Shown piece by piece: positions 1-64,000 of a DNA stretch of 64,000 nucleotides. Origin of the DNA: Trichococcus pasteurii (GTDB lineage: Bacteria; Bacillota; Bacilli; Lactobacillales; Aerococcaceae); the NCBI RefSeq assembly GCF_900112935.1, contig NZ_FONM01000017.1, forward strand, positions 1 through 64,000, given 5' to 3'. The notes below the pieces were generated by a model. It was not told the origin of the DNA, searched no databases, and saw only the letters and a program-made list of their open reading frames with translations. Both the position numbers and the translations under genes were made by a program. Positions within the stretch are counted from its first letter, which is position 1. Every line of letters starts with the position of its first letter.

Positions 1-51
1 GTAAACATAGGTAGTGCCGTTCTTCTTGTTGGTTACATATACTAAACTCAT
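1..51 (-). mobile_element. IS transposase, N-terminal 17 codons (partial at window edge)
   Basis: An ATG at 51 on the minus strand opens a frame that runs off the left edge; the 17 visible residues read MSLVYVTNKKNGTTYVY. From memory, this resembles the start of IS1634/IS4-type transposases of lactic acid bacteria, which begin with a similar VYVTNKKNGTTYVYE stretch. A good promoter lies just upstream. The neighbouring beta-glucosidase lacks its 5' end on the side facing this element, which fits an insertion event. The IS family is a recall-based guess from a short peptide. Confidence 0.55.
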
Positions 52-62
52 AAAATCACGCC

Positions 63-104
63 TTTCCACGTTATAATTATAACGTGGAAAGTGCGGAAAT
101 TCAA
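63..104 (-). promoter_or_regulatory. Promoter with 28-bp perfect palindrome upstream of transposase
   Basis: On the minus strand TTGAAT (99-104), a 17-bp spacer and TATAAT (76-81) form a near-consensus sigma-A promoter. The -10 box lies inside a perfect 28-bp palindrome at 63-90, whose arm TTTCCACGTTAT is followed by AATT and its exact complement. The palindrome could be an operator for transposase autoregulation or part of the IS end; the sequence does not decide. Confidence 0.5.
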
Positions 105-113
105 TAGGAATAG

Positions 114-1484
<1,371 letters not shown>

Positions 1485-1535
1485 ATGCACGTTTAAAGTA
1501 TATCCATTGTTTCAGCGATTCATTTGAGAATCACC

Positions 1536-1580
1536 AATAGCCAGATACACTGCTTTTTATTGCAGGTATCTGGCTATTTT
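1536..1580 (+). terminator. Intrinsic terminator after GH1 remnant
   Basis: AATAGCCAGATAC (1536-1548) pairs perfectly with GTATCTGGCTATT (1566-1578), followed by Ts. It lies between the convergent GH1 remnant and the LacI-type gene. Confidence 0.8.
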
Positions 1581-1602
1581 CTTTATTTGTTTGGCGCTAT
1601 GG

Positions 1603-2601
1603 TCAATCCTGTTCTATGTAATCATTTATTTTTGGAGTCGTTTTACGCTCAATCAACTTATATTCAAGGTGATGTTGTGGGATATTGGTGTTGTTCAATT
1701 GATTATATAGATGAACAAAAGAATTCTCGGCTTGAAGATTTGCGGAATAATCAACAGTTGTTACATGCATCAATCTACTGATATCACTATTATCAAAACC
1801 AATCACAGCGACATCCCGGGGGACATTATATCCTAAGTTCTGTAATTCGGAAATAAATTCAACGGCAATAGAATCCGAATGACATGCAAGAGCTTCAGGC
1901 TTATCTGTTGCATGATGAAACCAATGCGCAAGTTGGTTGCCATTGTTTTCGGTTGACGTTTCACAGAACAGCCAGTCAACATTCAATAATAATCCGTTAC
2001 CCTGATAAAAACTATTGATGGCCTTGATTCGAGCTTTAGTATTCCTGTTCTCGGGATTGCCCATAGAGTGGGCAATTTTTTTATATCCCTGCTGATACAG
2101 GTAGTTTAAAGAAGCTAAATAGATAGGATAATGATCGATGTGAGAAGAATAAATCTGTTTAGAATTGATTCTGTACCTAGTAGCAATTGGTCCATATGCT
2201 GTATAAGACTCAAATACACTCCATTCATTTGATCTGTTAAATACAAAGATACCATCCAGCTGACGATGTTTCATTTGATTCAGAACATCGATTTCTTTGT
2301 TTTTATCACCATTCGTAAAATATAAAGTCACATAGTAATCATGCAAATTCGCAATAGCAATAAACGTGCCTAAAAAAGAATTTGGGAATCCGAGAGGGCT
2401 ATTTGTTATGAATCCGATCGTTTGGGTTTTACCGCTTTGTAAATTTCGAGCGATCAAATTAGGAGAATACGCTAATTCCTGAGCGGCTTGTAAAACCTTC
2501 TTTTGCGTTTCTTTACTGACATATCCCTTTCCGGAAATTACTCTAGAAACAGTGCTTACAGACACTTTTGCTAACTTTGCTACATCTGAAATAGTAGACA
2601 T
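1603..2601 (-). CDS. LacI/GalR-family transcriptional regulator
   Basis: 332 residues, full length for the family. Residues 1-25 form the LacI helix-turn-helix (TISDVAKLAKVSVSTVSRVISG), followed by the hinge helix (SPNLIARNLQSG) and a periplasmic-binding-protein-like effector domain from about residue 60. An AGGAGG-type site precedes the ATG at 2601. The gene converges on the truncated GH1 gene, so it probably controlled beta-glucoside use; this is inference from position. Its base composition is more AT-rich than the housekeeping genes to the right, as is the GH1 remnant, which suggests the pair arrived together. Confidence 0.85.
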   Translation of the reverse strand: MSTISDVAKLAKVSVSTVSRVISGKGYVSKETQKKVLQAAQELAYSPNLIARNLQSGKTQTIGFITNSPLGFPNSFLGTFIAIANLHDYYVTLYFTNGDKNKEIDVLNQMKHRQLDGIFVFNRSNEWSVFESYTAYGPIATRYRINSKQIYSSHIDHYPIYLASLNYLYQQGYKKIAHSMGNPENRNTKARIKAINSFYQGNGLLLNVDWLFCETSTENNGNQLAHWFHHATDKPEALACHSDSIAVEFISELQNLGYNVPRDVAVIGFDNSDISRLMHVTTVDYSANLQAENSFVHLYNQLNNTNIPQHHLEYKLIERKTTPKINDYIEQD

Positions 2602-2618
2602 CGTTCTTTACCTCCAAG

Positions 2619-2667
2619 ATTATATCGCTTTCAGTAAGTATATCGGATTAAGTGGATGAATTCATCC
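2619..2667 (-). promoter_or_regulatory. Candidate promoter and operator of the LacI-type gene
   Basis: A TATAAT (minus strand, 2619-2624) lies just upstream of the ribosome site. The perfect 14-bp palindrome GGATGAATTCATCC at 2654-2667 sits about 30 bp further upstream and could be an autoregulatory operator. The -35 box is weak. Confidence 0.35.
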
Positions 2668-2760
2668 CAACACGACCAAAAGATTTTCTTGTCCGACAAT
2701 CTGCGTATAGCCAAATCTATCTTCCTGCAATTTTCTTGATAGGCTTGTTCTTCTAAAAAG

Positions 2761-2815
2761 AAAATACAGCCCCAAAAGATTTCTGTACAAAGAATTCTTT
2801 TGGGACTGTATTTTT
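2761..2815 (-). terminator. Terminator of the leftward housekeeping operon
   Basis: Arms at 2761-2779 and 2796-2815 pair over 19 bp with one mismatch, and a T-rich run follows on the minus strand. It lies directly behind the yacP stop codon. Confidence 0.8.
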
Positions 2816-2825
2816 GATTTATGAA

Positions 2826-3344
2826 CTAATCCAGCATATCCTTATAGATTTCCTTCAGGATCTCCAGTTGGTCATCCGACCAGGTGCCGCGCTGGCGTTG
2901 GTCGCGGAAGCGGCGGCTTTCGGTCTCCAAGGCTTTTTTGGAGCGCTTGATGTCCTTGTAGAGTTCGATGGCGGAGATGCGCTGGGCACCTTTCGAAAAG
3001 ACGAGCTGCTGTTCGGCCAGGTCGCTGGTGGCGACATAGACTTCGGTCAGCACGTTGCGCAGTTTTTTGACGACGCCTTCGATGTAGGTGTCGGCGGTCT
3101 CCCCTTGCGCAGTGAAGATGACCTTCACGCGGTATTTGGAGTATTCTTTCGTGATGCCGGGTACGAACTGGGCGTCAAAGACACACCAGACTTCATTCCC
3201 TTCATAGTTCTGATAATCGGACAGCGCCTGCAGCAGTTGATCCCTGGCCTCTTCGATGAGGTCCTGGTTCTTCAGCTTCACCAGTTCCGGCCAGGCGCCG
3301 ATCATATTGTAGCCGTCCACTATCAGGATTTCTTTCTTCAACAT
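2826..3344 (-). CDS. yacP: YacP/Rae1-like NYN-domain ribonuclease
   Basis: A NYN (PIN-like) domain protein. In Bacillus subtilis the homologue Rae1 is a ribosome-associated endoribonuclease that cuts mRNA in the A site. The N-terminus carries the nuclease signature ILIVDGYNMIGAW, with the first acidic residue in VDGYN, further acids in WCVFDAQ and TSDLAEQ, and a basic C-terminal tail rich in R and K. The start was set at the ATG at 3344 (172 residues) because GAGG lies 8 nt upstream; a GTG at 3353 would overlap that site. It is the last gene of the rlmB-mrnC-cysS block, the usual Firmicutes order. Confidence 0.85.
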   Translation of the reverse strand: MLKKEILIVDGYNMIGAWPELVKLKNQDLIEEARDQLLQALSDYQNYEGNEVWCVFDAQFVPGITKEYSKYRVKVIFTAQGETADTYIEGVVKKLRNVLTEVYVATSDLAEQQLVFSKGAQRISAIELYKDIKRSKKALETESRRFRDQRQRGTWSDDQLEILKEIYKDMLD

Positions 3345-3384
3345 GGCCTTCACCTCGCTTCTTCTGGTTCGCAGACGCTACAGA

Positions 3385-4227
3385 TCAAACGTGGCGTTTG
3401 CGGAAAACTTCGTACATCATCAGTCCGGCTGCAACGCCGGCGTTCAGGCTCTGGACATGGCCGACCATCGGGATGGTCAACAGGCCGTCAGCGGATTCCT
3501 TCAACAGGCGCGAAATGCCTTTGCCTTCGTTGCCGATGATCATCGCCAACGGCAAGGTTGTATCCCACTGGCGGTAATCTTGTCCTGACATATCGGTGGC
3601 GTAGATCCAGACGCCGCGTTCCTTCAGTTCTTCGATGGTGCGGTGCAGATTCGTTACGCGCACGACCGGCACATGCTCGATGGCGCCTGTCGATGCTTTG
3701 GCGACGGTCGCCGTCAAGCCGACTGCGCGGCGCTTCGGAATGATGACTCCGTGGGCACCGCAGGCATCCGCGGTACGCAGCACGGAACCAAGGTTATGCG
3801 GATCCTCGACACCATCCAGGATGATGAAGAACGGATCTTCGTTCTTGGCGGCAGCCGCTTCAAACAGATCATCGAGCACGGCATATTGGAAAGCGGCCGT
3901 AGCGGCGATGACGCCTTGATGGACGGCATTGTCGGACAACGTGTCCAGTTTGGACTTCGGCACCGCTTGGATCTGGATCTTGCGGTCTTTCGCCAGCTTG
4001 ATGATGTCGCCCAATTTTTCTCCGCCCAATCCGTCTTGGATGAACAGTTTGTTGACGTCGCGATCGGAGCGCAGCAATTCCAATACCGGGTGGCGGCCCA
4101 TCACGAAGTCTTCATTTTCGGGTGTTTCTTTTTCTGCGTCATCGCGTCGTTTTGGCTTTGGTTCCGGTCTGCCCTTTTTCGGTGCATTGCGGCTGTCTTT
4201 GAACGCGCGGTTCGGTTTATTTTTCAT
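3385..4227 (-). CDS. rlmB: 23S rRNA (guanosine-2'-O-)-methyltransferase RlmB
   Basis: A SPOUT-class methyltransferase that 2'-O-methylates a conserved guanosine of 23S rRNA (G2251 in E. coli numbering). 280 residues: a basic, low-complexity N-terminal tail (1-40), an RNA-binding substrate domain (41-125) starting at VMGRHPVLELL, and the SPOUT domain with motif 1 around N145 (NLGSVLRTADACGAHG), motif 2 IGNEGKGI (231-238) and motif 3 IPMVGHVQSLN (252-262), which forms the knot that holds S-adenosylmethionine. Its ATG overlaps the end of mrnC by 11 bp, with GAGGAAA upstream, so the two are probably translationally coupled. Confidence 0.93.
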   Translation of the reverse strand: MKNKPNRAFKDSRNAPKKGRPEPKPKRRDDAEKETPENEDFVMGRHPVLELLRSDRDVNKLFIQDGLGGEKLGDIIKLAKDRKIQIQAVPKSKLDTLSDNAVHQGVIAATAAFQYAVLDDLFEAAAAKNEDPFFIILDGVEDPHNLGSVLRTADACGAHGVIIPKRRAVGLTATVAKASTGAIEHVPVVRVTNLHRTIEELKERGVWIYATDMSGQDYRQWDTTLPLAMIIGNEGKGISRLLKESADGLLTIPMVGHVQSLNAGVAAGLMMYEVFRKRHV

Positions 4228-4642
4228 AATTATTTTCCTCGACTTCTTGGATACACCAACGGATCAACTCTTCAAGCCGTGCTTTTTGCCCGGAAAGATG
4301 CAGATAGCCCATCAACGACTCGAAGCCGGTCGCGATGCGGTAGGTCGTTACGTCCGCATTTTTAGCGATTGTATGGCTCTTGCTGTTGCGGCCGCGACGG
4401 TACATGTCCAGTTCTTCTTCGCTCAGGAAGCCCTCTTTGGCCAGCATCGCGTGCATCAGCTTCGCTTGGGCTTTAGCGGAAACGAAGAAAGTCGCCCGGC
4501 GGTGGAGCTGGTTGGGTTTGGTGTGTCCTTTTTCTAATAAATGCGTTCTGATATAGGTCTCATAAGCGGCATCGCCGACATAGGCCAGGGCAAGTCCGTT
4601 CAATAGGCTCCAATTTTGTTCTGTCACTATGCTCTTCTCCAT
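4217..4642 (-). CDS. mrnC: Mini-ribonuclease III
   Basis: A short RNase III catalytic domain without the double-stranded RNA-binding domain. In Bacillus it matures the ends of 23S rRNA. The signature [14 protein letters not shown] holds the catalytic acidic residues near the N-terminus, and the second cluster follows [18 protein letters not shown]. The length (141 residues) is normal. The start is ambiguous: the ATG at 4642 overlaps cysS by 16 bp, while a GTG at 4627 has GGAG nine bases upstream and would overlap the cysS stop by one base. Both give an intact domain. Confidence 0.92.
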
Positions 4643-6039
4643 CTGGTGCCCTGTGAAGTGTCATCCAGGATGATGCCCTGATCCTTCAGGTAATCGCGGA
4701 TTTCATCACTGCGGGCGAAATTTTTGTCTTTTCGGGCTTGTGTCCGTTCATCGATCAGTGTCTGGATATCATCGTCCAGCAAAGACTCTTCCTCCAGCAC
4801 GACGCCGAAGACGCCGACCATCGCCTTGTACAAAACAAGTGCTTCGTTGATGACTGCTTCGGAAACGGCTTCGCCTTCCGCGTAGATGTTCAGTTCCTTG
4901 GCGAACTGGTAAACGACCGACATGGCGTTGTCCGCCTGGAAATCGTCGTCCATTTCGGCGACGAACTGCTGCTGCAGATTCTGGAACAAAACCAGTTTTT
5001 CCGCATCATCCGGCAGTGCCGCAACAGCATCCTGCAGGCGATAATGCGCGTTCTGATAGGCAATCTTGACCTTATCCAGGTTGATTTTCGCTTCTTCGAT
5101 GGCTTTGTCGCTGTACTTGACCGGACGGCGGTAGTGCGCTGTTCCGAGGAAGAAACGCAGCACCTGCGGATCGACTTCCTTCAGGATATCATGCACCGTC
5201 ACGAAGTTTCCGAGCGATTTGCTCATCTTTTCAGCGTCTTCGCCGATCGTGACGAAGCCGTTGTGCATCCAATAGTTCGCGAAGGTTTTGCCGGTCTTGG
5301 CTTCACTCTGGGCGATCTCGTTCTCGTGATGCGGGAAAGTCAGGTCATGGCCGCCGCCGTGGATATCGATGGTGTCGCCCAAGTATTTGGTCGCCATCAC
5401 GGAGCATTCGATGTGCCAGCCCGGGCGTCCCGGACCCCAAGGCGATTCCCAGGAAACTTCATCCGGCTTCGCTTCTTTCCAAAGCGCGAAATCAAGCTGA
5501 TCCTCTTTCTTGATGTTCTCTTCCGAGTCCAAGCGTTCGCTGGCGCCGACGATCAGGTCCTTGATCGATTGGTCGCTCAGTTTTCCGTAGTCCTTGAACT
5601 TGCCAGTGCGGTAATAGACGTCCCCGTCAGCCGCATAGGCATAGCCTTTATCGATCAAATCGCCGATGAAGGCGATGATGTCCGGGATATTTTCCATCAC
5701 GCGCGGATTCAGCGTCGCTTTTTCGACATGCAGAGCCGCTGTGTCTTCATAGAAGGCCGCGATGAACTTTTCGGCGACTTCCTTCGCGGAAATGCCCATT
5801 TCTTTTGCGGCGCGGATGATCTTGTCGTCCACGTCGGTGAAGTTCGAGACGAAATTCACGTCATAGCCGCGGTATTCCAGATAGCGGCGGACGGTATCGA
5901 AAGCCACTGTGCTGCGCGCGTTGCCAATGTGGATGTAGTTGTAGACGGTCGGACCGCAGACGTACATGCCCACCTTATTCTTTTGGATCGGTTGGAATTC
6001 TTCTTTTTCGCGCGTCAGGGTATTGTAGATTTTTAACAT
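4627..6039 (-). CDS. cysS: Cysteinyl-tRNA synthetase
   Basis: A class I aminoacyl-tRNA synthetase charging tRNA-Cys; 470 residues, normal for the monomeric enzyme. The HIGH motif is HIGN (37-40) and the KMSKS loop is intact (271-275). The zinc ligands that select cysteine are visible as C28, C212, H237 and E241. A strong GGAAAGGAG site lies 6 bases before the ATG. A stem-loop with a T run separates it from cysE upstream, so expression relative to cysE may be set by read-through. Confidence 0.96.
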
Positions 6040-6059
6040 TGCGCACTCCTTTCCAGCTT

Positions 6060-6086
6060 CGAAAAAAGGGCTGACGCCCTTTTTCG
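6060..6086 (-). terminator. Terminator-like stem-loop between cysE and cysS
   Basis: On the minus strand AAAAAGGGC, a 4-base loop and GCCCTTTTTT form a compact hairpin with a T run, 21 bp before the cysS ATG. There is no room for a promoter between it and cysS, so it must act as a partial terminator, attenuator or processing site. Confidence 0.65.
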
Positions 6087-6109
6087 TTTGCTGATTATTC
6101 AGTTTTTTT

Positions 6110-6640
6110 CTAGTCTTTCAGCTTATGGTTATGGTAACGGACGATTTTTGCCGGTATGCCGACCGCTGTGACATCAGGCGGAATTTCGCTGACGACGACA
6201 GCCGATGCCCCGATTTTGGCATTGTCGCCGATTTTGATCGGTCCCAACACCTGCACATGGGCGGAAAGCAGCACGTTATTCCCGATGGTGGGATGGCGTT
6301 TGCCGGTATCTTTACCGGTGCCGCCCAGCGTCACGCCATGGTAAATCATGACATCATCGCCTACTTCGGCTGTTTCTCCGATGACGATCCCCATGCCATG
6401 GTCGATGAACAGACGCCTGCCGATCGTCGCTCCGGGATGGATCTCGATTCCGGTCAAGAAACGCCCGAGATGCGAAATCACCCGGCTGAAGGTATACCAT
6501 TTTCGCTTATAAAAAAAATGAGCGATATCATATATAAGGATGGCATGTAACCCCGGGTACGTCAGAACGACTTCCAACGTACTCCTTGCGGCCGGATCAT
6601 GATCTTTTATGGTTTGAATCGTTTCGCTTAATCTATTCAA
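6110..6640 (-). CDS. cysE: Serine O-acetyltransferase
   Basis: Acetylates L-serine with acetyl-CoA to O-acetylserine, the direct precursor of cysteine. 176 residues, the short Gram-positive form: a helical N-terminal domain (1-65), then a left-handed parallel beta-helix with hexapeptide repeats. The catalytic Asp-His pair lies in [14 protein letters not shown] (D80, H81). The start is a TTG at 6640 with GGAG eleven bases upstream; an ATG seven bases before it is out of frame. It stands between gltX and cysS as in many Firmicutes, linking cysteine synthesis with tRNA-Cys charging. Confidence 0.93.
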
Positions 6641-6717
6641 GTCATTTCATGCTCCTTTTTGGATTATCCATCTATTATATAGAATCAGCTCATTTTTGCT
6701 ATACTTTTTTGTCGGTC

Positions 6718-8187
6718 CTACATTTTTTCCAGTACGCTGTTCAGGTGAGCCAAGCTCTTCTCTCTGCCCAGCACTTCGATGGTCTTACCGATTTCAGGCC
6801 CGTGCATTTGTCCGCTGACGGCGACACGGATGGCCATGTAGAGGTTCTTGCCTTTGATTTTGGTTTCTTTTTGGACTGCCTTGATGGCTCCCAGAATTTC
6901 GGCTTCTTCGAACGGCTCGATGGCAACCAATTGTTCCTTGAATGCGGCAAGCACGGTCGGCGCTGTTTCGGCAGCCATGATTTCCTGCGCTTCTGCGTCC
7001 AGGTTGATTTCATCAGCGAAGAACATTTCGGATAGCGCAACGATCTCAGCGGCATAGCTCATTTGCTCGTGGTACAGACCAATCAGCTTTTTCGCATACT
7101 CGCTGTCAGCTTCGCTAGGGTTTTCCGGCAATTTGCCGGCAGCCACCAAATGAGGCGCGGCCAAAGTGACGATTGTATCCAAATCGGCGCTCTTCATGTA
7201 TTGGTTGTTGATCCATTCCAGTTTCTTCTGGTCGAAGGCGGCTGGCGATTTGCTCAGGCGTTCCGGATCGAACATCTTGATCAGATCTTCTTTCGAGAAA
7301 ATCTCGTCTTCTCCGACCGGTGACCAGCCCAACAGCGTGATGAAGTTGAACATCGCTTCCGGAAGGTAGCCCAAGTCTTTGTATTGTTCGATGAACTGCA
7401 GGATCGTTTCATCGCGTTTGCTCAATTTTTTGCCTGTTTCGCTGTTGATGATCAGCGTCATGTGCCCGAAAACAGGCTCTTTCCATTCGAACGCTTCGTA
7501 GATCATCATTTGTTTCGGTGTGTTGGCGATGTGGTCATCCCCGCGCAGGACGTGGGTGATGCCCATCATGTGATCGTCCACGGCAACCGCAAAATTGTAG
7601 GTCGGGAAACCGTCGCGTTTGCGGATGATATAGTCCCCGCCGACGCTGCTGGCTTCGAATGTGATCGATCCTTTGACGATATCATCGAATGTGTAGGTGT
7701 TTTCGATCGGCACACGGAAACGGATGACCGGCGTAATGCCTTGTGCTTCTTTTTCTGCTTGTTGGGAAGGCGTCAAGTTTGCGCATTTTCCGCCGTAATG
7801 AGGCATTTCGCCGCGTGCTCTTTGCTGTTCGCGTTCCGTTTCCAATTCTTCCTCGGTGCAGTAGCACTTGTAGGCGCGGTTGGAAAGAAGCAGTTGATCG
7901 ATCAACGGATCGTAGATATGCTGTCTTTCGGATTGACGGTACGGTCCGACATTGCCTGGTTTGTCCGGGCCTTCATCCCAGTCCATCCCCAGCCATTTCA
8001 AGTTTTGCAGTTGGCTTTCTTCGCCGTGTTCAAGGTTGCGCTTTTGGTCCGTGTCTTCGATACGGATGATGAACTCGCCGTCGTTATGGCGGGCAAACAG
8101 ATAGTTGAACAATGCAGTACGGGCGTTTCCGATATGCAGGTTACCGGTTGGGCTTGGTGCATAACGTACGCGGATTTTCTTTGTCAT
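6718..8187 (-). CDS. gltX: Glutamyl-tRNA synthetase
   Basis: Class I synthetase that charges tRNA-Glu and, in Gram-positives with GatCAB, usually also tRNA-Gln. 489 residues. The HIGH motif appears as HIGN (18-21) in [18 protein letters not shown]; the KMSKS equivalent is KLSKR (254-258). The C-terminal alpha-helical anticodon-binding domain is complete. AAAAGGGG precedes the ATG. It lies 48 bp downstream of yacL, in the conserved leftward block. Confidence 0.95.
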
Positions 8188-8235
8188 ATGAAGTATCCCC
8201 TTTTCTGTGAAGCTGGTTATGTCGTGCTGGATTTT

Positions 8236-9357
8236 CTATTTGATTCCTTTTTGTGAATGCGCAGGCTTCGCAAAGATCATGCGGCCGGCAGCTGTCTGCA
8301 AGGCACTTGTGACGACGACCTCGATCGTCTCATTCATGTAATGCTGTCCCTCTTCGACGACGATCATCGTGCCGTCATCCAGGTAGGCCACCCCTTGGTT
8401 ACGTTCCGTTCCGACTTTGATGACGGTGACGACCATGTATTCGCCGGGTATGACGACCGGCTTCACGGCATTGGCCAAGGCGTTGATGTTCAACACCGGC
8501 ACATTCTGGAACTCGCAGACTTTGTTCAAGTTATAATCGTTCGTGATGACAACACCATCGATCAGTTTCGCCAAACGGATCAGCTTGCTGTCGACTTCAG
8601 GAATCTCTTCGAATTCGCCATCGTAGCTTTCCACAACGATGTCCTCTTCTTTTTGGAGTTTGTTCAGGATGTCCAATCCCCGTCTGCCCCTGACGCGCTT
8701 CAGGCTGTCAGAGGAATCCGCGATATACTGCAGTTCGCGCAATACGAAGTTCGGAATGACGATGACGCCTTCCAGGAAGCCGGTTTTGGCGATGTCGTAG
8801 ATGCGTCCGTCGATGATGACGCTCGTATCCAAAATTTTGTATTTGCGGAAAGTATCATCCGCTTTGCGGTCAAGCATCTGCGGCTCTTCCTGCTTTTTCG
8901 GTTTCGGTGCGAACAGTTTACGGAATTCTTCGATCCGGGTCGTTCCCACGCGGAATCCCAGATACGCCAGGATTAAGGACAGGATAGCCGGCAGCACGTC
9001 GTTGACGACCGGAATCCGCAGTGATGTCAAGGGGATGCCGATCAGCCAAGCCAATACAAGCCCGATGATTGTTCCGATCGAACCGAACAGCATGAAGCTG
9101 ACCGATAAGGTACTGAAATAATTCTCTATCTTTTGCATGATATCCAAAATCAATTTCATCAATAAAAATGACAATAAATAAAATATAAGTGCTCCAACCC
9201 CAAAATTAACAAAAACATTATTGAAAAGATTGTTTCGTATGCCCGCTAATTCCCACAGGTAAGGCAGTGCTGTAATACCGGCGCTGCCGCCCACCATCAG
9301 GAAGACGGCCGTAATGATTTTCCGTTTCAAAGGCTTCCCTCTCTTTCCTTCTGTCAT
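8236..9357 (-). CDS. yacL: Membrane-anchored PIN/TRAM-domain protein YacL
   Basis: A conserved Firmicutes protein encoded next to radA. About four membrane segments occupy residues 15-140, followed by a PIN nuclease-like domain opening with ILDTSVIIDGRI (D178), with further acids in FVLRELQ and VITNDYN, and a C-terminal TRAM RNA-binding domain (about 305-360). The architecture suggests an RNA-directed activity at the membrane; the substrate is unknown. The ATG at 9357 overlaps the radA stop as TGATG; a TTG one codon earlier is a less likely start. Confidence 0.88.
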   Translation of the reverse strand: MTEGKRGKPLKRKIITAVFLMVGGSAGITALPYLWELAGIRNNLFNNVFVNFGVGALIFYLLSFLLMKLILDIMQKIENYFSTLSVSFMLFGSIGTIIGLVLAWLIGIPLTSLRIPVVNDVLPAILSLILAYLGFRVGTTRIEEFRKLFAPKPKKQEEPQMLDRKADDTFRKYKILDTSVIIDGRIYDIAKTGFLEGVIVIPNFVLRELQYIADSSDSLKRVRGRRGLDILNKLQKEEDIVVESYDGEFEEIPEVDSKLIRLAKLIDGVVITNDYNLNKVCEFQNVPVLNINALANAVKPVVIPGEYMVVTVIKVGTERNQGVAYLDDGTMIVVEEGQHYMNETIEVVVTSALQTAAGRMIFAKPAHSQKGIK

Positions 9358-10739
9358 CAATTTTTATTCGGAAATACTTTGCGCAGTGTTTCTTGAAGCG
9401 TTGCGACAGGAATGATCTGGATGCCCTCCGGGTGCTTCCAGCCAGCCATGTTGTTCTTCGGCAGATATACCTTTGTGAAGCCCAATTTTTGGGCTTCGTT
9501 GACGCGTTGCTCGATTCGGCTCACCCTGCGGATTTCCCCGGTCAGGCCGATTTCGCCGATGAAGCACTCGGTCGCGGAAGTCTCGGTGTCCCAGTAGCTT
9601 GAAGCGATGCTGACCGCCACTGCCAGGTCGATGGCCGGCTCATCCAGCTTCACGCCGCCTGTCGATTTGAAGTAGGCATCCTGGTTCTGCAGCAGCAAGC
9701 CCGCCCGTTTTTCCAGCACGGCCATGATCAGCGAAACCCGGTTGTAGTCCAAACCGCTTGCAGTCCGGCGGGCATTCCCGAAGACCGTCGGCGTGATCAG
9801 ACACTGGATTTCGGCCAAAATCGGGCGCGTGCCTTCGAGTGACGCAACGACTGCCGATCCGGATGCTCCGGCGAGCCGCTCTTCCAGGAACAGTTCGGAA
9901 GGGTTCCGCACCTCGCGCAGGCCGCCCTCGATCATTTCGAAAACGCCTATTTCATCTGTCGAGCCGAAACGGTTTTTGACGGCGCGCAGGATCCGGAAAG
10001 CATGATGACGGTCGCCTTCAAAATAAAGCACCGTATCCACCATATGTTCCAGCATCCGCGGCCCGGCGATGGCGCCTTCCTTCGTCACATGACCGACGAT
10101 GAAGATCGCGATGTCGTTGCTCTTTGCGATCCGCATGAATTCGGCGGTGCATTCGCGCACTTGCGAGACGCTGCCGGCCGTGCTCGTGTTGTCCGGATGG
10201 ATCATCGTCTGGATCGAATCCACGATGACGAATTCCGGCTTGATCCGCTCGATCGTGTTGCGGATCGCATCGATATCCGTTTCCGGGTAGATGTAGAAAT
10301 CGGTGCCCTTGACGCCGAGCCGTTCCGCCCGCAATTTGATCTGACTTGCGCTTTCCTCTCCGGAGATGTAAAGGACGCGGTGGCCGCCTTGGTTGATCTG
10401 CGCCGAAACTTGCAGCAGCAAGGTGGACTTGCCGATTCCGGGGTCGCCCCCGATCAGGATCAGCGAACCGGGCACGATCCCTCCGCCCAGCACATGGTTG
10501 ACCTCTTCCATCTGCGTTTTGACGCGCGGCAGGTTCTCGGTCTTGATGTCCTGGATGGCGATCGCCTCAGGAACATTCCCGCTGAAATTGGAACGTTGCT
10601 GTTGCTTCACGGCTTTCGTCGCTTCCTTTTCTTCCTCCATTTGGTTCCAAGTGCCGCAGTTCGGGCAGCGTCCCAGCCATTTCGGCGACTCGTATCCGCA
10701 AGCCTGACAAACGTATTTCACTGCATTTTTCTTTGCCAA
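9357..10739 (-). CDS. radA: DNA repair protein RadA
   Basis: A RecA-like, DnaB-related helicase that drives branch migration in recombinational repair. 460 residues: an N-terminal zinc finger (C11, C14, C25, C28), a Walker A motif in [12 protein letters not shown] (about 97-108), the RadA-specific KNRFG motif (255-259) and a C-terminal Lon-protease-like domain without proteolytic function. The start is a TTG at 10739 with GAAGGAG upstream. It overlaps yacL, so the two are coupled. Confidence 0.96.
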
Positions 10740-10785
10740 ATGAATCTCTCCTTCAAGTATGAACCTACTTATCCTATTTTATCAC

Positions 10786-10839
10786 AAAAAAGCCTGCTCT
10801 ACGTATAACAATCCGCAAATACCCGCGGATTCGGCTTTT
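10786..10839 (-). terminator. Possible terminator between dut and radA
   Basis: On the minus strand an outer stem AAAAGCC/GGCTTTT encloses a perfect inner hairpin AATCCGC/GCGGATT and ends in a run of six Ts. The unusual nested shape lowers confidence. Confidence 0.45.
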
Positions 10840-10843
10840 CTTT

Positions 10844-11389
10844 TTAGGCCTGGCCTGACGAGCCGAAACCACCTGTGCGTTCCGATCCTTCCGCTTCATC
10901 CTGGTCGGCTTTCAGGAACTGCAGGAAGATGCCCTGGCCGATGCGGTCGCCCTTGCGGATGACTTTGTCGCGCAAGCCGAAATTCAGGAACTGGAAGTAG
11001 ATGTGGCCTTCGTTGCCCTCGTTATTGTAATAATCCGCATCGACTATGCCCACGCCATTCGGCAGCACGATGAAATTTTTCAGCGGATTGCTGGAACGGT
11101 TCGTCAATTGCAGGTACTCATCTTCCTGCATGTAGGCTTTGATCCCGGTAGGCACCAAAAGCGGACGCAAAAGTTGCTCTTTCTTTTCGAGCGCCTCATC
11201 TTTGTCGCTGCCGAACAGTTCCGCCAGATGCGATCCCGCGCTTTGCACGACCGTTTTCCAGATCGCCGGCAAGACGATTTCTTCGGCTGCTTCAAAATCA
11301 TATCCCGCTGCGTGTTTCGTTGCACGCTTGGGCAATTGGATGTTTTTATCGGCATAACTGCTGATGACTTCAAACCCTCTTTTGCTCAT
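10844..11389 (-). CDS. dut: dUTP diphosphatase, trimeric type with insertion
   Basis: Hydrolyses dUTP to dUMP and pyrophosphate, keeping uracil out of DNA and feeding dTMP synthesis. All five family motifs are visible: AGYDFEA (28-34), RSS (98-100), NGVGIVDADYY (111-121), GDRIGQ (147-152) and the C-terminal Gly-rich arm RTGGFGSSG (171-179). At 181 residues it is about 35 longer than the classical enzyme; the excess is a charged segment at 41-78 between motifs 1 and 2. AAAGGGG lies upstream of the ATG. It opens the leftward block but is separated from radA by a terminator-like structure. Confidence 0.9.
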   Translation of the reverse strand: MSKRGFEVISSYADKNIQLPKRATKHAAGYDFEAAEEIVLPAIWKTVVQSAGSHLAELFGSDKDEALEKKEQLLRPLLVPTGIKAYMQEDEYLQLTNRSSNPLKNFIVLPNGVGIVDADYYNNEGNEGHIYFQFLNFGLRDKVIRKGDRIGQGIFLQFLKADQDEAEGSERTGGFGSSGQA

Positions 11390-11735
11390 CTATCAAAACC
11401 CCTTTTTCTCTCTAGTATCGCTGCATCGATTTCTTATGCATCAAAGAACCATTTTACCAAAACAACGGCGGTTTTTCACGGTTTAGTTGTGCATTTGAGC
11501 TTTCCTGAAGCTGCCGGAGCGAGCGCTGTGCAAACTATAGCAATGAATTGAGACTTTTTCATGACTAATTCCTGAGGTTTTTCTAAAAGCTTTCCGCGCC
11601 AAGAAAGCGCCTTCGGCAAAGTGCACAAAAACCCGGCGCCTTTTTTGGGCAGTTTCCCGTGGTTATGGAATCCGCTTTCAAATAAGATAAGGACATAAAA
11701 GAAAACCAAAAAAATCAAAAGGCAGGTACAAATAA
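11390..11735. other. Intergenic region between divergent dut and msmK
   Basis: 346 bp that must hold the promoters of both genes. No convincing -35/-10 pair, cre site or RNA element was found. A cre-like sequence near 11665 has one base too many in the spacer. The minus-strand frame of 80 codons across it has no family features and is not called. Confidence 0.5.
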
Positions 11736-12845
11736 ATGGTAGAGATCCAGTTGAACAGCATCCATAAAAAATATGACAATTCCCAAAATTACTCCGTTAC
11801 AGATTTCAACTTGCATATCCAAGATCGCGAATTCATCGTCTTTGTCGGTCCTTCCGGTTGCGGAAAATCAACGACACTTCGTATGATCGCCGGTCTGGAA
11901 GACATTTCCGAAGGCGAATTGGTCATCGGCGATACCGTCATGAACGATGTAGCGCCGAAAGACCGCGATATCGCGATGGTGTTCCAGAACTACGCGCTCT
12001 ATCCGCATATGACCGTATTCGACAACATGGCTTTCGGTCTGAAATTGAGAAAGTACAGCAAAGACGAAATCAAAAAACGTGTTGATAACGCAGCTGACAT
12101 CTTGGGCTTGACGGAATACTTGGACCGCAAACCGGCAGCTTTATCCGGTGGTCAAAGACAGCGTGTCGCTTTGGGCCGCGCAATCGTGCGTGATGCAAAA
12201 GTCTTCCTGATGGACGAGCCTTTATCCAACTTGGACGCAAAATTGCGTGTGGCCATGCGTGCTGAGATCGCAAAATTGCACCGCCGCCTGAACACGACAA
12301 CTATCTACGTAACCCATGACCAAACGGAAGCGATGACCATGGCGGACCGCATCGTCATCATGAAGGACGGCTTTGTGCAACAGATCGGCAGCCCGAAAGA
12401 AGTCTATGATACGCCAGTGAACGTCTTCGTAGCCGGATTCATCGGATCGCCTGCCATGAACTTCTTCAACGTTACGTTGCAGGATGGCGTCATCACGAAC
12501 GGCGAAGGTCTTAAATTGACTTTACCGGCCGGAAAACGCAAAGTCCTGGAAGAACGCGGCTACAACGGCAAAGAGTTGATCTTCGGCATCCGTCCGGAAG
12601 ACATCCAAAGCGAGCAGATCGTTCTGGACACGAACCCTTCATGGGCCGTCAAAGCGGAAGTGGTCGTATCCGAATTATTGGGTGCTGAAACCATGCTTTA
12701 CAGCAAAGTCGGCAGCACTGAATTCATTTCCCGTGTGGACGCGCGCGATTTCCATTCGCCGGGCGAAATCATTGATTTGGCCTTCAACATGAGCAAGTCC
12801 CACTTCTTCGACAAGCAATCCCAAGACGTGATCGCCATCCCTTAA
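11736..12845 (+). CDS. msmK: Sugar ABC transporter ATP-binding protein, MsmK/UgpC type
   Basis: The ATPase that powers CUT1-family oligosaccharide importers. Walker [10 protein letters not shown] (38-46), signature LSGGQRQR (136-143), Walker B with MDEP (159-162), the H-loop THDQTEA, and a C-terminal OB-fold regulatory domain (about 240-369). 369 residues is the family norm. It stands alone, transcribed away from the msmEFG genes some 7 kb to the right, which lack an ATPase; family knowledge says one MsmK often energises several importers. A weak AGGCAGG site precedes the ATG. Confidence 0.93.
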
Positions 12846-12907
12846 CCAGAGGATGGTCAGCATCACCTGAAACACACTTACCAGTTCTAACCTACCCTCC
12901 CCCCATA

Positions 12908-12941
12908 GAAAAAGGCGAGCCTCCATTGGCTCGCCTTTTTC
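12908..12941 (+). terminator. Terminator of msmK
   Basis: GAAAAAGGCGAGCC and its exact complement flank a 6-base loop, ending in TTTTTC. Confidence 0.85.
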
Positions 12942-12976
12942 TTATGGATGCAGTTGCGTATTTTGGTCGGAGGAGG

Positions 12977-13128
12977 GTGCCGGAATATGGGCGCAGCTCC
13001 GGCGAAGGACCTTCCAACAGGAGCACACCGGCAATAGTCGCATTCAACTACGGCGAAGCTGCCTTCATCGGAAAACACAGGCAGAATGTAGCAGAACTCC
13101 GGCGAAACCTCCGTTCACGGGAGGAGAG
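12977..13128. repeat. ~50-bp hairpin repeats, three degenerate units (array A)
   Basis: Three tandem units centred on GGCGAA at 13001, 13052 and 13101 (steps of 51 and 49 bp). Each has a core with flanking inverted repeats, best seen at 13097-13123, where CTCCGGCGAA faces TTCACGGGAG. The core CCGGCGA...TTCA.CGG is the same as in the two arrays near 48.7 and 49.9 kb, so all three belong to one family. No function is known to me. Confidence 0.6.
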
Positions 13129-13140
13129 AGCTCTCTACCA

Positions 13141-13181
13141 ACAATGAAGGAGGTGCCTCCATGAGACACCTCCTTCATTGT
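13141..13181. repeat. 15-bp perfect inverted repeat downstream of alpha-amylase gene
   Basis: ACAATGAAGGAGGTG (13141-13155) is exactly complementary to 13167-13181, with an 11-base loop. No T tract follows on either strand. It could be the 3' boundary of the amylase transcript. The arms carry AAGGAGGTG, a perfect ribosome-binding sequence, followed on both strands by an ATG in the loop. Confidence 0.6.
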
Positions 13182-13233
13182 GCAGCTACTATTTTCGCTT
13201 CAATCTATTCGCCCGCATTCATTCGGTAAGAAG

Positions 13234-14733
13234 TTATTCTTCCACCGCGTCTTTATCAAAGGCTTCAGCTGGTGAGATGCCGTCCTTCACCCAGACCGAA
13301 ATCGAACCGGCATTGACAGGGAAACGCCCGTTGCCGTCCGCACCGATTTCGACTTTGTCTTCGCGGTTGCCCGTGTAGTCGGCGAAAGTCTGGCCGGCGT
13401 ACTGCTCACCTACATACATGTCCTTGAAGCCTTCTTCGCTGTTGGAAAGCACAGTCGCCAAACCGTAAGGATGCTCCTCGTTCCCGAGACGGGTCCAGCC
13501 TACGCAGTTGCCGTGGTCGAAGTAGTCGCGCTGTTCGCCGTAAGCATGGTTGGCGCGCAGATAGAGCAGTTTATCCAGGAACGTTTGCTGGCCATCGACC
13601 GGATGCGGGCCTTTGATGCCGTAGTAATCTCCATAGAACAAGCAAGGGAAGCCTTGTTCGCGCAAGAGCGTCACGCCGTATGCCAATGGCGTAAACCAAG
13701 GCTCAACATAGGACTGCAGGGCTTGACCCGGTTGCGAATCGTGGTTATCGACAAACGTGACCGCATGGGTCGGGTTCTTGGCGACCAACGTCTGATTGAA
13801 AAGATTCCGCAGATCGTAATCCTTGCCTTGTTGGGATGCGACGTGGAAATTTTGGTGCAGGGCGACATCAAAAAGGTCGAATGTGAAGTCGGTCGCTTCC
13901 AAGTATTCCTTGATGGCACCGTAACGGTACTTCCAATATTCGCCGACCACATAAAAATCATCGCCATGCTGCGCGCGGATCGTCTGCACGAAATCCTGCA
14001 CGAACTGGTCATTGATGTGTTTGACGGCATCCAAGCGGAAGCCGTCGACGCCGGTTTCCTTGATGTACCAGTCCGCCCATTTCTTGACTTCCTCGACTAC
14101 CGCGGGATGGCTGTAATCGATGTCCGCATACATCAAGTAATCGTAATTGCCGTACTCGCTGTCGACGCTCTCGTTTTCCGCCCAGCCTTTTTCGAAGCCT
14201 TTGATCATGTAGATGGCTTCCTTGCCGTTCTCGTTGTTGAAGTCCGTCCCGGTGAAATGTTCCCAAGACCATTTGAAATCGGAATATTTGTCGCCGCGGC
14301 CCGGGAAAGTGAATTTCGTCCAGCCTTCGATTTCGTATGATTTTGACTCCTTTTCCTGACGATTGTCGGGATTCACTTCATAAGCAAGGAAGCGTTCCGT
14401 CTCGTCCGCGCCGGCTTTATGGTTCAGGACGACGTCGGCATAGACGGCGATCCCTTCCGCATGCAAGGCTTCGATCGCAGCCAAGTACTCTTCCTTGGTT
14501 CCGTATTTTGTGCGGACGGCCCCTTTTTGGTCGAATTCACCCAAATCATAGAGATCGTAGACGCCGTAGCCTGTGTCATTCGTCCCTGTCGCTTTGTAGG
14601 CCGGAGGAGTCCAGACAGCCGTGATGCCCAATCCCTTCAGATGCTTGGCATCCTCCTTCAGGCGATTCCATAATTGACCATCATCATCCAAATACCATTC
14701 AAAATATTGCATCATCAATCCATTTCCTGCCAT
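13234..14733 (-). CDS. Cytoplasmic alpha-amylase (GH13)
   Basis: Endo-hydrolysis of alpha-1,4-glucans. Catalytic residues are in the usual blocks: DVVLNH (100-105), nucleophile D235 in GFRLDAVKH, acid/base E265 in VVGEYW and D332 in FVDNHD. There is no signal peptide, so it acts inside the cell on glycogen or imported maltodextrins, like the GH13_5 amylases of Bacillus and E. coli AmyA. The ATG at 14733 (MAGNGLMMQYFEW) was chosen because it matches the conserved family start; an ATG six codons upstream is also possible. It sits near the msmK gene and the msm locus. Confidence 0.9.
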   Translation of the reverse strand: MAGNGLMMQYFEWYLDDDGQLWNRLKEDAKHLKGLGITAVWTPPAYKATGTNDTGYGVYDLYDLGEFDQKGAVRTKYGTKEEYLAAIEALHAEGIAVYADVVLNHKAGADETERFLAYEVNPDNRQEKESKSYEIEGWTKFTFPGRGDKYSDFKWSWEHFTGTDFNNENGKEAIYMIKGFEKGWAENESVDSEYGNYDYLMYADIDYSHPAVVEEVKKWADWYIKETGVDGFRLDAVKHINDQFVQDFVQTIRAQHGDDFYVVGEYWKYRYGAIKEYLEATDFTFDLFDVALHQNFHVASQQGKDYDLRNLFNQTLVAKNPTHAVTFVDNHDSQPGQALQSYVEPWFTPLAYGVTLLREQGFPCLFYGDYYGIKGPHPVDGQQTFLDKLLYLRANHAYGEQRDYFDHGNCVGWTRLGNEEHPYGLATVLSNSEEGFKDMYVGEQYAGQTFADYTGNREDKVEIGADGNGRFPVNAGSISVWVKDGISPAEAFDKDAVEE

Positions 14734-15002
14734 GCGATCACTGCCTTTCATCTCTGTTTAATTTTGTTGTGGTCCACAAAATGCTTTTTGATAAACTCAT
14801 TATACATGCTTCCCTTCCGTTTGCCTTTTGGGAAGGCTCAGGAGCATTGCATTTTTTGCCGCCGAGACGAAATGCTTGCATCTTGAATCCGGCGCCGGTA
14901 TACTGACATTAAGTTAGCTGATTGCTGATTTCTTTTTTTGGCCATATATCTCGAATTAGGAATATACGAAACAGAATACATTATGAAATGAGGAACCGAT
15001 TC

Positions 15003-15992
15003 ATGAACACATTAAGAGGAATCCACCACGTCACCGCCATCACAAGCAGCGCCGAAAAGAATTACGCCTTTTTCACGAACATCCTGGGCATGCGCTTGGT
15101 CAAAAAAACCGTCAACCAAGACGACATCCAGACTTATCACCTTTTCTTCGCCGATGACCGCGGTAGCGCCGGCACCGACATGACTTTCTTCGATTTCCCG
15201 GGCATCCCGAAAGCCGTCAGAGGGACCAACGAAATCTTCAAGACCGGTCTGCGCGTCCCTTCGGATGAAGCACTGGACTACTGGGTGAAACGTTTCGACA
15301 AATACAACGTCACGCATTCCGGTATCTATGAGCAGTTCGGCCGCCGGGTGATCGATTTCCAGGACTTTGACGAGCAGCTCTATCAGTTGGTTTCCGATGA
15401 ATCGGATACCGGCGTGGCTCCCGGGATTCCGTGGCAAAAAGGTCCAGTTCCGAATGAGTATGGCATCCGCGGCTTGGGACCGATTTTCGTCCGCATCGCT
15501 GATTTCAATTTCTACAGGCAAGTATTGGAGACTGTCTTGGGATTCCGCCATGTGGCAACCGACGGCGACGTCCATCTCTTCGAAGTGGGCGAAGGCGGAA
15601 ACGGCGGCCGCATGATCGTGGAGCACAACGCTTCGATGGGCCAAGCCCAGCAGGGTTTCGGCAGCGTCCACCACATGGCTTTCCGCGTGAAGGACCGCAA
15701 AGAATTGGAAGAATGGATCGCGCACATGGGCTCTTACCGCTTCCCGATTTCCGGCTATGTCGACCGTTTCTACTTCGAATCGCTCTACGCCAACATCGCT
15801 CAGGGCATCCTGTTAGAATTTGCGACGGACGGCCCGGGGTTCATCGATGATGAAGAGCCTTACGAGACATTGGGCGAACGCTTGGCCTTGCCGCCGAAAT
15901 TCCGCAACAATCGCGAAGAAATCGAAGGCTTGGTCCGTCAATTCGATACCGTACGCAGCACGAAGACTTTCGCAAAAGAATATTTGGACTGA
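15003..15992 (+). CDS. Ring-cleaving dioxygenase family protein (two VOC/glyoxalase domains)
   Basis: 329 residues with two vicinal-oxygen-chelate modules. Probable metal ligands are an N-terminal His in RGIHHVT (H8 or H9), a His in SVHHMAF of the second half and a Glu in ILLEFATDGPG. Members such as MhqA/MhqO/MhqE of Bacillus protect against quinones and catechols; others open aromatic rings. The substrate here cannot be read from sequence. The ATG at 15003 has GAGGAA upstream; in-frame codons before it look non-coding. It is monocistronic with a shared terminator behind. Given the plant-glycoside loci nearby, aglycone-derived phenolics are a possible target (inference). Confidence 0.8.
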   Translation: MNTLRGIHHVTAITSSAEKNYAFFTNILGMRLVKKTVNQDDIQTYHLFFADDRGSAGTDMTFFDFPGIPKAVRGTNEIFKTGLRVPSDEALDYWVKRFDKYNVTHSGIYEQFGRRVIDFQDFDEQLYQLVSDESDTGVAPGIPWQKGPVPNEYGIRGLGPIFVRIADFNFYRQVLETVLGFRHVATDGDVHLFEVGEGGNGGRMIVEHNASMGQAQQGFGSVHHMAFRVKDRKELEEWIAHMGSYRFPISGYVDRFYFESLYANIAQGILLEFATDGPGFIDDEEPYETLGERLALPPKFRNNREEIEGLVRQFDTVRSTKTFAKEYLD

Positions 15993-15996
15993 GAAC

Positions 15997-16045
15997 AAAA
16001 AGCAGGAGCCGCCTCGAATCAACGAGACAACTCCTGCTTTTTTTG
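15997..16045. terminator. Bidirectional terminator
   Basis: AAAAAGCAGGAG and CTCCTGCTTTTTTT form the outer stem, CTCG/CGAG an inner one. It lies between the convergent dioxygenase and alpha-galactosidase genes and has T runs in both directions. Confidence 0.85.
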
Positions 16046-16058
16046 CGTTTTAAACAGA

Positions 16059-18251
16059 TTATGCTTCCTTCAGCACCAGACAGACGCTCTGATAATCCCC
16101 TTGCAGGGCATCCTTCAGGTAGAGTCCGCGGTTCATCAGCTCATCCCCGCCGATTGCCCCTTCATACCCGCTGACGGTGTAGAATTTAACAGGGTCCAAG
16201 CCTTTGAAAAGCACTTTTTTCTTCTTCAGGTTGGCCCGGTCGAGAACGCGGTAGTAGAAATAGAGCGCCTCGTCCTGCTCGGGGCTCACAAAGATCCAAG
16301 CGGCCTCGTTCTGCGTTTCGAAAGGACTGAGGATGCGGTGGAAAGTCCCGTACTGAATCAGTTTGCGGTATTCCTTGTAGAAGCTGATCTGCTCCTTCAT
16401 CTCCTGTTTCTCGGCCTCGGACAGCGTCGTCACGTCGAGTTCGTAGCCCAAATTGCCGGCCATCGCCACATCCCCGCGCATCTTCATCGAAGCCATACGA
16501 TGCGTCTGATGATTCGGGATAGCCGAGACGTGCGAACCCATACTTGAAATCGGCATGACAAGGCTGGTGCCGTATTGGATTTCCAGTCTCGCCACCGCAT
16601 CGGTGTTGTCACTGGTCCAAGTCTGCGGCATGTAGTAGAGGAAACCAGGGTCGAAGCGTCCGCCGCCGCCCGAGCAGCTTTCAAAGAGGATATGCGGATA
16701 TTTCGTCACCAATGCCTCCATCACTTCATAAAGACCCAACATGTATTTGTGCAGCACTTCCCCCGGCAGCGTGCCTGGAGCGGCAGTTCCGATTTCGGTC
16801 ATGTTGCGGTTGTAGTCCCATTTGATGTAGTCGACCGGCACTTCATCCAAGACTTCCATCATCTGCGCCAGGATATTGTCGCGAACTTCCTTGCGGCTGA
16901 AGTCGATTACGTATTGGCTGCGGCTGAGCGATTTTTCCCGGCTCGGCGTATGAATGCACCAGTCCGGATGGGCGCGATAAAGCTCGCTGTCTTCGGAAAT
17001 CATTTCCGGTTCGAACCATAAGCCGAACAGCATGCCCTTCGCTTTGATGTTCTCAGCGAGTTGCTTCAAGCCGGACGGCAATTTCGCGGTATGGACATGC
17101 CAATCACCCAGCGAAGAGTAATCATCGTCACGTTTGCCGAACCAACCATCGTCCAGCACGAACAGTTCGATCCCCAAAGTGGACGCTTCATCAGCCATCG
17201 CTTCGATTTTGTCAGCTGTGAAATCGAAGTAGGTGCCTTCCCAGTTGTTGATCAGGACCGGTCGCTCCGCAAATTGATGTTGCCCGCGAATCAGATGTTT
17301 CTGGTAGAACGGATGCAGCGTCTGCGATAGGCCATTCAACCCGTTTTCGCTGTATACCAATACGACTTCCGGTGTCTGGAACGCCTCTCCAACAGGTAAA
17401 TGCCATTGGAAGTGGGTTGGATTGATGCCCATCTGGACGCGTGTCTGCGCGTAAGTATCGACTTCGACATTAGCTCGGAATTCGCCGCTGTAGACGAAAT
17501 GGAATCCGTAGACCGCTCCTTGATCTTCCGTCGCCGTTTTATCGGCCAAAGCCACGAACGGCTGATAGGCATGGCTCGTGGTTCCGCGTTTGCTGTCGAG
17601 CGTGTGGATACCGCGGACAAGCGGCGTGCGCACGATTTGGCGTTCCCTTCCCCAGGCACCCGGCAATTGGATCATATCAAAATCAGCATCCGGGAAATCG
17701 ATGGACATGCTCAAGGCTTTGTTCAGGTGGATAGCTTCAGCTCCGTTGTTACGGAAGCTGGCCGAACGCGTCAGCACCGGATAGTCCTTGAACAAGGTGT
17801 AGCTCAAAACGACTTCCACCTTCGTGACGGTATCCTCTAAAGTCAGCAGCAAGGTTTCCGCCGGTTCTTCCTTTGTCTCGTAGGTTTGCGGCAACCCTTG
17901 CAGCGGCTGTTTGCCTATCACGATGTCATGGCTCTTGTAGGTCAACAAGCTGACGGTCGTTTGATCGGGATACAGACATTCGAATGCCGATTCGCGGAAA
18001 TCACCGCTGCCGTTACCCGGGAATTCCTGCGGCAATGTCGCCAGCGAAAATATACGGCCAGGCACTTCGAATGGATTGGGTGCAAAAGCATTGTCTTGGC
18101 GCGGATAATCAGCCACCTGGGAAAAGCTGTTGAGCCGCTTTCCCCAATACTGATGGGACACATATTTTTCTTCCTCCAGCGCAATCACATAGCTCACTGA
18201 TTCATTCTTCAGGTGGAAATATTTCTTTTTTTCATCAAATGTTATCGTCAC
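16059..18251 (-). CDS. aga: Alpha-galactosidase (GH36)
   Basis: Removes terminal alpha-1,6-galactose from raffinose, stachyose and melibiose in the cytoplasm. About 730 residues: an N-terminal beta-sandwich, a TIM barrel and a C-terminal beta domain. The nucleophile is D479 in KWDYNRN and the acid/base D548 in SDNTDA (numbered from the start used here). The GTG at 18251 was chosen because AAGGAG lies exactly 8 bases upstream; an ATG at 18257 is too close to it. It is the last gene of the msm operon, after sucrose phosphorylase, so raffinose is split to galactose and sucrose, and the latter is phosphorolysed. Confidence 0.94.
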   Translation of the reverse strand: MTITFDEKKKYFHLKNESVSYVIALEEEKYVSHQYWGKRLNSFSQVADYPRQDNAFAPNPFEVPGRIFSLATLPQEFPGNGSGDFRESAFECLYPDQTTVSLLTYKSHDIVIGKQPLQGLPQTYETKEEPAETLLLTLEDTVTKVEVVLSYTLFKDYPVLTRSASFRNNGAEAIHLNKALSMSIDFPDADFDMIQLPGAWGRERQIVRTPLVRGIHTLDSKRGTTSHAYQPFVALADKTATEDQGAVYGFHFVYSGEFRANVEVDTYAQTRVQMGINPTHFQWHLPVGEAFQTPEVVLVYSENGLNGLSQTLHPFYQKHLIRGQHQFAERPVLINNWEGTYFDFTADKIEAMADEASTLGIELFVLDDGWFGKRDDDYSSLGDWHVHTAKLPSGLKQLAENIKAKGMLFGLWFEPEMISEDSELYRAHPDWCIHTPSREKSLSRSQYVIDFSRKEVRDNILAQMMEVLDEVPVDYIKWDYNRNMTEIGTAAPGTLPGEVLHKYMLGLYEVMEALVTKYPHILFESCSGGGGRFDPGFLYYMPQTWTSDNTDAVARLEIQYGTSLVMPISSMGSHVSAIPNHQTHRMASMKMRGDVAMAGNLGYELDVTTLSEAEKQEMKEQISFYKEYRKLIQYGTFHRILSPFETQNEAAWIFVSPEQDEALYFYYRVLDRANLKKKKVLFKGLDPVKFYTVSGYEGAIGGDELMNRGLYLKDALQGDYQSVCLVLKEA

Positions 18252-18281
18252 AGTCATCACTCCTTGGATCTCTTCGTTTTA

Positions 18282-19721
18282 CTAAAATATTTGTTCGTCT
18301 CCTGCCGCAGTGCGGTGCAGGACCGAGAATTTGTTCGTAGCCAGGTCGACAGATAGGCTGGCCGATTCTTCGGCAGTGGCCCACGTCAAAGTGAAGGCCC
18401 CTTCGTCGAGCATCGTTATCTCCAAGTCGCCGTCGAACGCTTTGGCCGTGTTGCGGAAAGCCAGCAAGCGGAAAAGATCTTTTACGACCGGACGTTCGAT
18501 TTCCTGATTGATTTCATCCAGGCTATAGTAGTGACGGTTGATGTTGCGGCCTTCCTTGCTGTTCTCCAGCAGTTCCAGATCGTTTTCGCCGGCCAGCAAG
18601 CCCACGTAATAGATCTGCGGAATGCCCGGAGTGAAGCACTGGATTGCCCGCGCCAACAGATAGGCGGCATCGTTGTTGCCCAAAGCCGAATAGTACGTGC
18701 AGTTGATCTGATAGATGTCCAGGTTGTTGTAGGCTTCCGAGCTATAAATCCGCTTCAAGTTAGCGCCCTTTTCGTAAAGGGCTTCGACCGCGAAGTCCAC
18801 TTCTTCCTGGGTCAGCAGATCCTTCACATCAACGACACCGATGCCGTCATGCGTGTCCAAGGTGGTGAATTGGTTGCGCGGACAGATTTCCAGCCAGTGC
18901 AGCAGCTTCTCGGCTTTGCCGCTGTAAAGGGCGTGCAGCACCAACATCGGCAAGGCGAAATCGTAGACCGGATAGCCTTTTTCCGCGATTTTTTGTTGGA
19001 TTGTGTAATGCTCATGGATTTCCGGAAGCACCGTCACACCATATGGCTCCAGGATTTCCACTGCGTATTCCAGCATCTCCCAAATTTCCGGTTCAACGAA
19101 GAAGCAATTCGTATCCAATTCTTTGATGGCATAGGCGAATGCGTCCAAACGGATGATCGAGGCTCCTTTGTCCGCCAGGAAACTCAAGGTATCCTTGATG
19201 AACCGGCGCGTCGCTTCAGTCTTCACATTCAGATCGATTTGCTCTTCCGAGAACGTGCACCAAACTTTTTCCGTCGTACCGTCCTTGAAATGGGCGTCCA
19301 CGAAAGGCGCTTTGGGTTTGCGTTTATAGATCAGATCGATGTCCGCTTCAGTCGGTCGGTTCTCCGGCCAATAGTCGTTGTAGCGGATGAAGTAGTCTTT
19401 GTAGGGAGACTCTTCTTTTTTCTCCAAAAAGTCCAAATAATAGGGCGATTGCGCGGAAATGTGGTTCAGCATGAATTCATACATCATGTAGTATTTTTCG
19501 CTGATGCGTTTGATGTCCTCCCAACCGCCGAACCGCTCATCCACTTTCGTGTAGTCCATCGGCGAAAAGCCGCGGTCGCCGGATGACGGGAAGAACGGCA
19601 GAATATGCACGCCGCCGACGACCCCTTTCAGATGGGTATCCAGCACATGTTCCAAGTCCTTCAGGTTATTTCCCAGACTGTCCGGATAGGTGATCAGCAT
19701 TGCTTCGTTTTTTATCTTCAT
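18282..19721 (-). CDS. gtfA: Sucrose phosphorylase (GH13)
   Basis: Converts sucrose and phosphate to alpha-glucose 1-phosphate and fructose. 479 residues. Nucleophile D193 in IRLDAFAYA, acid/base E234 in LPEIHEHY, and the third carboxylate D292 in LDTHDGIG. It is located between the msmG permease (48 bp upstream) and the alpha-galactosidase gene (31 bp downstream), the classical msm arrangement. No signal peptide. The closest alternative would be a sucrose-6-phosphate phosphorylase, which the context does not favour. Confidence 0.93.
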   Translation of the reverse strand: MKIKNEAMLITYPDSLGNNLKDLEHVLDTHLKGVVGGVHILPFFPSSGDRGFSPMDYTKVDERFGGWEDIKRISEKYYMMYEFMLNHISAQSPYYLDFLEKKEESPYKDYFIRYNDYWPENRPTEADIDLIYKRKPKAPFVDAHFKDGTTEKVWCTFSEEQIDLNVKTEATRRFIKDTLSFLADKGASIIRLDAFAYAIKELDTNCFFVEPEIWEMLEYAVEILEPYGVTVLPEIHEHYTIQQKIAEKGYPVYDFALPMLVLHALYSGKAEKLLHWLEICPRNQFTTLDTHDGIGVVDVKDLLTQEEVDFAVEALYEKGANLKRIYSSEAYNNLDIYQINCTYYSALGNNDAAYLLARAIQCFTPGIPQIYYVGLLAGENDLELLENSKEGRNINRHYYSLDEINQEIERPVVKDLFRLLAFRNTAKAFDGDLEITMLDEGAFTLTWATAEESASLSVDLATNKFSVLHRTAAGDEQIF

Positions 19722-19769
19722 TACAGTTACCTCATTCTCAAATATCGTTAAATTGCGTTCCGTTTTTCC

Positions 19770-20594
19770 TTACTTCCCACCTGTTGTGGCGATGCCTTCG
19801 ATGAATTGTTTTTGGAATATGATGTAAAGGATAATCATCGGGATGATCGCGATGACCGAGCCGGCCATCAGCTGCGGGTAGTTGGTCGTAAATTGTCCTT
19901 GCAGGCTGGCCAATCCAGCCGAAAGCGTCATTTTATCCTGAGACATGTTGACGACCAAAGGCCACATCAAATCCTTGAAAGCGAACAGCGACGTGAAGAT
20001 GCCCAAAGCCACCAAGCCGGAACGCGCCAGCGGCATATAGATGCGGTAAAATACTTGCCAGGTAGTCGCGCCATCAATCGTGGCAGCTTCCATCAGTTCG
20101 TCAGGCAATTTTATGAAGAACTGGCGCAACAGGAAGGTCCCGAAAGCGGAGACGATGCCCGGGATGACCAAAGCCGGGATTGAGTTCAAAAGACCCAGAT
20201 TCTGGACCAACAAATATTGCGGCGTCAGATAGATCTGTGAAGGGATCATCATCTGCGTCAGGACGATGCCGAAAAACAGGTTCTTTCCGGGAAAATCCAG
20301 TTTCGCAACCGCAAAGGCAGCCATCGCGCTGAAGAGCGTCGAAGTCAACACCCTGAAGACAATCATCAAACCGGTGTTGATGTAAAAACTGACGAACGGC
20401 AAGGAATTCCATACCGCTTTGTAGTTCTCGATCTGGAACACTTCCGGGAAAATTTGCGGCGGAATCTGCGTGGATTCGCTGATCGTTTTGCCTGAGGTCA
20501 GGACCATCCATAAGAACGGCACGACCATCAGCAAAGATCCGATGATCAGCACGATGTGGATCAGTGCTATCGTTTTATTCATTTTTGTCTGCAT
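19770..20594 (-). CDS. msmG: Sugar ABC transporter permease MsmG
   Basis: Inner-membrane subunit of a CUT1 oligosaccharide importer. 274 residues with about six transmembrane helices; the EAA loop that contacts the ATPase reads EAATIDGATTWQVFYRIYMPLA. The ATG follows the msmF stop by 12 bp. It pairs with MsmF; ATP is presumably supplied by the MsmK encoded at 11.7 kb. Confidence 0.92.
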   Translation of the reverse strand: MQTKMNKTIALIHIVLIIGSLLMVVPFLWMVLTSGKTISESTQIPPQIFPEVFQIENYKAVWNSLPFVSFYINTGLMIVFRVLTSTLFSAMAAFAVAKLDFPGKNLFFGIVLTQMMIPSQIYLTPQYLLVQNLGLLNSIPALVIPGIVSAFGTFLLRQFFIKLPDELMEAATIDGATTWQVFYRIYMPLARSGLVALGIFTSLFAFKDLMWPLVVNMSQDKMTLSAGLASLQGQFTTNYPQLMAGSVIAIIPMIILYIIFQKQFIEGIATTGGK

Positions 20595-20606
20595 GTTTAT
20601 TCACTC

Positions 20607-21548
20607 CTAGTCGTAGGTGACCCATTTTTTCTGCGCCAATAGCTGGATGCCGGTAAGCGCCATGATGATCAGCACCAGTGAGATGGCGACTGCTGAACCG
20701 TAGCCTTTGTCATTGAGCACGAAGGATTCATTGAAGAACATGTACACCAGTGACTGTGTGCTCTTCAGCGCCAAATTCGTGCGGTCGAACATCATGAAAA
20801 TGATGTCGAACACCTGCAGCGCACCGATGACGCTCGTCACGGAAACGAAGAACAATTGCGGTGAAAGCAACGGCAGTGTGATCGAGAAAAATTGTTTCAA
20901 AGGTCCGGCGCCGTCGACGACAGCTGCTTCGTAATATTCTTTCGGTATTTCCTTCAGACCCGCCAACAGCAGGATCATGTTGTAGCCGACATTCGTCCAG
21001 ATTCCGACGATGATGATCGACCAGATCGCCACCTCGGGATCCGTGATCCATAAGATGGAGCCGGAATAACCGAGTTTATCCAGCACCGCGTTGAGCAAAC
21101 CGTATTCCGAATTGAACAACCAGCGCCAAACCATCGCCACGGCAGCCGGGGCGGCAATCATCGGCAGGAAGAAGATGGTCCGGTACAGTCCGACCGCTTT
21201 TATCTTCGTGTTCATCAATACCGCAAAGAACAGCGACAGGACTATTGTGATCGGCACTTGGATGGCGGCGTAGAAGAAGGTGTTTTTCAATGATTGCCAG
21301 AATTCAGGATCTTGCAGCATCTGCAGGTAGTTATCCAGCCCGACAAAGGTTGAGGTGCCGAACGTACTCACGCTCTGGAAACTCATGTAAAGCGACTGGA
21401 ACAACGGGATAACGTTCAGGATCAAAAGCCCGATAAAGGTTGGAGCGATAAAAAACCAGCCCCACAGCGCCATTTTTCTTTTGCGTTCTTTTGCGGTCAC
21501 AGTGCGGAGCGTTTTTTCTTTAGGGATTGTTACATCCGATTTCATCAT
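20607..21548 (-). CDS. msmF: Sugar ABC transporter permease MsmF
   Basis: 313 residues with six predicted helices and a longer cytoplasmic N-terminus (KTLRTVTAKERKRK). The EAA loop is YEAAVVDGAGPLKQFFSITLPLL. It is the MalF-like partner of MsmG and lies 64 bp downstream of the binding-protein gene. GAGGTG precedes the start; a second ATG directly after the first is an equally good initiator. Confidence 0.92.
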   Translation of the reverse strand: MMKSDVTIPKEKTLRTVTAKERKRKMALWGWFFIAPTFIGLLILNVIPLFQSLYMSFQSVSTFGTSTFVGLDNYLQMLQDPEFWQSLKNTFFYAAIQVPITIVLSLFFAVLMNTKIKAVGLYRTIFFLPMIAAPAAVAMVWRWLFNSEYGLLNAVLDKLGYSGSILWITDPEVAIWSIIIVGIWTNVGYNMILLLAGLKEIPKEYYEAAVVDGAGPLKQFFSITLPLLSPQLFFVSVTSVIGALQVFDIIFMMFDRTNLALKSTQSLVYMFFNESFVLNDKGYGSAVAISLVLIIMALTGIQLLAQKKWVTYD

Positions 21549-21612
21549 ATTTCACCTCTATAGAATTGAAAGCCACTTATGGGCATATCCCCATAAGCGG
21601 CCTTCTATTTTG

Positions 21613-22887
21613 TTATTTTTCGTTCGCCAAGACTTCTTCAACACCAGCGACGATGTCTGCAGCCACATCTTTAACAGTCGTTGTACCGTCAAATACCGGC
21701 ATCAAAGCACTGTTTTCAACATCTTCCCAACGGGCTGTCTCTGCTGAATAAGGCTTGATGTATGCATTTTCCATTTGGTCCACATAGACCTGCATATTGA
21801 ATTGGCTGTATGCTTTTACGAATGTCTCTTCTGTTCCTTCATAAGCCGGGATAGCTGCGCCGTTCTCGCCTTGCAGACGCATCGCTTCCTCTGTTCCCAA
21901 GAATTCCACAAATTTCAAAGCCGCTTCTTCATTTTCTGTTGAAGCTGCAACGGAGTTCGCCAAGCCATTAAATAGTGTTGCTGCTTGTTTGCCTTTCGGT
22001 AATGGTGCAACATCAGCATTTGCAGCCGTATAGTCGTTGTTGGCCATTTCCCCAGTCATCCAAGATCCGAAGAAGCCCATTGCGCCGCGTCCTGATTGGA
22101 AGAAGGAAAGGTTCGTATTTTCAGCAAATTGGCTTTGTGTCGGCGACACGCCATGTTTCACGCTCAGATCCGCGTACCATTGCACGGCTTCGATTGTTTC
22201 ATCCAAACGGAAACCGGATTCGGTTTTGTCATCGGACAATACGTAGCCGCCGTTCTGGAAGATGAAGTTGTGGTAGCCTTCCTGTCTGTTCAATGGAGCC
22301 AGGATACCGTAGACGCCGTTATCGGGATCGTTCAACGTTTGAGCGGCTGCCAGCATTGTGTCCCAAGTCCAAGTTTCATCCGGATAGGCAACGCCGGCTG
22401 CGTCGAACAATGTTTTGTTGTACCATAGCCCGATTGTGTCATAGTCTTTCGGGATGCCGTAGAGAGCATCATCAGCGGAATACAATTCGACCAATTCTTC
22501 CGGGAAATGATCCAAGGAAGTTAGTTCGCTGTTTGCGTAGGTTTCCGACAAATCCATTAGGACGCCACCATTAGCATATTTCGCGATTTCGTTGGAATGC
22601 ATCCAGAATACATCCGGCATACTGTCACCTTTTGCGCCTGCTTCCAATTTGGTCCAGTATTGGTCCCAAGGCGTCACTTCCACTTTTACATCAATACCTG
22701 GATTCTCCGCTTCGAAAGCTTCTGCGATCGCTTCCATTCCCGGTTGTTGAATTTTGTCCCAGATGCTGTAAGTGATGGTCACATCACCGGAACCGCCTTC
22801 CCCATCGGAACCGTTTCCGCATGCACCTAAAACAAGTCCTGATAACAATACTGTAGCCAATGATACTTTCTTCCAATTCTTCAACAT
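21613..22887 (-). CDS. msmE: Sugar-binding lipoprotein MsmE
   Basis: Extracellular solute-binding protein of the importer. A basic start and hydrophobic stretch end in the lipobox LGAC (C23), after which a Gly/Ser/Asp-rich linker leads into a type-1 binding-protein fold of about 400 residues. Cluster with alpha-galactosidase and sucrose phosphorylase points to raffinose-family sugars or isomaltosides. GGTGGAG lies upstream of the ATG. It is the first gene of the operon and is preceded by a perfect cre-type palindrome. Confidence 0.93.
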   Translation of the reverse strand: MLKNWKKVSLATVLLSGLVLGACGNGSDGEGGSGDVTITYSIWDKIQQPGMEAIAEAFEAENPGIDVKVEVTPWDQYWTKLEAGAKGDSMPDVFWMHSNEIAKYANGGVLMDLSETYANSELTSLDHFPEELVELYSADDALYGIPKDYDTIGLWYNKTLFDAAGVAYPDETWTWDTMLAAAQTLNDPDNGVYGILAPLNRQEGYHNFIFQNGGYVLSDDKTESGFRLDETIEAVQWYADLSVKHGVSPTQSQFAENTNLSFFQSGRGAMGFFGSWMTGEMANNDYTAANADVAPLPKGKQAATLFNGLANSVAASTENEEAALKFVEFLGTEEAMRLQGENGAAIPAYEGTEETFVKAYSQFNMQVYVDQMENAYIKPYSAETARWEDVENSALMPVFDGTTTVKDVAADIVAGVEEVLANEK

Positions 22888-22991
22888 CTCTTCTCCACCT
22901 TTTCTTTAATCAATAATATTGTATAGTCGGAAACAAAGGAACTTCCAGATAACTGAGCAAAAACACATGAAATGTTCAAAAACAATCGATT

Positions 22992-23005
22992 TGTAAACGT
23001 TTACT
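22992..23005 (-). promoter_or_regulatory. cre site (CcpA operator) upstream of msmE
   Basis: TGTAAACGTTTACT matches the cre consensus throughout and contains a perfect 12-bp palindrome. It lies about 105 bp before the msmE ATG, where CcpA binding would repress the operon in glucose. Confidence 0.75.
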
Positions 23006-23107
23006 TGTTTTGATGTCTTAATAATACCAAATACGGGAGATGACCGATAGATATTCAGCCGTACAAAAACATACCTTTTTGTTGATTTTAAAAACTGCCG
23101 TTAAAGA

Positions 23108-23155
23108 TTATAATTGCAACCATCCCTTTACCTGTTTGAACGCCGCATACAGCAT
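23108..23155 (-). CDS. Possible 15-codon leader peptide in the msmE 5' region
   Basis: An ATG at 23155 preceded directly by GAGGAG opens MLYAAFKQVKGWLQL and a stop. A good AAAGGAG also serves an overlapping 11-codon GTG frame. The region is downstream of a candidate promoter (TATAAT at 23208-23213, minus strand). It may simply be chance. Confidence 0.2.
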   Translation of the reverse strand: MLYAAFKQVKGWLQL

Positions 23156-23207
23156 CTCCTCACGGATTGACCACTCCTTTCGCCTTCTTTAAGCTGGCTT
23201 GTTTTAA

Positions 23208-23233
23208 ATTATAGGCACTTGAAAGCGCATTCC
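23208..23233 (-). promoter_or_regulatory. Candidate promoter and second cre-like site of the msm operon
   Basis: TATAAT (minus strand, 23208-23213) is overlapped upstream by TGAAAGCGCATTCC (23220-23233, plus strand), which fits the cre consensus at 13 of 14 positions. No convincing -35 box is seen, as expected for a promoter needing the MsmR activator. Confidence 0.45.
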
Positions 23234-23287
23234 ATATAGTGCAATGTTTTAAATATCAGTCAAAATGTTGGATGCTGAATAGATAAG

Positions 23288-23349
23288 AAAAGGCTGGACC
23301 TGCCCGGAACCGATGCAACACCGGTTCCAAGCGGCCCGGCCTTTTTTTT
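23288..23349 (-). terminator. Terminator of msmR
   Basis: A long GC-rich hairpin: the outer arms pair GGCCGGGC with GCCCGG and CAGCC, the inner ones GGAACCG with CGGTTCC. TTTTCTT follows on the minus strand. Confidence 0.7.
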
Positions 23350-23367
23350 CCGACTTGCCTGATTGCC

Positions 23368-24204
23368 TTATTTGGTTTTGATTTTCTTGACGTACGCTCG
23401 CGGAGAGATCTGCATCTTGCTTTTGAAGATGCGCGTGAAACTCAAAGGATTCTGATAGCCGACCTTTTCGGCGATTTCAGCGATGCTGAGGTCCGTCGTT
23501 TCCAGGTATTCCCGGCTTTTCTGGATGCGGAAATCGATCAGATACTCATGCGGTGTCCGGTTTGTCGTTTTATGGAAAACGGCGGTCAAATAGGAGTCGT
23601 TCAGAGACAAGTCCTGGCTGATGTCGCCGATCAGAAATTCACTGTCCTGATACCTGTCTTTGATGATTTCGATTGCCCTTTTTGTGTATTCGACACCTTT
23701 ATTGATTTTCTCGATTTGTTTGATTTCAGCGCCATCCAGATCATGTGCCAGCATGCTCAAAAAGAGGTAAAGCTGCCCTTGCAGACGCAGCCGGGACAAC
23801 GTATCGAAAGGATTAGCCGCCATGATTTCCTGCAGCATCGCCTTCACTTGCCCGAAGTTCTTCACGTTCCCTACCGGGTGCGAGACCTGGAAACCGATGG
23901 CCGTCAGCAACGCTTTCAGATGTTCGCCCCTCATGCCGATCCAGTAATATTCCCAAGGATCCTCCTCATCCGCTTGATAATAAGTCATCACGTTCGGATA
24001 GATGATGAAGAATTGGCCTTCCTTCAGATTGAACCGGCTATTGCCAATCTCGAAGTAGCCTTTTCCCTTCATAATGATATGAATCAAAAAATATTCCCGG
24101 ACGGTCGGGCCGAAACTGTGGTTGGGAGCGCACTGCTCTTTTCCTTTGGTTGTGTAATAAAGATCCTTATAATAGATTTCTTCCTTGAAAAAATCCTCAT
24201 CCAT
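23368..24204 (-). CDS. msmR: AraC-family activator MsmR
   Basis: 278 residues. The N-terminal cupin-like sugar-sensing domain (about 1-150, with FGPTVREYFLIHIIMKGKG) is followed by two helix-turn-helix motifs, the second in SIAEIAEKVGYQNPLSFTRIFK. It matches the size and layout of MsmR/RafR activators of msm operons. The ATG at 24204 has GAGG eight bases upstream; earlier in-frame GTG and ATG codons overlap that site. It is transcribed in the same direction as msmEFG but has its own terminator. Confidence 0.88.
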   Translation of the reverse strand: MDEDFFKEEIYYKDLYYTTKGKEQCAPNHSFGPTVREYFLIHIIMKGKGYFEIGNSRFNLKEGQFFIIYPNVMTYYQADEEDPWEYYWIGMRGEHLKALLTAIGFQVSHPVGNVKNFGQVKAMLQEIMAANPFDTLSRLRLQGQLYLFLSMLAHDLDGAEIKQIEKINKGVEYTKRAIEIIKDRYQDSEFLIGDISQDLSLNDSYLTAVFHKTTNRTPHEYLIDFRIQKSREYLETTDLSIAEIAEKVGYQNPLSFTRIFKSKMQISPRAYVKKIKTK

Positions 24205-24426
24205 TTCCATCACCTCGGTCCCTTTTTATTTTTCCTGTTACTCCCATTATAGAAGGCCCCTTCGGCAATGGCAAACCCACGCTTGCCGCAACAACTCTCC
24301 TGATAAAAATCCGCCCTTTCGCATTCAACGATTGTTTTGTACAATGGGAAAAGCCGGGCTGATTCGTTCAGCCCCTAAAAACCTGAATAAGCCCATACCT
24401 TTACTACAGATTTGGAGGCACCACCC

Positions 24427-25188
24427 TTGAAAAAAATCATCCTATCTGCGCTGCTCCTTCCGCTTTTCCTGCTTTCCGCCTGCGCGACCGCACTGCCGGG
24501 GGAAGAAGTCCTACAGAACCTGATCAACCGTTCCGCCGACCTCGAAAGCTACCACCAGTTCGTCGCTTTCAGAACAACAACCACAAAAGAGGATCTGAAT
24601 GGCGTAACAACCGTGAACGAGCAGTACACAACCGCCGACGCGACGCTGTTCCCGGAAGAAAAGACCGGCTATGGAAAGCGGATAGACAAAAACAACCCTT
24701 ATCCCGCAACCAAATCCGAATTCTATGTGACCCCTGAAGTGGGTTACGTCCGGACCGACGATGCCGACTGGACCGCTTATGCCACGCCAGATGTTCCGTT
24801 GGCCAGCCTGCAGGTCTATCCGCTGGAGACGTTTATCGAATTGAGCCAAATCATTGAAGAATACGGCACCCTCGAACTCAAAGGGGATGAGTATTTGCTG
24901 AGCTTTTCCGGCAGCGATGACGCTCTGAACAAAGAGCTCAACTACCTGTTCCAAACACTGCCAACGGAAAAGACCGATTACGAGATCACTATCCATTTGG
25001 ATGCCGAAAGCTTTTATTTGACCGATTTCCGTTACCGTTCCACAGCCATTCATCCGGATCAGAAGACGACCGTCACGACGGAACTGACAGGCGAGTTCGA
25101 CCTGTACGATCAAGCCCAAAAACTGAAGCCCGTGCCTGATTTTGATGCCGCAGATACGACTGCCGCGACGACGGATTCCTCATTTTGA
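24427..25188 (+). CDS. Lipoprotein of unknown function (DUF6612-like)
   Basis: 253 residues starting at a TTG with GGAGG eight bases upstream. The signal KKIILSALLLPLFLLSAC ends in the lipobox LSAC. The mature part has an LppX/LolA-like look: repeated beta-strand segments (ESYHQFVAFRTTTTKE, EFYVTPEVGYVRTDDADWTAY), a helix, then further strands, resembling the DUF6612 group of Firmicutes lipoproteins. It stands alone between the msm locus and the GH78 gene. A TACAAT box with a weak -35 (TTCGCA, 24318-24323) precedes it. No specific role can be given. Confidence 0.7.
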   Translation: MKKIILSALLLPLFLLSACATALPGEEVLQNLINRSADLESYHQFVAFRTTTTKEDLNGVTTVNEQYTTADATLFPEEKTGYGKRIDKNNPYPATKSEFYVTPEVGYVRTDDADWTAYATPDVPLASLQVYPLETFIELSQIIEEYGTLELKGDEYLLSFSGSDDALNKELNYLFQTLPTEKTDYEITIHLDAESFYLTDFRYRSTAIHPDQKTTVTTELTGEFDLYDQAQKLKPVPDFDAADTTAATTDSSF

Positions 25189-25214
25189 CTATCCGAATCT
25201 TTCTTGACCAATCG

Positions 25215-25261
25215 AATAGGACCAATGATGAGTGCGCATGACGCCCATTATTGGTCCTATT
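25215..25261. terminator. Convergent-gene hairpin
   Basis: AATAGGACCAATGAT (25215-25229) pairs with 25247-25261 with one mismatch. It lies between the convergent lipoprotein and GH78 genes; T content after the stem is modest. Confidence 0.6.
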
Positions 25262-25281
25262 GTTATGTAAATGATTGATAG

Positions 25282-27834
25282 TTATTGACCATACGGCTCG
25301 CATATTTCATGATATCCGCTCTTTAACGCAATCTGCTCTCCGGATGGGAAAACTACTTGACATGTTGTGGAAACGGGCACATCGACTGCAATCGTCAGGC
25401 TATTTCCTTCGATTTTCCATTCCACTTCGATTTTTCCATAAGGAGTAATAGTGGATCCTTTCGCCCAAGTGATTCCGCCTCCGATCATCGGCTTCACCTG
25501 GAAAGAGCGGTAGCCACCCGTTACTGGTTCCAGCCCCAGCAGCCGTTTGTATAGCCAATCCCCTACCGCTCCATTCGCGTAATGATTGAAAGAAACCATG
25601 CCTCCTGCCGACTCTTCATTGGACTTTTTCCCTGACAGTTCCTCGATATTCACGGTTCCATCCGGGCGCAAAGCATCCCAACGTTCCCAGATTGTCGTCC
25701 CGCCGGCTTTGACTGCGTACAGCCAGGACGGGCACGTTTCTTGCAGCAGGAGCTCGTAGGCTTCCTCCAGCTTACCGTTGTCCGATAAAGCAAAGAGAAT
25801 GTAGGGAGTGCCTGTGAAACCAGTCGTCAGATGATTTTCCGCCTCTCGGATAAGCCGGCTCAAATTGGCCGCCATCTGCAAAGATTCTTTTCCGTCGACC
25901 ATATCGAAATGCAACGGCAGAACATATCCTGTCTGAAATTCCTGTTTCAGGTTTCCCTTCTCATCCGTAAAAGCTTTCCGGTAGGCAATGATGATTTTTT
26001 CTCTCAACGCTTCATAGTACGCCTGATCTTCTTTCCGGTCCAGCACTTCTGCAATTTGGCCCATGATACGGCAAGAGTTGGCGAAGTAGGCGGTGCCGAT
26101 CCACTTCCCCTTCTTCAGCCAATCCTTCACTTGTCCCTCGGGAGCAGCCCAGTCACCGAAGTGGAACGGAAACTGCCAAATATGGCTGTTTGTCGGTGAA
26201 GTGGCCAAAAACGAAGCCCACCACTTGGCAGCTTTCAAAAATCGTTGCATGGAAGCGTAATGCTCCTCCAGCACCTCCACTCTGCCTCCGGAAAGATACG
26301 CTGCCCAAGGAACGAGGATCGCACTGTCTCCCCAACACGAGCTGGCCATGGTCGGCCAATGATCCCCTGCCTTGGGGATCACCATCGGATAACCGCCTCC
26401 GCGACCTTGCTCGGAGCGCATATCCACCAGCCATTTATCGAAAAACCTGCTCATATCAAAGTTGTAGCAAGCTGTGGAAGCAAAGACAGCGATGTCTCCC
26501 GTCCATCCTTGGCGCTCATCCCGTTGAGGGCAGTCAGTAGGGATGTCCACAAAGTTGGATTTCCCGCCCCAGCGGATATTGCTTTGGAGCTGGTTCAACA
26601 ACGGATTCGAGCATGCGAACTGTCCGATTTCTTTCAGATCGGAGTGCAAAACAAAAGCTTCCAGCACAAGATCTTCTGGCGCGATACCGGACACGCCAAC
26701 ATAACGGAAGCCCATATAGGTCAGCTTAGGCGAATAGTGCTGCTCCCCATCCTTGCAGATGTAGGTGGCCGTTGCCTTGGCGGTGCGCAGCGATTTGACG
26801 AACAGTTCCTGTTCGACAAGCACTTCCGCGTGCCTGAAGACCAGCTTTTGGCCGTCTACCCCTTTTATCCTGGCGGAGATCACGCCCGCAAAATTTTGAC
26901 CGAAATCATAAATCCATTCCCCGCTTGGTGAGCGCTCCAGGCTGATGGGCCGCATCTTTTCCTGCCTTCTGACCGGCAATCCGTATTGGGCGATGATTTT
27001 GGGATCTTTGCGCGGCTTGGTGATGCCGGCACTTTTCCAACCGATTGCGTTTTCGCTGATGCGCGCATCATAAGTCTCTCCATCGTACCATTCGGCCATC
27101 CGGTAATTCCCTTCCAGGCTGACCATCCAAGTATCATCGGTAGCGACTGTCCGGGAAGAACCATCTTCATATTCAAGATGGATTTCAGCGAGGAGGGCCT
27201 GCCGGTCTGCACTGATTTTATTTTTGCGGATGTAGTTGAAGGCTCCTACTGCCCATCCGCCAGCGACAACAAAGCGGAGCTCGTTCGTCTCCTCCAACAA
27301 TCCAGTGATTTCATATGTTTGGTACTGGATCTGATTCAAGTAGGAAGTGAATCCTGGTGCAAAATAATCTTCCCCCACTTTCTTCCCGTTGAGACTCACT
27401 TCATAGACGCCCAAAGCGGTGCAGTTGATCCAAGCTCTCTTGATTTTCCCGGCAGCCTTAAATGACTTCAAAAAATTCATCGGGAGGGGGGACAATTTTT
27501 CGGGAACTTCATAGTCAAGATCCGTAATCCATTTGCCCGACCAAGGCGTATGCAGTCTTCCGGTCTGAAACACGGTAGCTGCCTTTGCGGATGCTCCGGA
27601 CTTTGTATAGGCTGTCACTTCGACTGTATATTCGGCAAAAGGTACCAAGGGCCCATCGTACCGGTTGTTGATTTGGTCTTTTGTGTTTACCTCCCAATCG
27701 TTCACCTTTATAAGCGCATGCGCAAATGCTTCCCCCGGTACATCGGAATACAAGGAAAAAGATAGGATAGGCGCCTTGTCGGTCACGCAACCCTTTTCCA
27801 AACCTTCAACTGTCAAACTGCTGATTCGTAGCAT
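25282..27834 (-). CDS. Alpha-L-rhamnosidase (GH78), locus 1
   Basis: Releases terminal L-rhamnose from plant glycosides. 850 residues: an N-terminal fibronectin-like domain, rhamnosidase N domains (about 100-400), an (alpha/alpha)6 barrel and a C-terminal beta domain. Catalytic regions are visible as DIPTDCPQRDERQGWTGD (E440) and TTIWERWDALRPDG (E717). No signal peptide, so it works on imported substrate. It is the last of four tightly spaced genes (GH3, dehydrogenase, transporter, GH78) and follows the transporter stop within a few bases. Confidence 0.93.
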   Translation of the reverse strand: MLRISSLTVEGLEKGCVTDKAPILSFSLYSDVPGEAFAHALIKVNDWEVNTKDQINNRYDGPLVPFAEYTVEVTAYTKSGASAKAATVFQTGRLHTPWSGKWITDLDYEVPEKLSPLPMNFLKSFKAAGKIKRAWINCTALGVYEVSLNGKKVGEDYFAPGFTSYLNQIQYQTYEITGLLEETNELRFVVAGGWAVGAFNYIRKNKISADRQALLAEIHLEYEDGSSRTVATDDTWMVSLEGNYRMAEWYDGETYDARISENAIGWKSAGITKPRKDPKIIAQYGLPVRRQEKMRPISLERSPSGEWIYDFGQNFAGVISARIKGVDGQKLVFRHAEVLVEQELFVKSLRTAKATATYICKDGEQHYSPKLTYMGFRYVGVSGIAPEDLVLEAFVLHSDLKEIGQFACSNPLLNQLQSNIRWGGKSNFVDIPTDCPQRDERQGWTGDIAVFASTACYNFDMSRFFDKWLVDMRSEQGRGGGYPMVIPKAGDHWPTMASSCWGDSAILVPWAAYLSGGRVEVLEEHYASMQRFLKAAKWWASFLATSPTNSHIWQFPFHFGDWAAPEGQVKDWLKKGKWIGTAYFANSCRIMGQIAEVLDRKEDQAYYEALREKIIIAYRKAFTDEKGNLKQEFQTGYVLPLHFDMVDGKESLQMAANLSRLIREAENHLTTGFTGTPYILFALSDNGKLEEAYELLLQETCPSWLYAVKAGGTTIWERWDALRPDGTVNIEELSGKKSNEESAGGMVSFNHYANGAVGDWLYKRLLGLEPVTGGYRSFQVKPMIGGGITWAKGSTITPYGKIEVEWKIEGNSLTIAVDVPVSTTCQVVFPSGEQIALKSGYHEICEPYGQ

Positions 27835-27836
27835 CT

Positions 27837-29288
27837 TTATTGCCTCCTTTCCTCAATCATTTTTTGTTTTTTGGTGATGTCTTTCTCCACGTCAATCAGA
27901 AACAACAGAAGAATCATGATGACGCCGGTAACGGTCTCCAGTCCCACAAAACCGAATGTAATGGCATCTTTTACGCCCTCATTCTGGGTCGCCACCAGTC
28001 TGCCGAGCTTATCGTAATGAGGAGCGACATAGCCGGAAGCCGAAAGCAGCGCGTTAAAAATGCCCAGGCATATCCCTCCCATGGTTACAGCAATGATGTT
28101 ATAGACAGACATCGCCACACCATCGCATCTATTGTTTGTCTTCCACTCGAGGTGATCCAAAACATCGGCAAATAGTGCCATGAACGTATAACTTACGGGC
28201 AAGACCCCGATATTTTTGATGACCTGGCCTGCCAAAAAGATCGGCATATTTTCCGGGAATGCCCAGCAGATTGCCCCTCCCGCCACAAAAAGGACGGAGC
28301 CTAAAATCATCGCATTTCTTTTGCCCATTTTCGTAGCGATCGGCCAAACCACCAACACCCCGATGCCCATCGGGATGCCGCCCAACAAGGAAATCAGCAT
28401 CTGGGTCTTTCCGTCATTGTAGGTGCCCAGTACATAGTTGCTGAAGTAAACTAGGCTCATATTCTTCATCAAGGCTCCTACCGTAAAAACCAAAAACAAC
28501 AATAGCGTCGCCAGCATAAATTTGTCCGAAAAAATGGCCTTCAGCTGATCCTTGTAAGAACCCGGGACGGACTGCGATTTGGCCGCCTCCTCGGTGACGC
28601 GTTCTTTCGTGAAAAAATACTCCGTCACCGTCAGCGGCAAAGCCAAGATGGAAAGGATACAGATCAGCAGGATCCACAGTTCCCTCTTCAGCCCGATCAG
28701 CGGCATGATCACCATCGGGAAAATGAAAGCAACCAATATTCCCGTGATCATCACAGCCGTTATTTGGTTGAAGACAGACAGCTTTCCTCGCTCCGCTGAA
28801 TTTCGGGTGGAAAGAGGCGCCATCAGGTTATGACTCATATTGAAGATGGTGAACGCGCAGGCATAATAGAGATTGTAAGAAAAAATTATCCAAATCACTT
28901 GGACCGTAAGACTGCTCTGCGGCACGACGACCAAAAGGATGCCCGATAACAGCAAAAGTGGCGCCGAAACCAAAAGCCACGGCCGGGCTTTACCTTGCCT
29001 GGTCTTCGTCCGGTCGATCCTGTAGCCCATGTAGATATTCACAAAAACATCAAGGGCTTTCGATGCAATCGGAAAAACGACCAGGAACAAGCCTCCCCAA
29101 ACAGTGGTCAGCTGCAGAACGTCCGTATAGAAAACATTCAAATAGGTAGCCAACACAGCGTTCAGAAGGAGTGCCCCGGCCGGTCCGATAAGGTAGCCGA
29201 GAAATTGCTCCTTTTTGCTGATCCGCTCTGTTTTGATTTTGGAATCCAAACCAGGATTCTGGAATAGGCCCAACAGTTTATTCATCAT
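27837..29288 (-). CDS. Glycoside-pentoside-hexuronide (GPH) family sugar transporter, locus 1
   Basis: A 12-helix secondary transporter, 483 residues, related to MelB/XynB-type cation symporters. The family feature [19 protein letters not shown] follows the second helix (about 78-96), and [26 protein letters not shown] sits in the central loop. The N-terminus is cytoplasmic and long. It probably imports the glycoside that the flanking GH3 and GH78 enzymes cut. ATG ATG at the start gives two possible initiators; GGAGAAGGACG lies upstream. Confidence 0.88.
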
Positions 29289-29309
29289 CGTCCTTCTCCT
29301 GTATCACTG

Positions 29310-30827
29310 TCATACTTCCAGCTCGGTCACAACTTTTGGGTACACCCTATCCTCGGACTCATCATGCAGCGGTGTCCAGACTTGTGCAAAAAAAGGATCC
29401 ACTTTTGCGCGTTCGGCGTAGTTCCAGCTCTTTCTTTCGCAATCCGGGCACCAGTGGCCGGCTTCAAGCACCAGTTTTGGGCTCGCCTCGAATACATGCC
29501 CAGAGGCACAACGGAAGGTAAGCTTTTTCTGCCAATCGCCAGTATCCATCTGCGTCGAGAGACAGCTGCCGCCCCTGAATACAGCTGCGCCTTTGACATC
29601 ATACAAGTCGAGCATTTCCGGTTCCTTTTCTTCGTTATATCCATGATCCAGTTTTATGACATGGTCCCAATCCGTGAAATGCTTGAACGCGCTGAGCTTG
29701 GCGGGTATTTTTTCCCATTTGCTCTTGCCGCCCCAGTAAGCATCAATGTGGTCTTCCACGTCTTCCTCGATGAAGCGCACCGTTCCATGCTCGCTGGTGG
29801 CCTGCTTCCTCAGCATCTTTTTCATGATGCTTCCCATCATCTTTTCACCGCCGGGAAGGCTGCACATAATCTTGGCTGCTGTCGTTTGCATGCCGAGGTT
29901 CTCCAGGTAGCATTTGTAGAAATACTCCATTCCGTCCTGCCGGAAATGCAGATAGTCCTCCAATTTGTCGGAATCCAGATAATATTGGCCATGAAAGTTC
30001 CTGGTCGCATACCACTTAGGATCGATGACATGGTCGAGATTTTTGAAGCCGATCGCACCATAAAGAACTTGATACATTTCATAGGTGCTGACCCGACAGG
30101 ACTCCCCCCCGCCGATATTATAGACATGGTTCCAGAAATGCTCCGGCAGTTCTCCCTTGAACTCGTAGCGGCAAAGGTTGCCCATTAGCCTTCCGGAATC
30201 ACGGTCTGAGACATACTCCAACACATTGTCGAGACAATTATGGAACATGATGGCATCGACGATTTTACTCATCGCCGGCCCCATGATGCCGGTCTGGCGC
30301 AAACTGACCCAGTATTTCAGACCGGATTCTATGACCAACCGCTCCGCTGCTATCTTGGAGACTGCATAATAATCGAATATGCTTGGCTTGAGCGGATCCC
30401 CGACTCGTCCCCAGTGAATTGGCGGCATGCGATCGCCCGTTTCCGCGACGGTCCCGATATTGACCAACTTCGTGCGCTGTTCCTGCCCTAATTCAAAAAT
30501 GGCTTTGATGATGTTCCGTACCGATCCGTAGTTGATTTCCATCGCTTTTTTCGGATAATAGTCCGCAGCTGGAGAGACAAATGCCGCTATGTGGAGAATC
30601 ATATCAGCTCCTTTGACGCATTTCTTCACCAGTGCGTAGTCCAATAGATCCCCGTAATGGATCGTGACTTCCTTATAGGCAGCATAAGGCTGCAGCGCTT
30701 CCCGATCTTTCGGAGAGTCAACGGACAGAATGGTGATGTCGTACAGAACTCTATCGTTGATCATCTGCTTCAGGCTTTGCTGCCCCATGCCGCCGGAAGC
30801 GCCTGTGATAAATACTTTCTTTTTCAT
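29310..30827 (-). CDS. NAD-dependent epimerase/dehydratase family protein with C-terminal Cys/His domain
   Basis: 505 residues, far longer than a normal extended SDR (~310-350). The N-terminal Rossmann domain has GASGGMG (9-15) and the catalytic Tyr-Lys pair Y154-AVS-K158. After residue ~340 comes an extra C-terminal part with a probable zinc site, C440-x3-H444 and C460-x2-C463, within FRCASGHVFEAS and GHWCPDCERKSW. I do not know this architecture as a characterised enzyme. Its place between the GH3 and transporter genes suggests it acts on the released sugar or aglycone, for example an NAD-dependent oxidation or epimerisation. It follows GH3 by 8 bp. Confidence 0.75.
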   Translation of the reverse strand: MKKKVFITGASGGMGQQSLKQMINDRVLYDITILSVDSPKDREALQPYAAYKEVTIHYGDLLDYALVKKCVKGADMILHIAAFVSPAADYYPKKAMEINYGSVRNIIKAIFELGQEQRTKLVNIGTVAETGDRMPPIHWGRVGDPLKPSIFDYYAVSKIAAERLVIESGLKYWVSLRQTGIMGPAMSKIVDAIMFHNCLDNVLEYVSDRDSGRLMGNLCRYEFKGELPEHFWNHVYNIGGGESCRVSTYEMYQVLYGAIGFKNLDHVIDPKWYATRNFHGQYYLDSDKLEDYLHFRQDGMEYFYKCYLENLGMQTTAAKIMCSLPGGEKMMGSIMKKMLRKQATSEHGTVRFIEEDVEDHIDAYWGGKSKWEKIPAKLSAFKHFTDWDHVIKLDHGYNEEKEPEMLDLYDVKGAAVFRGGSCLSTQMDTGDWQKKLTFRCASGHVFEASPKLVLEAGHWCPDCERKSWNYAERAKVDPFFAQVWTPLHDESEDRVYPKVVTELEV

Positions 30828-30834
30828 TGCGTGT

Positions 30835-33291
30835 TCATCCCCTGTTCTGATTTCTTGGTAATTCGGGCACCTTTATTTTGGTGGCGATTTTCTTTATCCC
30901 TTTCAGATACTGACCGTTCAGGATATCGACCAATCCTTGCGCAAGATTATAGCTGAATTTTCCGGAACTGCTGACCGACATCGACCGCAAGCTGTTGTTG
31001 GGCATCATCTTCATGATGAACATCCCATTTTTACGGTTCATGTCCTTTTTGGGCGACTCCGGCATTTTCAGTGCTTGTTCATATTGCTTTCTCCCGACGC
31101 CGACAACGGCTTTGTGGAATATCCGACCAACGAAAGAATCCTGAAGTTCATCCAGTTTCGATTCGATCGTATAGGCTTTTCGTCCCCCAGTTGCCGGCTC
31201 CAATTTCTTGCCCAACAAACACTCAAACTCTTCCCTAGTGACCAAGGAAAGCTTTTCTGCTTCTTGATAATGCGGCAATTGTTCCGTTGCATAGGGCGAT
31301 GGAACATCTTTCTGATCGGTTATCTCAAAAGCCAGTTTATGGCGGATTTCTGTGCTCGAACTGGCGAGGTACACCGTATAGGCGCCATTCTCCACAACCC
31401 AGTCGCCGATTCCGATATTGTAATAAGCCAGCTCCTTCAGCGAAATCCGGAAGGTGACGCGATCCGCTTCCCCCTTGGCAAGATACACTTTGCGGAAGCC
31501 GCGCAATTCTTTGAGCGGCTTAAATACAGCCGAACGCGGATTGCCGATGTAAAGCTGCACAATCTCCCCACCATCATAATCCCCGGTATTCTTTATGGTG
31601 CAGGAGACGATGATGTGGTCCTTTTCTCTGGTCAACTGTGGCTCCGCATAGGCAAAGGTGGTGTAGCTCAAACCATGTCCGAAAGGATAAAGGCTGTTTT
31701 CCGCAGGCAGCTGATCATAGTAACGGTAGCCGACAAACACAGACTCTTTGTAGCAGTCCTCTTTCGAAGTGACATATTCATCTCCGAACGGCACGGCAGC
31801 ATAAGTCTTCACCCATGTCTCCGCCAGTTTTCCGGACGGCGTTTTTTCCCCGAAGAGCAATTGAGCAGTCGCTTCCCCGCCGGCCTGTCCAGGCAGATAC
31901 ATATTCAGCAAAGCGGATAGTCCGTCCGCAAAGGGCAGCTCGACCGGCGAGCCCCCATACATCACAAAGATGATCTTTTTTCCAGCCCGGAGCAGACGTT
32001 CAATCAAACTTGCCTGATTAATCGGCAAGAGGATATTCGGTCTGTCGTAGCCTTCACTTTCGACACAATCGGTCTGCCCTCCGAAAAAGAGAATCTTTTC
32101 GTAGTTCTCGGCCCTCATCAGGACCTCTTTTTCCAGCTCAGGTTGAGCATCTGTATCCTCCTCCCGATAGCCTTGCACATATTCAAAGGCAATCTTCCGG
32201 GATCGGAAGGCCGCTTCAGGAGTGGTCAATTTGGTAGGATTGATCAAAGAACTGCCCGCTCCTTGGTAGCGCATTTTTTTGAACAGATCTCCCACCACCA
32301 AGAAAGATGCCTTCTTGTCCAGCGGAAGGATGCCGGCATTCTTCATAAGGACTGCCCCATCGACGGCGATTTCCTCGGAGATGCGGTTGTGTTTCTCCTC
32401 ATCAAAATCGGGTTGCACTCCGACAATCTTTGTATCTCCAATCATTTTTAAGATCCGTTTTACGGATTCGTCCAGCACGGATTCCGGCAAACTGCCGTTT
32501 TTCACGGCATTCAGAATCTGATTCCTGAAGTAGGCACAATCCCCCGGCATCTCCAGATCCATACCGGCTTTGAGACTGGCGATCCGATCCGACACACCGC
32601 CCCAATCACTGATCACCGCCCCCTCATATCCCCATTCGTTTCTTAATATTTTCGTAAGCAAAAGATGATTTTCCGAACAGTAGACGCCGTTCACTTTGTT
32701 ATAGGCGCTCATCACGGTTGTGGGTTGGCTTTCTTTCACGATTGTTTCGAAGGCTTTCAGGTAGATTTCCCTCAAGGCGCGTTCATCGACGACCGCATCG
32801 CCCATGAAGCGATAATCTTCATTGTTGTTTACAGCAAAGTGTTTTACAGAAGTCCCTATACCCTTTTCCTGCACCGCCAAAACAAATGCTTTGCCCATTT
32901 CTGCGGAAACCAAGGGATCCTCTGACAAGTATTCAAAATTTCTGCCGCAGCGCGGATTGCGTTTGATATTGACTGCGGGCCCCAAAATCATATTGACGCC
33001 AAAAAATTTGGACTCTTCGGCAACGGCTTCACCCATCTTCCGCATATTTTCCGGATTCCAACTGGACCCGAATGTCGCGCCGGTCGGGAAAGATGTCGTT
33101 CGTTCACTTTCGTTCAGACCCAGATGATCTCTATTCTCTCCCTGTTTCCTCAATCCACAAGGGCCATCCGTCATATACATCGATGGAATGCCTAGCCGCG
33201 GAATGGCATTCGTTTCCCAGAAATCCACACCGCTGACGAGGGCAGCTTTTTCTTCGAGAGTCATTAGCTGCACTTTTTCTTGGATATTCAT
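30835..33291 (-). CDS. Beta-glucosidase (GH3), locus 1
   Basis: 818 residues. The nucleophile Asp is D229 in VISDWGG; KHFAVNN (150-156) and RNPRCGRNFEYLSEDP (111-126) are standard GH3 blocks; the C-terminal half carries the (alpha/beta)6 sandwich and a fibronectin III-like domain. No signal peptide, so it is cytoplasmic. The ATG at 33291 (MNIQEKVQLMTLEEK) has GAGGAGG upstream; longer frames reaching past 33400 would overlap the divergent regulator promoter. It heads the locus 1 operon. Substrate could be beta-glucosides, xylosides or arabinosides. Confidence 0.9.
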   Translation of the reverse strand: MNIQEKVQLMTLEEKAALVSGVDFWETNAIPRLGIPSMYMTDGPCGLRKQGENRDHLGLNESERTTSFPTGATFGSSWNPENMRKMGEAVAEESKFFGVNMILGPAVNIKRNPRCGRNFEYLSEDPLVSAEMGKAFVLAVQEKGIGTSVKHFAVNNNEDYRFMGDAVVDERALREIYLKAFETIVKESQPTTVMSAYNKVNGVYCSENHLLLTKILRNEWGYEGAVISDWGGVSDRIASLKAGMDLEMPGDCAYFRNQILNAVKNGSLPESVLDESVKRILKMIGDTKIVGVQPDFDEEKHNRISEEIAVDGAVLMKNAGILPLDKKASFLVVGDLFKKMRYQGAGSSLINPTKLTTPEAAFRSRKIAFEYVQGYREEDTDAQPELEKEVLMRAENYEKILFFGGQTDCVESEGYDRPNILLPINQASLIERLLRAGKKIIFVMYGGSPVELPFADGLSALLNMYLPGQAGGEATAQLLFGEKTPSGKLAETWVKTYAAVPFGDEYVTSKEDCYKESVFVGYRYYDQLPAENSLYPFGHGLSYTTFAYAEPQLTREKDHIIVSCTIKNTGDYDGGEIVQLYIGNPRSAVFKPLKELRGFRKVYLAKGEADRVTFRISLKELAYYNIGIGDWVVENGAYTVYLASSSTEIRHKLAFEITDQKDVPSPYATEQLPHYQEAEKLSLVTREEFECLLGKKLEPATGGRKAYTIESKLDELQDSFVGRIFHKAVVGVGRKQYEQALKMPESPKKDMNRKNGMFIMKMMPNNSLRSMSVSSSGKFSYNLAQGLVDILNGQYLKGIKKIATKIKVPELPRNQNRG

Positions 33292-33435
33292 TAAGCGTAT
33301 CGCCTCCTCTTTATTTCTCTCCATTATAGAGAAACCGCCAACAACAATATTTCTTATTTGTTTCTTTTTATATATTTTTGTTTTATAGTTGAGAAAAAGA
33401 CCATTATGTCCCGCACACTCGAAAGGAGTCCGTTT

Positions 33436-34611
33436 ATGCAAAAAATACTGTCAGCATTGAAACATATCCACCAAATGTCAGGTGTCCCGATTTATCTTTA
33501 TTCCGGCACTCGTATTCTGCATTTCTTTAGCTATGATGGATTCCCTTTTCTGCCATCCAAGCAGTTCATTGACTATTTCCTGCGCAACGACAGAGAACTG
33601 GATTACCATTCCACGGACTTTTTCGCCTATTTCGGTTCGGTGAAGGTCCAGCCTGAGCCCGATCTAAGGATCATCATCGGCCCGGCTTTTCAAATGTCCG
33701 CTCCGCAGCAAAGTTTCGAGCAGTTGAAAAAAAGCTATGTCGTATCCAAAGAAGAATCCGAACCCTTTTTGGCAGGCCTGGCCCATTTCCCAGTCGTATC
33801 TTTCACGCAGTTTTTGAACATTCTGAAGTCCATTGCTTTTTTCATCAATGAAACGGAAATCCATACCCGTGACATACTGAAAACGAAGGATAAGCTGCTG
33901 ATCGAGTATCAAGCTGCTGTCCGGACTTTCGAAAATCGTGAAAATCTTCATTACAACAATTCTTATGCAGTAGAAAGCCGCGTTTGCCGCTATGTGGAGA
34001 ACGGCGAGCTGGAAAAAGTCACGGCATTCATCGAAGAATCCTTTGAAATCCATGAAGGGAGAATGTCTCCGGATGAATTGAGGCAAGCCAAAAACACCGC
34101 GATCGTGTTCATTACGCTGATCACGCGGGCGGCAATCCGTGGCGGCAGCGATATGGACAGTACTTTTCAATTATCGGACCGCTTCATCCAGCAGATTGAA
34201 AGCTACAGTTCCCGCGAGCCTATCCAGCATCTGATGCAGGAGGTTTTGTTCGAACTGACGGATCGAGTGCGAAGGATCAAGATGGGGGAAGTCAACGATC
34301 CTGAATTCACGCCATTGATCCGTTATATCAAAAAGAACATCAATCAGCCGCTTTCTGTCACGATGCTGGCCGACGAATTCGGCTACAGCCGCAGCTATCT
34401 TTCCACCCTCTTCAAGAAGAAAAACAACATGTCCTTACAGGCCTTCATCACAAAGTGCAAGATTGATGAAGCCAAACAACTTTTGACTTGCACAGACAAA
34501 CCCATCAGCACCATCAGCAATTACTTGTGTTTTTCCAGCCAGAGCCATTTCCAGACCGCTTTCAAAAAAGCGGCCGGCATATCCCCGGCCAAATATCGTC
34601 GCGGGATGTAA
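33436..34611 (+). CDS. AraC-family regulator, locus 1 (paralogue of 43090-44277)
   Basis: 391 residues. A ~270-residue N-terminal sensing and helical region is followed by two helix-turn-helix motifs: SVTMLADEFGYSRSYLSTLFKKK and the second ending NYLCFSSQSHFQTAFKKAAG, a common YesN-like C-terminus. AAAGGAG lies before the ATG at 33436; an upstream ATG at 33403 has no such site. It is divergent from the GH3 operon it most likely controls. The regulator of locus 2 is similar along its whole length. Confidence 0.85.
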   Translation: MQKILSALKHIHQMSGVPIYLYSGTRILHFFSYDGFPFLPSKQFIDYFLRNDRELDYHSTDFFAYFGSVKVQPEPDLRIIIGPAFQMSAPQQSFEQLKKSYVVSKEESEPFLAGLAHFPVVSFTQFLNILKSIAFFINETEIHTRDILKTKDKLLIEYQAAVRTFENRENLHYNNSYAVESRVCRYVENGELEKVTAFIEESFEIHEGRMSPDELRQAKNTAIVFITLITRAAIRGGSDMDSTFQLSDRFIQQIESYSSREPIQHLMQEVLFELTDRVRRIKMGEVNDPEFTPLIRYIKKNINQPLSVTMLADEFGYSRSYLSTLFKKKNNMSLQAFITKCKIDEAKQLLTCTDKPISTISNYLCFSSQSHFQTAFKKAAGISPAKYRRGM

Positions 34612-34645
34612 CTGAATCCGTCCCAATCATTTGATACTCATACAC

Positions 34646-34680
34646 AAAAGAACTGCCCCACTAGTCTGAGGCAGCTCTTT
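34646..34680. terminator. Bidirectional terminator between locus 1 regulator and locus 2
   Basis: AAAGAACTGCC pairs with GGCAGCTCTTT with one mismatch; T-rich on both sides. It marks the boundary between the two glycoside loci. Confidence 0.7.
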
Positions 34681-34721
34681 CCCTTCATTTTTCAGTTGTC
34701 TTTTGAGGATACAAGTACGTC

Positions 34722-35696
34722 CTATGACTCTATACATTTACACAAAGTCTCTCTGATCGACTCCAATACATCATGGTTTTTGATTCCCAGTACCGACATC
34801 GTTTCTGCAGGATCTACATAAAGGTTTTCCGTTTGGAGTTTCGAACTGACTACCATATGAATGCCGTGCTCCAGGCCAGCTCTTGTGGCATGCTCGTCCA
34901 GATTTTCGTAGACTGCCTTCATCTGCTCATAAGGTACGACCGGCACCTGTGTCGATTGCTGCTGCCCCAAGGCATCCACAATCATCTGATAAAATTCCTG
35001 GAATTTCATATTTTTTGCGCTGATCGGATAGCTTGTCCGGTGCATTCCTTTTTCCATGGCACCGACAGCCGCTTCCGCAACTTGCTCCACCGTGACCATT
35101 GCGGTCCCTCCCTCAAGCGCAGGGAAAATCGGCTGTCCCTTTGCCTGATCCACAAAAACGTTCCAGAGCGGCACTCGACCGGGCATCGTTCCGAAAATAT
35201 ACGGCAACCGCAGAGAAGTGACGGTCATGCCGCCTTCCCCTTCCGCAAAAGCAACCTGCTCCTGCAACAACCGCATATTCGGATAAGCCTGGCTTCTTAA
35301 CTTGTATTCCGGGAGCCTTTCTGCAAATTCCGCAAAATAGGAGCCGAACAGCACGAATTTTTTTACTCCGGCCAACTTCGCCAATTTTGCCAAGCGCTGC
35401 GTGGGCAGGACATTTGCTTCGTAGAAAAATTTCATAGCCGGCTTTTGCGGAACGGTCCGTTCATCCGCCCCCGCGGCATAAATGAACCCTTCACAATCCG
35501 ATAGGATGCCTATGATTTCTTCATCCTCCAATGCATTGATGTCCCCTAAGGTGCAGTATACTTCTTTTGGTAATAAATCTTCAGTTGGCAGAGGCGGCAA
35601 AGCCATCGTTTTGACTTCGTAGCCTTTCGACAGCAGCTCTTTAATGGTGTGATATCCCAGAAATCCCGTCCCACCCAGCACAAATACTTTTGACAT
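34722..35696 (-). CDS. NAD-dependent epimerase/dehydratase family protein, locus 2
   Basis: 324 residues, extended-SDR length. The cofactor motif GGTGFLG (8-14) is intact. The region where the catalytic YxxxK normally sits reads YPNMR (138-142), with Arg instead of Lys, so this is an atypical SDR that may bind NAD without classical dehydrogenase chemistry. It is the last gene of locus 2, 60 bp after the esterase, and corresponds in position to the long dehydrogenase of locus 1 although the sequences are only distantly alike. Function unknown; sugar or aglycone modification is inferred from context. Confidence 0.75.
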   Translation of the reverse strand: MSKVFVLGGTGFLGYHTIKELLSKGYEVKTMALPPLPTEDLLPKEVYCTLGDINALEDEEIIGILSDCEGFIYAAGADERTVPQKPAMKFFYEANVLPTQRLAKLAKLAGVKKFVLFGSYFAEFAERLPEYKLRSQAYPNMRLLQEQVAFAEGEGGMTVTSLRLPYIFGTMPGRVPLWNVFVDQAKGQPIFPALEGGTAMVTVEQVAEAAVGAMEKGMHRTSYPISAKNMKFQEFYQMIVDALGQQQSTQVPVVPYEQMKAVYENLDEHATRAGLEHGIHMVVSSKLQTENLYVDPAETMSVLGIKNHDVLESIRETLCKCIES

Positions 35697-35755
35697 AGCA
35701 GTATCTCCTCAACAATTTTTTATGGTCAAACAGCTTAATCGGGCAACTCATGCCT

Positions 35756-36484
35756 TCAAGCCATATATTTGTTCATGAAGCTGACCGCATCATCAAACCA
35801 AGATTCCGCCAGCTCGCCTCGGGAGAACCCGCTTCCATGATACCCTTCCGAATATTGGCAAAATTTGCAGGGAATGCTTTTTTTGCATAATACTTCAAAA
35901 AGAGCATGACAGTTCTCTGGCGGAACAACTTCATCAGTCACGCAGTTCCATACAAAAGTCGGCGGATAACCAGAATCCACCTGGCTTTCAATGGAATAAG
36001 CAAGCTTTAAGGCATGATCAGCCTCCTTACCCAACAACCTTTCCCTGCTCCCTTGGTGTCCAAGAGAGTCTTGCATTGATATGACCGGGTAGGCCAACAC
36101 GAGGACACTGGGCTTCGGAAACTTATAGTGCTCATAGCCTAGTGCCTTGGTTCCGAACGAGGCTGCCAGATGTCCACCAGCAGAGGGTCCCCAAACCGAA
36201 AATTGCTGCCTATCTACGTTCAATTCTTCCGCATTATCAAGAATATATCTGATGGCTCTTGCCAAATCATCCATAGGCTGTGGGGCTTGAGCACCCGCCT
36301 TTGTGTGGTAGTACAAGACAAAGGCTGAGTACCCGAGAGCATTTAGCTTCTTTGCATAGGGATCGCCCTCTATTCCGGCAGCAACCATTTCATATCCACC
36401 TCCGGGGCAAATAACCACAAAAGGTGATTTCTTTCCCAAGATGTAACTCCTCAATTCATATTTACTTTTCAGCATTAACATCAA
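35756..36484 (-). CDS. Alpha/beta-hydrolase esterase (acetyl-xylan/feruloyl esterase-like), apparent N-terminal frameshift
   Basis: The Ser hydrolase nucleophile lies in GPSAGGH, the acid in CVTDEVVP, the His in EGYHGSG, and the oxyanion hole in CPGGGYE, as in BD-FAE-type esterases. The frame from 36484 has no ribosome site. A second frame from a GTG at 36521, preceded by AAAGGG and overlapping the GH78 stop, encodes MNLTEEEQWQMFLDVNAE before a stop at 36462; removing one A from the run at 36466-36469 joins it to SKYELRSYILGKK, which I recall as the usual family N-terminus. So the gene is either frameshifted or the sequence has an error there. It probably removes acyl groups from glycosides in locus 2. 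Confidence 0.75.
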   Translation of the reverse strand: MMLMLKSKYELRSYILGKKSPFVVICPGGGYEMVAAGIEGDPYAKKLNALGYSAFVLYYHTKAGAQAPQPMDDLARAIRYILDNAEELNVDRQQFSVWGPSAGGHLAASFGTKALGYEHYKFPKPSVLVLAYPVISMQDSLGHQGSRERLLGKEADHALKLAYSIESQVDSGYPPTFVWNCVTDEVVPPENCHALFEVLCKKSIPCKFCQYSEGYHGSGFSRGELAESWFDDAVSFMNKYMA

Positions 36485-36517
36485 GAAACATTTGCCATTG
36501 CTCTTCTTCCGTCAGGT

Positions 36518-39259
36518 TCACGCGATTTCCCTTTCTCTCTCATTTAATTTATTGATGACGAAATGGTACAATTCTGCTCCTTCCGGAGGCATGACGGCTG
36601 TCAGCTCCGTGATTGTCATCTTGTGCGCAAACGAAATCAGCGGGTTTTCCAGCATTCCGGGCGCTAACTGATCAAACAATTCAACAGCATAAGCATCAGA
36701 GAGAATAAACTCCAGTGTGCTCTCCAAACTGTATTTAGCAATTCTCAAGTCCGTTTCGGTCGCATACTCATAATGATACTTTCCGGAACCCAGTTCTAAT
36801 TGGTCTGCTTTTTCGGGAAGAATGACCACCGCTGTCGTATTTGCAGGTATTTCGATATCGATGGAAATCATCCCGCTTTCACATTTCCATGCGCTTCTGA
36901 CTTTGCCATAGGCCGTGTTATAGGAAGCATCCAGCCACGTCAGACCTTTTGTGAGCATTGGTGCGATTTTGATTTTTTTATAACCGGGTGCCAACGGATT
37001 GATGCCTGCCAGTTTGCGGTACATCCAATCGCCGATCGATCCGTATGCATAGTGGTTCAGCGAATTCATCCCTGATTCATCAAAACTGCCATCAGGCAAA
37101 ATGGAATTCCAACGTTCCCAAATGGTTGTGGCTCCCTTATTCACCGCGTACAACCAGGAAGGATAGTCTTCCTGCAGAAACACTTTGGTTGCCAATTCAT
37201 GTTCACCATTTTCGGACAACACGTGGCAAAGATACGGCGTGCCGACAAAGCCCGTGGACAAATGATTTTTATGCTCAGCCAAGTTGACGATGAGTGTCTT
37301 TAATATGCGGGCACGATGTTCTTCTTGGATAAGATTGAAATGCAGCGCCAATACACAAGCTGTTTGCGTTTCGCTCACCAACCGGCCAGTTTCGGTAATA
37401 TATTCGCTCTGGAATTGCGCCAACACCTCGTGATGAAGGCTGTCATAGTGTTCGGCGTCCGTCTCTTCGCCAATGATCGCAGCTGCTTGGCGCAAGATAT
37501 CCAGGGAATGAAGATAGTAGGCATTTGCCACAAAGTAACGATCCGTCGCCCCGGTACGGTCTGAGCTCTCTTCCTTATCCAGAGCGAGCCAATCTCCATA
37601 CTGGAAGCCTGTCTGCCAAAGCCCATTGGCACTTACTTTGGAGGTGATGTAATCCACCCATCCTTTCATGCTGGCGTACTGTTGCTCCAAAACCGTCTTG
37701 TCTCCGTAGTTCAGGTACAGATTCCACGGTATGATGGTGGCTGCATCGCTCCAGGCGGCAGCCCCGTCCTGATTACCCAAAATATTCGGTACCACATGTG
37801 GTACGCCATGTTCCACAGTTTGCTCGGAAGCCAAGTCCCTGAGCCATTTCTGGAAAAAGCGTTGGGATTGGAAGTTGAACATCGCTGTGTTGGAAAAAAT
37901 CTGCGCATCCCCCGTCCATCCCAAGCGTTCATCCCGTTGCGGGCAATCGGTCGGGATATCCAAGAAATTGCCGCGTTGTCCCCATTCGATATTGCTTTGC
38001 AGCTGATTAATCCCGGCATGCGAACAAGCAAACGTGCCGGTCTGCTGCATATCGGTGTGCATGACGCAGGCGACAAAATCCTCTTTCACGATGTTGTCCA
38101 AGCCTTCGATCGCTATGTATCTGAAACCGTGGAAGGTGAAATGCGGACACAGCGTTTGCAGCTCTCCGTTCAAAACGTAAACATCATGGGATGTGGCCTG
38201 CCTTAGGGTATCCGGATAGAAGTTGCCGTCTTTGTCCAATGTTTCCGCGTGTTTGATCGTTATCTGCTGGCCTTTTTCCCCTTTAACTTTGAAGGAGACG
38301 AAGCCGGACAGATTCTGGCCGAAGTCCAATACCTTTTCGCCCTTCGGTGTTTCAATGTAGCTGACTGCAGGGAACCGTTTCGTTATCCGGACAGGCTCCG
38401 ATTCCTGCGCAACCATGTTTTCCCTTGGATACTCCGTGATCCGGGCAGTTCCGGCGAACGTTCTCTGGAAGGTAGTGTCCTGCACTTCCCCCAGATATAT
38501 TTCGCTGCTTCGGATGGAGCCGTATTCTACTTGCCACGTCTCATCCGTTCCGATTATTTCCTTGGTGCCGTCCTCATAGTTCAGGTGGATTTCAGCCAAT
38601 GCCGCCACCTGATTGCCATAGATGTTCGGCTGCATCGTAAAGCCGAAGATCCCTTTGTACCAGCCGTTCCCGACTGTCAACTCGATGCTGTTTTCTTCAT
38701 CGAGGAGATCCTCCAAGCCATAGGTTTGATATTGGAGGCGCTTATGGTAATTCGTCCAGCCGGGTGCAAAATAGTGATCCCCCACTTTTTGGCTGTTCAG
38801 CTTGATTTCATAGACCCCCAAGGCGGAAGCATAGACGCGGGCACTCGTGACTTTTTTCGGAGCATGGAATTTTTTCCTAAACACCGGACATGCTGTCTCA
38901 TCATCTTGCTGGTCAAAAGTGATCCAGCGTGCTTGGAAGTTTTCCCCGGACAATAAACCGGTTTCAAACCATGCATTGCTGACAGCCTGGTTGCCATGAT
39001 TGTCCCAAACCGTCACACCGACTCGATATCTGGTGCTTGGCTCCAACGCAACACCCGCATAAGCAATAGCAACAGAATCAGCAGACTCAACCCTGCCGCT
39101 GTCCCAAACTTCCTGATCGTTATCTTCCACAGTAATTTGATAAGCCACTTGCACGGTTTGCTTTTCATCCGCAGACAGCCTCCAATCAAAGGTTGGGCGC
39201 CGCGTATCCATTCCGATAGGGTTCATTTGATTTTCAACATATACCTTGTCAATTCTCAC
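36518..39259 (-). CDS. Alpha-L-rhamnosidase (GH78), locus 2
   Basis: 913 residues with the same domain order as the locus 1 enzyme plus a ~100-residue C-terminal extension. The catalytic block DIPTDCPQRDERLGWTGD includes E444; the second carboxylate is in TTIWERWNSILPDG. The GTG at 39259 (encoding MRIDKVYVENQMNPIG) was chosen because GGGAGG lies eight bases upstream; an ATG at 39313 lies inside the transporter gene. The C-terminus (about 800-913) contains SLESTLEFILSDAYAVELFDQ and ITELTAVMPPEGAELYHFVI, which resembles the C-terminal tail of GH3 enzymes next door. Confidence 0.92.
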   Translation of the reverse strand: MRIDKVYVENQMNPIGMDTRRPTFDWRLSADEKQTVQVAYQITVEDNDQEVWDSGRVESADSVAIAYAGVALEPSTRYRVGVTVWDNHGNQAVSNAWFETGLLSGENFQARWITFDQQDDETACPVFRKKFHAPKKVTSARVYASALGVYEIKLNSQKVGDHYFAPGWTNYHKRLQYQTYGLEDLLDEENSIELTVGNGWYKGIFGFTMQPNIYGNQVAALAEIHLNYEDGTKEIIGTDETWQVEYGSIRSSEIYLGEVQDTTFQRTFAGTARITEYPRENMVAQESEPVRITKRFPAVSYIETPKGEKVLDFGQNLSGFVSFKVKGEKGQQITIKHAETLDKDGNFYPDTLRQATSHDVYVLNGELQTLCPHFTFHGFRYIAIEGLDNIVKEDFVACVMHTDMQQTGTFACSHAGINQLQSNIEWGQRGNFLDIPTDCPQRDERLGWTGDAQIFSNTAMFNFQSQRFFQKWLRDLASEQTVEHGVPHVVPNILGNQDGAAAWSDAATIIPWNLYLNYGDKTVLEQQYASMKGWVDYITSKVSANGLWQTGFQYGDWLALDKEESSDRTGATDRYFVANAYYLHSLDILRQAAAIIGEETDAEHYDSLHHEVLAQFQSEYITETGRLVSETQTACVLALHFNLIQEEHRARILKTLIVNLAEHKNHLSTGFVGTPYLCHVLSENGEHELATKVFLQEDYPSWLYAVNKGATTIWERWNSILPDGSFDESGMNSLNHYAYGSIGDWMYRKLAGINPLAPGYKKIKIAPMLTKGLTWLDASYNTAYGKVRSAWKCESGMISIDIEIPANTTAVVILPEKADQLELGSGKYHYEYATETDLRIAKYSLESTLEFILSDAYAVELFDQLAPGMLENPLISFAHKMTITELTAVMPPEGAELYHFVINKLNEREREIA

Positions 39260-39281
39260 CTTTTTTACCTCCCGATTCCGC

Positions 39282-40679
39282 TTACTGATTTTTTCGATCA
39301 GCCAGTTCCGCAATGATTTGTGGATACATTTTCTCTAGTGATTCATATTTTTTGGCAAATATGAATATGATGATGTAAAGAACCAAAGGAATGTAGACAG
39401 CTATCGCATAGATGGCATTTATTGCACTTGTAGGTTGCACTGAAAGTGATGCATTATATGCACCCAGCGCCAGTACCCAACCAGTAAGGGATGCTCCTAG
39501 ACCCACTCCCACTTTTCCGCCAAATCCGGTAACACTGTTGGTCATGCCAAGCAGGCGTTTCCCTGTTTTCCATTCATTGTAATCAACGCAGTTATTCGTC
39601 ATTACTCCAACCAGTGACATAATCGGAATCATCCCGAATGTAGGTAAAAGCCCTGCAGTGACGGTCAATATAAAGCTTCCGGGTGCAAAGGCACGGATAG
39701 CGGTTCCTAGGATGGCGATGGCCATAGATACATAGACTGTTTTAGTTACACCAAGTTTCTTCACCATAGGTCCCACTAATAGAAAACCTGCAAAAGTAGG
39801 AATCAAGCCTATCCCTCCAAGAAGGGCCACAAGATTATCATCCCCTAATACCCATTTCGCATAATATGCTCCTGTAGCTCCTGATAACCCAAAGCTTAGC
39901 TGACTGAATAGGCTGACCATTAACATGTATACCCAATACTTATTCCGGAATAGGATTTTCACCCCTTCTTTAAATGAAACTTCTTCCACTTCTGAATTAT
40001 CCTCACTTGAAACGATTTCATTTTTATTGCTGGTTTCTCTTGATTTGTGATAAAGAATCCAAAAAGATAAACAAGCGATTCCGCCAAATATGATTCCTAT
40101 CTTTATCCACGCTTGCTGATCGCCCCCAAACATGTTAGTCAATGGGATAACCATAATTGCGATAACCATCCCCGATACATATCCTAGAGCAGCACGGAAA
40201 ATCCCCATTTTACTGCGCTCTTCTTGACTTTTTGTGCGCAATGCCATTATAGCTCCATAAGGAATTGCGACAGCTGTGAAGACAATCGCACTCAACAAGA
40301 CATTCGTGATTAATACAAAGGCAAGCTTCCCATTTACATCCAATCCAGCTGGGATCATGAACAACGCAGGGATAAGTACCAAGGCCGGAAAAGCCATACG
40401 TAAAAACCAAGGACGACATTTGCCCTTTGGAGACTTTCCGTTATCCATTATTTTGCCCATTATTAAATCCGTAAAAGCATCAATAATTTTTGAAATCAAG
40501 AGCATGGTAGCGACTGCCCCCGCAGCCAAGCCTACTTTATCTGTATAAAAATAAATTAATTGCCCAATCAATCCACTGATTATATTCAAACCTAATTGCC
40601 CTAAACCATCTGCAAGATAATCACTCAGTACCATTGTTTTTTCTATTCCCATACGATCATGCTGTATTTCTGCTGCCAT
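39282..40679 (-). CDS. GPH-family sugar transporter, locus 2
   Basis: 465 residues with twelve predicted helices. GKIMDNGKSPKGKCRPWFLRM after the second helix and RTKSQEERSKMGIFRAALGY in the middle are family markers. The gene is visibly more AT-rich and uses more A/T-ending codons than the GH3 and GH78 genes on either side, which suggests a separate origin. It starts 4 bp after the GH3 stop. It presumably imports the glycoside for this locus. Confidence 0.88.
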   Translation of the reverse strand: MAAEIQHDRMGIEKTMVLSDYLADGLGQLGLNIISGLIGQLIYFYTDKVGLAAGAVATMLLISKIIDAFTDLIMGKIMDNGKSPKGKCRPWFLRMAFPALVLIPALFMIPAGLDVNGKLAFVLITNVLLSAIVFTAVAIPYGAIMALRTKSQEERSKMGIFRAALGYVSGMVIAIMVIPLTNMFGGDQQAWIKIGIIFGGIACLSFWILYHKSRETSNKNEIVSSEDNSEVEEVSFKEGVKILFRNKYWVYMLMVSLFSQLSFGLSGATGAYYAKWVLGDDNLVALLGGIGLIPTFAGFLLVGPMVKKLGVTKTVYVSMAIAILGTAIRAFAPGSFILTVTAGLLPTFGMIPIMSLVGVMTNNCVDYNEWKTGKRLLGMTNSVTGFGGKVGVGLGASLTGWVLALGAYNASLSVQPTSAINAIYAIAVYIPLVLYIIIFIFAKKYESLEKMYPQIIAELADRKNQ

Positions 40680-40683
40680 GCTT

Positions 40684-42975
40684 TTATACCTCCTGATATA
40701 TTTTTTCGTTCAATTGATTCACTAATTCATTCAACTTACCCCGCGTGACACCCGGCATGAAACTCGCCAACTGCCTCAGCGGCATGTCCGCCATCATGGC
40801 AGCGATCATTTCGCTGGAAATGGCTGAATTTTCATGAGTGGCTTGATTCTCACTTGCATTGTCTGCTACAGGCACATAGAATCCAGCCAATGCATTTTCC
40901 AAAATCGCTCCGGTATGTGCGTTCTTCATGATGTCGCCCATCCGCGAGTTCAGATGATAGACAACCGGAATTTCGACGGATGACTGCACTTCCACATTTT
41001 CAGAAAGCACTGTTTCTTTGGCCGATTTCCCGATTTGAACTTCATAAGCGCCGCTTTCTGCGTACCAATCGTTAATTTCCGTATTCCAATAGGCAAAGCT
41101 TCTTTTGTTCAATGTAAACGTCATTGTCCGCTTTTCGCCGGGCTGAAGTTCGATTTTTTCAAAGCCTTTCAATTCTTTGGCTGGACGGACAATCGTATTT
41201 GATTTTGGCGAAACGTAAAGCTGGACCACTTCTTTCCCGACTCTTTCACCCGTGTTCTCCACATCAACGGACACGTTTAATTCTTCGCTGTCCAGCATTG
41301 TCGTTTTATCGAGCTTCAGATTCGAATATTGGAAAGTTGTATAGGACAGGCCGTGTCCGAATGGAAACAGTACCTCCATCGCTTTGCTCTCGTAGTAGCG
41401 GTACCCGACGAATACACCTTCGCTGTAGTCCACTTGCTCGTTATCCTTGCCGAAGGAAAGATAAGACGGATTGTCTTCCAGGCGCAGCGGAAAGGTTTCT
41501 GCCAAACGGCCGCTAGGATTAGTTTTGCCGAAAAGAATGTTGACGACCGCAGCGCCCACTTCTTGACCGCCTAAATACGCTTCCAAAACAGCCGATACGG
41601 ATGCGATCCAGGGCATCTCCACTGCTGATCCGTTGTGGAGCACGACTACGGTATTCGGTTGGACATGGCTGACGGAGGCAATCAGTTCATTCTGCCAATC
41701 AGGCAAGTTCATATGCTTTCGGTCATACCCTTCCGATTCGAAACTGTCCGGTAAACCTGCAAAAATGACCGCCACTTCGGCCTGCTGTGCTGTTTCAATG
41801 GCATTCCGGAGCATCTTTTCATCCGGTCCTTCATCCGTGAATCCTGGTGAATAGAGGATGTTGGCATTTCCGGAGACAGCATCCAGTGCGGAAGTGACCC
41901 GATAGCTGTTGATGTTGGAGCTTCCGCCGCCTTGATAGCGTGGTTTCGCTGCATATTTTCCAATAAAGGCGATTTTCTTGTCCGCTGACAGCGGCAAGAG
42001 CTCCCCTTCATTCTTGAGCAGAATGATCGATTCTTCAGCAATTTCTCTGGCTATTTCGCTGTCCTTCTCGCGATCGAACACAGCCGATTCGTTGCGGTTT
42101 TCCGTGTAACGGAAAATCAGTCCCAGAATGGCGGCGCAGCTACGATCGAGAATCGCTTCATCCAGAAGCCCTGATTCGACGGCTTCAACAATCGCTTGGT
42201 CATTCTCTTCTGCCGGTCCGGGCATCTCGATGTCCACTCCGGCTTTCAAACCGGCAACCCGCTCATTCATGGCTCCCCAATCGGTCATCACCAGACCGTC
42301 GAAGCCCCATTCCTTACGCAAAATGTCCGTCATGTATCGTTTGTTTTCTGAAGCGAATACGCCATTGATCCGGTTGTAGGCGGACATCATTGTCCATGGC
42401 TTCTGTTCGATGACCATGCCTTCGAAGGCCGCAAGATAGATTTCCCGCAAGGTCCGCTCATCCACTTCCGAAGAACTTGTTGTTCTACGGGTCTCCTGAT
42501 TGTTTGCAAGAAAATGTTTCGGCGAAGTCCCGATGTTTTGGCTTTGCACACCTTCAACAAAAGCACCAGCCAATTCCGTAGTCAAAAGCGGGTCCTCTGA
42601 ATAATATTCGAAGTTGCGGCCGCACAACGGCGAGCGCTTGATGTTCATCGCCGGACCCAATATGGTACTGATGTTTTCCGCTTGGCATTCATTGCCTAGC
42701 GTTTCGCCCAATTTTTTTAGTAATCCGCGATCAAAACTGGCAGCCGAAGCGCAACCAGCCGGAAAGCAGACAGCCGCAATGCTTTCGTTCAGGCCCAAGT
42801 GGTCTCCGGCAACCTCTTGTTTCCGCAATCCGTGCGGACCGTCCGCGACCATGACTGCCGGAACCCCCAATCTCTCAACGCCTTTCAGATGCCAGAAATC
42901 CTGCCCGCTGCACAGGCTGGCCTTTTCTTCCACTGTCATCTGAGCAATGATCTGTTTAATTTTATCTTGTTGCAT
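40684..42975 (-). CDS. Beta-glucosidase (GH3), locus 2
   Basis: 763 residues. Nucleophile D232 in VMTDWGAM; PKHFLANNQ (152-160) and RSPLCGRNFEYYSEDP are the conserved substrate-binding blocks; the C-terminal fibronectin III-like domain is present, followed by a short tail (about 690-763) with a helical QLASFMPGVTRGKLNELV segment. No signal peptide. GAGAGGAG precedes the ATG. It heads locus 2 and diverges from the regulator at 43090. Related to the GH3 of locus 1 but clearly not a recent duplicate. Confidence 0.9.
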   Translation of the reverse strand: MQQDKIKQIIAQMTVEEKASLCSGQDFWHLKGVERLGVPAVMVADGPHGLRKQEVAGDHLGLNESIAAVCFPAGCASAASFDRGLLKKLGETLGNECQAENISTILGPAMNIKRSPLCGRNFEYYSEDPLLTTELAGAFVEGVQSQNIGTSPKHFLANNQETRRTTSSSEVDERTLREIYLAAFEGMVIEQKPWTMMSAYNRINGVFASENKRYMTDILRKEWGFDGLVMTDWGAMNERVAGLKAGVDIEMPGPAEENDQAIVEAVESGLLDEAILDRSCAAILGLIFRYTENRNESAVFDREKDSEIAREIAEESIILLKNEGELLPLSADKKIAFIGKYAAKPRYQGGGSSNINSYRVTSALDAVSGNANILYSPGFTDEGPDEKMLRNAIETAQQAEVAVIFAGLPDSFESEGYDRKHMNLPDWQNELIASVSHVQPNTVVVLHNGSAVEMPWIASVSAVLEAYLGGQEVGAAVVNILFGKTNPSGRLAETFPLRLEDNPSYLSFGKDNEQVDYSEGVFVGYRYYESKAMEVLFPFGHGLSYTTFQYSNLKLDKTTMLDSEELNVSVDVENTGERVGKEVVQLYVSPKSNTIVRPAKELKGFEKIELQPGEKRTMTFTLNKRSFAYWNTEINDWYAESGAYEVQIGKSAKETVLSENVEVQSSVEIPVVYHLNSRMGDIMKNAHTGAILENALAGFYVPVADNASENQATHENSAISSEMIAAMMADMPLRQLASFMPGVTRGKLNELVNQLNEKIYQEV

Positions 42976-43033
42976 ATTCCCGCTCCTCTCAATTCCTTAC
43001 GCTCTCATTGTACCGGGAATGTATCCGCTTTTA

Positions 43034-43062
43034 TTGCACATTTATTCGTTTCATTGTATATT
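43034..43062 (+). promoter_or_regulatory. Promoter of locus 2 regulator
   Basis: TTGCAC (43034-43039), a 17-bp spacer and TATATT (43057-43062) precede the regulator start at 43090. Confidence 0.55.
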
Positions 43063-43089
43063 TGTTGTATCTTGAAAGGGTGTGCAACG

Positions 43090-44277
43090 ATGAACCATAA
43101 TCTACTGACGCATTGCAAATTTTTTTATGAAGCCTTCTTTATTCCCATCTATATCCACCAGGAAGAAACTTTATTGGGCTGCTTTCCTGACCAGCATTCA
43201 GCTTTTTATCCTCCGGAAAAACTTGTGCAGGATATTTTATCTCATCCGGACACTATCGGCTATATTTCCGGCAGCGCCTTTTCTTATTACGGCTATCTGA
43301 AACTGAAAGATGCCCCCGAGTGCAGCATCATCATCGGCCCGATTTCCGGCGTACCTTATGAAAAATCCATGCTGCAGGCGCTCATCGATCACTACGGAAT
43401 CCCAGAGGAACTCCATCCCGCAGCCGGCTCCTTTTTCAGAAACATTCCGTTATCTGACTTGTCCGCCTTTCTGGGAAAACTCGTACTGATGCATCATGTA
43501 ATCAATCAGGAGGACATCTCGATTGACGCGCTGTTCCCGCTCAACGCCTTTCCCTCCGCCAAATCGATCCAGAAGAAAGGAACAGAAAACGTCTATTCCA
43601 TCCGGGAGGAAAACCAGTTCAACAATTCCTACGAAGTTGAAAAACTAATTCTTTCTTTTATCGCGGATGGAAACCTTGAGGGCTTCGACACTTTTCTCAA
43701 AACGCCGATGCATGTGCAAATGGGCGCTGTAGCAAATGACAATATCCGTCAGCTCAAGAACACCTTCATCGTGTCCATCGCTCTTTTCACTAGAACAGCT
43801 ATTCAAGCAGGTGTGGAAACGGAGATTGCTTTCCAACTCTCGGATCTTTACATAAAACAGGCCGAGCAATTGACGAATCCAGACCATATTCTTTCGCTGC
43901 AGGTGGAAGCCATCCATACGTTCACTTCGAAAGTGTCCGAGCATCGCCTCCCTTTTTTGAGCGACTCGGACATTAGGCAGATTGTCCATCATATCCAACG
44001 CCATATCGATCAGCCGTTGAATGTGGACACGATCGCAGAAGAACTGCGGTTCAACCGTTCCTATCTCTCCCATAAATTCCATAAAGAAACGGGAATGAAG
44101 TTGCATGCCTTCATCCAGGACTGCAAAATACAGGAAGCTAAAAGGTTGCTGACCTTCACTAACAAAAGTATCAGCGAAATCAGCAATTATCTTTGTTTTT
44201 CCAGCCAAAGTCATTTCCAGAACGTTTTCAAAAAAGTAATCGGAACCACACCGAACCAATTTCGCAAAAAAAACTAA
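43090..44277 (+). CDS. AraC-family regulator, locus 2 (paralogue of 33436-34611)
   Basis: 395 residues. Same layout as the locus 1 regulator: N-terminal sensing domain, helical linker (NNSYEVEKLILSFIADGNLEGF matches NNSYAVESRVCRYVENGELEKV), then two helix-turn-helix motifs, with NYLCFSSQSHFQNVFKKVIG at the end. AAAGGG lies ten bases before the ATG at 43090. Divergent from the GH3 gene it presumably controls. Confidence 0.85.
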   Translation: MNHNLLTHCKFFYEAFFIPIYIHQEETLLGCFPDQHSAFYPPEKLVQDILSHPDTIGYISGSAFSYYGYLKLKDAPECSIIIGPISGVPYEKSMLQALIDHYGIPEELHPAAGSFFRNIPLSDLSAFLGKLVLMHHVINQEDISIDALFPLNAFPSAKSIQKKGTENVYSIREENQFNNSYEVEKLILSFIADGNLEGFDTFLKTPMHVQMGAVANDNIRQLKNTFIVSIALFTRTAIQAGVETEIAFQLSDLYIKQAEQLTNPDHILSLQVEAIHTFTSKVSEHRLPFLSDSDIRQIVHHIQRHIDQPLNVDTIAEELRFNRSYLSHKFHKETGMKLHAFIQDCKIQEAKRLLTFTNKSISEISNYLCFSSQSHFQNVFKKVIGTTPNQFRKKN

Positions 44278-44334
44278 TTCCAAACCAAATTTGACTTTCG
44301 AACGCTCAGCCATGCCACCTCTCTGGGATTTTGG

Positions 44335-44363
44335 TTGACTTACAGGTGTATTATGCATATAAT
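44335..44363 (+). promoter_or_regulatory. Promoter of the GntR/ABC operon
   Basis: TTGACT (44335-44340), 17 bp, TATAAT (44358-44363): near-consensus sigma-A promoter lying under the first operator. Confidence 0.8.
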
Positions 44364-44371
44364 ACACCTGT
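44342..44371 (+). promoter_or_regulatory. Operator 1 of the GntR regulator
   Basis: ACAGGTGTATTAT and its exact complement flank a 4-bp centre. It covers the spacer and -10 box, the expected place for repression. Confidence 0.75.
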
Positions 44372-44390
44372 ACATATATTTTTTAACCCA

Positions 44391-44414
44391 AGTGTATTAA
44401 CCGTTTAATACACT
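44391..44414 (+). promoter_or_regulatory. Operator 2 of the GntR regulator
   Basis: AGTGTATTAA-CCGT-TTAATACACT shares the GTGTATTA half-site with operator 1, 45 bp downstream centre to centre. Confidence 0.7.
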
Positions 44415-44439
44415 CGATCGGAAAAGGCAGGTGGAAAAA

Positions 44440-44811
44440 GTGATTTTTGACAAAAGAAGTCCGGTCTACGAACAGATTATCGAAATGCACAAGCAGAAAA
44501 TCGTAAGCGGCGCTTTCCAACCCGGACAAGAAATACCGTCGCGCCGGGAATTGGCTACACAATTAAAAGTGAATCCGAATACGGTACAGCGTGCTTATAA
44601 GGAAATGGAGGGGCTTGGTTTGATTTATACAGATGGAAATTCTCTCAGCAAAATAACGGAAAGCCAATCAAAAATCCAGACATTAAGACAAGAGCTATTG
44701 GACGAGGCCTTACAGGGATTCATCGAAACGGTACGCACAATCGGACTGGAGGATGAAGCGGTCCTGGACTTGATCAAAAAGCGCTTGAAGGAGGTGCACG
44801 TGAATGATTGA
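44440..44811 (+). CDS. GntR-family repressor, YtrA subfamily
   Basis: 123 residues. An N-terminal winged helix (SPVYEQIIEMHKQKIVSGAFQ to PNTVQRAYKEMEGLGLI) and a short C-terminal dimerisation helix pair, the hallmark of the YtrA subfamily that controls ABC transporter operons. The GTG at 44440 gives the usual family start; another GTG three codons earlier is possible. It overlaps the ATPase gene by 8 bp. Autoregulation through the two operators upstream is likely; the inducing signal is unknown, though several YtrA proteins respond to cell-wall-active antibiotics. Confidence 0.88.
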   Translation: MIFDKRSPVYEQIIEMHKQKIVSGAFQPGQEIPSRRELATQLKVNPNTVQRAYKEMEGLGLIYTDGNSLSKITESQSKIQTLRQELLDEALQGFIETVRTIGLEDEAVLDLIKKRLKEVHVND

Positions 44812-45493
44812 AATCAAGAATCTGGAAAAAAAATACGGCAAACGGACCATTTTGGAAGATGTCAGCTTTACCATCAAAAAAAATGAAGTGACTTGTCTGA
44901 CCGGAATGAACGGCACAGGCAAAACGACCCTCATGAACTGTATTATGGGCTTAGCTCCACGCAACAACGGCTCGATTACGATCGACGGGCAAGACATTCA
45001 TAAACAGCTATACGAAAAAATCTCCTATATCCCTGACTCACTGACGATGCCACGATGGATGACAATCGCGGAGTCGATGAAGTTTATGAGTATCTACTAC
45101 CCGAATTGGAATGCCGCCAAAGCGGATGAACTACTTTCGTTTTTCCGTCTGGAATCGGATCTGCAACTGAAAAATCTCTCCAAAGGGAACAGCGCAAAGG
45201 TGAGTTTCTTATTGGGACTTTCTCTGGACGCGGATTACTATTTGATGGATGAGCCATTTTCCGGCATCGATGTCTTTGCCCGCGAGGATATTCTCGAGGT
45301 CTTCACGAGCAAATTCGTGACGGACAAGGGCGTCCTCATCGCCACTCATCATATGGATGAAGTCGAAATGTTGTTGGACCGGATCGTCATGCTGCGCAGC
45401 GGCCGTGTCGTCGAAGATTTTTACGCAGAAGACATCCGCCAAAACGAAGGCAAGGCAATCATTGATGTGATGCGGGAGGTGTATCAACCATGA
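44804..45493 (+). CDS. ABC transporter ATP-binding protein (YtrB-like)
   Basis: 229 residues. Walker A GMNGTGKTT, signature KNLSKGNSAKV in place of LSGGQ, Walker B YYLMDEPFSGID, H-loop THHMDE. The degenerate signature LSKGN is usual in the YtrB/BcrA-type exporters. It lies between the YtrA-type repressor and the membrane subunit, overlapping the latter by 4 bp, so all are translated together. Confidence 0.88.
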   Translation: MIEIKNLEKKYGKRTILEDVSFTIKKNEVTCLTGMNGTGKTTLMNCIMGLAPRNNGSITIDGQDIHKQLYEKISYIPDSLTMPRWMTIAESMKFMSIYYPNWNAAKADELLSFFRLESDLQLKNLSKGNSAKVSFLLGLSLDADYYLMDEPFSGIDVFAREDILEVFTSKFVTDKGVLIATHHMDEVEMLLDRIVMLRSGRVVEDFYAEDIRQNEGKAIIDVMREVYQP

Positions 45494-46317
45494 AAAAATT
45501 TATGGAACTATGGACATTTGAATGGAATCGCGCGAAACGGTTCTATGGCTTCCTGTTGGCTTTTATGACGGCTTTACAGGCTTATGCAGTCTTCCACGAA
45601 TACCATATCTGGAAAGACGGATATGAGAACTACCGGCAACAGAACTATGCTGCACTACCCGAACAATATCTGCAGGACTATGGGTATCTTACGTTGGAGG
45701 ATGTGACAAACAACTCGTTCTTCGTTTTTTCGATCATGACAGCCATTTTCGCATTGCTGTTCTATGCCGTCTTTATCTGGTATCAGGATTGGTCTGGAAA
45801 AAACCGTTTCTCTTTCCGTTTGCTCAGTCTGCCGGGTAACCGTTTCGCTGTGTATGCAGCAAAATTCGCGACCATTTGGCTCCTGATTACAGGGCTGCAA
45901 GTTTGGCAAATCGGGCTTTTGTATCTTGAGGAGCTGGTCTTTTCCGGACTTATTCCGGCGGACATCTATCGGGAAATCCCCTTGCAGATGGCATCAACCA
46001 GCGCTTCTCCATTGGACTTGGCTTTACCAAGTCTCTTTTCCAATTATCTGCTTTTTTACACTATTGGCTATACAGCGCTCACTTTAGGGTACACGTTCAT
46101 CCTGATGCACTTGAGCGGACGTTGGAAAGGGGTATTCTTGGCAGCTACTCTCGCAATCGTCCTCTTTGCCGCGATGCTTCTCTTCCTGCGTACCGGCATC
46201 ACGACGCGTTTGTATGCGGAAGAAAAGTACTGGATGACGATTGCCGTGAGCCTTATGCTTTTGCTGTCCGGGACATGGGCTAATTATCGGTTGCTTGAAA
46301 AACGCATCAGCGTATAG
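45490..46317 (+). CDS. ABC transporter membrane subunit
   Basis: 275 residues with about six transmembrane helices (around 20-40, 85-105, 120-140, 175-200, 205-225, 245-262). No close family motif is recognisable; size and context make it the permease for the upstream ATPase. A ~45-residue extracytoplasmic loop (EYHIWKDGYENYRQQNYAALPEQYLQDYG region) after the first helix is a notable feature. Confidence 0.78.
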   Translation: MKKFMELWTFEWNRAKRFYGFLLAFMTALQAYAVFHEYHIWKDGYENYRQQNYAALPEQYLQDYGYLTLEDVTNNSFFVFSIMTAIFALLFYAVFIWYQDWSGKNRFSFRLLSLPGNRFAVYAAKFATIWLLITGLQVWQIGLLYLEELVFSGLIPADIYREIPLQMASTSASPLDLALPSLFSNYLLFYTIGYTALTLGYTFILMHLSGRWKGVFLAATLAIVLFAAMLLFLRTGITTRLYAEEKYWMTIAVSLMLLLSGTWANYRLLEKRISV

Positions 46318-46331
46318 AAGGAGGACAAAAA

Positions 46332-47501
46332 ATGAGAAAACAAACGATTTTATTGCTGAGTCTCCTTTTGCTTGTCGTTCTCGGAGGATTCTACACACAG
46401 CCGCTGTTGGCAAAAGAAGAGCCTTTGCGTATCGGTATTGAGACAGTTTCTGGTGATGAAGCAGTTTTGGATGGCTTACTCTATTACGGAACAGCACACT
46501 CGCAATGGGAAACGACTACCCTAAGCTTTGACAGCTCCGGCTTGCGCCATTCCGAGACGCAACGTCAGGATGCATTCTTCCAAGACTACGCAGAAAGCGC
46601 TGTTCAGGTTTGGCGCGATGAGTATAAAGCGTTTATGCGTGGGAAGCGGCCTTTTGAAGGGAATTATGCCGAAACCGAAGGAAACTTGTACTATACAGCA
46701 GCGGATAATGACGGCTTCCTGATAGCGACACTGGATAAGGCTGACAAAACCGTTGCGGAAACGCTCCTCGCTTATCCGGAAAAAAAAGAAAAGACCTATT
46801 ATAACGTCAATAGCACGGACTTCCTGGACGGTAAGCTGATTATCTCGTACAGCCGTTATGATGAGTATTCAAATGATCGTGGCACGGATATCCTGATTTA
46901 TGATCTGGACAGTGGTATGCAGGAGGAACATTTTGCTTTCGAGATACCTGCGGATTTTACGGGTTATCAGAGTGTTACCACATCCGTGTTGACACAAGGC
47001 GATCAAAAAGCAATCTTCGTCATGGAGCGGCTCGAAGAAACTGATTCGGAAGCTACAGAATACGTTGCACCGGTTGTCTCACTATCCTTCAAGCGCTATG
47101 ATTGGACAACGAAGGAATGGTCAACACTGGCTGCTGAAGAAGCATTGGTGGATGATTTATCTTACGCAATTAAGGATGGTATTTTCTATCAATTGCAGCA
47201 CACGGATCAGGAATGGTCAATCCAACCTCTTGATCTGATGCAGGATCAAGTGCGCGATAAAATCATTCTCCAGAATACTGCTGATTGGGAAGAGACCGTC
47301 GATATGAATTGGCAAATCCTCGTTTCCGACAACCGCATCATACTGACGGAAAATTATCTGGAGCCTGACCGGGCTTCTCAACTGGCTGTTTTCGAACTCC
47401 AGTCCGGGGAAATGCTCTACAGCGGGGAAATCAACGCCACGTTCGCCGATACAAAAAAAATCGATTTGCTCTATTTTGATAAGATTATTTACGAACCCTA
47501 A
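46332..47501 (+). CDS. Exported protein of unknown function in ABC operon
   Basis: 389 residues. The N-terminus MRKQTILLLSLLLLVVLGGFYT is a signal peptide or anchor. The rest is soluble, acidic and rich in Tyr/Trp with repeated strand-turn patterns (GNLYYTAADNDGFLIATLD, GKLIISYSRYDEYSNDRGTDILIYDLDSG, DGIFYQLQHTDQEWSIQPLD) that suggest a beta-propeller. It follows the permease by 14 bp with AGGAGG upstream, so it belongs to the same operon and may act with the transporter outside the membrane. I do not recognise a family. Confidence 0.7.
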   Translation: MRKQTILLLSLLLLVVLGGFYTQPLLAKEEPLRIGIETVSGDEAVLDGLLYYGTAHSQWETTTLSFDSSGLRHSETQRQDAFFQDYAESAVQVWRDEYKAFMRGKRPFEGNYAETEGNLYYTAADNDGFLIATLDKADKTVAETLLAYPEKKEKTYYNVNSTDFLDGKLIISYSRYDEYSNDRGTDILIYDLDSGMQEEHFAFEIPADFTGYQSVTTSVLTQGDQKAIFVMERLEETDSEATEYVAPVVSLSFKRYDWTTKEWSTLAAEEALVDDLSYAIKDGIFYQLQHTDQEWSIQPLDLMQDQVRDKIILQNTADWEETVDMNWQILVSDNRIILTENYLEPDRASQLAVFELQSGEMLYSGEINATFADTKKIDLLYFDKIIYEP

Positions 47502-47505
47502 AGCG

Positions 47506-47546
47506 AAAAAAGAACAAGATTCCAATTGGAGTCTTGTTCTTTTTTT
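47506..47546. terminator. Bidirectional terminator
   Basis: AAAAAAGAACAAGA pairs with TCTTGTTCTTTTTT across a 12-base loop; it serves the ABC operon and the convergent aldo/keto reductase gene. Confidence 0.85.
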
Positions 47547-47574
47547 ATTTCTCTTTAACTGTTGCTGCCTTTCT

Positions 47575-48498
47575 TTAAGGCAACATTTTGCCTGCAGCCT
47601 TATAGAGTTCATACCACTCGGTGCGGCTCAGCGCCACATCGGAAGCTTTGCAGATGGCTGCAATACGCTCTGGGTTCATGCTGCCGACGATTGGCTGCAT
47701 TTTAGCCGGATGACGCAACAACCACGCGATTGCGATTGCTTCCCGGGATACGCCTTTATCTTCCGCAATTGTGTTGATTTTTTCATTCAATTCCGGATAA
47801 TCGGGATGGTCGAAGAACAGCCCTTTCTTGCCATTACCAGCTTGGAATGGCGACCACGGCTGGATCGTCATGTCCGAGATCCGGCTGTATTCCAGGACGG
47901 AACCGTCGTGCATGAATGAAGGATTGTTCATCATGTTCACGTTGAATCCTGCATCGATCATCGGTGCGTGGGTCAGACTGAGCTGCAGTTGATTGATCAA
48001 TAATGGCTGTGTGACAGCTTTCTTCAACAATTCAATCTGCATCGGATTTTGGTTGCTGACGCCGAAATGGCGCACTTTCCCTGCTTTGTGCAGTTCATCG
48101 AAAGCTTCGGCGACTTCCTCCGGTTCCACCAACGTATCCGGACGGTGCAGCAGCAAGGCATCCACGTAATCGGTCTGAAGTCGTTTCATACTTCCCTCCA
48201 CCGATGCGATGATATGTTCTTTTGAGAAATCGAACATGACACCCGGCACGATGCCGCATTTCGTCTGCAGCATCACGCTGTCCCTCGCGATGCCGAGTTC
48301 CTTAAAGGCTTTTCCGAAAATTTCCTCCGAAGTCCCTCTGCCGTAGATGTCCGCATGATCGAAGTAATCGATGCCGTTGTCCACTGCCGTGCGGATGACC
48401 ACTGTCGCCTCTTCATGCGTCAAAGCGTTCATACGCATGATGCCGAGCGAAATTTCTGATGCTAACAGTCCTGAATTACCGATGTTTATTTTTTTCAA
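47575..48498 (-). CDS. Aldo/keto reductase (YdhF-like)
   Basis: 307 residues, an NADPH-dependent TIM-barrel reductase. The catalytic Asp and Tyr are in NGIDYFDHADIYGRG, Lys in LQTKCGI, His in LLHRPD; the cofactor region is WLLRHPAKMQPIVGSMNPERI. The closest known group is the YdhF branch, whose substrates are unclear. The start is a TTG at 48498 with only a weak AAAG ribosome site. The gene is monocistronic, with a cre-like palindrome between promoter and start. Confidence 0.88.
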   Translation of the reverse strand: MKKINIGNSGLLASEISLGIMRMNALTHEEATVVIRTAVDNGIDYFDHADIYGRGTSEEIFGKAFKELGIARDSVMLQTKCGIVPGVMFDFSKEHIIASVEGSMKRLQTDYVDALLLHRPDTLVEPEEVAEAFDELHKAGKVRHFGVSNQNPMQIELLKKAVTQPLLINQLQLSLTHAPMIDAGFNVNMMNNPSFMHDGSVLEYSRISDMTIQPWSPFQAGNGKKGLFFDHPDYPELNEKINTIAEDKGVSREAIAIAWLLRHPAKMQPIVGSMNPERIAAICKASDVALSRTEWYELYKAAGKMLP

Positions 48499-48528
48499 TT
48501 GTCATACCAACTTTCTTATTGGGATTAT

Positions 48529-48558
48529 TTGAAAACGTTTCAATAAAATTAGTATAGC
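48529..48558 (-). promoter_or_regulatory. Promoter and cre-like operator of the aldo/keto reductase gene
   Basis: TATACT (minus strand, about 48551-48556) is followed by TTGAAACGTTTTCAA (48529-48543). The palindrome resembles a cre but is one base shorter in the spacer, so another LacI-family protein may bind. Confidence 0.35.
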
Positions 48559-48630
48559 ATTTTTGATGTGTTTTTGGGTAATGAAGCGCATCAAAAAAAT
48601 GCTGCCGGATACCCCAGTCCCAGTAAGCTG

Positions 48631-48826
48631 AAATTCCCGGTTGGGACGTTTTTTCCCGGCGAGGACTGTCTCACCGGGTTTTCGGTCGGCCGTGAGCCGC
48701 TATTTCCCGGCGAGCACCGCTTCACCGGGAATTCGGTCAGCCGCGAGCCGCTATTTCCCGGCGACCACCTTCTCACCGGGTTTTCGGTCGGCCGCGGGGC
48801 GCTGTTTCCCGGCGACCACCGCGAAA
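48631..48826. repeat. 51-bp hairpin repeats (array B)
   Basis: Three full 51-bp units at 48652-48702, 48703-48753 and 48754-48804, with a partial fourth from 48805 and a partial leader from 48631. Each unit begins TTTCCCGGCGA, has TCACCGGG about 14 bp later forming a hairpin, then a G+C-rich stretch CGGTCGGCCGCGAGCCGCT. Units differ at about 10-20% of positions. The lead-in GGTTGGGACGTTTTTTCCCGG also occurs in array C. Confidence 0.85.
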
Positions 48827-48853
48827 GTAAGCTGGGATCCGGCCCCCAAAATT

Positions 48854-49792
48854 TCAGACATAATAACGGCCATGCGCATTTCCTTTAGGCTGATAGTTTT
48901 CTCTGAGAATCCGATATATGCGGTCCTTATCACCTGAACCGCACCAATCCAGCATACGATTGGTAGTCACTTTTTCATCAGGGAACAAAAGACGAAAATC
49001 CTCAATATTTTTTTTGATTGCTTTTTTGACATTCATTCTTTCACCACATGTCTGACACTTTATGAAATGTCCCTGGAAAGCTTCCGCAACCGTACCGCAC
49101 GCCGGACAACTGATCCCTTTACGTAAGTCTTCATAACAATATACTGGTTTCGTGTGCGATGGATAATCCGGATTATGCAGCTGCAGCAATCGCTCAGCCA
49201 ACCGTCGCTGCTCAAAAGAGGGTGTCTCTTTCATTGGCAAACTTCGAAAATGAAGGGGAACCTGACTAGGCAGAAGATGATTCCCGTCACCTTTCGCCTC
49301 CAACAAAGTGAATTCAGGATTGATATAGACAACATAAGCCTCCACCTTCATTTGACACGACAGGGACTGAAGCAGCAATTCCAATTTCACTTTAGTCCGC
49401 TGCAATTGTACCCACGGGTTTTCCAGATATACACCGGTCGATTTAAGTAATTTATCATCCGCCCATGTATGAACTCCCTCGTAGTTCTTCACTTCGTACA
49501 GTCGTATTATGTCAGTACAAATCAAAAGTGTATCGACTTGAAAAGAGGATTTTCTGAATTCCAACTGCAAATCATTCAGTACCAAACAGTATGAAGATAA
49601 TGGTTCGGTAAGTCCATCTAATCCGTATTCCCCATCGAACCCTTTATCTAGATGAAGGTGGTAAAAATGATCCTCATTGCTTAGGATCATGCGATTGGAC
49701 AGTACCTCATAGATGCGGAGAAGCTTTGGTTTCGTGCGTTCCTTGTATGCGATAGCGCTCACTCCATTATAGTTATTTACTACCATAAACAT
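48854..49792 (-). CDS. NERD-domain protein with zinc ribbon
   Basis: 312 residues. The N-terminal NERD (nuclease-related) domain has the core residues of the fold: GFDGEYGLDGL, QVDTLLI (D87) and YEVKNYEG (E100, K102). A four-cysteine zinc ribbon follows (C228, C231, C245, C248), and a C-terminal helical segment (DWCGSGDKDRIYRILRE) that looks like a small DNA-binding helix pair. NERD proteins are thought to act on DNA or in stress; no substrate is known. No strong ribosome site precedes the possible starts (49792, 49786). The gene is bracketed by two arrays of 51-bp repeats. Confidence 0.75.
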   Translation of the reverse strand: MFMVVNNYNGVSAIAYKERTKPKLLRIYEVLSNRMILSNEDHFYHLHLDKGFDGEYGLDGLTEPLSSYCLVLNDLQLEFRKSSFQVDTLLICTDIIRLYEVKNYEGVHTWADDKLLKSTGVYLENPWVQLQRTKVKLELLLQSLSCQMKVEAYVVYINPEFTLLEAKGDGNHLLPSQVPLHFRSLPMKETPSFEQRRLAERLLQLHNPDYPSHTKPVYCYEDLRKGISCPACGTVAEAFQGHFIKCQTCGERMNVKKAIKKNIEDFRLLFPDEKVTTNRMLDWCGSGDKDRIYRILRENYQPKGNAHGRYYV

Positions 49793-49892
49793 ACGCAGAT
49801 TTTGGATAATTGCATCACAGAGGACGGTTGATTCCTAGTTTTGATTTCTTCCTGGGTCAAAATAGCCGGATTGAAACATTCATTGGAGAAAA

Positions 49893-50030
49893 ATTCCCGA
49901 TGAGGGCCGGCTCGCCGGGAATTCGCCCATGGTTGGGACGTTTTTTCCCGGTGAGAACCGCTTCACCGGGAATTCGGTCGGCCGCGAGCCGCTGTTTCCC
50001 GGCGAGGACTGTCTCACCGGTAATTCGCTA
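49893..50030. repeat. 51-bp hairpin repeats (array C)
   Basis: Units at 49893-49943, 49944-49994 and a partial third from 49995 to about 50030. The same core CCCGG(C/T)GA...TCACCGG and the same 51-bp step as array B, in the same orientation, on the other side of the NERD gene. Confidence 0.82.
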
Positions 50031-50129
50031 CCTCTTTCCCCTTTCCGACCTCGACTGCTCTAAAAGGAGGGATAACTCGCGTATATCCATCTTTCCTGCC
50101 ACTCCGGAAAAAGTCGGACGCACAAAAAA

Positions 50130-50154
50130 GTGCTGCCTCGAAGTGAGGCAGCAC
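50130..50154 (-). terminator. Terminator of nrdD-nrdG
   Basis: GTGCTGCCTC and its exact complement around a 5-base loop, followed on the minus strand by TTTTTT. Confidence 0.88.
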
Positions 50155-50169
50155 GATATGTTTTAACAT

Positions 50170-50730
50170 TCAAGCGTAAGCATTGGCCCAGAGAACCTTT
50201 TCTCCGGCTTCAAGCGATTTTTGCACATCGATGATGGTCTGGTTGGAGCTGCCGCGGAACTTCAATGTCAGATCCCGTTTTGACAGTTCGAAGCGGCCGT
50301 CGACGAGTACATCCATCAAGCGCAGCAATTCCTGCTTATCCTCGGATTCTGAAGCCAGTTCGTCCCAGTAGTAGCCGGTCCAGCCCCAGATGTCCTTGGT
50401 CCGGCCGAACTCTGCCCGGATCCGCTGCGCAAGCCGCAGCGCGACCTTCGTGTTGAGGAACGGTTCGCCGCCCAAAAGTGTCAAGCCTTGCACATACGGT
50501 TGGCGCAGATCGGCCATGATCTGTTCCTCCAGCTCGTCGGTGTAGGCAATCCCGTAGTCGAAGTTTTGGACAATCTTGTTGTAGCAGCCTTCGCAGGCAA
50601 ACAGGCAGCCGCTCAGATAGATGCTGCAGCGCACGCCTTCGCCATCGACAAAGTTGAACGGCTTGTAGTCCGCCACCTTGTCCTTGCTGTATTTCTCTGC
50701 CAACCATTCTTGCGGTTGCGGATTTTTCAC
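50170..50730 (-). CDS. nrdG: Anaerobic ribonucleoside-triphosphate reductase activating protein
   Basis: A radical-SAM enzyme that installs the glycyl radical on NrdD. 186 residues. The 4Fe-4S-binding CxxxCxxC motif is C42, C46, C49 in GCLFACEGCYN; the SAM-binding GGEPF follows (LLGGEPFLN). It lies 24 bp after nrdD in one operon, the normal arrangement. Confidence 0.95.
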   Translation of the reverse strand: MKNPQPQEWLAEKYSKDKVADYKPFNFVDGEGVRCSIYLSGCLFACEGCYNKIVQNFDYGIAYTDELEEQIMADLRQPYVQGLTLLGGEPFLNTKVALRLAQRIRAEFGRTKDIWGWTGYYWDELASESEDKQELLRLMDVLVDGRFELSKRDLTLKFRGSSNQTIIDVQKSLEAGEKVLWANAYA

Positions 50731-50753
50731 TTCACATCACCTAACTGTTCTGA

Positions 50754-52976
50754 TTACTGTTCTGACTTGCAATCCGCATGCAGATGTTTGACGCGGGCGG
50801 AAATTTCTTTATGGCGACCTTTCACCATCGGACGGATCTGCGGATTGCCAAGGTAACCGCATGTGCGTTTCACGACGTCGCATGTCTGCGGATCGGTATT
50901 GCCACATTCCGGGCATTGGAAACCGCGCTCGGTCGGATTGAAGTCCCCTTCGAAACCGCACTCCAGACAGTGGTCGATCGGCGTATTCGTTCCCAAGTAG
51001 CCGACCTTGTCGTAGGCGAAATCCCAGACTGTTTCCAACGCTTTCGGATTTTGCTGCAGGTTCGGGTATTCGCAATAATGGATAAAGCCGCCTGAGCAAT
51101 ATTGCGGATATTCCATTTCGAAGGCGATCTTTTCGAAAGGATTCGGGTTCTTGCGGACATCATAGTGGAAACTGTTTGTGTAGTATTCCTTATCCGTGAT
51201 ATCAGCGATGATGCCGAATTTCTCTGTGTCCATGCTGCAGAAGCGATCGGTCAAACTCTCGCTCGGAGTCGAGTAGACGCTGAAATGATAACCGTATTGG
51301 TTGCCCCAAGCATCCGTTTTTTCCTTCATCTTCTTGACGATGTCCAAAGTGAAGGCTTTTGCTTCCGGATTCGTTTCCCAATCCGCTCCGTAGAAGACGG
51401 TAGCCGCTTCATACAGTCCGATGTAACCTAAGGAGACAGTTGCGCGTTTGTTTTTGAACAACTCATCAACCTGATCCGTTTCACCCAGACGTTTCCCGAA
51501 GGCCCCGTGCTGATACAGGATTGGTGCGTTCGTAGGCGTCGCTTCTTTCGTGCGCTCGACACGGTAGACGAGGGCATCCTTACAGATGGCCAAACGTTCC
51601 TCAAAGATGTTCCAGAATGCTTCCGGATTCCCTTCCGATTCCAAGGCGATTCTCGGGATGTTCAACGTCACGACCCCAAGATTCATCCGACCGGAATTGA
51701 CTTCGTTTCCGTTTTCGTCTTTCCATCCCTGCAGGAAGGAACGGCAACCCATCGGTGTCTTGAAACTGCCTGTCAATTCAACGATCTTATCGTACATCAG
51801 CACATCCGGATACATCCGTTTCGTGGCGCAAGTGATGGCCAATTGTTTGATGTCATAGTTTGGATCTTGCGTCTCCAAGTTTGTGCCTTTTTTCAAGGCG
51901 AAGATCAATTTTGGGAAGATCGCTGTCCGTCTTTCCTTGCCCAATCCTTTGATGCGCACTTGCAGTACGGCTTTTTGGATTTCGCGCGCAAACCAATCAG
52001 TTCCCAAACCGAATCCGAGTGTGGTGAATGGTGTCTGTCCGTTTGAAGTGTAGAGTGTATTGATTTCGTACTCCAGGCTTTGCATGGCATCATAGATGTC
52101 TTTACGGGTTTTTTCTTCAGCATAAGCAATCTGTTTCGCTTCGCCATCCACCCATTCTTTAGCCGTTTCCAGATGCTTCTCATAGTTCAGGCGTGCGTAA
52201 GGTGCCAGCACTTCGTCAACCCGGTCCGCACTGCAGCCGCCGTATTGGCTGGAAGCGACGTTCGCAAAAATCTGCGCCATTTGGGCAGTCGCAGTGTTGA
52301 CCGAACGTGGGCTGTCCACTTCAGCATTGCCGATTTTGAAACCTTCACGGAGCATGTTCTGGAAATCGATCAGAACACAGTTCGTCATCGGTGAATACGG
52401 CTGGTAATCCAGGTCATGGTAATGGATATCGCCTTTCATATGCGCATTTGAAACGTGTTTCGGCAACATTCTCAAGCCGATCGCTTTCGCAGCCACACCT
52501 GCCGTCAAGTCACGGATCGTATTGAAGACGCGGCTGTCTTTGTTGGCATTTTCGTTGACGACGCTCTGATCGGCATTCATCAAGCTCTGGATGCGCAATT
52601 CGATGTCCTGTTGCTGCAGTTTTTTGACTTTTTTCGTCAATTTGTAGGTATTATAAGCTTCGGCTAACGGCAGATTTCCCATTTCAGCAAGCGTCGCCTC
52701 AACTTGATCATGGATATCATCGGTCGAAACGCTGTCAGTCTCTGAAGCGATCAGTTTGTCTACGACCAATGCCACGACAGCATCCACATCGTAATCTGCA
52801 GCCCCTTCGTTCTGTTCAGATAAAAAACGCTCTGCTTTCTTTATCGCTTTATATATTTTCTTGGCATGAAAAGGAACAACCCGTCCATCCGCCTTCAACA
52901 CTTGGATATTCACTTCTGCGTCATCGACTTGAAGATTCGTGCTTTCATTTAAGAAATCCGTTGGTAATGAAGCCAT
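50754..52976 (-). CDS. nrdD: Anaerobic ribonucleoside-triphosphate reductase
   Basis: Class III reductase making dNTPs without oxygen, with formate as reductant in the family. 740 residues: an N-terminal ATP-cone (VLKADGRVVPFHAKKIYKAIKKAERF, about 25-50), the catalytic barrel, a C-terminal zinc site (CLECGF and CPECGN) and the glycyl radical loop RTCGYLG with G707. A strictly or facultatively anaerobic lifestyle is implied. Two NrdR boxes lie upstream. Confidence 0.96.
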   Translation of the reverse strand: MASLPTDFLNESTNLQVDDAEVNIQVLKADGRVVPFHAKKIYKAIKKAERFLSEQNEGAADYDVDAVVALVVDKLIASETDSVSTDDIHDQVEATLAEMGNLPLAEAYNTYKLTKKVKKLQQQDIELRIQSLMNADQSVVNENANKDSRVFNTIRDLTAGVAAKAIGLRMLPKHVSNAHMKGDIHYHDLDYQPYSPMTNCVLIDFQNMLREGFKIGNAEVDSPRSVNTATAQMAQIFANVASSQYGGCSADRVDEVLAPYARLNYEKHLETAKEWVDGEAKQIAYAEEKTRKDIYDAMQSLEYEINTLYTSNGQTPFTTLGFGLGTDWFAREIQKAVLQVRIKGLGKERRTAIFPKLIFALKKGTNLETQDPNYDIKQLAITCATKRMYPDVLMYDKIVELTGSFKTPMGCRSFLQGWKDENGNEVNSGRMNLGVVTLNIPRIALESEGNPEAFWNIFEERLAICKDALVYRVERTKEATPTNAPILYQHGAFGKRLGETDQVDELFKNKRATVSLGYIGLYEAATVFYGADWETNPEAKAFTLDIVKKMKEKTDAWGNQYGYHFSVYSTPSESLTDRFCSMDTEKFGIIADITDKEYYTNSFHYDVRKNPNPFEKIAFEMEYPQYCSGGFIHYCEYPNLQQNPKALETVWDFAYDKVGYLGTNTPIDHCLECGFEGDFNPTERGFQCPECGNTDPQTCDVVKRTCGYLGNPQIRPMVKGRHKEISARVKHLHADCKSEQ

Positions 52977-53132
52977 ATTTTTCCCACTCCTTAGTTAAAA
53001 ATTAACCGAACATGCAAAAAAAGCTAATAAAAAGTAAGAGGTCGTTACAAAATGAGCAAGCTTTCCTTGCGGGACGCGCTTCTCAAGTCATATACCTCCA
53101 CTTAAAGTAGTCTCTGTTTCGATTCACTGTAT

Positions 53133-53179
53133 ATACTATATATCATCCACACATAAATTTCCACCACAATATATAGTGT
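53133..53179 (-). promoter_or_regulatory. Tandem NrdR boxes upstream of nrdD
   Basis: ACAATATATAGTGT (53166-53179) fits the NrdR consensus almost perfectly. A second box at 53133-53146 (ATACTATATATCAT) matches 11 of 14 positions. Their centres are 33 bp apart, about three helical turns, the usual paired arrangement for NrdR repression. Confidence 0.7.
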
Positions 53180-53546
53180 TTGAAACCAAATTCCATCTAG
53201 AGCAGGCAGACACATTTTGTTCTTTTGGTCAATAAGAAAATGCCCTGAAAATGAATTGCTTGCTATTTCCTTAGCAGACTCCCGCATACATAGTCAGAAC
53301 AGAAACAATGGCCAATTAAACTTAAGTAATCTGTTTCGATTCCCGAACGATGGCCCTAATATTAAAAAAAATGTTAAAAAACATATAAAGTACATAAAAT
53401 CAATAGAATCTACTGTACTTTGTAAAAAAAAGCAGTTATACTATGACTTGTCATAAATGTAAGCGATTCATTCTTTTTTTCGGATCCTTTATCCGGTTTT
53501 TATGCCGCAGGGATGTCAAAAGAATGAGGAGATAAAAAGGGGGGAA
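53180..53546. other. AT-rich intergenic region between nrdD and 53547
   Basis: About 370 bp of AT-rich DNA with runs of A and no recognisable gene. TATGAC-TT-GTCATA at 53442-53455 is a short inverted repeat that might be an operator for the rightward gene. Nothing else could be supported. Confidence 0.5.
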
Positions 53547-53912
53547 ATGCTAGTGTGGAAAAATAGAATGTTGCCTGAAATATCCAGAATTGCTAAATTT
53601 AGAATACCGGTCGGAGAAGGCCTATTTTTGAGACAGTGCGCTTCTTGGCAAAACCTTTTCCATCTGCCTTCATCTTATCGCTACCCGACTGGAAGCATCC
53701 AGGGCTACATTACACGATTGAATTGGACCGATGAATTTATCATTCTTGAAAAAGAACATAATGAAGCATTCGAATATTTTATTATCGATAGAAGAATTGA
53801 ATCTGTAAAAGGCCCTTTTACCAAGGAAGGGTTCGAGAAGGCACTAAAAGAGGAAGCGATCGAGTTGCCGTTGATTGAATTATCGGAAATGGACTGGATC
53901 ATCAACTTTTAG
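53547..53912 (+). CDS. Small protein of unknown function
   Basis: 121 residues starting at an ATG with AGGGGGG five bases upstream. Predicted to be a soluble mixed alpha/beta protein: WKNRMLPEISRIAKFRIPVGEGLFLRQ then strand-rich TRLNWTDEFIILEKEHNEAFEYFIIDRRIESVKGPF and an acidic C-terminus. No membrane segment, signal or motif. It has its own terminator and AT-rich codons. No family is recognised. Confidence 0.6.
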   Translation: MLVWKNRMLPEISRIAKFRIPVGEGLFLRQCASWQNLFHLPSSYRYPTGSIQGYITRLNWTDEFIILEKEHNEAFEYFIIDRRIESVKGPFTKEGFEKALKEEAIELPLIELSEMDWIINF

Positions 53913-53934
53913 AAGATACTAAAAGAATACATAG

Positions 53935-53979
53935 AGCCGTAAGGAAAACATGTTCTGCATGCTTCCCTTACGGCTTTTT
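53935..53979 (+). terminator. Terminator of the 53547 gene
   Basis: AGCCGTAAGGAA pairs with TTCCCTTACGGCT, followed by TTTTT. Confidence 0.8.
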
Positions 53980-54206
53980 GCTGCATATTCTCTCTTTTCC
54001 TTGAATATTCCTGCTGATGTGACCTTTTCCTTGTCACTGATTCTGACATCCGTCATATTCCCTACTCGCTCATGTCAGATTTATTTTAATCATATTGACC
54101 AAAAAAACACAATTGCATCCAACATTCCTGCAATTCGATGAGATTAAGCATTGAAACTCTCACCGATTTCACATTCAAACGCTTGCAAATGTTGATTTGG
54201 AAGCTT

Positions 54207-54223
54207 TGTCACATTTTGTGACA
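54207..54223 (+). promoter_or_regulatory. GlnR box upstream of the Amt-PII gene
   Basis: TGTCACATTTTGTGACA is a perfect match to TGTnAn7TnACA, the site of GlnR/TnrA. It lies 80 bp before the ATG. With glnR 6 kb away, nitrogen-controlled expression of the transporter is very likely. Confidence 0.85.
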
Positions 54224-54303
54224 TAAGGAGTAAGAAGGATATAGCAACATTAAAATTATTTCTATACACTAAGACTATGCTAAAACAAAAGGAGGAATAA
54301 TTT

Positions 54304-55983
54304 ATGTTTTCATCAGTAGATACATTATGGACCTTGCTGGGAACGGTATTGGTATTCTTCATGCAAGCCGGATTCGCGATGGTCGAGACGGGATTCACTC
54401 GCGCCAAGAACGCGGCGAACATCATCATGAAAAACCTTATGGACTTTGTGCTTGGATCGTTGGGATTCTTCCTTATCGGATACAGCATCATGTTCGGAGA
54501 TGATATCGCCGGCATCATCGGGACACCTGCATTATTTATGGATGGACTTGATTCAACCATTCCCGGGACCGTACATTTCATGTTCCAAAACGTATTCGCG
54601 GCAACTGCAGCCACTATCGTATCCGGAGCTGTTGCGGAACGGACCAAATTCAGCTCTTATCTCGTGTATTCTTTCATCATCTCCTTGTTGATCTATCCTA
54701 TCTCAGGTCACTGGATCTGGGGCGGCGGCTGGTTGGCTCAAATGGGCTTCATTGACTTTGCCGGATCCACTGCCGTGCATATGGTCGGAGGCATCGCTGC
54801 CCTTGTTGGTGCTGCTATCGTCGGACCGCGTATCGGAAAATACAAAGATGGTAAAGCACAAGTCATTCCTGGACACAATTTGACGATCGGTGCGCTTGGC
54901 GTCTTCATCCTTTGGTTCGCATGGTTCGGATTCAACGGTGCTTCAACCGTTGCGGCAACAGGGGACGAAACGCTTGCCTTGATCGGTACTATCTTCTTGA
55001 ATACAAACTTATCCGCTGTCACAGCAACCCTGGTCACACTCTTATTCACTTGGAAAAAATATGGTAAACCAGATGTGTCCATGACACTGAATGGTTCATT
55101 GGCAGGTCTGGTAGCCATCACTGCAGGCTGTGCGGTCGTCTCCCCTTTCGGCGCTATCGCCATCGGATTCATCGCCGGCTTTGCCGTTGTCCTTGCTGTT
55201 GAATTCGTCGATCAAAAATTGAAGTTCGATGATCCTGTCGGTGCTTTCAGTGTACACGGCGTGAATGGTGCATTGGGAACAATCTTAGTCGGTGTTTTCG
55301 CAACAGATGGTGGATTATTGTACGGCGGCGGATTCAACCTGCTGGGGGTCCAAGCTTTGGGTGTCACTTCTGTGGCAGCCTACACAGCCGGTTCCATGTA
55401 CGTAGTTTTCAAGGTCATCCAAAAGACAATGGGTCTCCGCGTTACTGCTGAAGAAGAAATCGTCGGCATGGACGTCGCTGAGCATGGCTTGACTTCAAGC
55501 TACCATGACTTTGTAGCAACGACCGCTTTCGAAGATTATGTAACAGACAACAACAAAACAGTTGAAGTCCCTGCTGTTCAAGAAGTGGATCTCAGTAAAG
55601 TTGGAGCCTTCAAACTGGCTGATTCAGGCTACACGATGAACAAGGTCGACATCATCGCCAATCCAGATAAACTGGAGCGCTTGAAGGCGGAATTGAACGC
55701 TATCGGCGTAACCGGCATGACGGTCACATCGGTGCATGGTTATGGGCTCCAAAAAGGCCAACAAACTTTCTATCGTGGTGCGAAGGCTGAGGGCAATCTT
55801 TTACCGAAAGTCCGCATCGAAACGATCATCAGCGAGGTGCCTGTCGAAGAAGTCATCCGCGCTGCCCGCCGAGCATTGTACACGGGTCATGTCGGTGACG
55901 GTAAAGTCTTCGTCTCCCCTGTTGCCGATGCCTTCCGCATCAGCAACAGCGATTCAGGCCCTGCTGCCCTGAAATATTATTAA
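54304..55983 (+). CDS. amt: Ammonium transporter with fused C-terminal PII (GlnB/GlnK) domain
   Basis: 559 residues. Residues 1-400 are a normal Amt channel with eleven helices, including FFMQAGFAMVETGFTRAKNA, the pore His region STAVHMVGG and FSVHGVNGALG. After a ~45-residue linker, residues 445-559 form a PII signalling domain: GMTVTSVHGYGLQKGQQ, T-loop with YRGAKAEGN, B-loop TGHVGDGKVFV. The T-loop Tyr uridylylated in E. coli GlnB (Y51) is Ala here, so control is probably by ligands only. Free PII usually plugs Amt when nitrogen is ample; here the plug is covalently attached. AAAGGAGG lies before the ATG. The gene is preceded by a GlnR box. Confidence 0.92.
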   Translation: MFSSVDTLWTLLGTVLVFFMQAGFAMVETGFTRAKNAANIIMKNLMDFVLGSLGFFLIGYSIMFGDDIAGIIGTPALFMDGLDSTIPGTVHFMFQNVFAATAATIVSGAVAERTKFSSYLVYSFIISLLIYPISGHWIWGGGWLAQMGFIDFAGSTAVHMVGGIAALVGAAIVGPRIGKYKDGKAQVIPGHNLTIGALGVFILWFAWFGFNGASTVAATGDETLALIGTIFLNTNLSAVTATLVTLLFTWKKYGKPDVSMTLNGSLAGLVAITAGCAVVSPFGAIAIGFIAGFAVVLAVEFVDQKLKFDDPVGAFSVHGVNGALGTILVGVFATDGGLLYGGGFNLLGVQALGVTSVAAYTAGSMYVVFKVIQKTMGLRVTAEEEIVGMDVAEHGLTSSYHDFVATTAFEDYVTDNNKTVEVPAVQEVDLSKVGAFKLADSGYTMNKVDIIANPDKLERLKAELNAIGVTGMTVTSVHGYGLQKGQQTFYRGAKAEGNLLPKVRIETIISEVPVEEVIRAARRALYTGHVGDGKVFVSPVADAFRISNSDSGPAALKYY

Positions 55984-56000
55984 ACCGAATAACGAACACC

Positions 56001-56051
56001 AAAAGAAGCCAAGGAGCCGTCTCAATATGAGAAAGCTCCTTGGCTTCTTTT
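56001..56051 (+). terminator. Terminator of amt
   Basis: AAAAGAAGCCAAGGAGC and its exact complement flank a 17-base loop, with TTTTCTTT after it. Confidence 0.88.
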
Positions 56052-56148
56052 CTTTGCAGCAAAAGATTTCCCGGTTTTTTGTTTGCTTGCACTTTGCTAT
56101 AATGGACTGTGATGGTGGCTCTCCACCAAACGAGGAGGCGGAAACCAT

Positions 56149-56628
56149 ATGTGGGTCATCAAACCTTTTGAAGAACTGACAGCGAGGGACTTGCACCTCA
56201 TCTACAAAGAGCGGGTCGCTGTTTTCGTCGTCGAGCAAAATTGCCCTTATCAAGAGGTGGACGACACCGACCTCGTCAGCATCCACTTCTGGAAGCAGGC
56301 GGAAGATCGGCTGCTGGCCTATGCCCGGCTGATTCCGGAACCGGATCATGTGCGCATCGGACGCGTCCTTGTCCCGCAAGGCGAACGCACCCATGGCTAC
56401 GGCCAGGAGTTGATGCAGATCGTGTTGGAGTACGCAAAGACGCATTTTCCGGAACTCCCGATCCATGCGCAGGCACAAGCCTATCTTCAGGATTTTTACG
56501 CCTCTTTCGGATTCCGGCCCGTATCGGATATTTATCTGGAGGATGATATCCCGCACATCGATATGATCATCGATCCGCAGAATAACCAAACAGAAAAACA
56601 AAACCGACAGGAGGAGCACCGTGAATAA
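56149..56628 (+). CDS. elaA: GNAT-family N-acetyltransferase, ElaA type
   Basis: 159 residues. The conserved ElaA start FEELTARDLHLIYKERVAVFVVEQNCPYQEVDDTD is followed by the acetyl-CoA-binding loop RVLVPQGERTHGYGQELM and the C-terminal AQAYLQDFYASFGF. The substrate of ElaA proteins is not established. GAGGAGG precedes the ATG. The charged tail (NNQTEKQNRQEEHRE) overlaps the start of the next small gene by 8 bp, so the two are coupled. Confidence 0.88.
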   Translation: MWVIKPFEELTARDLHLIYKERVAVFVVEQNCPYQEVDDTDLVSIHFWKQAEDRLLAYARLIPEPDHVRIGRVLVPQGERTHGYGQELMQIVLEYAKTHFPELPIHAQAQAYLQDFYASFGFRPVSDIYLEDDIPHIDMIIDPQNNQTEKQNRQEEHRE

Positions 56629-56794
56629 ATATCTTACAGCCAGCATATTAGGCATCATCAGCATCGCGATCAACGTCTGGATCATGTACCAGACGCGCTA
56701 CGACAAAGGCCTGAACCCGATCACAAAGAAAAATCTGGAGAAATTATCCTACGCCCTGATTGTCGCCGCAGTACTGTTCATGACATTCGGGTAG
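56621..56794 (+). CDS. Small membrane protein, 57 residues
   Basis: GTG start with a strong AGGAGGAG seven bases upstream, overlapping the elaA stop by 8 bp. The product has two hydrophobic helices (YLTASILGIISIAINVWIMY at 4-23 and YALIVAAVLFMTFG at 44-57) joined by a basic loop (TRYDKGLNPITKKNLEK), so both ends probably face the same side of the membrane. It is too short for most gene finders. No function is known; co-translation with the acetyltransferase is the only clue. Confidence 0.7.
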   Translation: MNKYLTASILGIISIAINVWIMYQTRYDKGLNPITKKNLEKLSYALIVAAVLFMTFG

Positions 56795-56797
56795 AGG

Positions 56798-56855
56798 GTG
56801 CGATGAATCTCCCCTGCGGATCAGAACACGTTTATGAAGAGTGTGATGATTCGCG
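56798..56855 (+). repeat. 3'-UTR element, copy 1
   Basis: Starts three bases after the stop of the small membrane protein gene and ends 17 bp before a terminator. Shares GTGCGATGA, CCCCTGC, ATCAGAACACGTTTA and AAGAG.GTGATGA.TC.CG with the minus-strand copy behind glnA (58766-58827). Confidence 0.65.
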
Positions 56856-56871
56856 TTTACAGCAGTCCATC

Positions 56872-56898
56872 AAAAAAAGCCCGCAATGGGCTTTTTTT
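56872..56898. terminator. Bidirectional terminator
   Basis: AAAAAAAGCCC-GCAAT-GGGCTTTTTTT, between the convergent elaA unit and ABC permease gene. Confidence 0.88.
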
Positions 56899-56922
56899 GT
56901 TTATTCCTGTTGATGGACAACG

Positions 56923-57744
56923 CTACACTTGAATCCGCAGATCTTTCCTGCCATAGATCAGATAGCTCAACCCCAACGCCAGCAGGCTTCCAACGATGCA
57001 GATGACCATGTATTCCCAAGAAACGCCTTCCTCCAGCAAGGCAGCTGGATGTGCATATTCGATCGGCGACAAAACACGCAGGAATTCGTAGTCCTCGACC
57101 ATCTTGGAGACAAGGCCAATCATGTAAGTGCTGAACACCAGCAATAAAGCGACTCCGCTGGTGGAACGGCTGCTCGCAATGAATGTCGAGAAAAGGAACC
57201 CGATCGAATAAAAGAACAACAACACCAACGACTCCGCACCGAACATCAGCGTGATATCCTTTATGATCTCCACAAAATCGGCTCCATCCTCCTTGAACAA
57301 ATAGATGAACAGCAAGGCAGCTCCGTAAAGGACGATCCAAAAGATCATCAGCAGCACCAGATTAGCGATGTATTTGCTCGTTACGATGGCTTTTCTGCTG
57401 ATCGGCTGTGCATATAGGTACTCGATGGTCCCGTTCGTTTCTTCCTTGATCAATGCCTGAGCACCTTTCATTGTTGCAAAAATACAGGCAGCCAAAAAGA
57501 GGTACTGAAAAATATAGGCAAAAAATCCGGTAGCCTGCAGCAAAATCGCGCCGTTCGTGAGCGAGAAGGCCTCCAACATCTCAGGAGGCATCGCATCGAG
57601 CTTGGTCGTCAGGATGTCCTCCATCCCCTGATTCGCCATGACGGGAAACATCGCCATCATCAGCCCCATGATCAGAACCATAAAAAACAGCCAAACGAAT
57701 AATCCACCGCGTTCCTGTTTCCACTCCAATCGGATGCTATTCAT
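56923..57744 (-). CDS. ABC-2 type transporter permease
   Basis: 273 residues, six membrane helices with one large extracytoplasmic loop (about 45-75). The conserved piece KGAQALIKEETNGTIEYLYAQPISRKAIVTSKYIANL (about 115-150) places it in the ABC-2 family of exporters. The ATG at 57744 follows a GGAGGTG in the end of the ATPase gene, overlapping it by 8 bp. Substrate unknown. Confidence 0.85.
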   Translation of the reverse strand: MNSIRLEWKQERGGLFVWLFFMVLIMGLMMAMFPVMANQGMEDILTTKLDAMPPEMLEAFSLTNGAILLQATGFFAYIFQYLFLAACIFATMKGAQALIKEETNGTIEYLYAQPISRKAIVTSKYIANLVLLMIFWIVLYGAALLFIYLFKEDGADFVEIIKDITLMFGAESLVLLFFYSIGFLFSTFIASSRSTSGVALLLVFSTYMIGLVSKMVEDYEFLRVLSPIEYAHPAALLEEGVSWEYMVICIVGSLLALGLSYLIYGRKDLRIQV

Positions 57745-58627
57745 GGGATTCACCTCCACCGTACAGGGTCATGAATTTTTCCTCCAAATTCTGATTGCGG
57801 ATTTCGATATCCTCCAAATCCAAGGATGACATATCCGCCAAAATCTGATTCACGTTGTCTTTGTACAACAACGAAACCACCCGGTCTGTCCTGGAAAGGA
57901 CGCGATACCCTTTGGATTCGAAGTCCTCCGTTCCGATGGCTGAACCGGTCAGCGTCACAACTTTCCCTGGTTGATAACCCGCTGCCATGTCTTCCACAGA
58001 AATGATTTTTCCTTCACGGATGAAGGCAGTACGCGTACAGAATGTTTCCACTTCAGGAAGGTTATGCGTAGAAATGAATATGGTCGCGCCTTCCTTGTTG
58101 TGATAGTTCAGTTCCTCAAACAAGCGATGCTGCATCAAAGGATCCAGTCCGTTTGTAGGCTCGTCAAGTATCAAAAGTTCCGGATTGAAAATCAGGCTGT
58201 TCACGATTGCGACTTTTTTCCGATTGCCCAAAGACAAGTCCTTCATTTTCTTTTTAGGCTCCAATGCGAAGCGTTCCGCGTAATAAGCCATCATTTCCTT
58301 TATGTTCTGGATATGATGAAACTTTCCCGTCATCATCAAAATCTCTTCCACGGTAAGATTGCTGTAGTAATGCACATCGCTCGGGACATACCCAATGATG
58401 CGCTTCAGGCTCTCAGAGTCTTTCTGGGCATCCAGTCCGAAAATTCTGGCACTTCCTTTGCTCGGCTTGATGAAATCAAGCAACAGCTTGATGGTTGTCG
58501 ACTTCCCGGCTCCATTCGGTCCGATGAACCCGAATCTTTCGCCTTGCTCCACTGTGAGGTGGACATTGTCCAAAGCTGCATGCTTGCGGTAAATTTTTGT
58601 CAAACCTTCCATTTCGATTGCTTCCAC
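57737..58627 (-). CDS. ABC transporter ATP-binding protein (CcmA/BcrA-type exporter)
   Basis: 296 residues. Walker A GPNGAGKST, signature LSLGNRKK, Walker B LLILDEPTNGLDP, H-loop STHNLPE, then a C-terminal extension (about 220-296) usual in drug and bacteriocin exporters. GTG start at 58627 with AGGAGGGG upstream. Forms an exporter with the downstream permease. No regulator is adjacent. Confidence 0.9.
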   Translation of the reverse strand: MEAIEMEGLTKIYRKHAALDNVHLTVEQGERFGFIGPNGAGKSTTIKLLLDFIKPSKGSARIFGLDAQKDSESLKRIIGYVPSDVHYYSNLTVEEILMMTGKFHHIQNIKEMMAYYAERFALEPKKKMKDLSLGNRKKVAIVNSLIFNPELLILDEPTNGLDPLMQHRLFEELNYHNKEGATIFISTHNLPEVETFCTRTAFIREGKIISVEDMAAGYQPGKVVTLTGSAIGTEDFESKGYRVLSRTDRVVSLLYKDNVNQILADMSSLDLEDIEIRNQNLEEKFMTLYGGGESHE

Positions 58628-58723
58628 TGTAACCCCTCCTCTGAAGAATTTAACATATATCCATTATACGTTTTCTCGGCTAAAGTTTACAGCAACAGCA
58701 CGATTTTTCTTCCCTGAACGACA

Positions 58724-58757
58724 CAAAAGACCGAGACAAATTTGTCTCGGCCTTTTG
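58724..58757 (-). terminator. Terminator of glnR-glnA
   Basis: The perfect palindrome CCGAGACAAATTTGTCTCGG is embedded in AAAAG/CTTTTG; T-rich on both sides. Confidence 0.8.
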
Positions 58758-58765
58758 CGGAAGTG

Positions 58766-58827
58766 CGTGAGTCATCACGCTCTTTAAACGTGTTCTGATT
58801 TGCAGGGGATTCCGCAAATCATCGCAC
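58766..58827 (-). repeat. 3'-UTR element, copy 2
   Basis: Begins five bases after the glnA stop and ends about 9 bp before the terminator. Internal hairpins GATTTGC/GCAAATC and CGTGA/TCACG. Matches the plus-strand copy at 56798-56855. Confidence 0.65.
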
Positions 58828-58831
58828 TCTC

Positions 58832-60166
58832 TTAGTACATATTCAAGTATTGTTCTCTTTCCCACTCTGTTACTTGTTGGATGTAAGACATTACTTCGAT
58901 TTCTTTTGATTCAACGAAGTTGTTGCTGATGTGGTCGCCCAATGCATCAACCAATAATGGATTTTTAGAGAACTCTTCAAGAGCTTCTTGCAATGTTGTA
59001 GGCAAGTCCAAAATTCCGTTTTCGTAACGGTCTTCAGCTGACATTTGGTAGATGTTGCGGTCGATTGGAGCTGGAGCTTCCAATTTGTTCTTCACGCCGT
59101 CAAGACCTGCAGCCAATAATGTAGCCAAAGCCAAGTATGGGTTAGCAGCTGGGTCAACGCTACGTAATTCAACACGAGTAGACATGCCGCGTGATTCTGG
59201 GATACGGATCAGCGGTGAACGGTTTCTTCCGCTCCATGCGATGTATACAGGTGCTTCATAACCAGGAACCAAACGTTTGTAAGAGTTAACGATTGGGTTG
59301 CAGACAGCTGTAAAGCCGCGAGCGTGTTTGATCAGACCAGCGATGAATTGGTAAGCTGTTTCGCTTAATTGACGATCATCGTTTTTGTCATAGAAGGCAT
59401 TGCCGTTTTCGTTGAACAAAGACATGTTGAAGTGCATTCCGGAACCGTTGATTCCGAATACTGGTTTAGGCATGAATGTTGCATGCAAACCATGTTTGCG
59501 GGCTACAGTCTTAACGATCAGTTTGAACGTTTGGATGTTGTCGCAAGCTTCAACAGCATTTGCGTATTTCCAGTCGATTTCGTGTTGTCCTGGTGCAACT
59601 TCGTGGTGGCTTGCTTCGATTTCGAAACCTAAAGCTTCTAATTCCAAAACAATATCACGACGGCAGTTTTCGCCCAAGTCAGTAGGTGCCAAGTCGAAGT
59701 ATCCACCTTGGTCGTTCAATTTCATTGTAGGGTTGCCTTTTTCATCCAATTTGAACAGGAAGAATTCAGGTTCAGGTCCTAAGTTGAATTCAGTGAAGCC
59801 TAATTCTTTCATTTCTTTAAGAGCACGTTTCAAGTTGCTGCGTGGGTCTCCAGCAAACGGTTGGCCGTTCGGTTGGTAGATATCACAGATCAGACGTGCA
59901 ACTTTGCCTTGTTCAGTGCCCCATGGGAATACTAACCATGTATCCAAATCTGGGTACAAGTACATATCACTTTCTTCAATACGTACAAAACCTTCGATGG
60001 AAGAACCGTCGAACATCATTTTGTTGTCTAATACTTTTTCTAACTGGCTGATAGGAACTTCCACGTTTTTGATTGTTCCTAAAATGTCAGTGAACATTAA
60101 GCGTAGGTAACGGACGTTATCATTCTTTGCTGATGCGATGATTTCTTCTCTAGTAAATTTTGGCAT
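58832..60166 (-). CDS. glnA: Glutamine synthetase, type I
   Basis: Makes glutamine from glutamate, ammonia and ATP; 444 residues, the GSI-alpha length of low-GC Gram-positives, which is feedback-inhibited and binds GlnR rather than being adenylylated. Visible blocks: [10 protein letters not shown], the catalytic [11 protein letters not shown], the ATP site [12 protein letters not shown] and [13 protein letters not shown], with [16 protein letters not shown]. It lies 48 bp after glnR in the usual dicistronic operon. Confidence 0.97.
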
Positions 60167-60214
60167 TTGTATTCCCTCTCCTTGACTATGCTTTGTTTGT
60201 TTTTTTGTTTTTTA

Positions 60215-60601
60215 TTATCTTCCCCAAGGTTTGCTTGAATCCCCAGGGTTAAATCCACTTGCGTTGAGTATTTCTTTGTAGAGGATACGACGGACATCTT
60301 CATCGGTCAGGTTTTTGTGCTTGTTTTCAAGCTCCTCTTCTTGCTGCTTCTTCAGTCTTTCTGTACTGTACATCCGCTTGATTGCAGTTATGTTCAACCC
60401 TTCCGCCAAATAGTCTTTGACTTCCAGCAAACGATCGACGTCGTTCAATGAAAACATCCGGCGATTGGTGTCTGTCCGCTTAGGATGAACGAGTTCTTGC
60501 TCTTCGTAATAACGAATCTGTCTTGCTGTCAGATCCGTCAGCTGCATGACTGTTCCGATGGTAAAAACAGCCATCGAACGTCGTAGCTCTTTTTCTTTCA
60601 T
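60215..60601 (-). CDS. glnR: Nitrogen regulator GlnR
   Basis: MerR-family repressor, 128 residues. The winged helix-turn-helix is FTIGTVMQLTDLTARQIRYYEEQELVHP (about 13-40); the C-terminal tail KEILNASGFNPGDSSKPWGR fits the GlnA-responsive autoinhibitory tail of the family. AGGGG precedes the ATG. It represses glnRA and other nitrogen genes when feedback-inhibited glutamine synthetase is present; matching boxes lie upstream of this operon and of the Amt-PII gene. Confidence 0.94.
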   Translation of the reverse strand: MKEKELRRSMAVFTIGTVMQLTDLTARQIRYYEEQELVHPKRTDTNRRMFSLNDVDRLLEVKDYLAEGLNITAIKRMYSTERLKKQQEEELENKHKNLTDEDVRRILYKEILNASGFNPGDSSKPWGR

Positions 60602-60747
60602 ACCAACCCCTCCATCGAAGCTTCTGAGTTGAGTGAACCACAGATGTGTACTTTTTCTTCAGGAGTTAGCGCCTGTTGAGAAAAAGGTAATTCTTTTCAG
60701 CAATTAATCGTACTTCCTAACAATTAATTGAGTGATTTAATACAACA

Positions 60748-60811
60748 AGAATACTCCAAATTCTCATACAAGTCAACGCTACCTTAACATGGAATGTAAG
60801 ATTTCCTTACA
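60748..60811 (-). promoter_or_regulatory. glnRA promoter and GlnR box
   Basis: TTGACT (60771-60776), 17 bp, TATTCT (60748-60753) on the minus strand. TGTAAGATTTCCTTACA (60795-60811) fits TGTnAn7TnACA exactly, just upstream of the -35 box. Confidence 0.85.
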
Positions 60812-60958
60812 TAAGCATAAACCGTTGTCAGAATAACATTTGAAAGGCATTTCATCTCCCCTTGATAGGCCGATTTCCTCGCATGGAAATAAAAAAAGAG
60901 GCCATTAATGAAAAAAATATTAAAAAAAAATGTGAGTTACGAGGCTGAAGCGATGCCT
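60812..60958. other. Intergenic region between glnRA promoter and kup terminator
   Basis: About 150 bp, AT-rich, with runs of A and a weak hairpin (ATTTCC/GGAAAT near 60872-60889). No gene or RNA family recognised. Confidence 0.4.
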
Positions 60959-60986
60959 AAAAAAGGCCGGAACACAAGTCCCGACC
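60959..60986 (-). terminator. Terminator of kup
   Basis: On the minus strand GGTCGGGAC-TTGT-style loop-GTTCCGGCC, stem with two non-Watson-Crick positions, followed by TTTTTT. Confidence 0.7.
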
Positions 60987-61031
60987 TCCACATCTATTAT
61001 TCCCATCAAAAAACAGTGCACGCTCTGATGT

Positions 61032-63032
61032 CTAATCCACTCGGGTAAGCTGGCTGGCCGCCCTGGCCTTTAAGAACAAGGGAACATGTTCAATGACCAG
61101 GTTTGTATTTTCCAACCCGAACCACCTCGCGGGGGATCCGGTCCACGCCTTGATGTTATATTTCAAGCTCAAGATGAAGCGACTAAAGATGGAAAGATCG
61201 CTTTCCGGTGAAATGGCCTTGCGGACCAACACAAAGTAGAAGTCGCCGATCTCTTTGTCATGATAGATTGTATATGTCTGCTTTTGGGGTTTTATTCTGC
61301 CCTCTTCCATCATTTCCTGGATGATCTGGCGCAAGTATACATTGATCCGTTGCTCAATCTTGAAACCCAAACGCAACTGCACTTTGAAGCAGAAGTCTGT
61401 ACCGTAATCCTCCACTTTGTATTCCTGTGTATACGGTTCATCGGTGACGGCTACGTTGATGAACCAATACACGTCGGCGCGCTTCGGCCGCTTGTCCAAA
61501 ATGGAATAAAGAATGTCGCGGTCAACTGAAGCTGGATTTTGATTGCTCGTCAGGAAGACCAGGTTATTCGCATATACAGGCAAGGAATCATCTGCCTTCA
61601 GCTTTTTGAACTGGCTGATGAAATCCGTCATCGGATATTCCAACCGTTGCAATGATTCGATCTTGTTCCCTTTGTGCCAGACAAACATGATGACGAAAAG
61701 GATGAATCCCATAAGTATTGCGACGTAACCGCCGTGGAAGAATTTGGTTGCGCTGGAAATGAAGAAGGTCGTCTCCAATGTGCCGAAGAACACGAACATG
61801 AGCAGAGAAACGAAGATATTGATATTCTTCAGGCGCAGAAATTCAAACATCAGTATTGTCGTCATCAGCATCGTGATGGTGATCGCCAGACCGTAGGCAG
61901 CTTCCATCCTTATCGATGTCTTGAAGTAAAAGACAACCCCCATACAAGACGCCCATAGGATGTTGTTAACCAAAGGGATGTACATCTGGCCTTTTGTTTG
62001 GGAAGGATATTGGATCTTCAGATGCGGCAGCAGATTCAGACTGATCGCCTCCGAAACAAGCGTATAGGATCCAGTAATGAGCGCCTGCGAAGCGATGATG
62101 GCGGCCAGCGTACTCAACAGGACCGCAAAAAAGCGCAATCCGCCCGGCATCATTTCAAAAAATGGGTTGAAATCCTCAATATGGTAGAGCGCCGTGTTTG
62201 ATTTCACCTGCATCAACCAAGCGCCTTGTCCGAAGTAATTCAGCAGCAAGGCCGCTTTGACAAAAGGCCAACTGCCGTAGATATTCTTCTTGCCGACATG
62301 CCCCATATCCGAGTACAATGCTTCCGCACCGGTGGTCGCCAAGAAAATGCTGCCCAAAATCATAAAGCCGGCACTGTTCTGTTCGCTCAAGAGCAGTTCG
62401 ATGCCGCGCATGGGATTGAAGGCACGCAGTACGGTCGGATTACTGAACACTTGCCATAACCCCAATCCGCCGATAAACGTAAACCAGAAAGTCATGATCG
62501 GTCCAAAAGCCTTCCCTATCATTTTGGTACCAAGGCGCTGGATCATGAACAATGCCGAGATGATCGTCATCGTGATCGCCAAAATTTTCCCTTGCCCTTC
62601 GCCCAAAAGGCCCTCGAAGAAGGGGATACTGCGCAAGCCTTCAACAGCCGTCGTGACCGTTACGGCTGGGGTCAAAATACCGTCGGCCAACAAAGCCGCA
62701 CCGCCCACCATAGCCGGTACAATCAGCCATTTTGCGCGTTTATGCACAAGTGTATAAAGCGAAAAGATTCCGCCTTCTCCATGGTTATCGGCCTGCATCG
62801 CGATCAGCACATATTTGATCGAGGTCAGCAGCGTGACCGTCCAAACCACCAAGGACAGCGCACCGATGATGAACGAATCCGACAAAGATTCAATCCCGCC
62901 ATTCCCTTCGACAATAGCTTTCATGACATAGAGCGGTGAGGTTCCGATATCCCCATAAACGACACCCAGCGCCACAACAACCGCAGCCATGCTCAGGGGA
63001 ATCTGCGGATGTTTTTCTTTCTGTATTTCCAA
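61032..63032 (-). CDS. kup: Potassium transporter Kup
   Basis: 666 residues. Twelve membrane helices (about 15-455) and a C-terminal cytoplasmic domain (about 455-666). The signature GVVYGDIGTSPLYVMKAI (18-35) and the acid-rich GEGGIFSLYTL fit the KUP/HAK family, a proton-coupled potassium importer important at low potassium or low pH. GGAGGAG lies upstream. Monocistronic, with a strong promoter. Confidence 0.94.
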   Translation of the reverse strand: MEIQKEKHPQIPLSMAAVVVALGVVYGDIGTSPLYVMKAIVEGNGGIESLSDSFIIGALSLVVWTVTLLTSIKYVLIAMQADNHGEGGIFSLYTLVHKRAKWLIVPAMVGGAALLADGILTPAVTVTTAVEGLRSIPFFEGLLGEGQGKILAITMTIISALFMIQRLGTKMIGKAFGPIMTFWFTFIGGLGLWQVFSNPTVLRAFNPMRGIELLLSEQNSAGFMILGSIFLATTGAEALYSDMGHVGKKNIYGSWPFVKAALLLNYFGQGAWLMQVKSNTALYHIEDFNPFFEMMPGGLRFFAVLLSTLAAIIASQALITGSYTLVSEAISLNLLPHLKIQYPSQTKGQMYIPLVNNILWASCMGVVFYFKTSIRMEAAYGLAITITMLMTTILMFEFLRLKNINIFVSLLMFVFFGTLETTFFISSATKFFHGGYVAILMGFILFVIMFVWHKGNKIESLQRLEYPMTDFISQFKKLKADDSLPVYANNLVFLTSNQNPASVDRDILYSILDKRPKRADVYWFINVAVTDEPYTQEYKVEDYGTDFCFKVQLRLGFKIEQRINVYLRQIIQEMMEEGRIKPQKQTYTIYHDKEIGDFYFVLVRKAISPESDLSIFSRFILSLKYNIKAWTGSPARWFGLENTNLVIEHVPLFLKARAASQLTRVD

Positions 63033-63085
63033 ACTGTTTCTCCTCCAATATCCTAGACATCTTTTCTATTTTGAAAACTACCTAA

Positions 63086-63113
63086 TTATAGTCTATTTTT
63101 GGGGTCAGTCAAG
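63086..63113 (-). promoter_or_regulatory. kup promoter
   Basis: TTGACT (63108-63113), a 16-bp spacer and TATAAT (63086-63091) on the minus strand, about 55 bp before the kup start. No riboswitch-like structure fits in the short leader. Confidence 0.8.
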
Positions 63114-63157
63114 CGTCATCAGAAAGATTGGATTGCCGCACTTATCAGCGCTTCCAC

Positions 63158-64000
63158 TTAGATGAACAGACCTGCCCTCTCCAGTACCGCCGCAATGTCC
63201 AAAAGCCACTCCTCTTTGCCTTTCGGGGCAGTGAACTGCACCCCCAACGGCAAGCCGACAGCCGTTCGGTGCACCGGCAGACTGATGGCAGGCTGGCCGG
63301 TCAAATTCGCTTGCTGCGTGAACGGGGTCACGCCCAGACTCTCTTCAAACATGGTCCAGACAATCTCCTTCCGGTCCGCTGCCGGCAGCAGATCCGCTCT
63401 GCGCATCCGCTCCTTCAGTTCTTCGCTTTGGAAAGAATGATCGATGCGAGGAGCACTCGCTGCCGTAGTCGGCTGCAGCAGCAGATCATAATGTTCATGG
63501 AACTGATCCATCGTGGCCGCAGCTTGATCCCAAAGGCCCAATGCCAAGGAGTATTCGCCTCCGGAGATCGTCCGGCCATATTGATAGAGGGACCAGGAAA
63601 CCAACTCCATGTCATCTGCAGTCAACGGGCGCCCGAGTTTCGCGGCAAAACCTCTCAGCATGGCATCCGTTTCGGCTCCATTCATTGCATAGTAGGCCTC
63701 CATCAAACGGATGCCGTCGATATCGGGCGTTTTTTCTTCCACCTCGTAACCCAACTCTTCCAATGCTGCCACCGTCTGGAGCACAGCCTGCTTCGCGTCC
63801 GCGCTGACGACGGATTTCACCGGCGATTCCAAAGAATAGGCGATCCGGAATTTGCGTCGCTTTCCGGATTGATGTTCCTGGAAATGGCTCCCCGGAAACA
63901 AAGGCGTCTGGAATGGCGCTGCCGCTTGGATAGTCTGCAGAGCATCCAGCATCATTGCCGTATCCCTTACCGTCTTCGTCAAAGCGAAGCTGATCGAGGC
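63158..64000 (-). CDS. Amidase (amidase signature family), C-terminal part
   Basis: 281 codons visible; the gene runs off the right edge, so the N-terminal half with the catalytic Lys and Ser-Gly-rich signature is outside the window. The visible part starts ASISFALTKTVRDTAMMLDAL, the standard segment after the signature, and ends with the conserved NLTGQPAISLPVHRTAVGLPLGVQF. It resembles amidases of the GatA superfamily that hydrolyse small amides; the missing GatC/GatB neighbours argue against GatA itself. Substrate unknown. Confidence 0.85.
   Translation of the reverse strand, partial: ASISFALTKTVRDTAMMLDALQTIQAAAPFQTPLFPGSHFQEHQSGKRRKFRIAYSLESPVKSVVSADAKQAVLQTVAALEELGYEVEEKTPDIDGIRLMEAYYAMNGAETDAMLRGFAAKLGRPLTADDMELVSWSLYQYGRTISGGEYSLALGLWDQAAATMDQFHEHYDLLLQPTTAASAPRIDHSFQSEELKERMRRADLLPAADRKEIVWTMFEESLGVTPFTQQANLTGQPAISLPVHRTAVGLPLGVQFTAPKGKEEWLLDIAAVLERAGLFI

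Follow-up and report, generated by a model that had tools for sequence, protein, structure and literature searches.

Two related GH78-GH3 operons of Trichococcus pasteurii, predicted to serve the cytoplasmic use of plant rhamnosyl-glucosides, with a recurrent dehydrogenase partner and an apparently shared C-terminal domain

Rhamnosidases of glycoside hydrolase family 78 (GH78) have been described in lactic acid bacteria, for example RhaB1/Ram1 of L. plantarum and Ram/Ram2 of Pediococcus acidilactici, and a table in PMC11901676 lists them as possibly active towards flavonoid rutinosides, rutin and hesperidin among them. The loci reported here resemble these systems in that genes like our GH78b, together with GPH-type transporter and AraC-type regulator genes, are common in the order; the excerpted text of that paper, however, says nothing of operons, of SDR proteins or of a domain shared between enzymes, and lacks the words 'operon', 'transporter' and 'dehydrogenase' altogether. 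In the L-rhamnose regulons, rhamnosidases and transporters are co-regulated with rhamnose catabolism, as related in the available part of PMC3870299, but the dehydrogenases treated there act on lactaldehyde or free rhamnose, a partner like the SDRa protein described below is not mentioned in that part, and the terms 'GH78', 'glucosidase' and 'Paenibacillus' are absent from it. A third relevant system is found in the FMN-binding gut beta-glucuronidases (GUS), whose C-terminal domain (CTD) of about 150 residues is described as important but is not resolved in crystals (excerpts of PMC8748916 and PMC9377255; 2022), and in Rh3 GUS the CTD matters for triclosan glucuronide, as stated in the excerpt of PMC8748916. 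Within the portion of the open-licence literature covered by our search, whose terms did not include the loci of SDRa, neither a pairing of GH78 with SDRa nor a domain common to these enzymes was found.

Here we analysed a stretch of 64,000 nucleotides from Trichococcus pasteurii, referred to as the window. On balance we favour the reading that it holds two related operons for the cytoplasmic use of plant rhamnosyl-glucosides, with an aglycone step by SDRa and an aglycone-handling domain, as judged from the sequences and their relatives. As the original prediction held, two neighbouring loci follow one plan, each with an AraC-type regulator that points away from a minus-strand operon, in which Pfam models identify a GH3 enzyme, a GPH-type (MFS_2) symporter and a GH78 enzyme. 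The operon of locus 1 consists of GH78a, a predicted cytoplasmic alpha-L-rhamnosidase (25282..27834; Bac_rhamnosid6H 2.5e-104), the MFS_2/GPH-type symporter GPHa (27837..29288), the extended SDR protein SDRa with a C-terminal Cys/His extension (29310..30827; Epimerase 9.9e-17) and the beta-glucosidase-like GH3a (30835..33324; Glyco_hydro_3 1.5e-41), all on the minus strand, with AraCa on the plus strand (33406..34611; HTH_18 5.1e-21). In locus 2, the minus strand carries SDRb, an atypical extended SDR at the end of the operon (34722..35696; Epimerase 1.7e-12), a BD-FAE-type alpha/beta-hydrolase esterase (35756..36484; BD-FAE 2.9e-21), which had been missing from the predicted gene list, GH78b, again a predicted cytoplasmic alpha-L-rhamnosidase (36518..39259; Bac_rhamnosid6H 5.1e-128), the GPH symporter GPHb (39282..40679; MFS_2 2.3e-72) and the beta-glucosidase-like GH3b (40684..42975; Glyco_hydro_3_C 1.3e-56), and AraCb lies divergently on the plus strand (43090..44277; HTH_18 1.3e-20). 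The intergenic gaps are 2, 21 and 7 bp in locus 1 and 59, 33, 19 and 4 bp in locus 2, which is operonic spacing in both cases. For three genes the start had to be chosen: that of AraCb is probably near 43090 rather than 42799, since the latter falls within GH3b; for GH3a, whose ORF reaches 33441, we prefer a start near 33324; and GH78b, whose ORF reaches 39313, probably starts near 39259, where the starts of its homologues agree. The loci are related but divergent, as had been expected, with a different gene order and with pairwise identities of 38% over 862 residues for GH78a and GH78b, 43% over 677 for GH3a and GH3b, 32% over 418 for AraCa and AraCb, and 25% over 426 for GPHa and GPHb. A search for an operator common to both AraC intergenic regions gave no convincing candidate, the longest shared word being 8 bases. 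Moreover the plan goes beyond the twin loci, because the whole genome has five GH78 and six GH3 genes, among them another GH3-GPH-AraC-GH78 locus on contig C21.

In both GH78a and GH78b, four Bac_rhamnosid Pfam models, that is the 6-hairpin catalytic domain and its flanking domains, are above cut-off, and the motifs QRDER.GWTGD and TTIWERW are present, the glutamates of which are presumably catalytic. Their best solved relatives are 3w5m (SaRha78A) and 6gsz; the region of E636 is conserved, the glutamate of the QRDER motif in GH78b being aligned with E636 of 3w5m, and both alignments stop short of the C-terminal domain of GH78b. In GH3a and GH3b alike, the GH3 N, GH3 C and Fn3-like Pfam models are all above cut-off. 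The best NCBIfam model for GH3 is, below cut-off, an alpha-L-arabinopyranosidase with a beta-glucosidase model second, and thus the second sugar is not certain. As for the symporters, GPHb exceeds the TIGR00792 cut-off (285.5 versus 231.35), whereas GPHa with 186.1 stays below it despite an MFS_2 match of 4.6e-89. The hydrolases were said to lack signal peptides, and in fact, for all five hydrolases now recognised, the best 12-residue hydropathy within the first 40 residues is at most 1.32, while a lipoprotein-like ORF elsewhere in the window reaches 2.83, so that by this measure of hydropathy none has a signal-peptide-like stretch. The accompanying proposal of intact import and intracellular cutting fits the anatomy of the loci: the gene families, the absence of signal-peptide-like starts, the GPH-type symporters, an L-rhamnose isomerase gene (rhaA) in the same genome and the rhamnose-catabolism genes near an orthologue of locus 2 (see below) agree with it, and we keep it as a prediction.

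In the pathway that we propose, each AraC regulator is probably the activator of its own operon in the presence of a glycoside or its product, and the GPH-type symporter would bring in the intact glycoside, as its family and the starts of the hydrolases suggest. GH78, by its family, would take off the terminal alpha-L-rhamnose, which would enter the RhaA pathway, and GH3 would then cut the next sugar, most likely beta-glucose. In locus 2 the BD-FAE-type esterase may in addition strip an acyl group. The most likely task of SDRa is a redox step, oxidation or reduction, on the hydrophobic aglycone thus released, a role suggested by its observed neighbourhood, and the domain shared by GH3b and GH78b may gate or recruit the aglycone part near the active site, by analogy with the FMN-binding beta-glucuronidases.

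The combined system had been thought possibly undescribed, which is too broad a claim. Of 30 GH78 loci retrieved from the order, 13 combine GH78, GH3, GPH and AraC-type genes, and the exact locus 1 set, when sought in other genomes, was recovered in two other genera, namely Sporolactobacillus (L161) and Evansella (L165). The same set without GPHa is found in two Paenibacillus genomes (L162, L163), while a Scatolibacter locus (L164) has SDRa, GPHa and GH78a together, with GH3 not detected. A locus orthologous to the AraC-GH3-GPH-GH78 core of locus 2 (L111, genome G051) has genes for an FGGY kinase, RhaA, an aldolase and an Fe-ADH nearby. In genome G803 the order GH78-esterase-SDR recurs with an SDR of another class. 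The same genome also has, about 25 kb from its SDRa gene, one ORF that appears Gfo/Idh-like by eye (L226:8694-9785) and lies amid apparent sugar-nucleotide genes.

An SDR-like gene is indeed present in both loci as predicted; the two are not, however, a duplicated pair, and their equivalence is not supported. We considered that they were copies of one gene and discarded this idea, as only 58 residues could be aligned at 29% identity. In an alignment of 16 sequences, SDRa has invariant G9, G12, G15, Y154 and K158, making up the Rossmann glycine motif and the YxxxK motif usual in extended SDRs, and its C-terminal extension has invariant C440, H444, H458, C460 and C463 (L045, an SDRa with internal stops, was omitted from these alignments). 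In SDRb, Y138 is invariant, but arginine replaces the catalytic YxxxK lysine at position 142 in 15 of the 16 rows (YxxxR); its predicted model (pLDDT 95.7) still matches SDR folds with Z of about 26, the nearest being a mixture of nucleotide-sugar enzymes, complex I subunits and phenylpropanoid-type reductases.

The two SDRs also differ in their company. In all five close named relatives, and in eight of ten loci of f12, a family inferred to contain Paenibacillus, a GH78 gene is located no more than about 9 kb from SDRa; of ten contig matches to SDRa, five at 24-29% identity (L166-L170) were not counted as orthologues. Because L163 and L188 (G831) very probably represent one record, and G803 (L187) is a near relative of L162, the five named and ten f12 loci count for fewer than 15 independent cases. 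SDRa is conserved as much as or more than its operon neighbours; its Sporolactobacillus copy, for instance, is 83% identical, as against 70-77% for GH3a, GPHa and GH78a. For SDRb, neither GH78 nor GH3 was found within about 9 kb on each side of its relatives in any of 21 other Lactobacillales loci (21 of the 39 other genomes with a match), which have 33-79% identity, 17 of them 65-79%. Relatives of SDRb at 36-38% identity adjoin SDRa/GH78a in Sporolactobacillus and Scatolibacter.

Such a distribution bears on whether the SDRs belong to the system at all. It might be that the GH78-GH3-GPH-AraC core performs plain rhamnoside scavenging, with the SDRs and the esterase as passengers whose roles lie elsewhere, which would suit the separation of all 21 SDRb relatives from GH78 and GH3 as well as the frequency in the order of cores without SDRa (13 of 30 loci). 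SDRa itself can act without GH78, because its relatives (about 50% identity) in four of 294 other Lactobacillales genomes have GH78 nearby in none of the four cases, and GH78 is absent within about 9 kb in two of the ten f12 loci. We in fact leaned to this explanation for the SDRs after the scan of the order, until the scan of named genomes overturned it for SDRa. SDRa sits inside the operon with gaps of 7 and 21 bp and recurs with GH78 in four genera (Sporolactobacillus, Evansella, Paenibacillus and Scatolibacter) at 64-83% identity, and the GH78-esterase-SDR order appears again in G803, there with an SDR of another class; for the whole gene set we now regard the passenger explanation as unlikely. 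The suggestion of a further step by an SDR is strengthened for locus 1, whose SDR accompanies GH78 repeatedly in different genera.

What SDRa acts on is a separate question. In 9 of 14 SDRa loci (13 loci and the window, with L163 and L188 outside the set) a TetR-type gene lies near SDRa, in eight of them divergently and at most 175 bp away, and in 4 of the 14 an MMPL exporter gene is found at 0.7-7.9 kb; neither the TetR nor the MMPL genes of these clusters are present in the window or in the operon-type loci L161, L162, L165 and L187. The predicted model of SDRa (mean pLDDT 75) has nucleotide-sugar enzymes as its nearest folds, and with this moderate confidence we dropped the attempt to derive a substrate from structure. 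Nevertheless a sugar substrate is possible in view of these folds, and SDRa, and SDRb as well, might act on the sugar or on breakdown products, for example by oxidising a hydroxyl of a sugar in the imported glycoside, as happens in keto-sugar deglycosylation routes, or on lactaldehyde from rhamnose. For this speak the extended-SDR fold and the dehydratases and epimerases closest to SDRa, the folds near SDRb being mixed; yet a complete hydrolytic pair is already present, the TetR and MMPL neighbours in relatives fit a hydrophobic ligand better, and a look through the SDRa loci, cursory for most of their other ORFs, turned up no Gfo/Idh/MocA partner. Taken together we hold a sugar substrate to be quite improbable, and the aglycone is the probable substrate of SDRa in view of the genes that adjoin it in relatives.

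Besides SDRa, GH3b and GH78b merit attention, as these proteins of unrelated folds apparently have a C-terminal helical domain of about 75 residues in common, located at 36524..36769 in GH78b and 40687..40992 in GH3b, both on the minus strand (profile matches of 8.7e-27 and 2.0e-25, each protein being itself in the profile). Neither tail matches a Pfam or NCBIfam model at E<=1. Tails were aligned under identity and length cut-offs, giving 28 GH78 rows and 9 GH3 rows, several of the latter from one Paenibacillus group. Comparing the two alignments by hhalign gave an E value of 3.3e-7 and a probability of 93-95%, and none of 200 column shuffles exceeded 0.8% probability. An HMM made of GH78 tails only retrieved GH3 tails (4.1e-6), a tail of GH2 (2e-4) and an SDR (1.6e-3), with the best reversed decoy at 2.7; the five GH3 tails below 1e-3 all belong to one Paenibacillus group (L162, L163, L187, L188, L206), and GH3b of the window scores only 0.09. 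In the opposite direction, the GH3-only HMM reached GH78 tails at 0.0085 at best. The homology of the GH3b and GH78b tails is therefore supported, if unevenly, by these comparisons. The best solved relatives of GH3b, the GH3 beta-glucosidases 7ms2 and 8j9f with a C-terminal tail, match it over the full length including the C-terminal domain. GH3a has a tail that is different from, and longer than, that of GH3b; we tried this tail as the same domain and rejected it as weak (32% probability against the GH3b tails, and 1.2% between GH78 and GH3a tails).

All 34 matches of the domain in the 16 genomes searched are in GH78, GH3, GH2, SDR or esterase genes; outside the window it is carried by GH2, by an esterase and by an SDR, and in GH3 it can also stand at the N-terminus. 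Moreover, residues 650-731 of Rh3 GUS (7kgz) match profile A3, built from 13 of the 37 tails, at E 2.9e-4, which is moderate evidence and concerns Rh3 only; in that gut enzyme the part bearing the match counts for a substrate with a bulky aglycone. Rh3 and Rh2 GUS differ from the enzymes of the window in having a GH2 catalytic domain, and their CTD, as described, is about twice as long as the shared domain. We propose that the domain is an aglycone gate or a docking module. A small, divergent and terminal domain that switches between C- and N-terminus could also be a tail for oligomerisation or stability only, with no link to the substrate, and to this we give a real though less than even chance: the 34 matches all fall on glycoside hydrolases or else on an esterase and an SDR belonging to such loci, and Rh2 GUS without its CTD suffers an eightfold loss of activity on mycophenolate glucuronide, as given in the excerpt of PMC9377255, the sequence link here being via Rh3. 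Going further than the gate or docking proposal, we put forward as a tentative and rather doubtful idea that this mobile helical domain, nameless in the family libraries that we searched, has a general part in bacterial deglycosylation pathways. As a module for docking or for handling the aglycone, borne by enzymes as different as rhamnosidase, beta-glucosidase, beta-glucuronidase, esterase and dehydrogenase, it would enable consecutive enzymes of a pathway to hold the same bulky aglycone or each other, so that a plant glycoside would be taken apart in a transient assembly.

To sum up, the core of these loci is of a known kind, while the conserved partner dehydrogenase and the small unnamed domain seem to be new. 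How active plant flavonoids, saponins and many glucuronidated drugs are depends on microbial deglycosylation. In this field SDRa is a specific and recurrent candidate for a step on the aglycone after hydrolysis. With relatives of the CTD of one GUS on unrelated enzymes of glycoside loci, what has been a puzzle of one enzyme class becomes a testable general hypothesis, for which the two soluble domain-bearing proteins encoded in the window may serve as test material.

The original prediction held that two adjacent loci of this 3.2 Mb genome repeat one plan, and our analysis of the window (bases 1-64000 of contig C35) bears out this anatomy with corrections. In locus 1 (25282-34611) the AraC-type regulator gene AraCa is divergent from GH3a-SDRa-GPHa-GH78a, and in locus 2 (34722-44277) AraCb is divergent from GH3b-GPHb-GH78b-esterase-SDRb, where GH3 is beta-glucosidase-like, GH78 the alpha-L-rhamnosidase family, GPH an MFS_2-type symporter, SDR an extended-SDR protein and the esterase of BD-FAE type. 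As the gaps within the operons of both loci are only 2-59 bp, a single transcript for each operon is supported. The counterparts other than the SDR proteins share 25-43% identity; as one of the corrections, SDRa and SDRb align over 58 residues only. A hydropathy check revealed no signal-peptide-like stretch in the hydrolases of either locus, and judged from sequence the glycoside would likely be imported intact and cleaved inside the cell. Adjoining the twins, a raffinose/melibiose-type locus (16059-24213) was recognized by eye from translations, with genes for a GH36-like alpha-galactosidase, a sucrose-phosphorylase-like GH13, an ABC sugar transporter and an AraC-type regulator. Elsewhere in the window, a 559-aa ORF (54304-55983) is by eye an apparent fusion of an Amt ammonium transporter-like N-terminal part with a PII/GlnB-like C-terminal part, and a tandem array of 3.4 copies of a 51-bp unit (48652-48822) lies between the listed ORFs of at least 180 aa.

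The core system itself represents a known type. In Lactobacillales, 20 of the 295 genomes, our own counted, have a GH78b homologue at E <= 1e-100, and matches to GH78, GH3, GPH and AraC-type regulators occur together in 13 of the 30 stretches fetched around GH78b homologues (L101-L130). For example, L111 keeps the order of locus 2 (GH3b 60%, GPHb 48% and GH78b 55% identity), and about 2 kb beyond these three genes has the usual rhamnose pathway, namely an FGGY kinase, RhaA, a class II aldolase and an Fe-ADH; in our genome rhaA is present on a contig other than that of the window. The best match to GH3a in 12 further genomes from the genus reaches 42%, so locus 1 may have been acquired recently, or else relatives may have lost it. 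The neighbouring of a-type and b-type genes is not unique to the window, because two other genomes have both within about 20 kb: GH78b and GPHb are followed by GH3a, GPHa and GH78a in G619, and by GH78a, GPHa and a GH3 in G749. In Sporolactobacillus (L161:13022-15570) and P. xylanexedens (L163:11543-14069), GH78a appears as two overlapping pieces with different break points, for which frameshift or sequencing error are candidate causes.

GH3b and GH78b end alike, as first noticed in a tail alignment, in a helical domain of about 75 residues, and no Pfam or NCBIfam model matched these two tails. Comparing profiles of 28 GH78 tails and 9 GH3 tails gave a probability of 93-95%, with E 3.3e-7 in one direction and 5.6e-8 in the other, against at most 0.8% in 200 column shuffles and 0.1% for the reversed alignment. 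An HMM built solely from GH78 tails picked up GH3 tails (4.1e-6), one GH2 tail (2e-4) and two N-termini, of an SDR (1.6e-3) and of a GH3 (2.6e-3), the best reversed decoy being 2.7. All five GH3 tails below 1e-3 belong to a single group of Paenibacillus; GH3b of the window reached only 0.09, and the converse HMM from GH3 tails found GH78 tails at 0.0085 at best. Homology is well supported by sequence at the family level; for GH3b of the window the support is less direct.

A joint profile of 13 tails, searched against 16 whole genomes hand-picked mostly for carrying GH78 or SDRa, gave 34 matches in 14 genomes: 15 GH78, 13 GH3 C-terminal, 2 GH3 N-terminal, 2 GH2, 1 SDR and 1 BD-FAE-type esterase, where many GH78 and GH3 matches are expected from the tails that built the profile, and those on GH2, on the SDR, on the esterase and at GH3 N-termini are independent of them. 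In our genome GH78b and GH3b alone pass E 0.01; the GH78 proteins of contigs C21 and C39 fail, though their tails sit in the 28-row alignment. The GH78-esterase-SDR order recurs in genome G803, where the SDR carries the domain and the esterase does so weakly; in locus 2 of the window neither the esterase nor SDRb carries it. A BD-FAE-type esterase with the domain at its C-terminus (L226:4275-5261) is 41% identical to that of the window, and the gene beside it bears a weak resemblance to GH78 (25% identity to GH78a). Within the scope of these searches, the domain on these enzymes seems to be new. Its function is a matter of hypothesis. A PDB search with the profile gave 7ms2 and 8j9f (both GH3) and 7kgz, the FMN-binding gut beta-glucuronidase Rh3. 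Passages of one study describe the C-terminal domain of Rh3 as important for triclosan-glucuronide processing and such domains as unresolved in crystals (PMC8748916); passages of another report an eightfold loss of activity when Rh2 is deprived of its own C-terminal domain, and propose a gate (PMC9377255).

The second seemingly new feature, within the same scope, is the recurrent partnership of SDRa with GH78. Scanning genome contigs revealed 10 matching loci, five of them close (64-83%), in Sporolactobacillus, two Paenibacillus, Scatolibacter and Evansella. GH78a accompanies SDRa in all five; two have the exact five-gene set of locus 1, and GPHa is missing from two others, which carry GH3b and GPHb directly upstream. 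The Scatolibacter locus contains GPHa together with a further GH78 and a relative of SDRb, with no GH3 match in the fetched stretch. Identity to the Sporolactobacillus counterparts is 83% for SDRa, versus 70-77% for GH3a, GPHa and GH78a. In f12, the probable Paenibacillus-containing family, 10 of 216 genomes carry SDRa, with GH78 within about 9 kb in eight loci and absent there in two (L186 and L189). A GH5 enzyme with a Glyco_hydro_5_C domain is encoded near SDRa in two f12 loci, L192 (11728-13149) and the GH78-less L189 (16949-18364). Counting against the partnership, SDRa relatives of about 50% identity in four Lactobacillales genomes are located away from GH78.

As for what the two SDR proteins may do, SDRb has a confident SDR fold in its predicted model, with Arg where the usual catalytic Lys is expected; SDRb relatives were retrieved in 21 loci, 12 of which share a regulator-like neighbour, AraC-type in the one member put to Pfam. 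SDRa shows the SDR motifs, and its C-terminus bears an invariant Cys/His set that looks like a metal site, the metal being inferred, and the nearest folds to its model, predicted with moderate confidence, are nucleotide-sugar enzymes. Among 14 SDRa loci examined, counted by neighbour-gene clusters with one member per cluster confirmed by Pfam, a TetR-type gene is near SDRa in nine (eight divergent, within 175 bp) and an MMPL gene in four, at 0.7 to 7.9 kb. In L164 an SDRb relative stands between SDRa and the TetR-type gene, which are 1.2 kb apart, and both f12 loci without GH78 also have one; neither gene is found near SDRa in the window or in the operon-type loci L161, L162, L165 and L187. 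Because TetR and MMPL genes lie nearby in relatives, this neighbourhood indirectly suits a hydrophobic ligand for SDRa, for example the freed aglycone.
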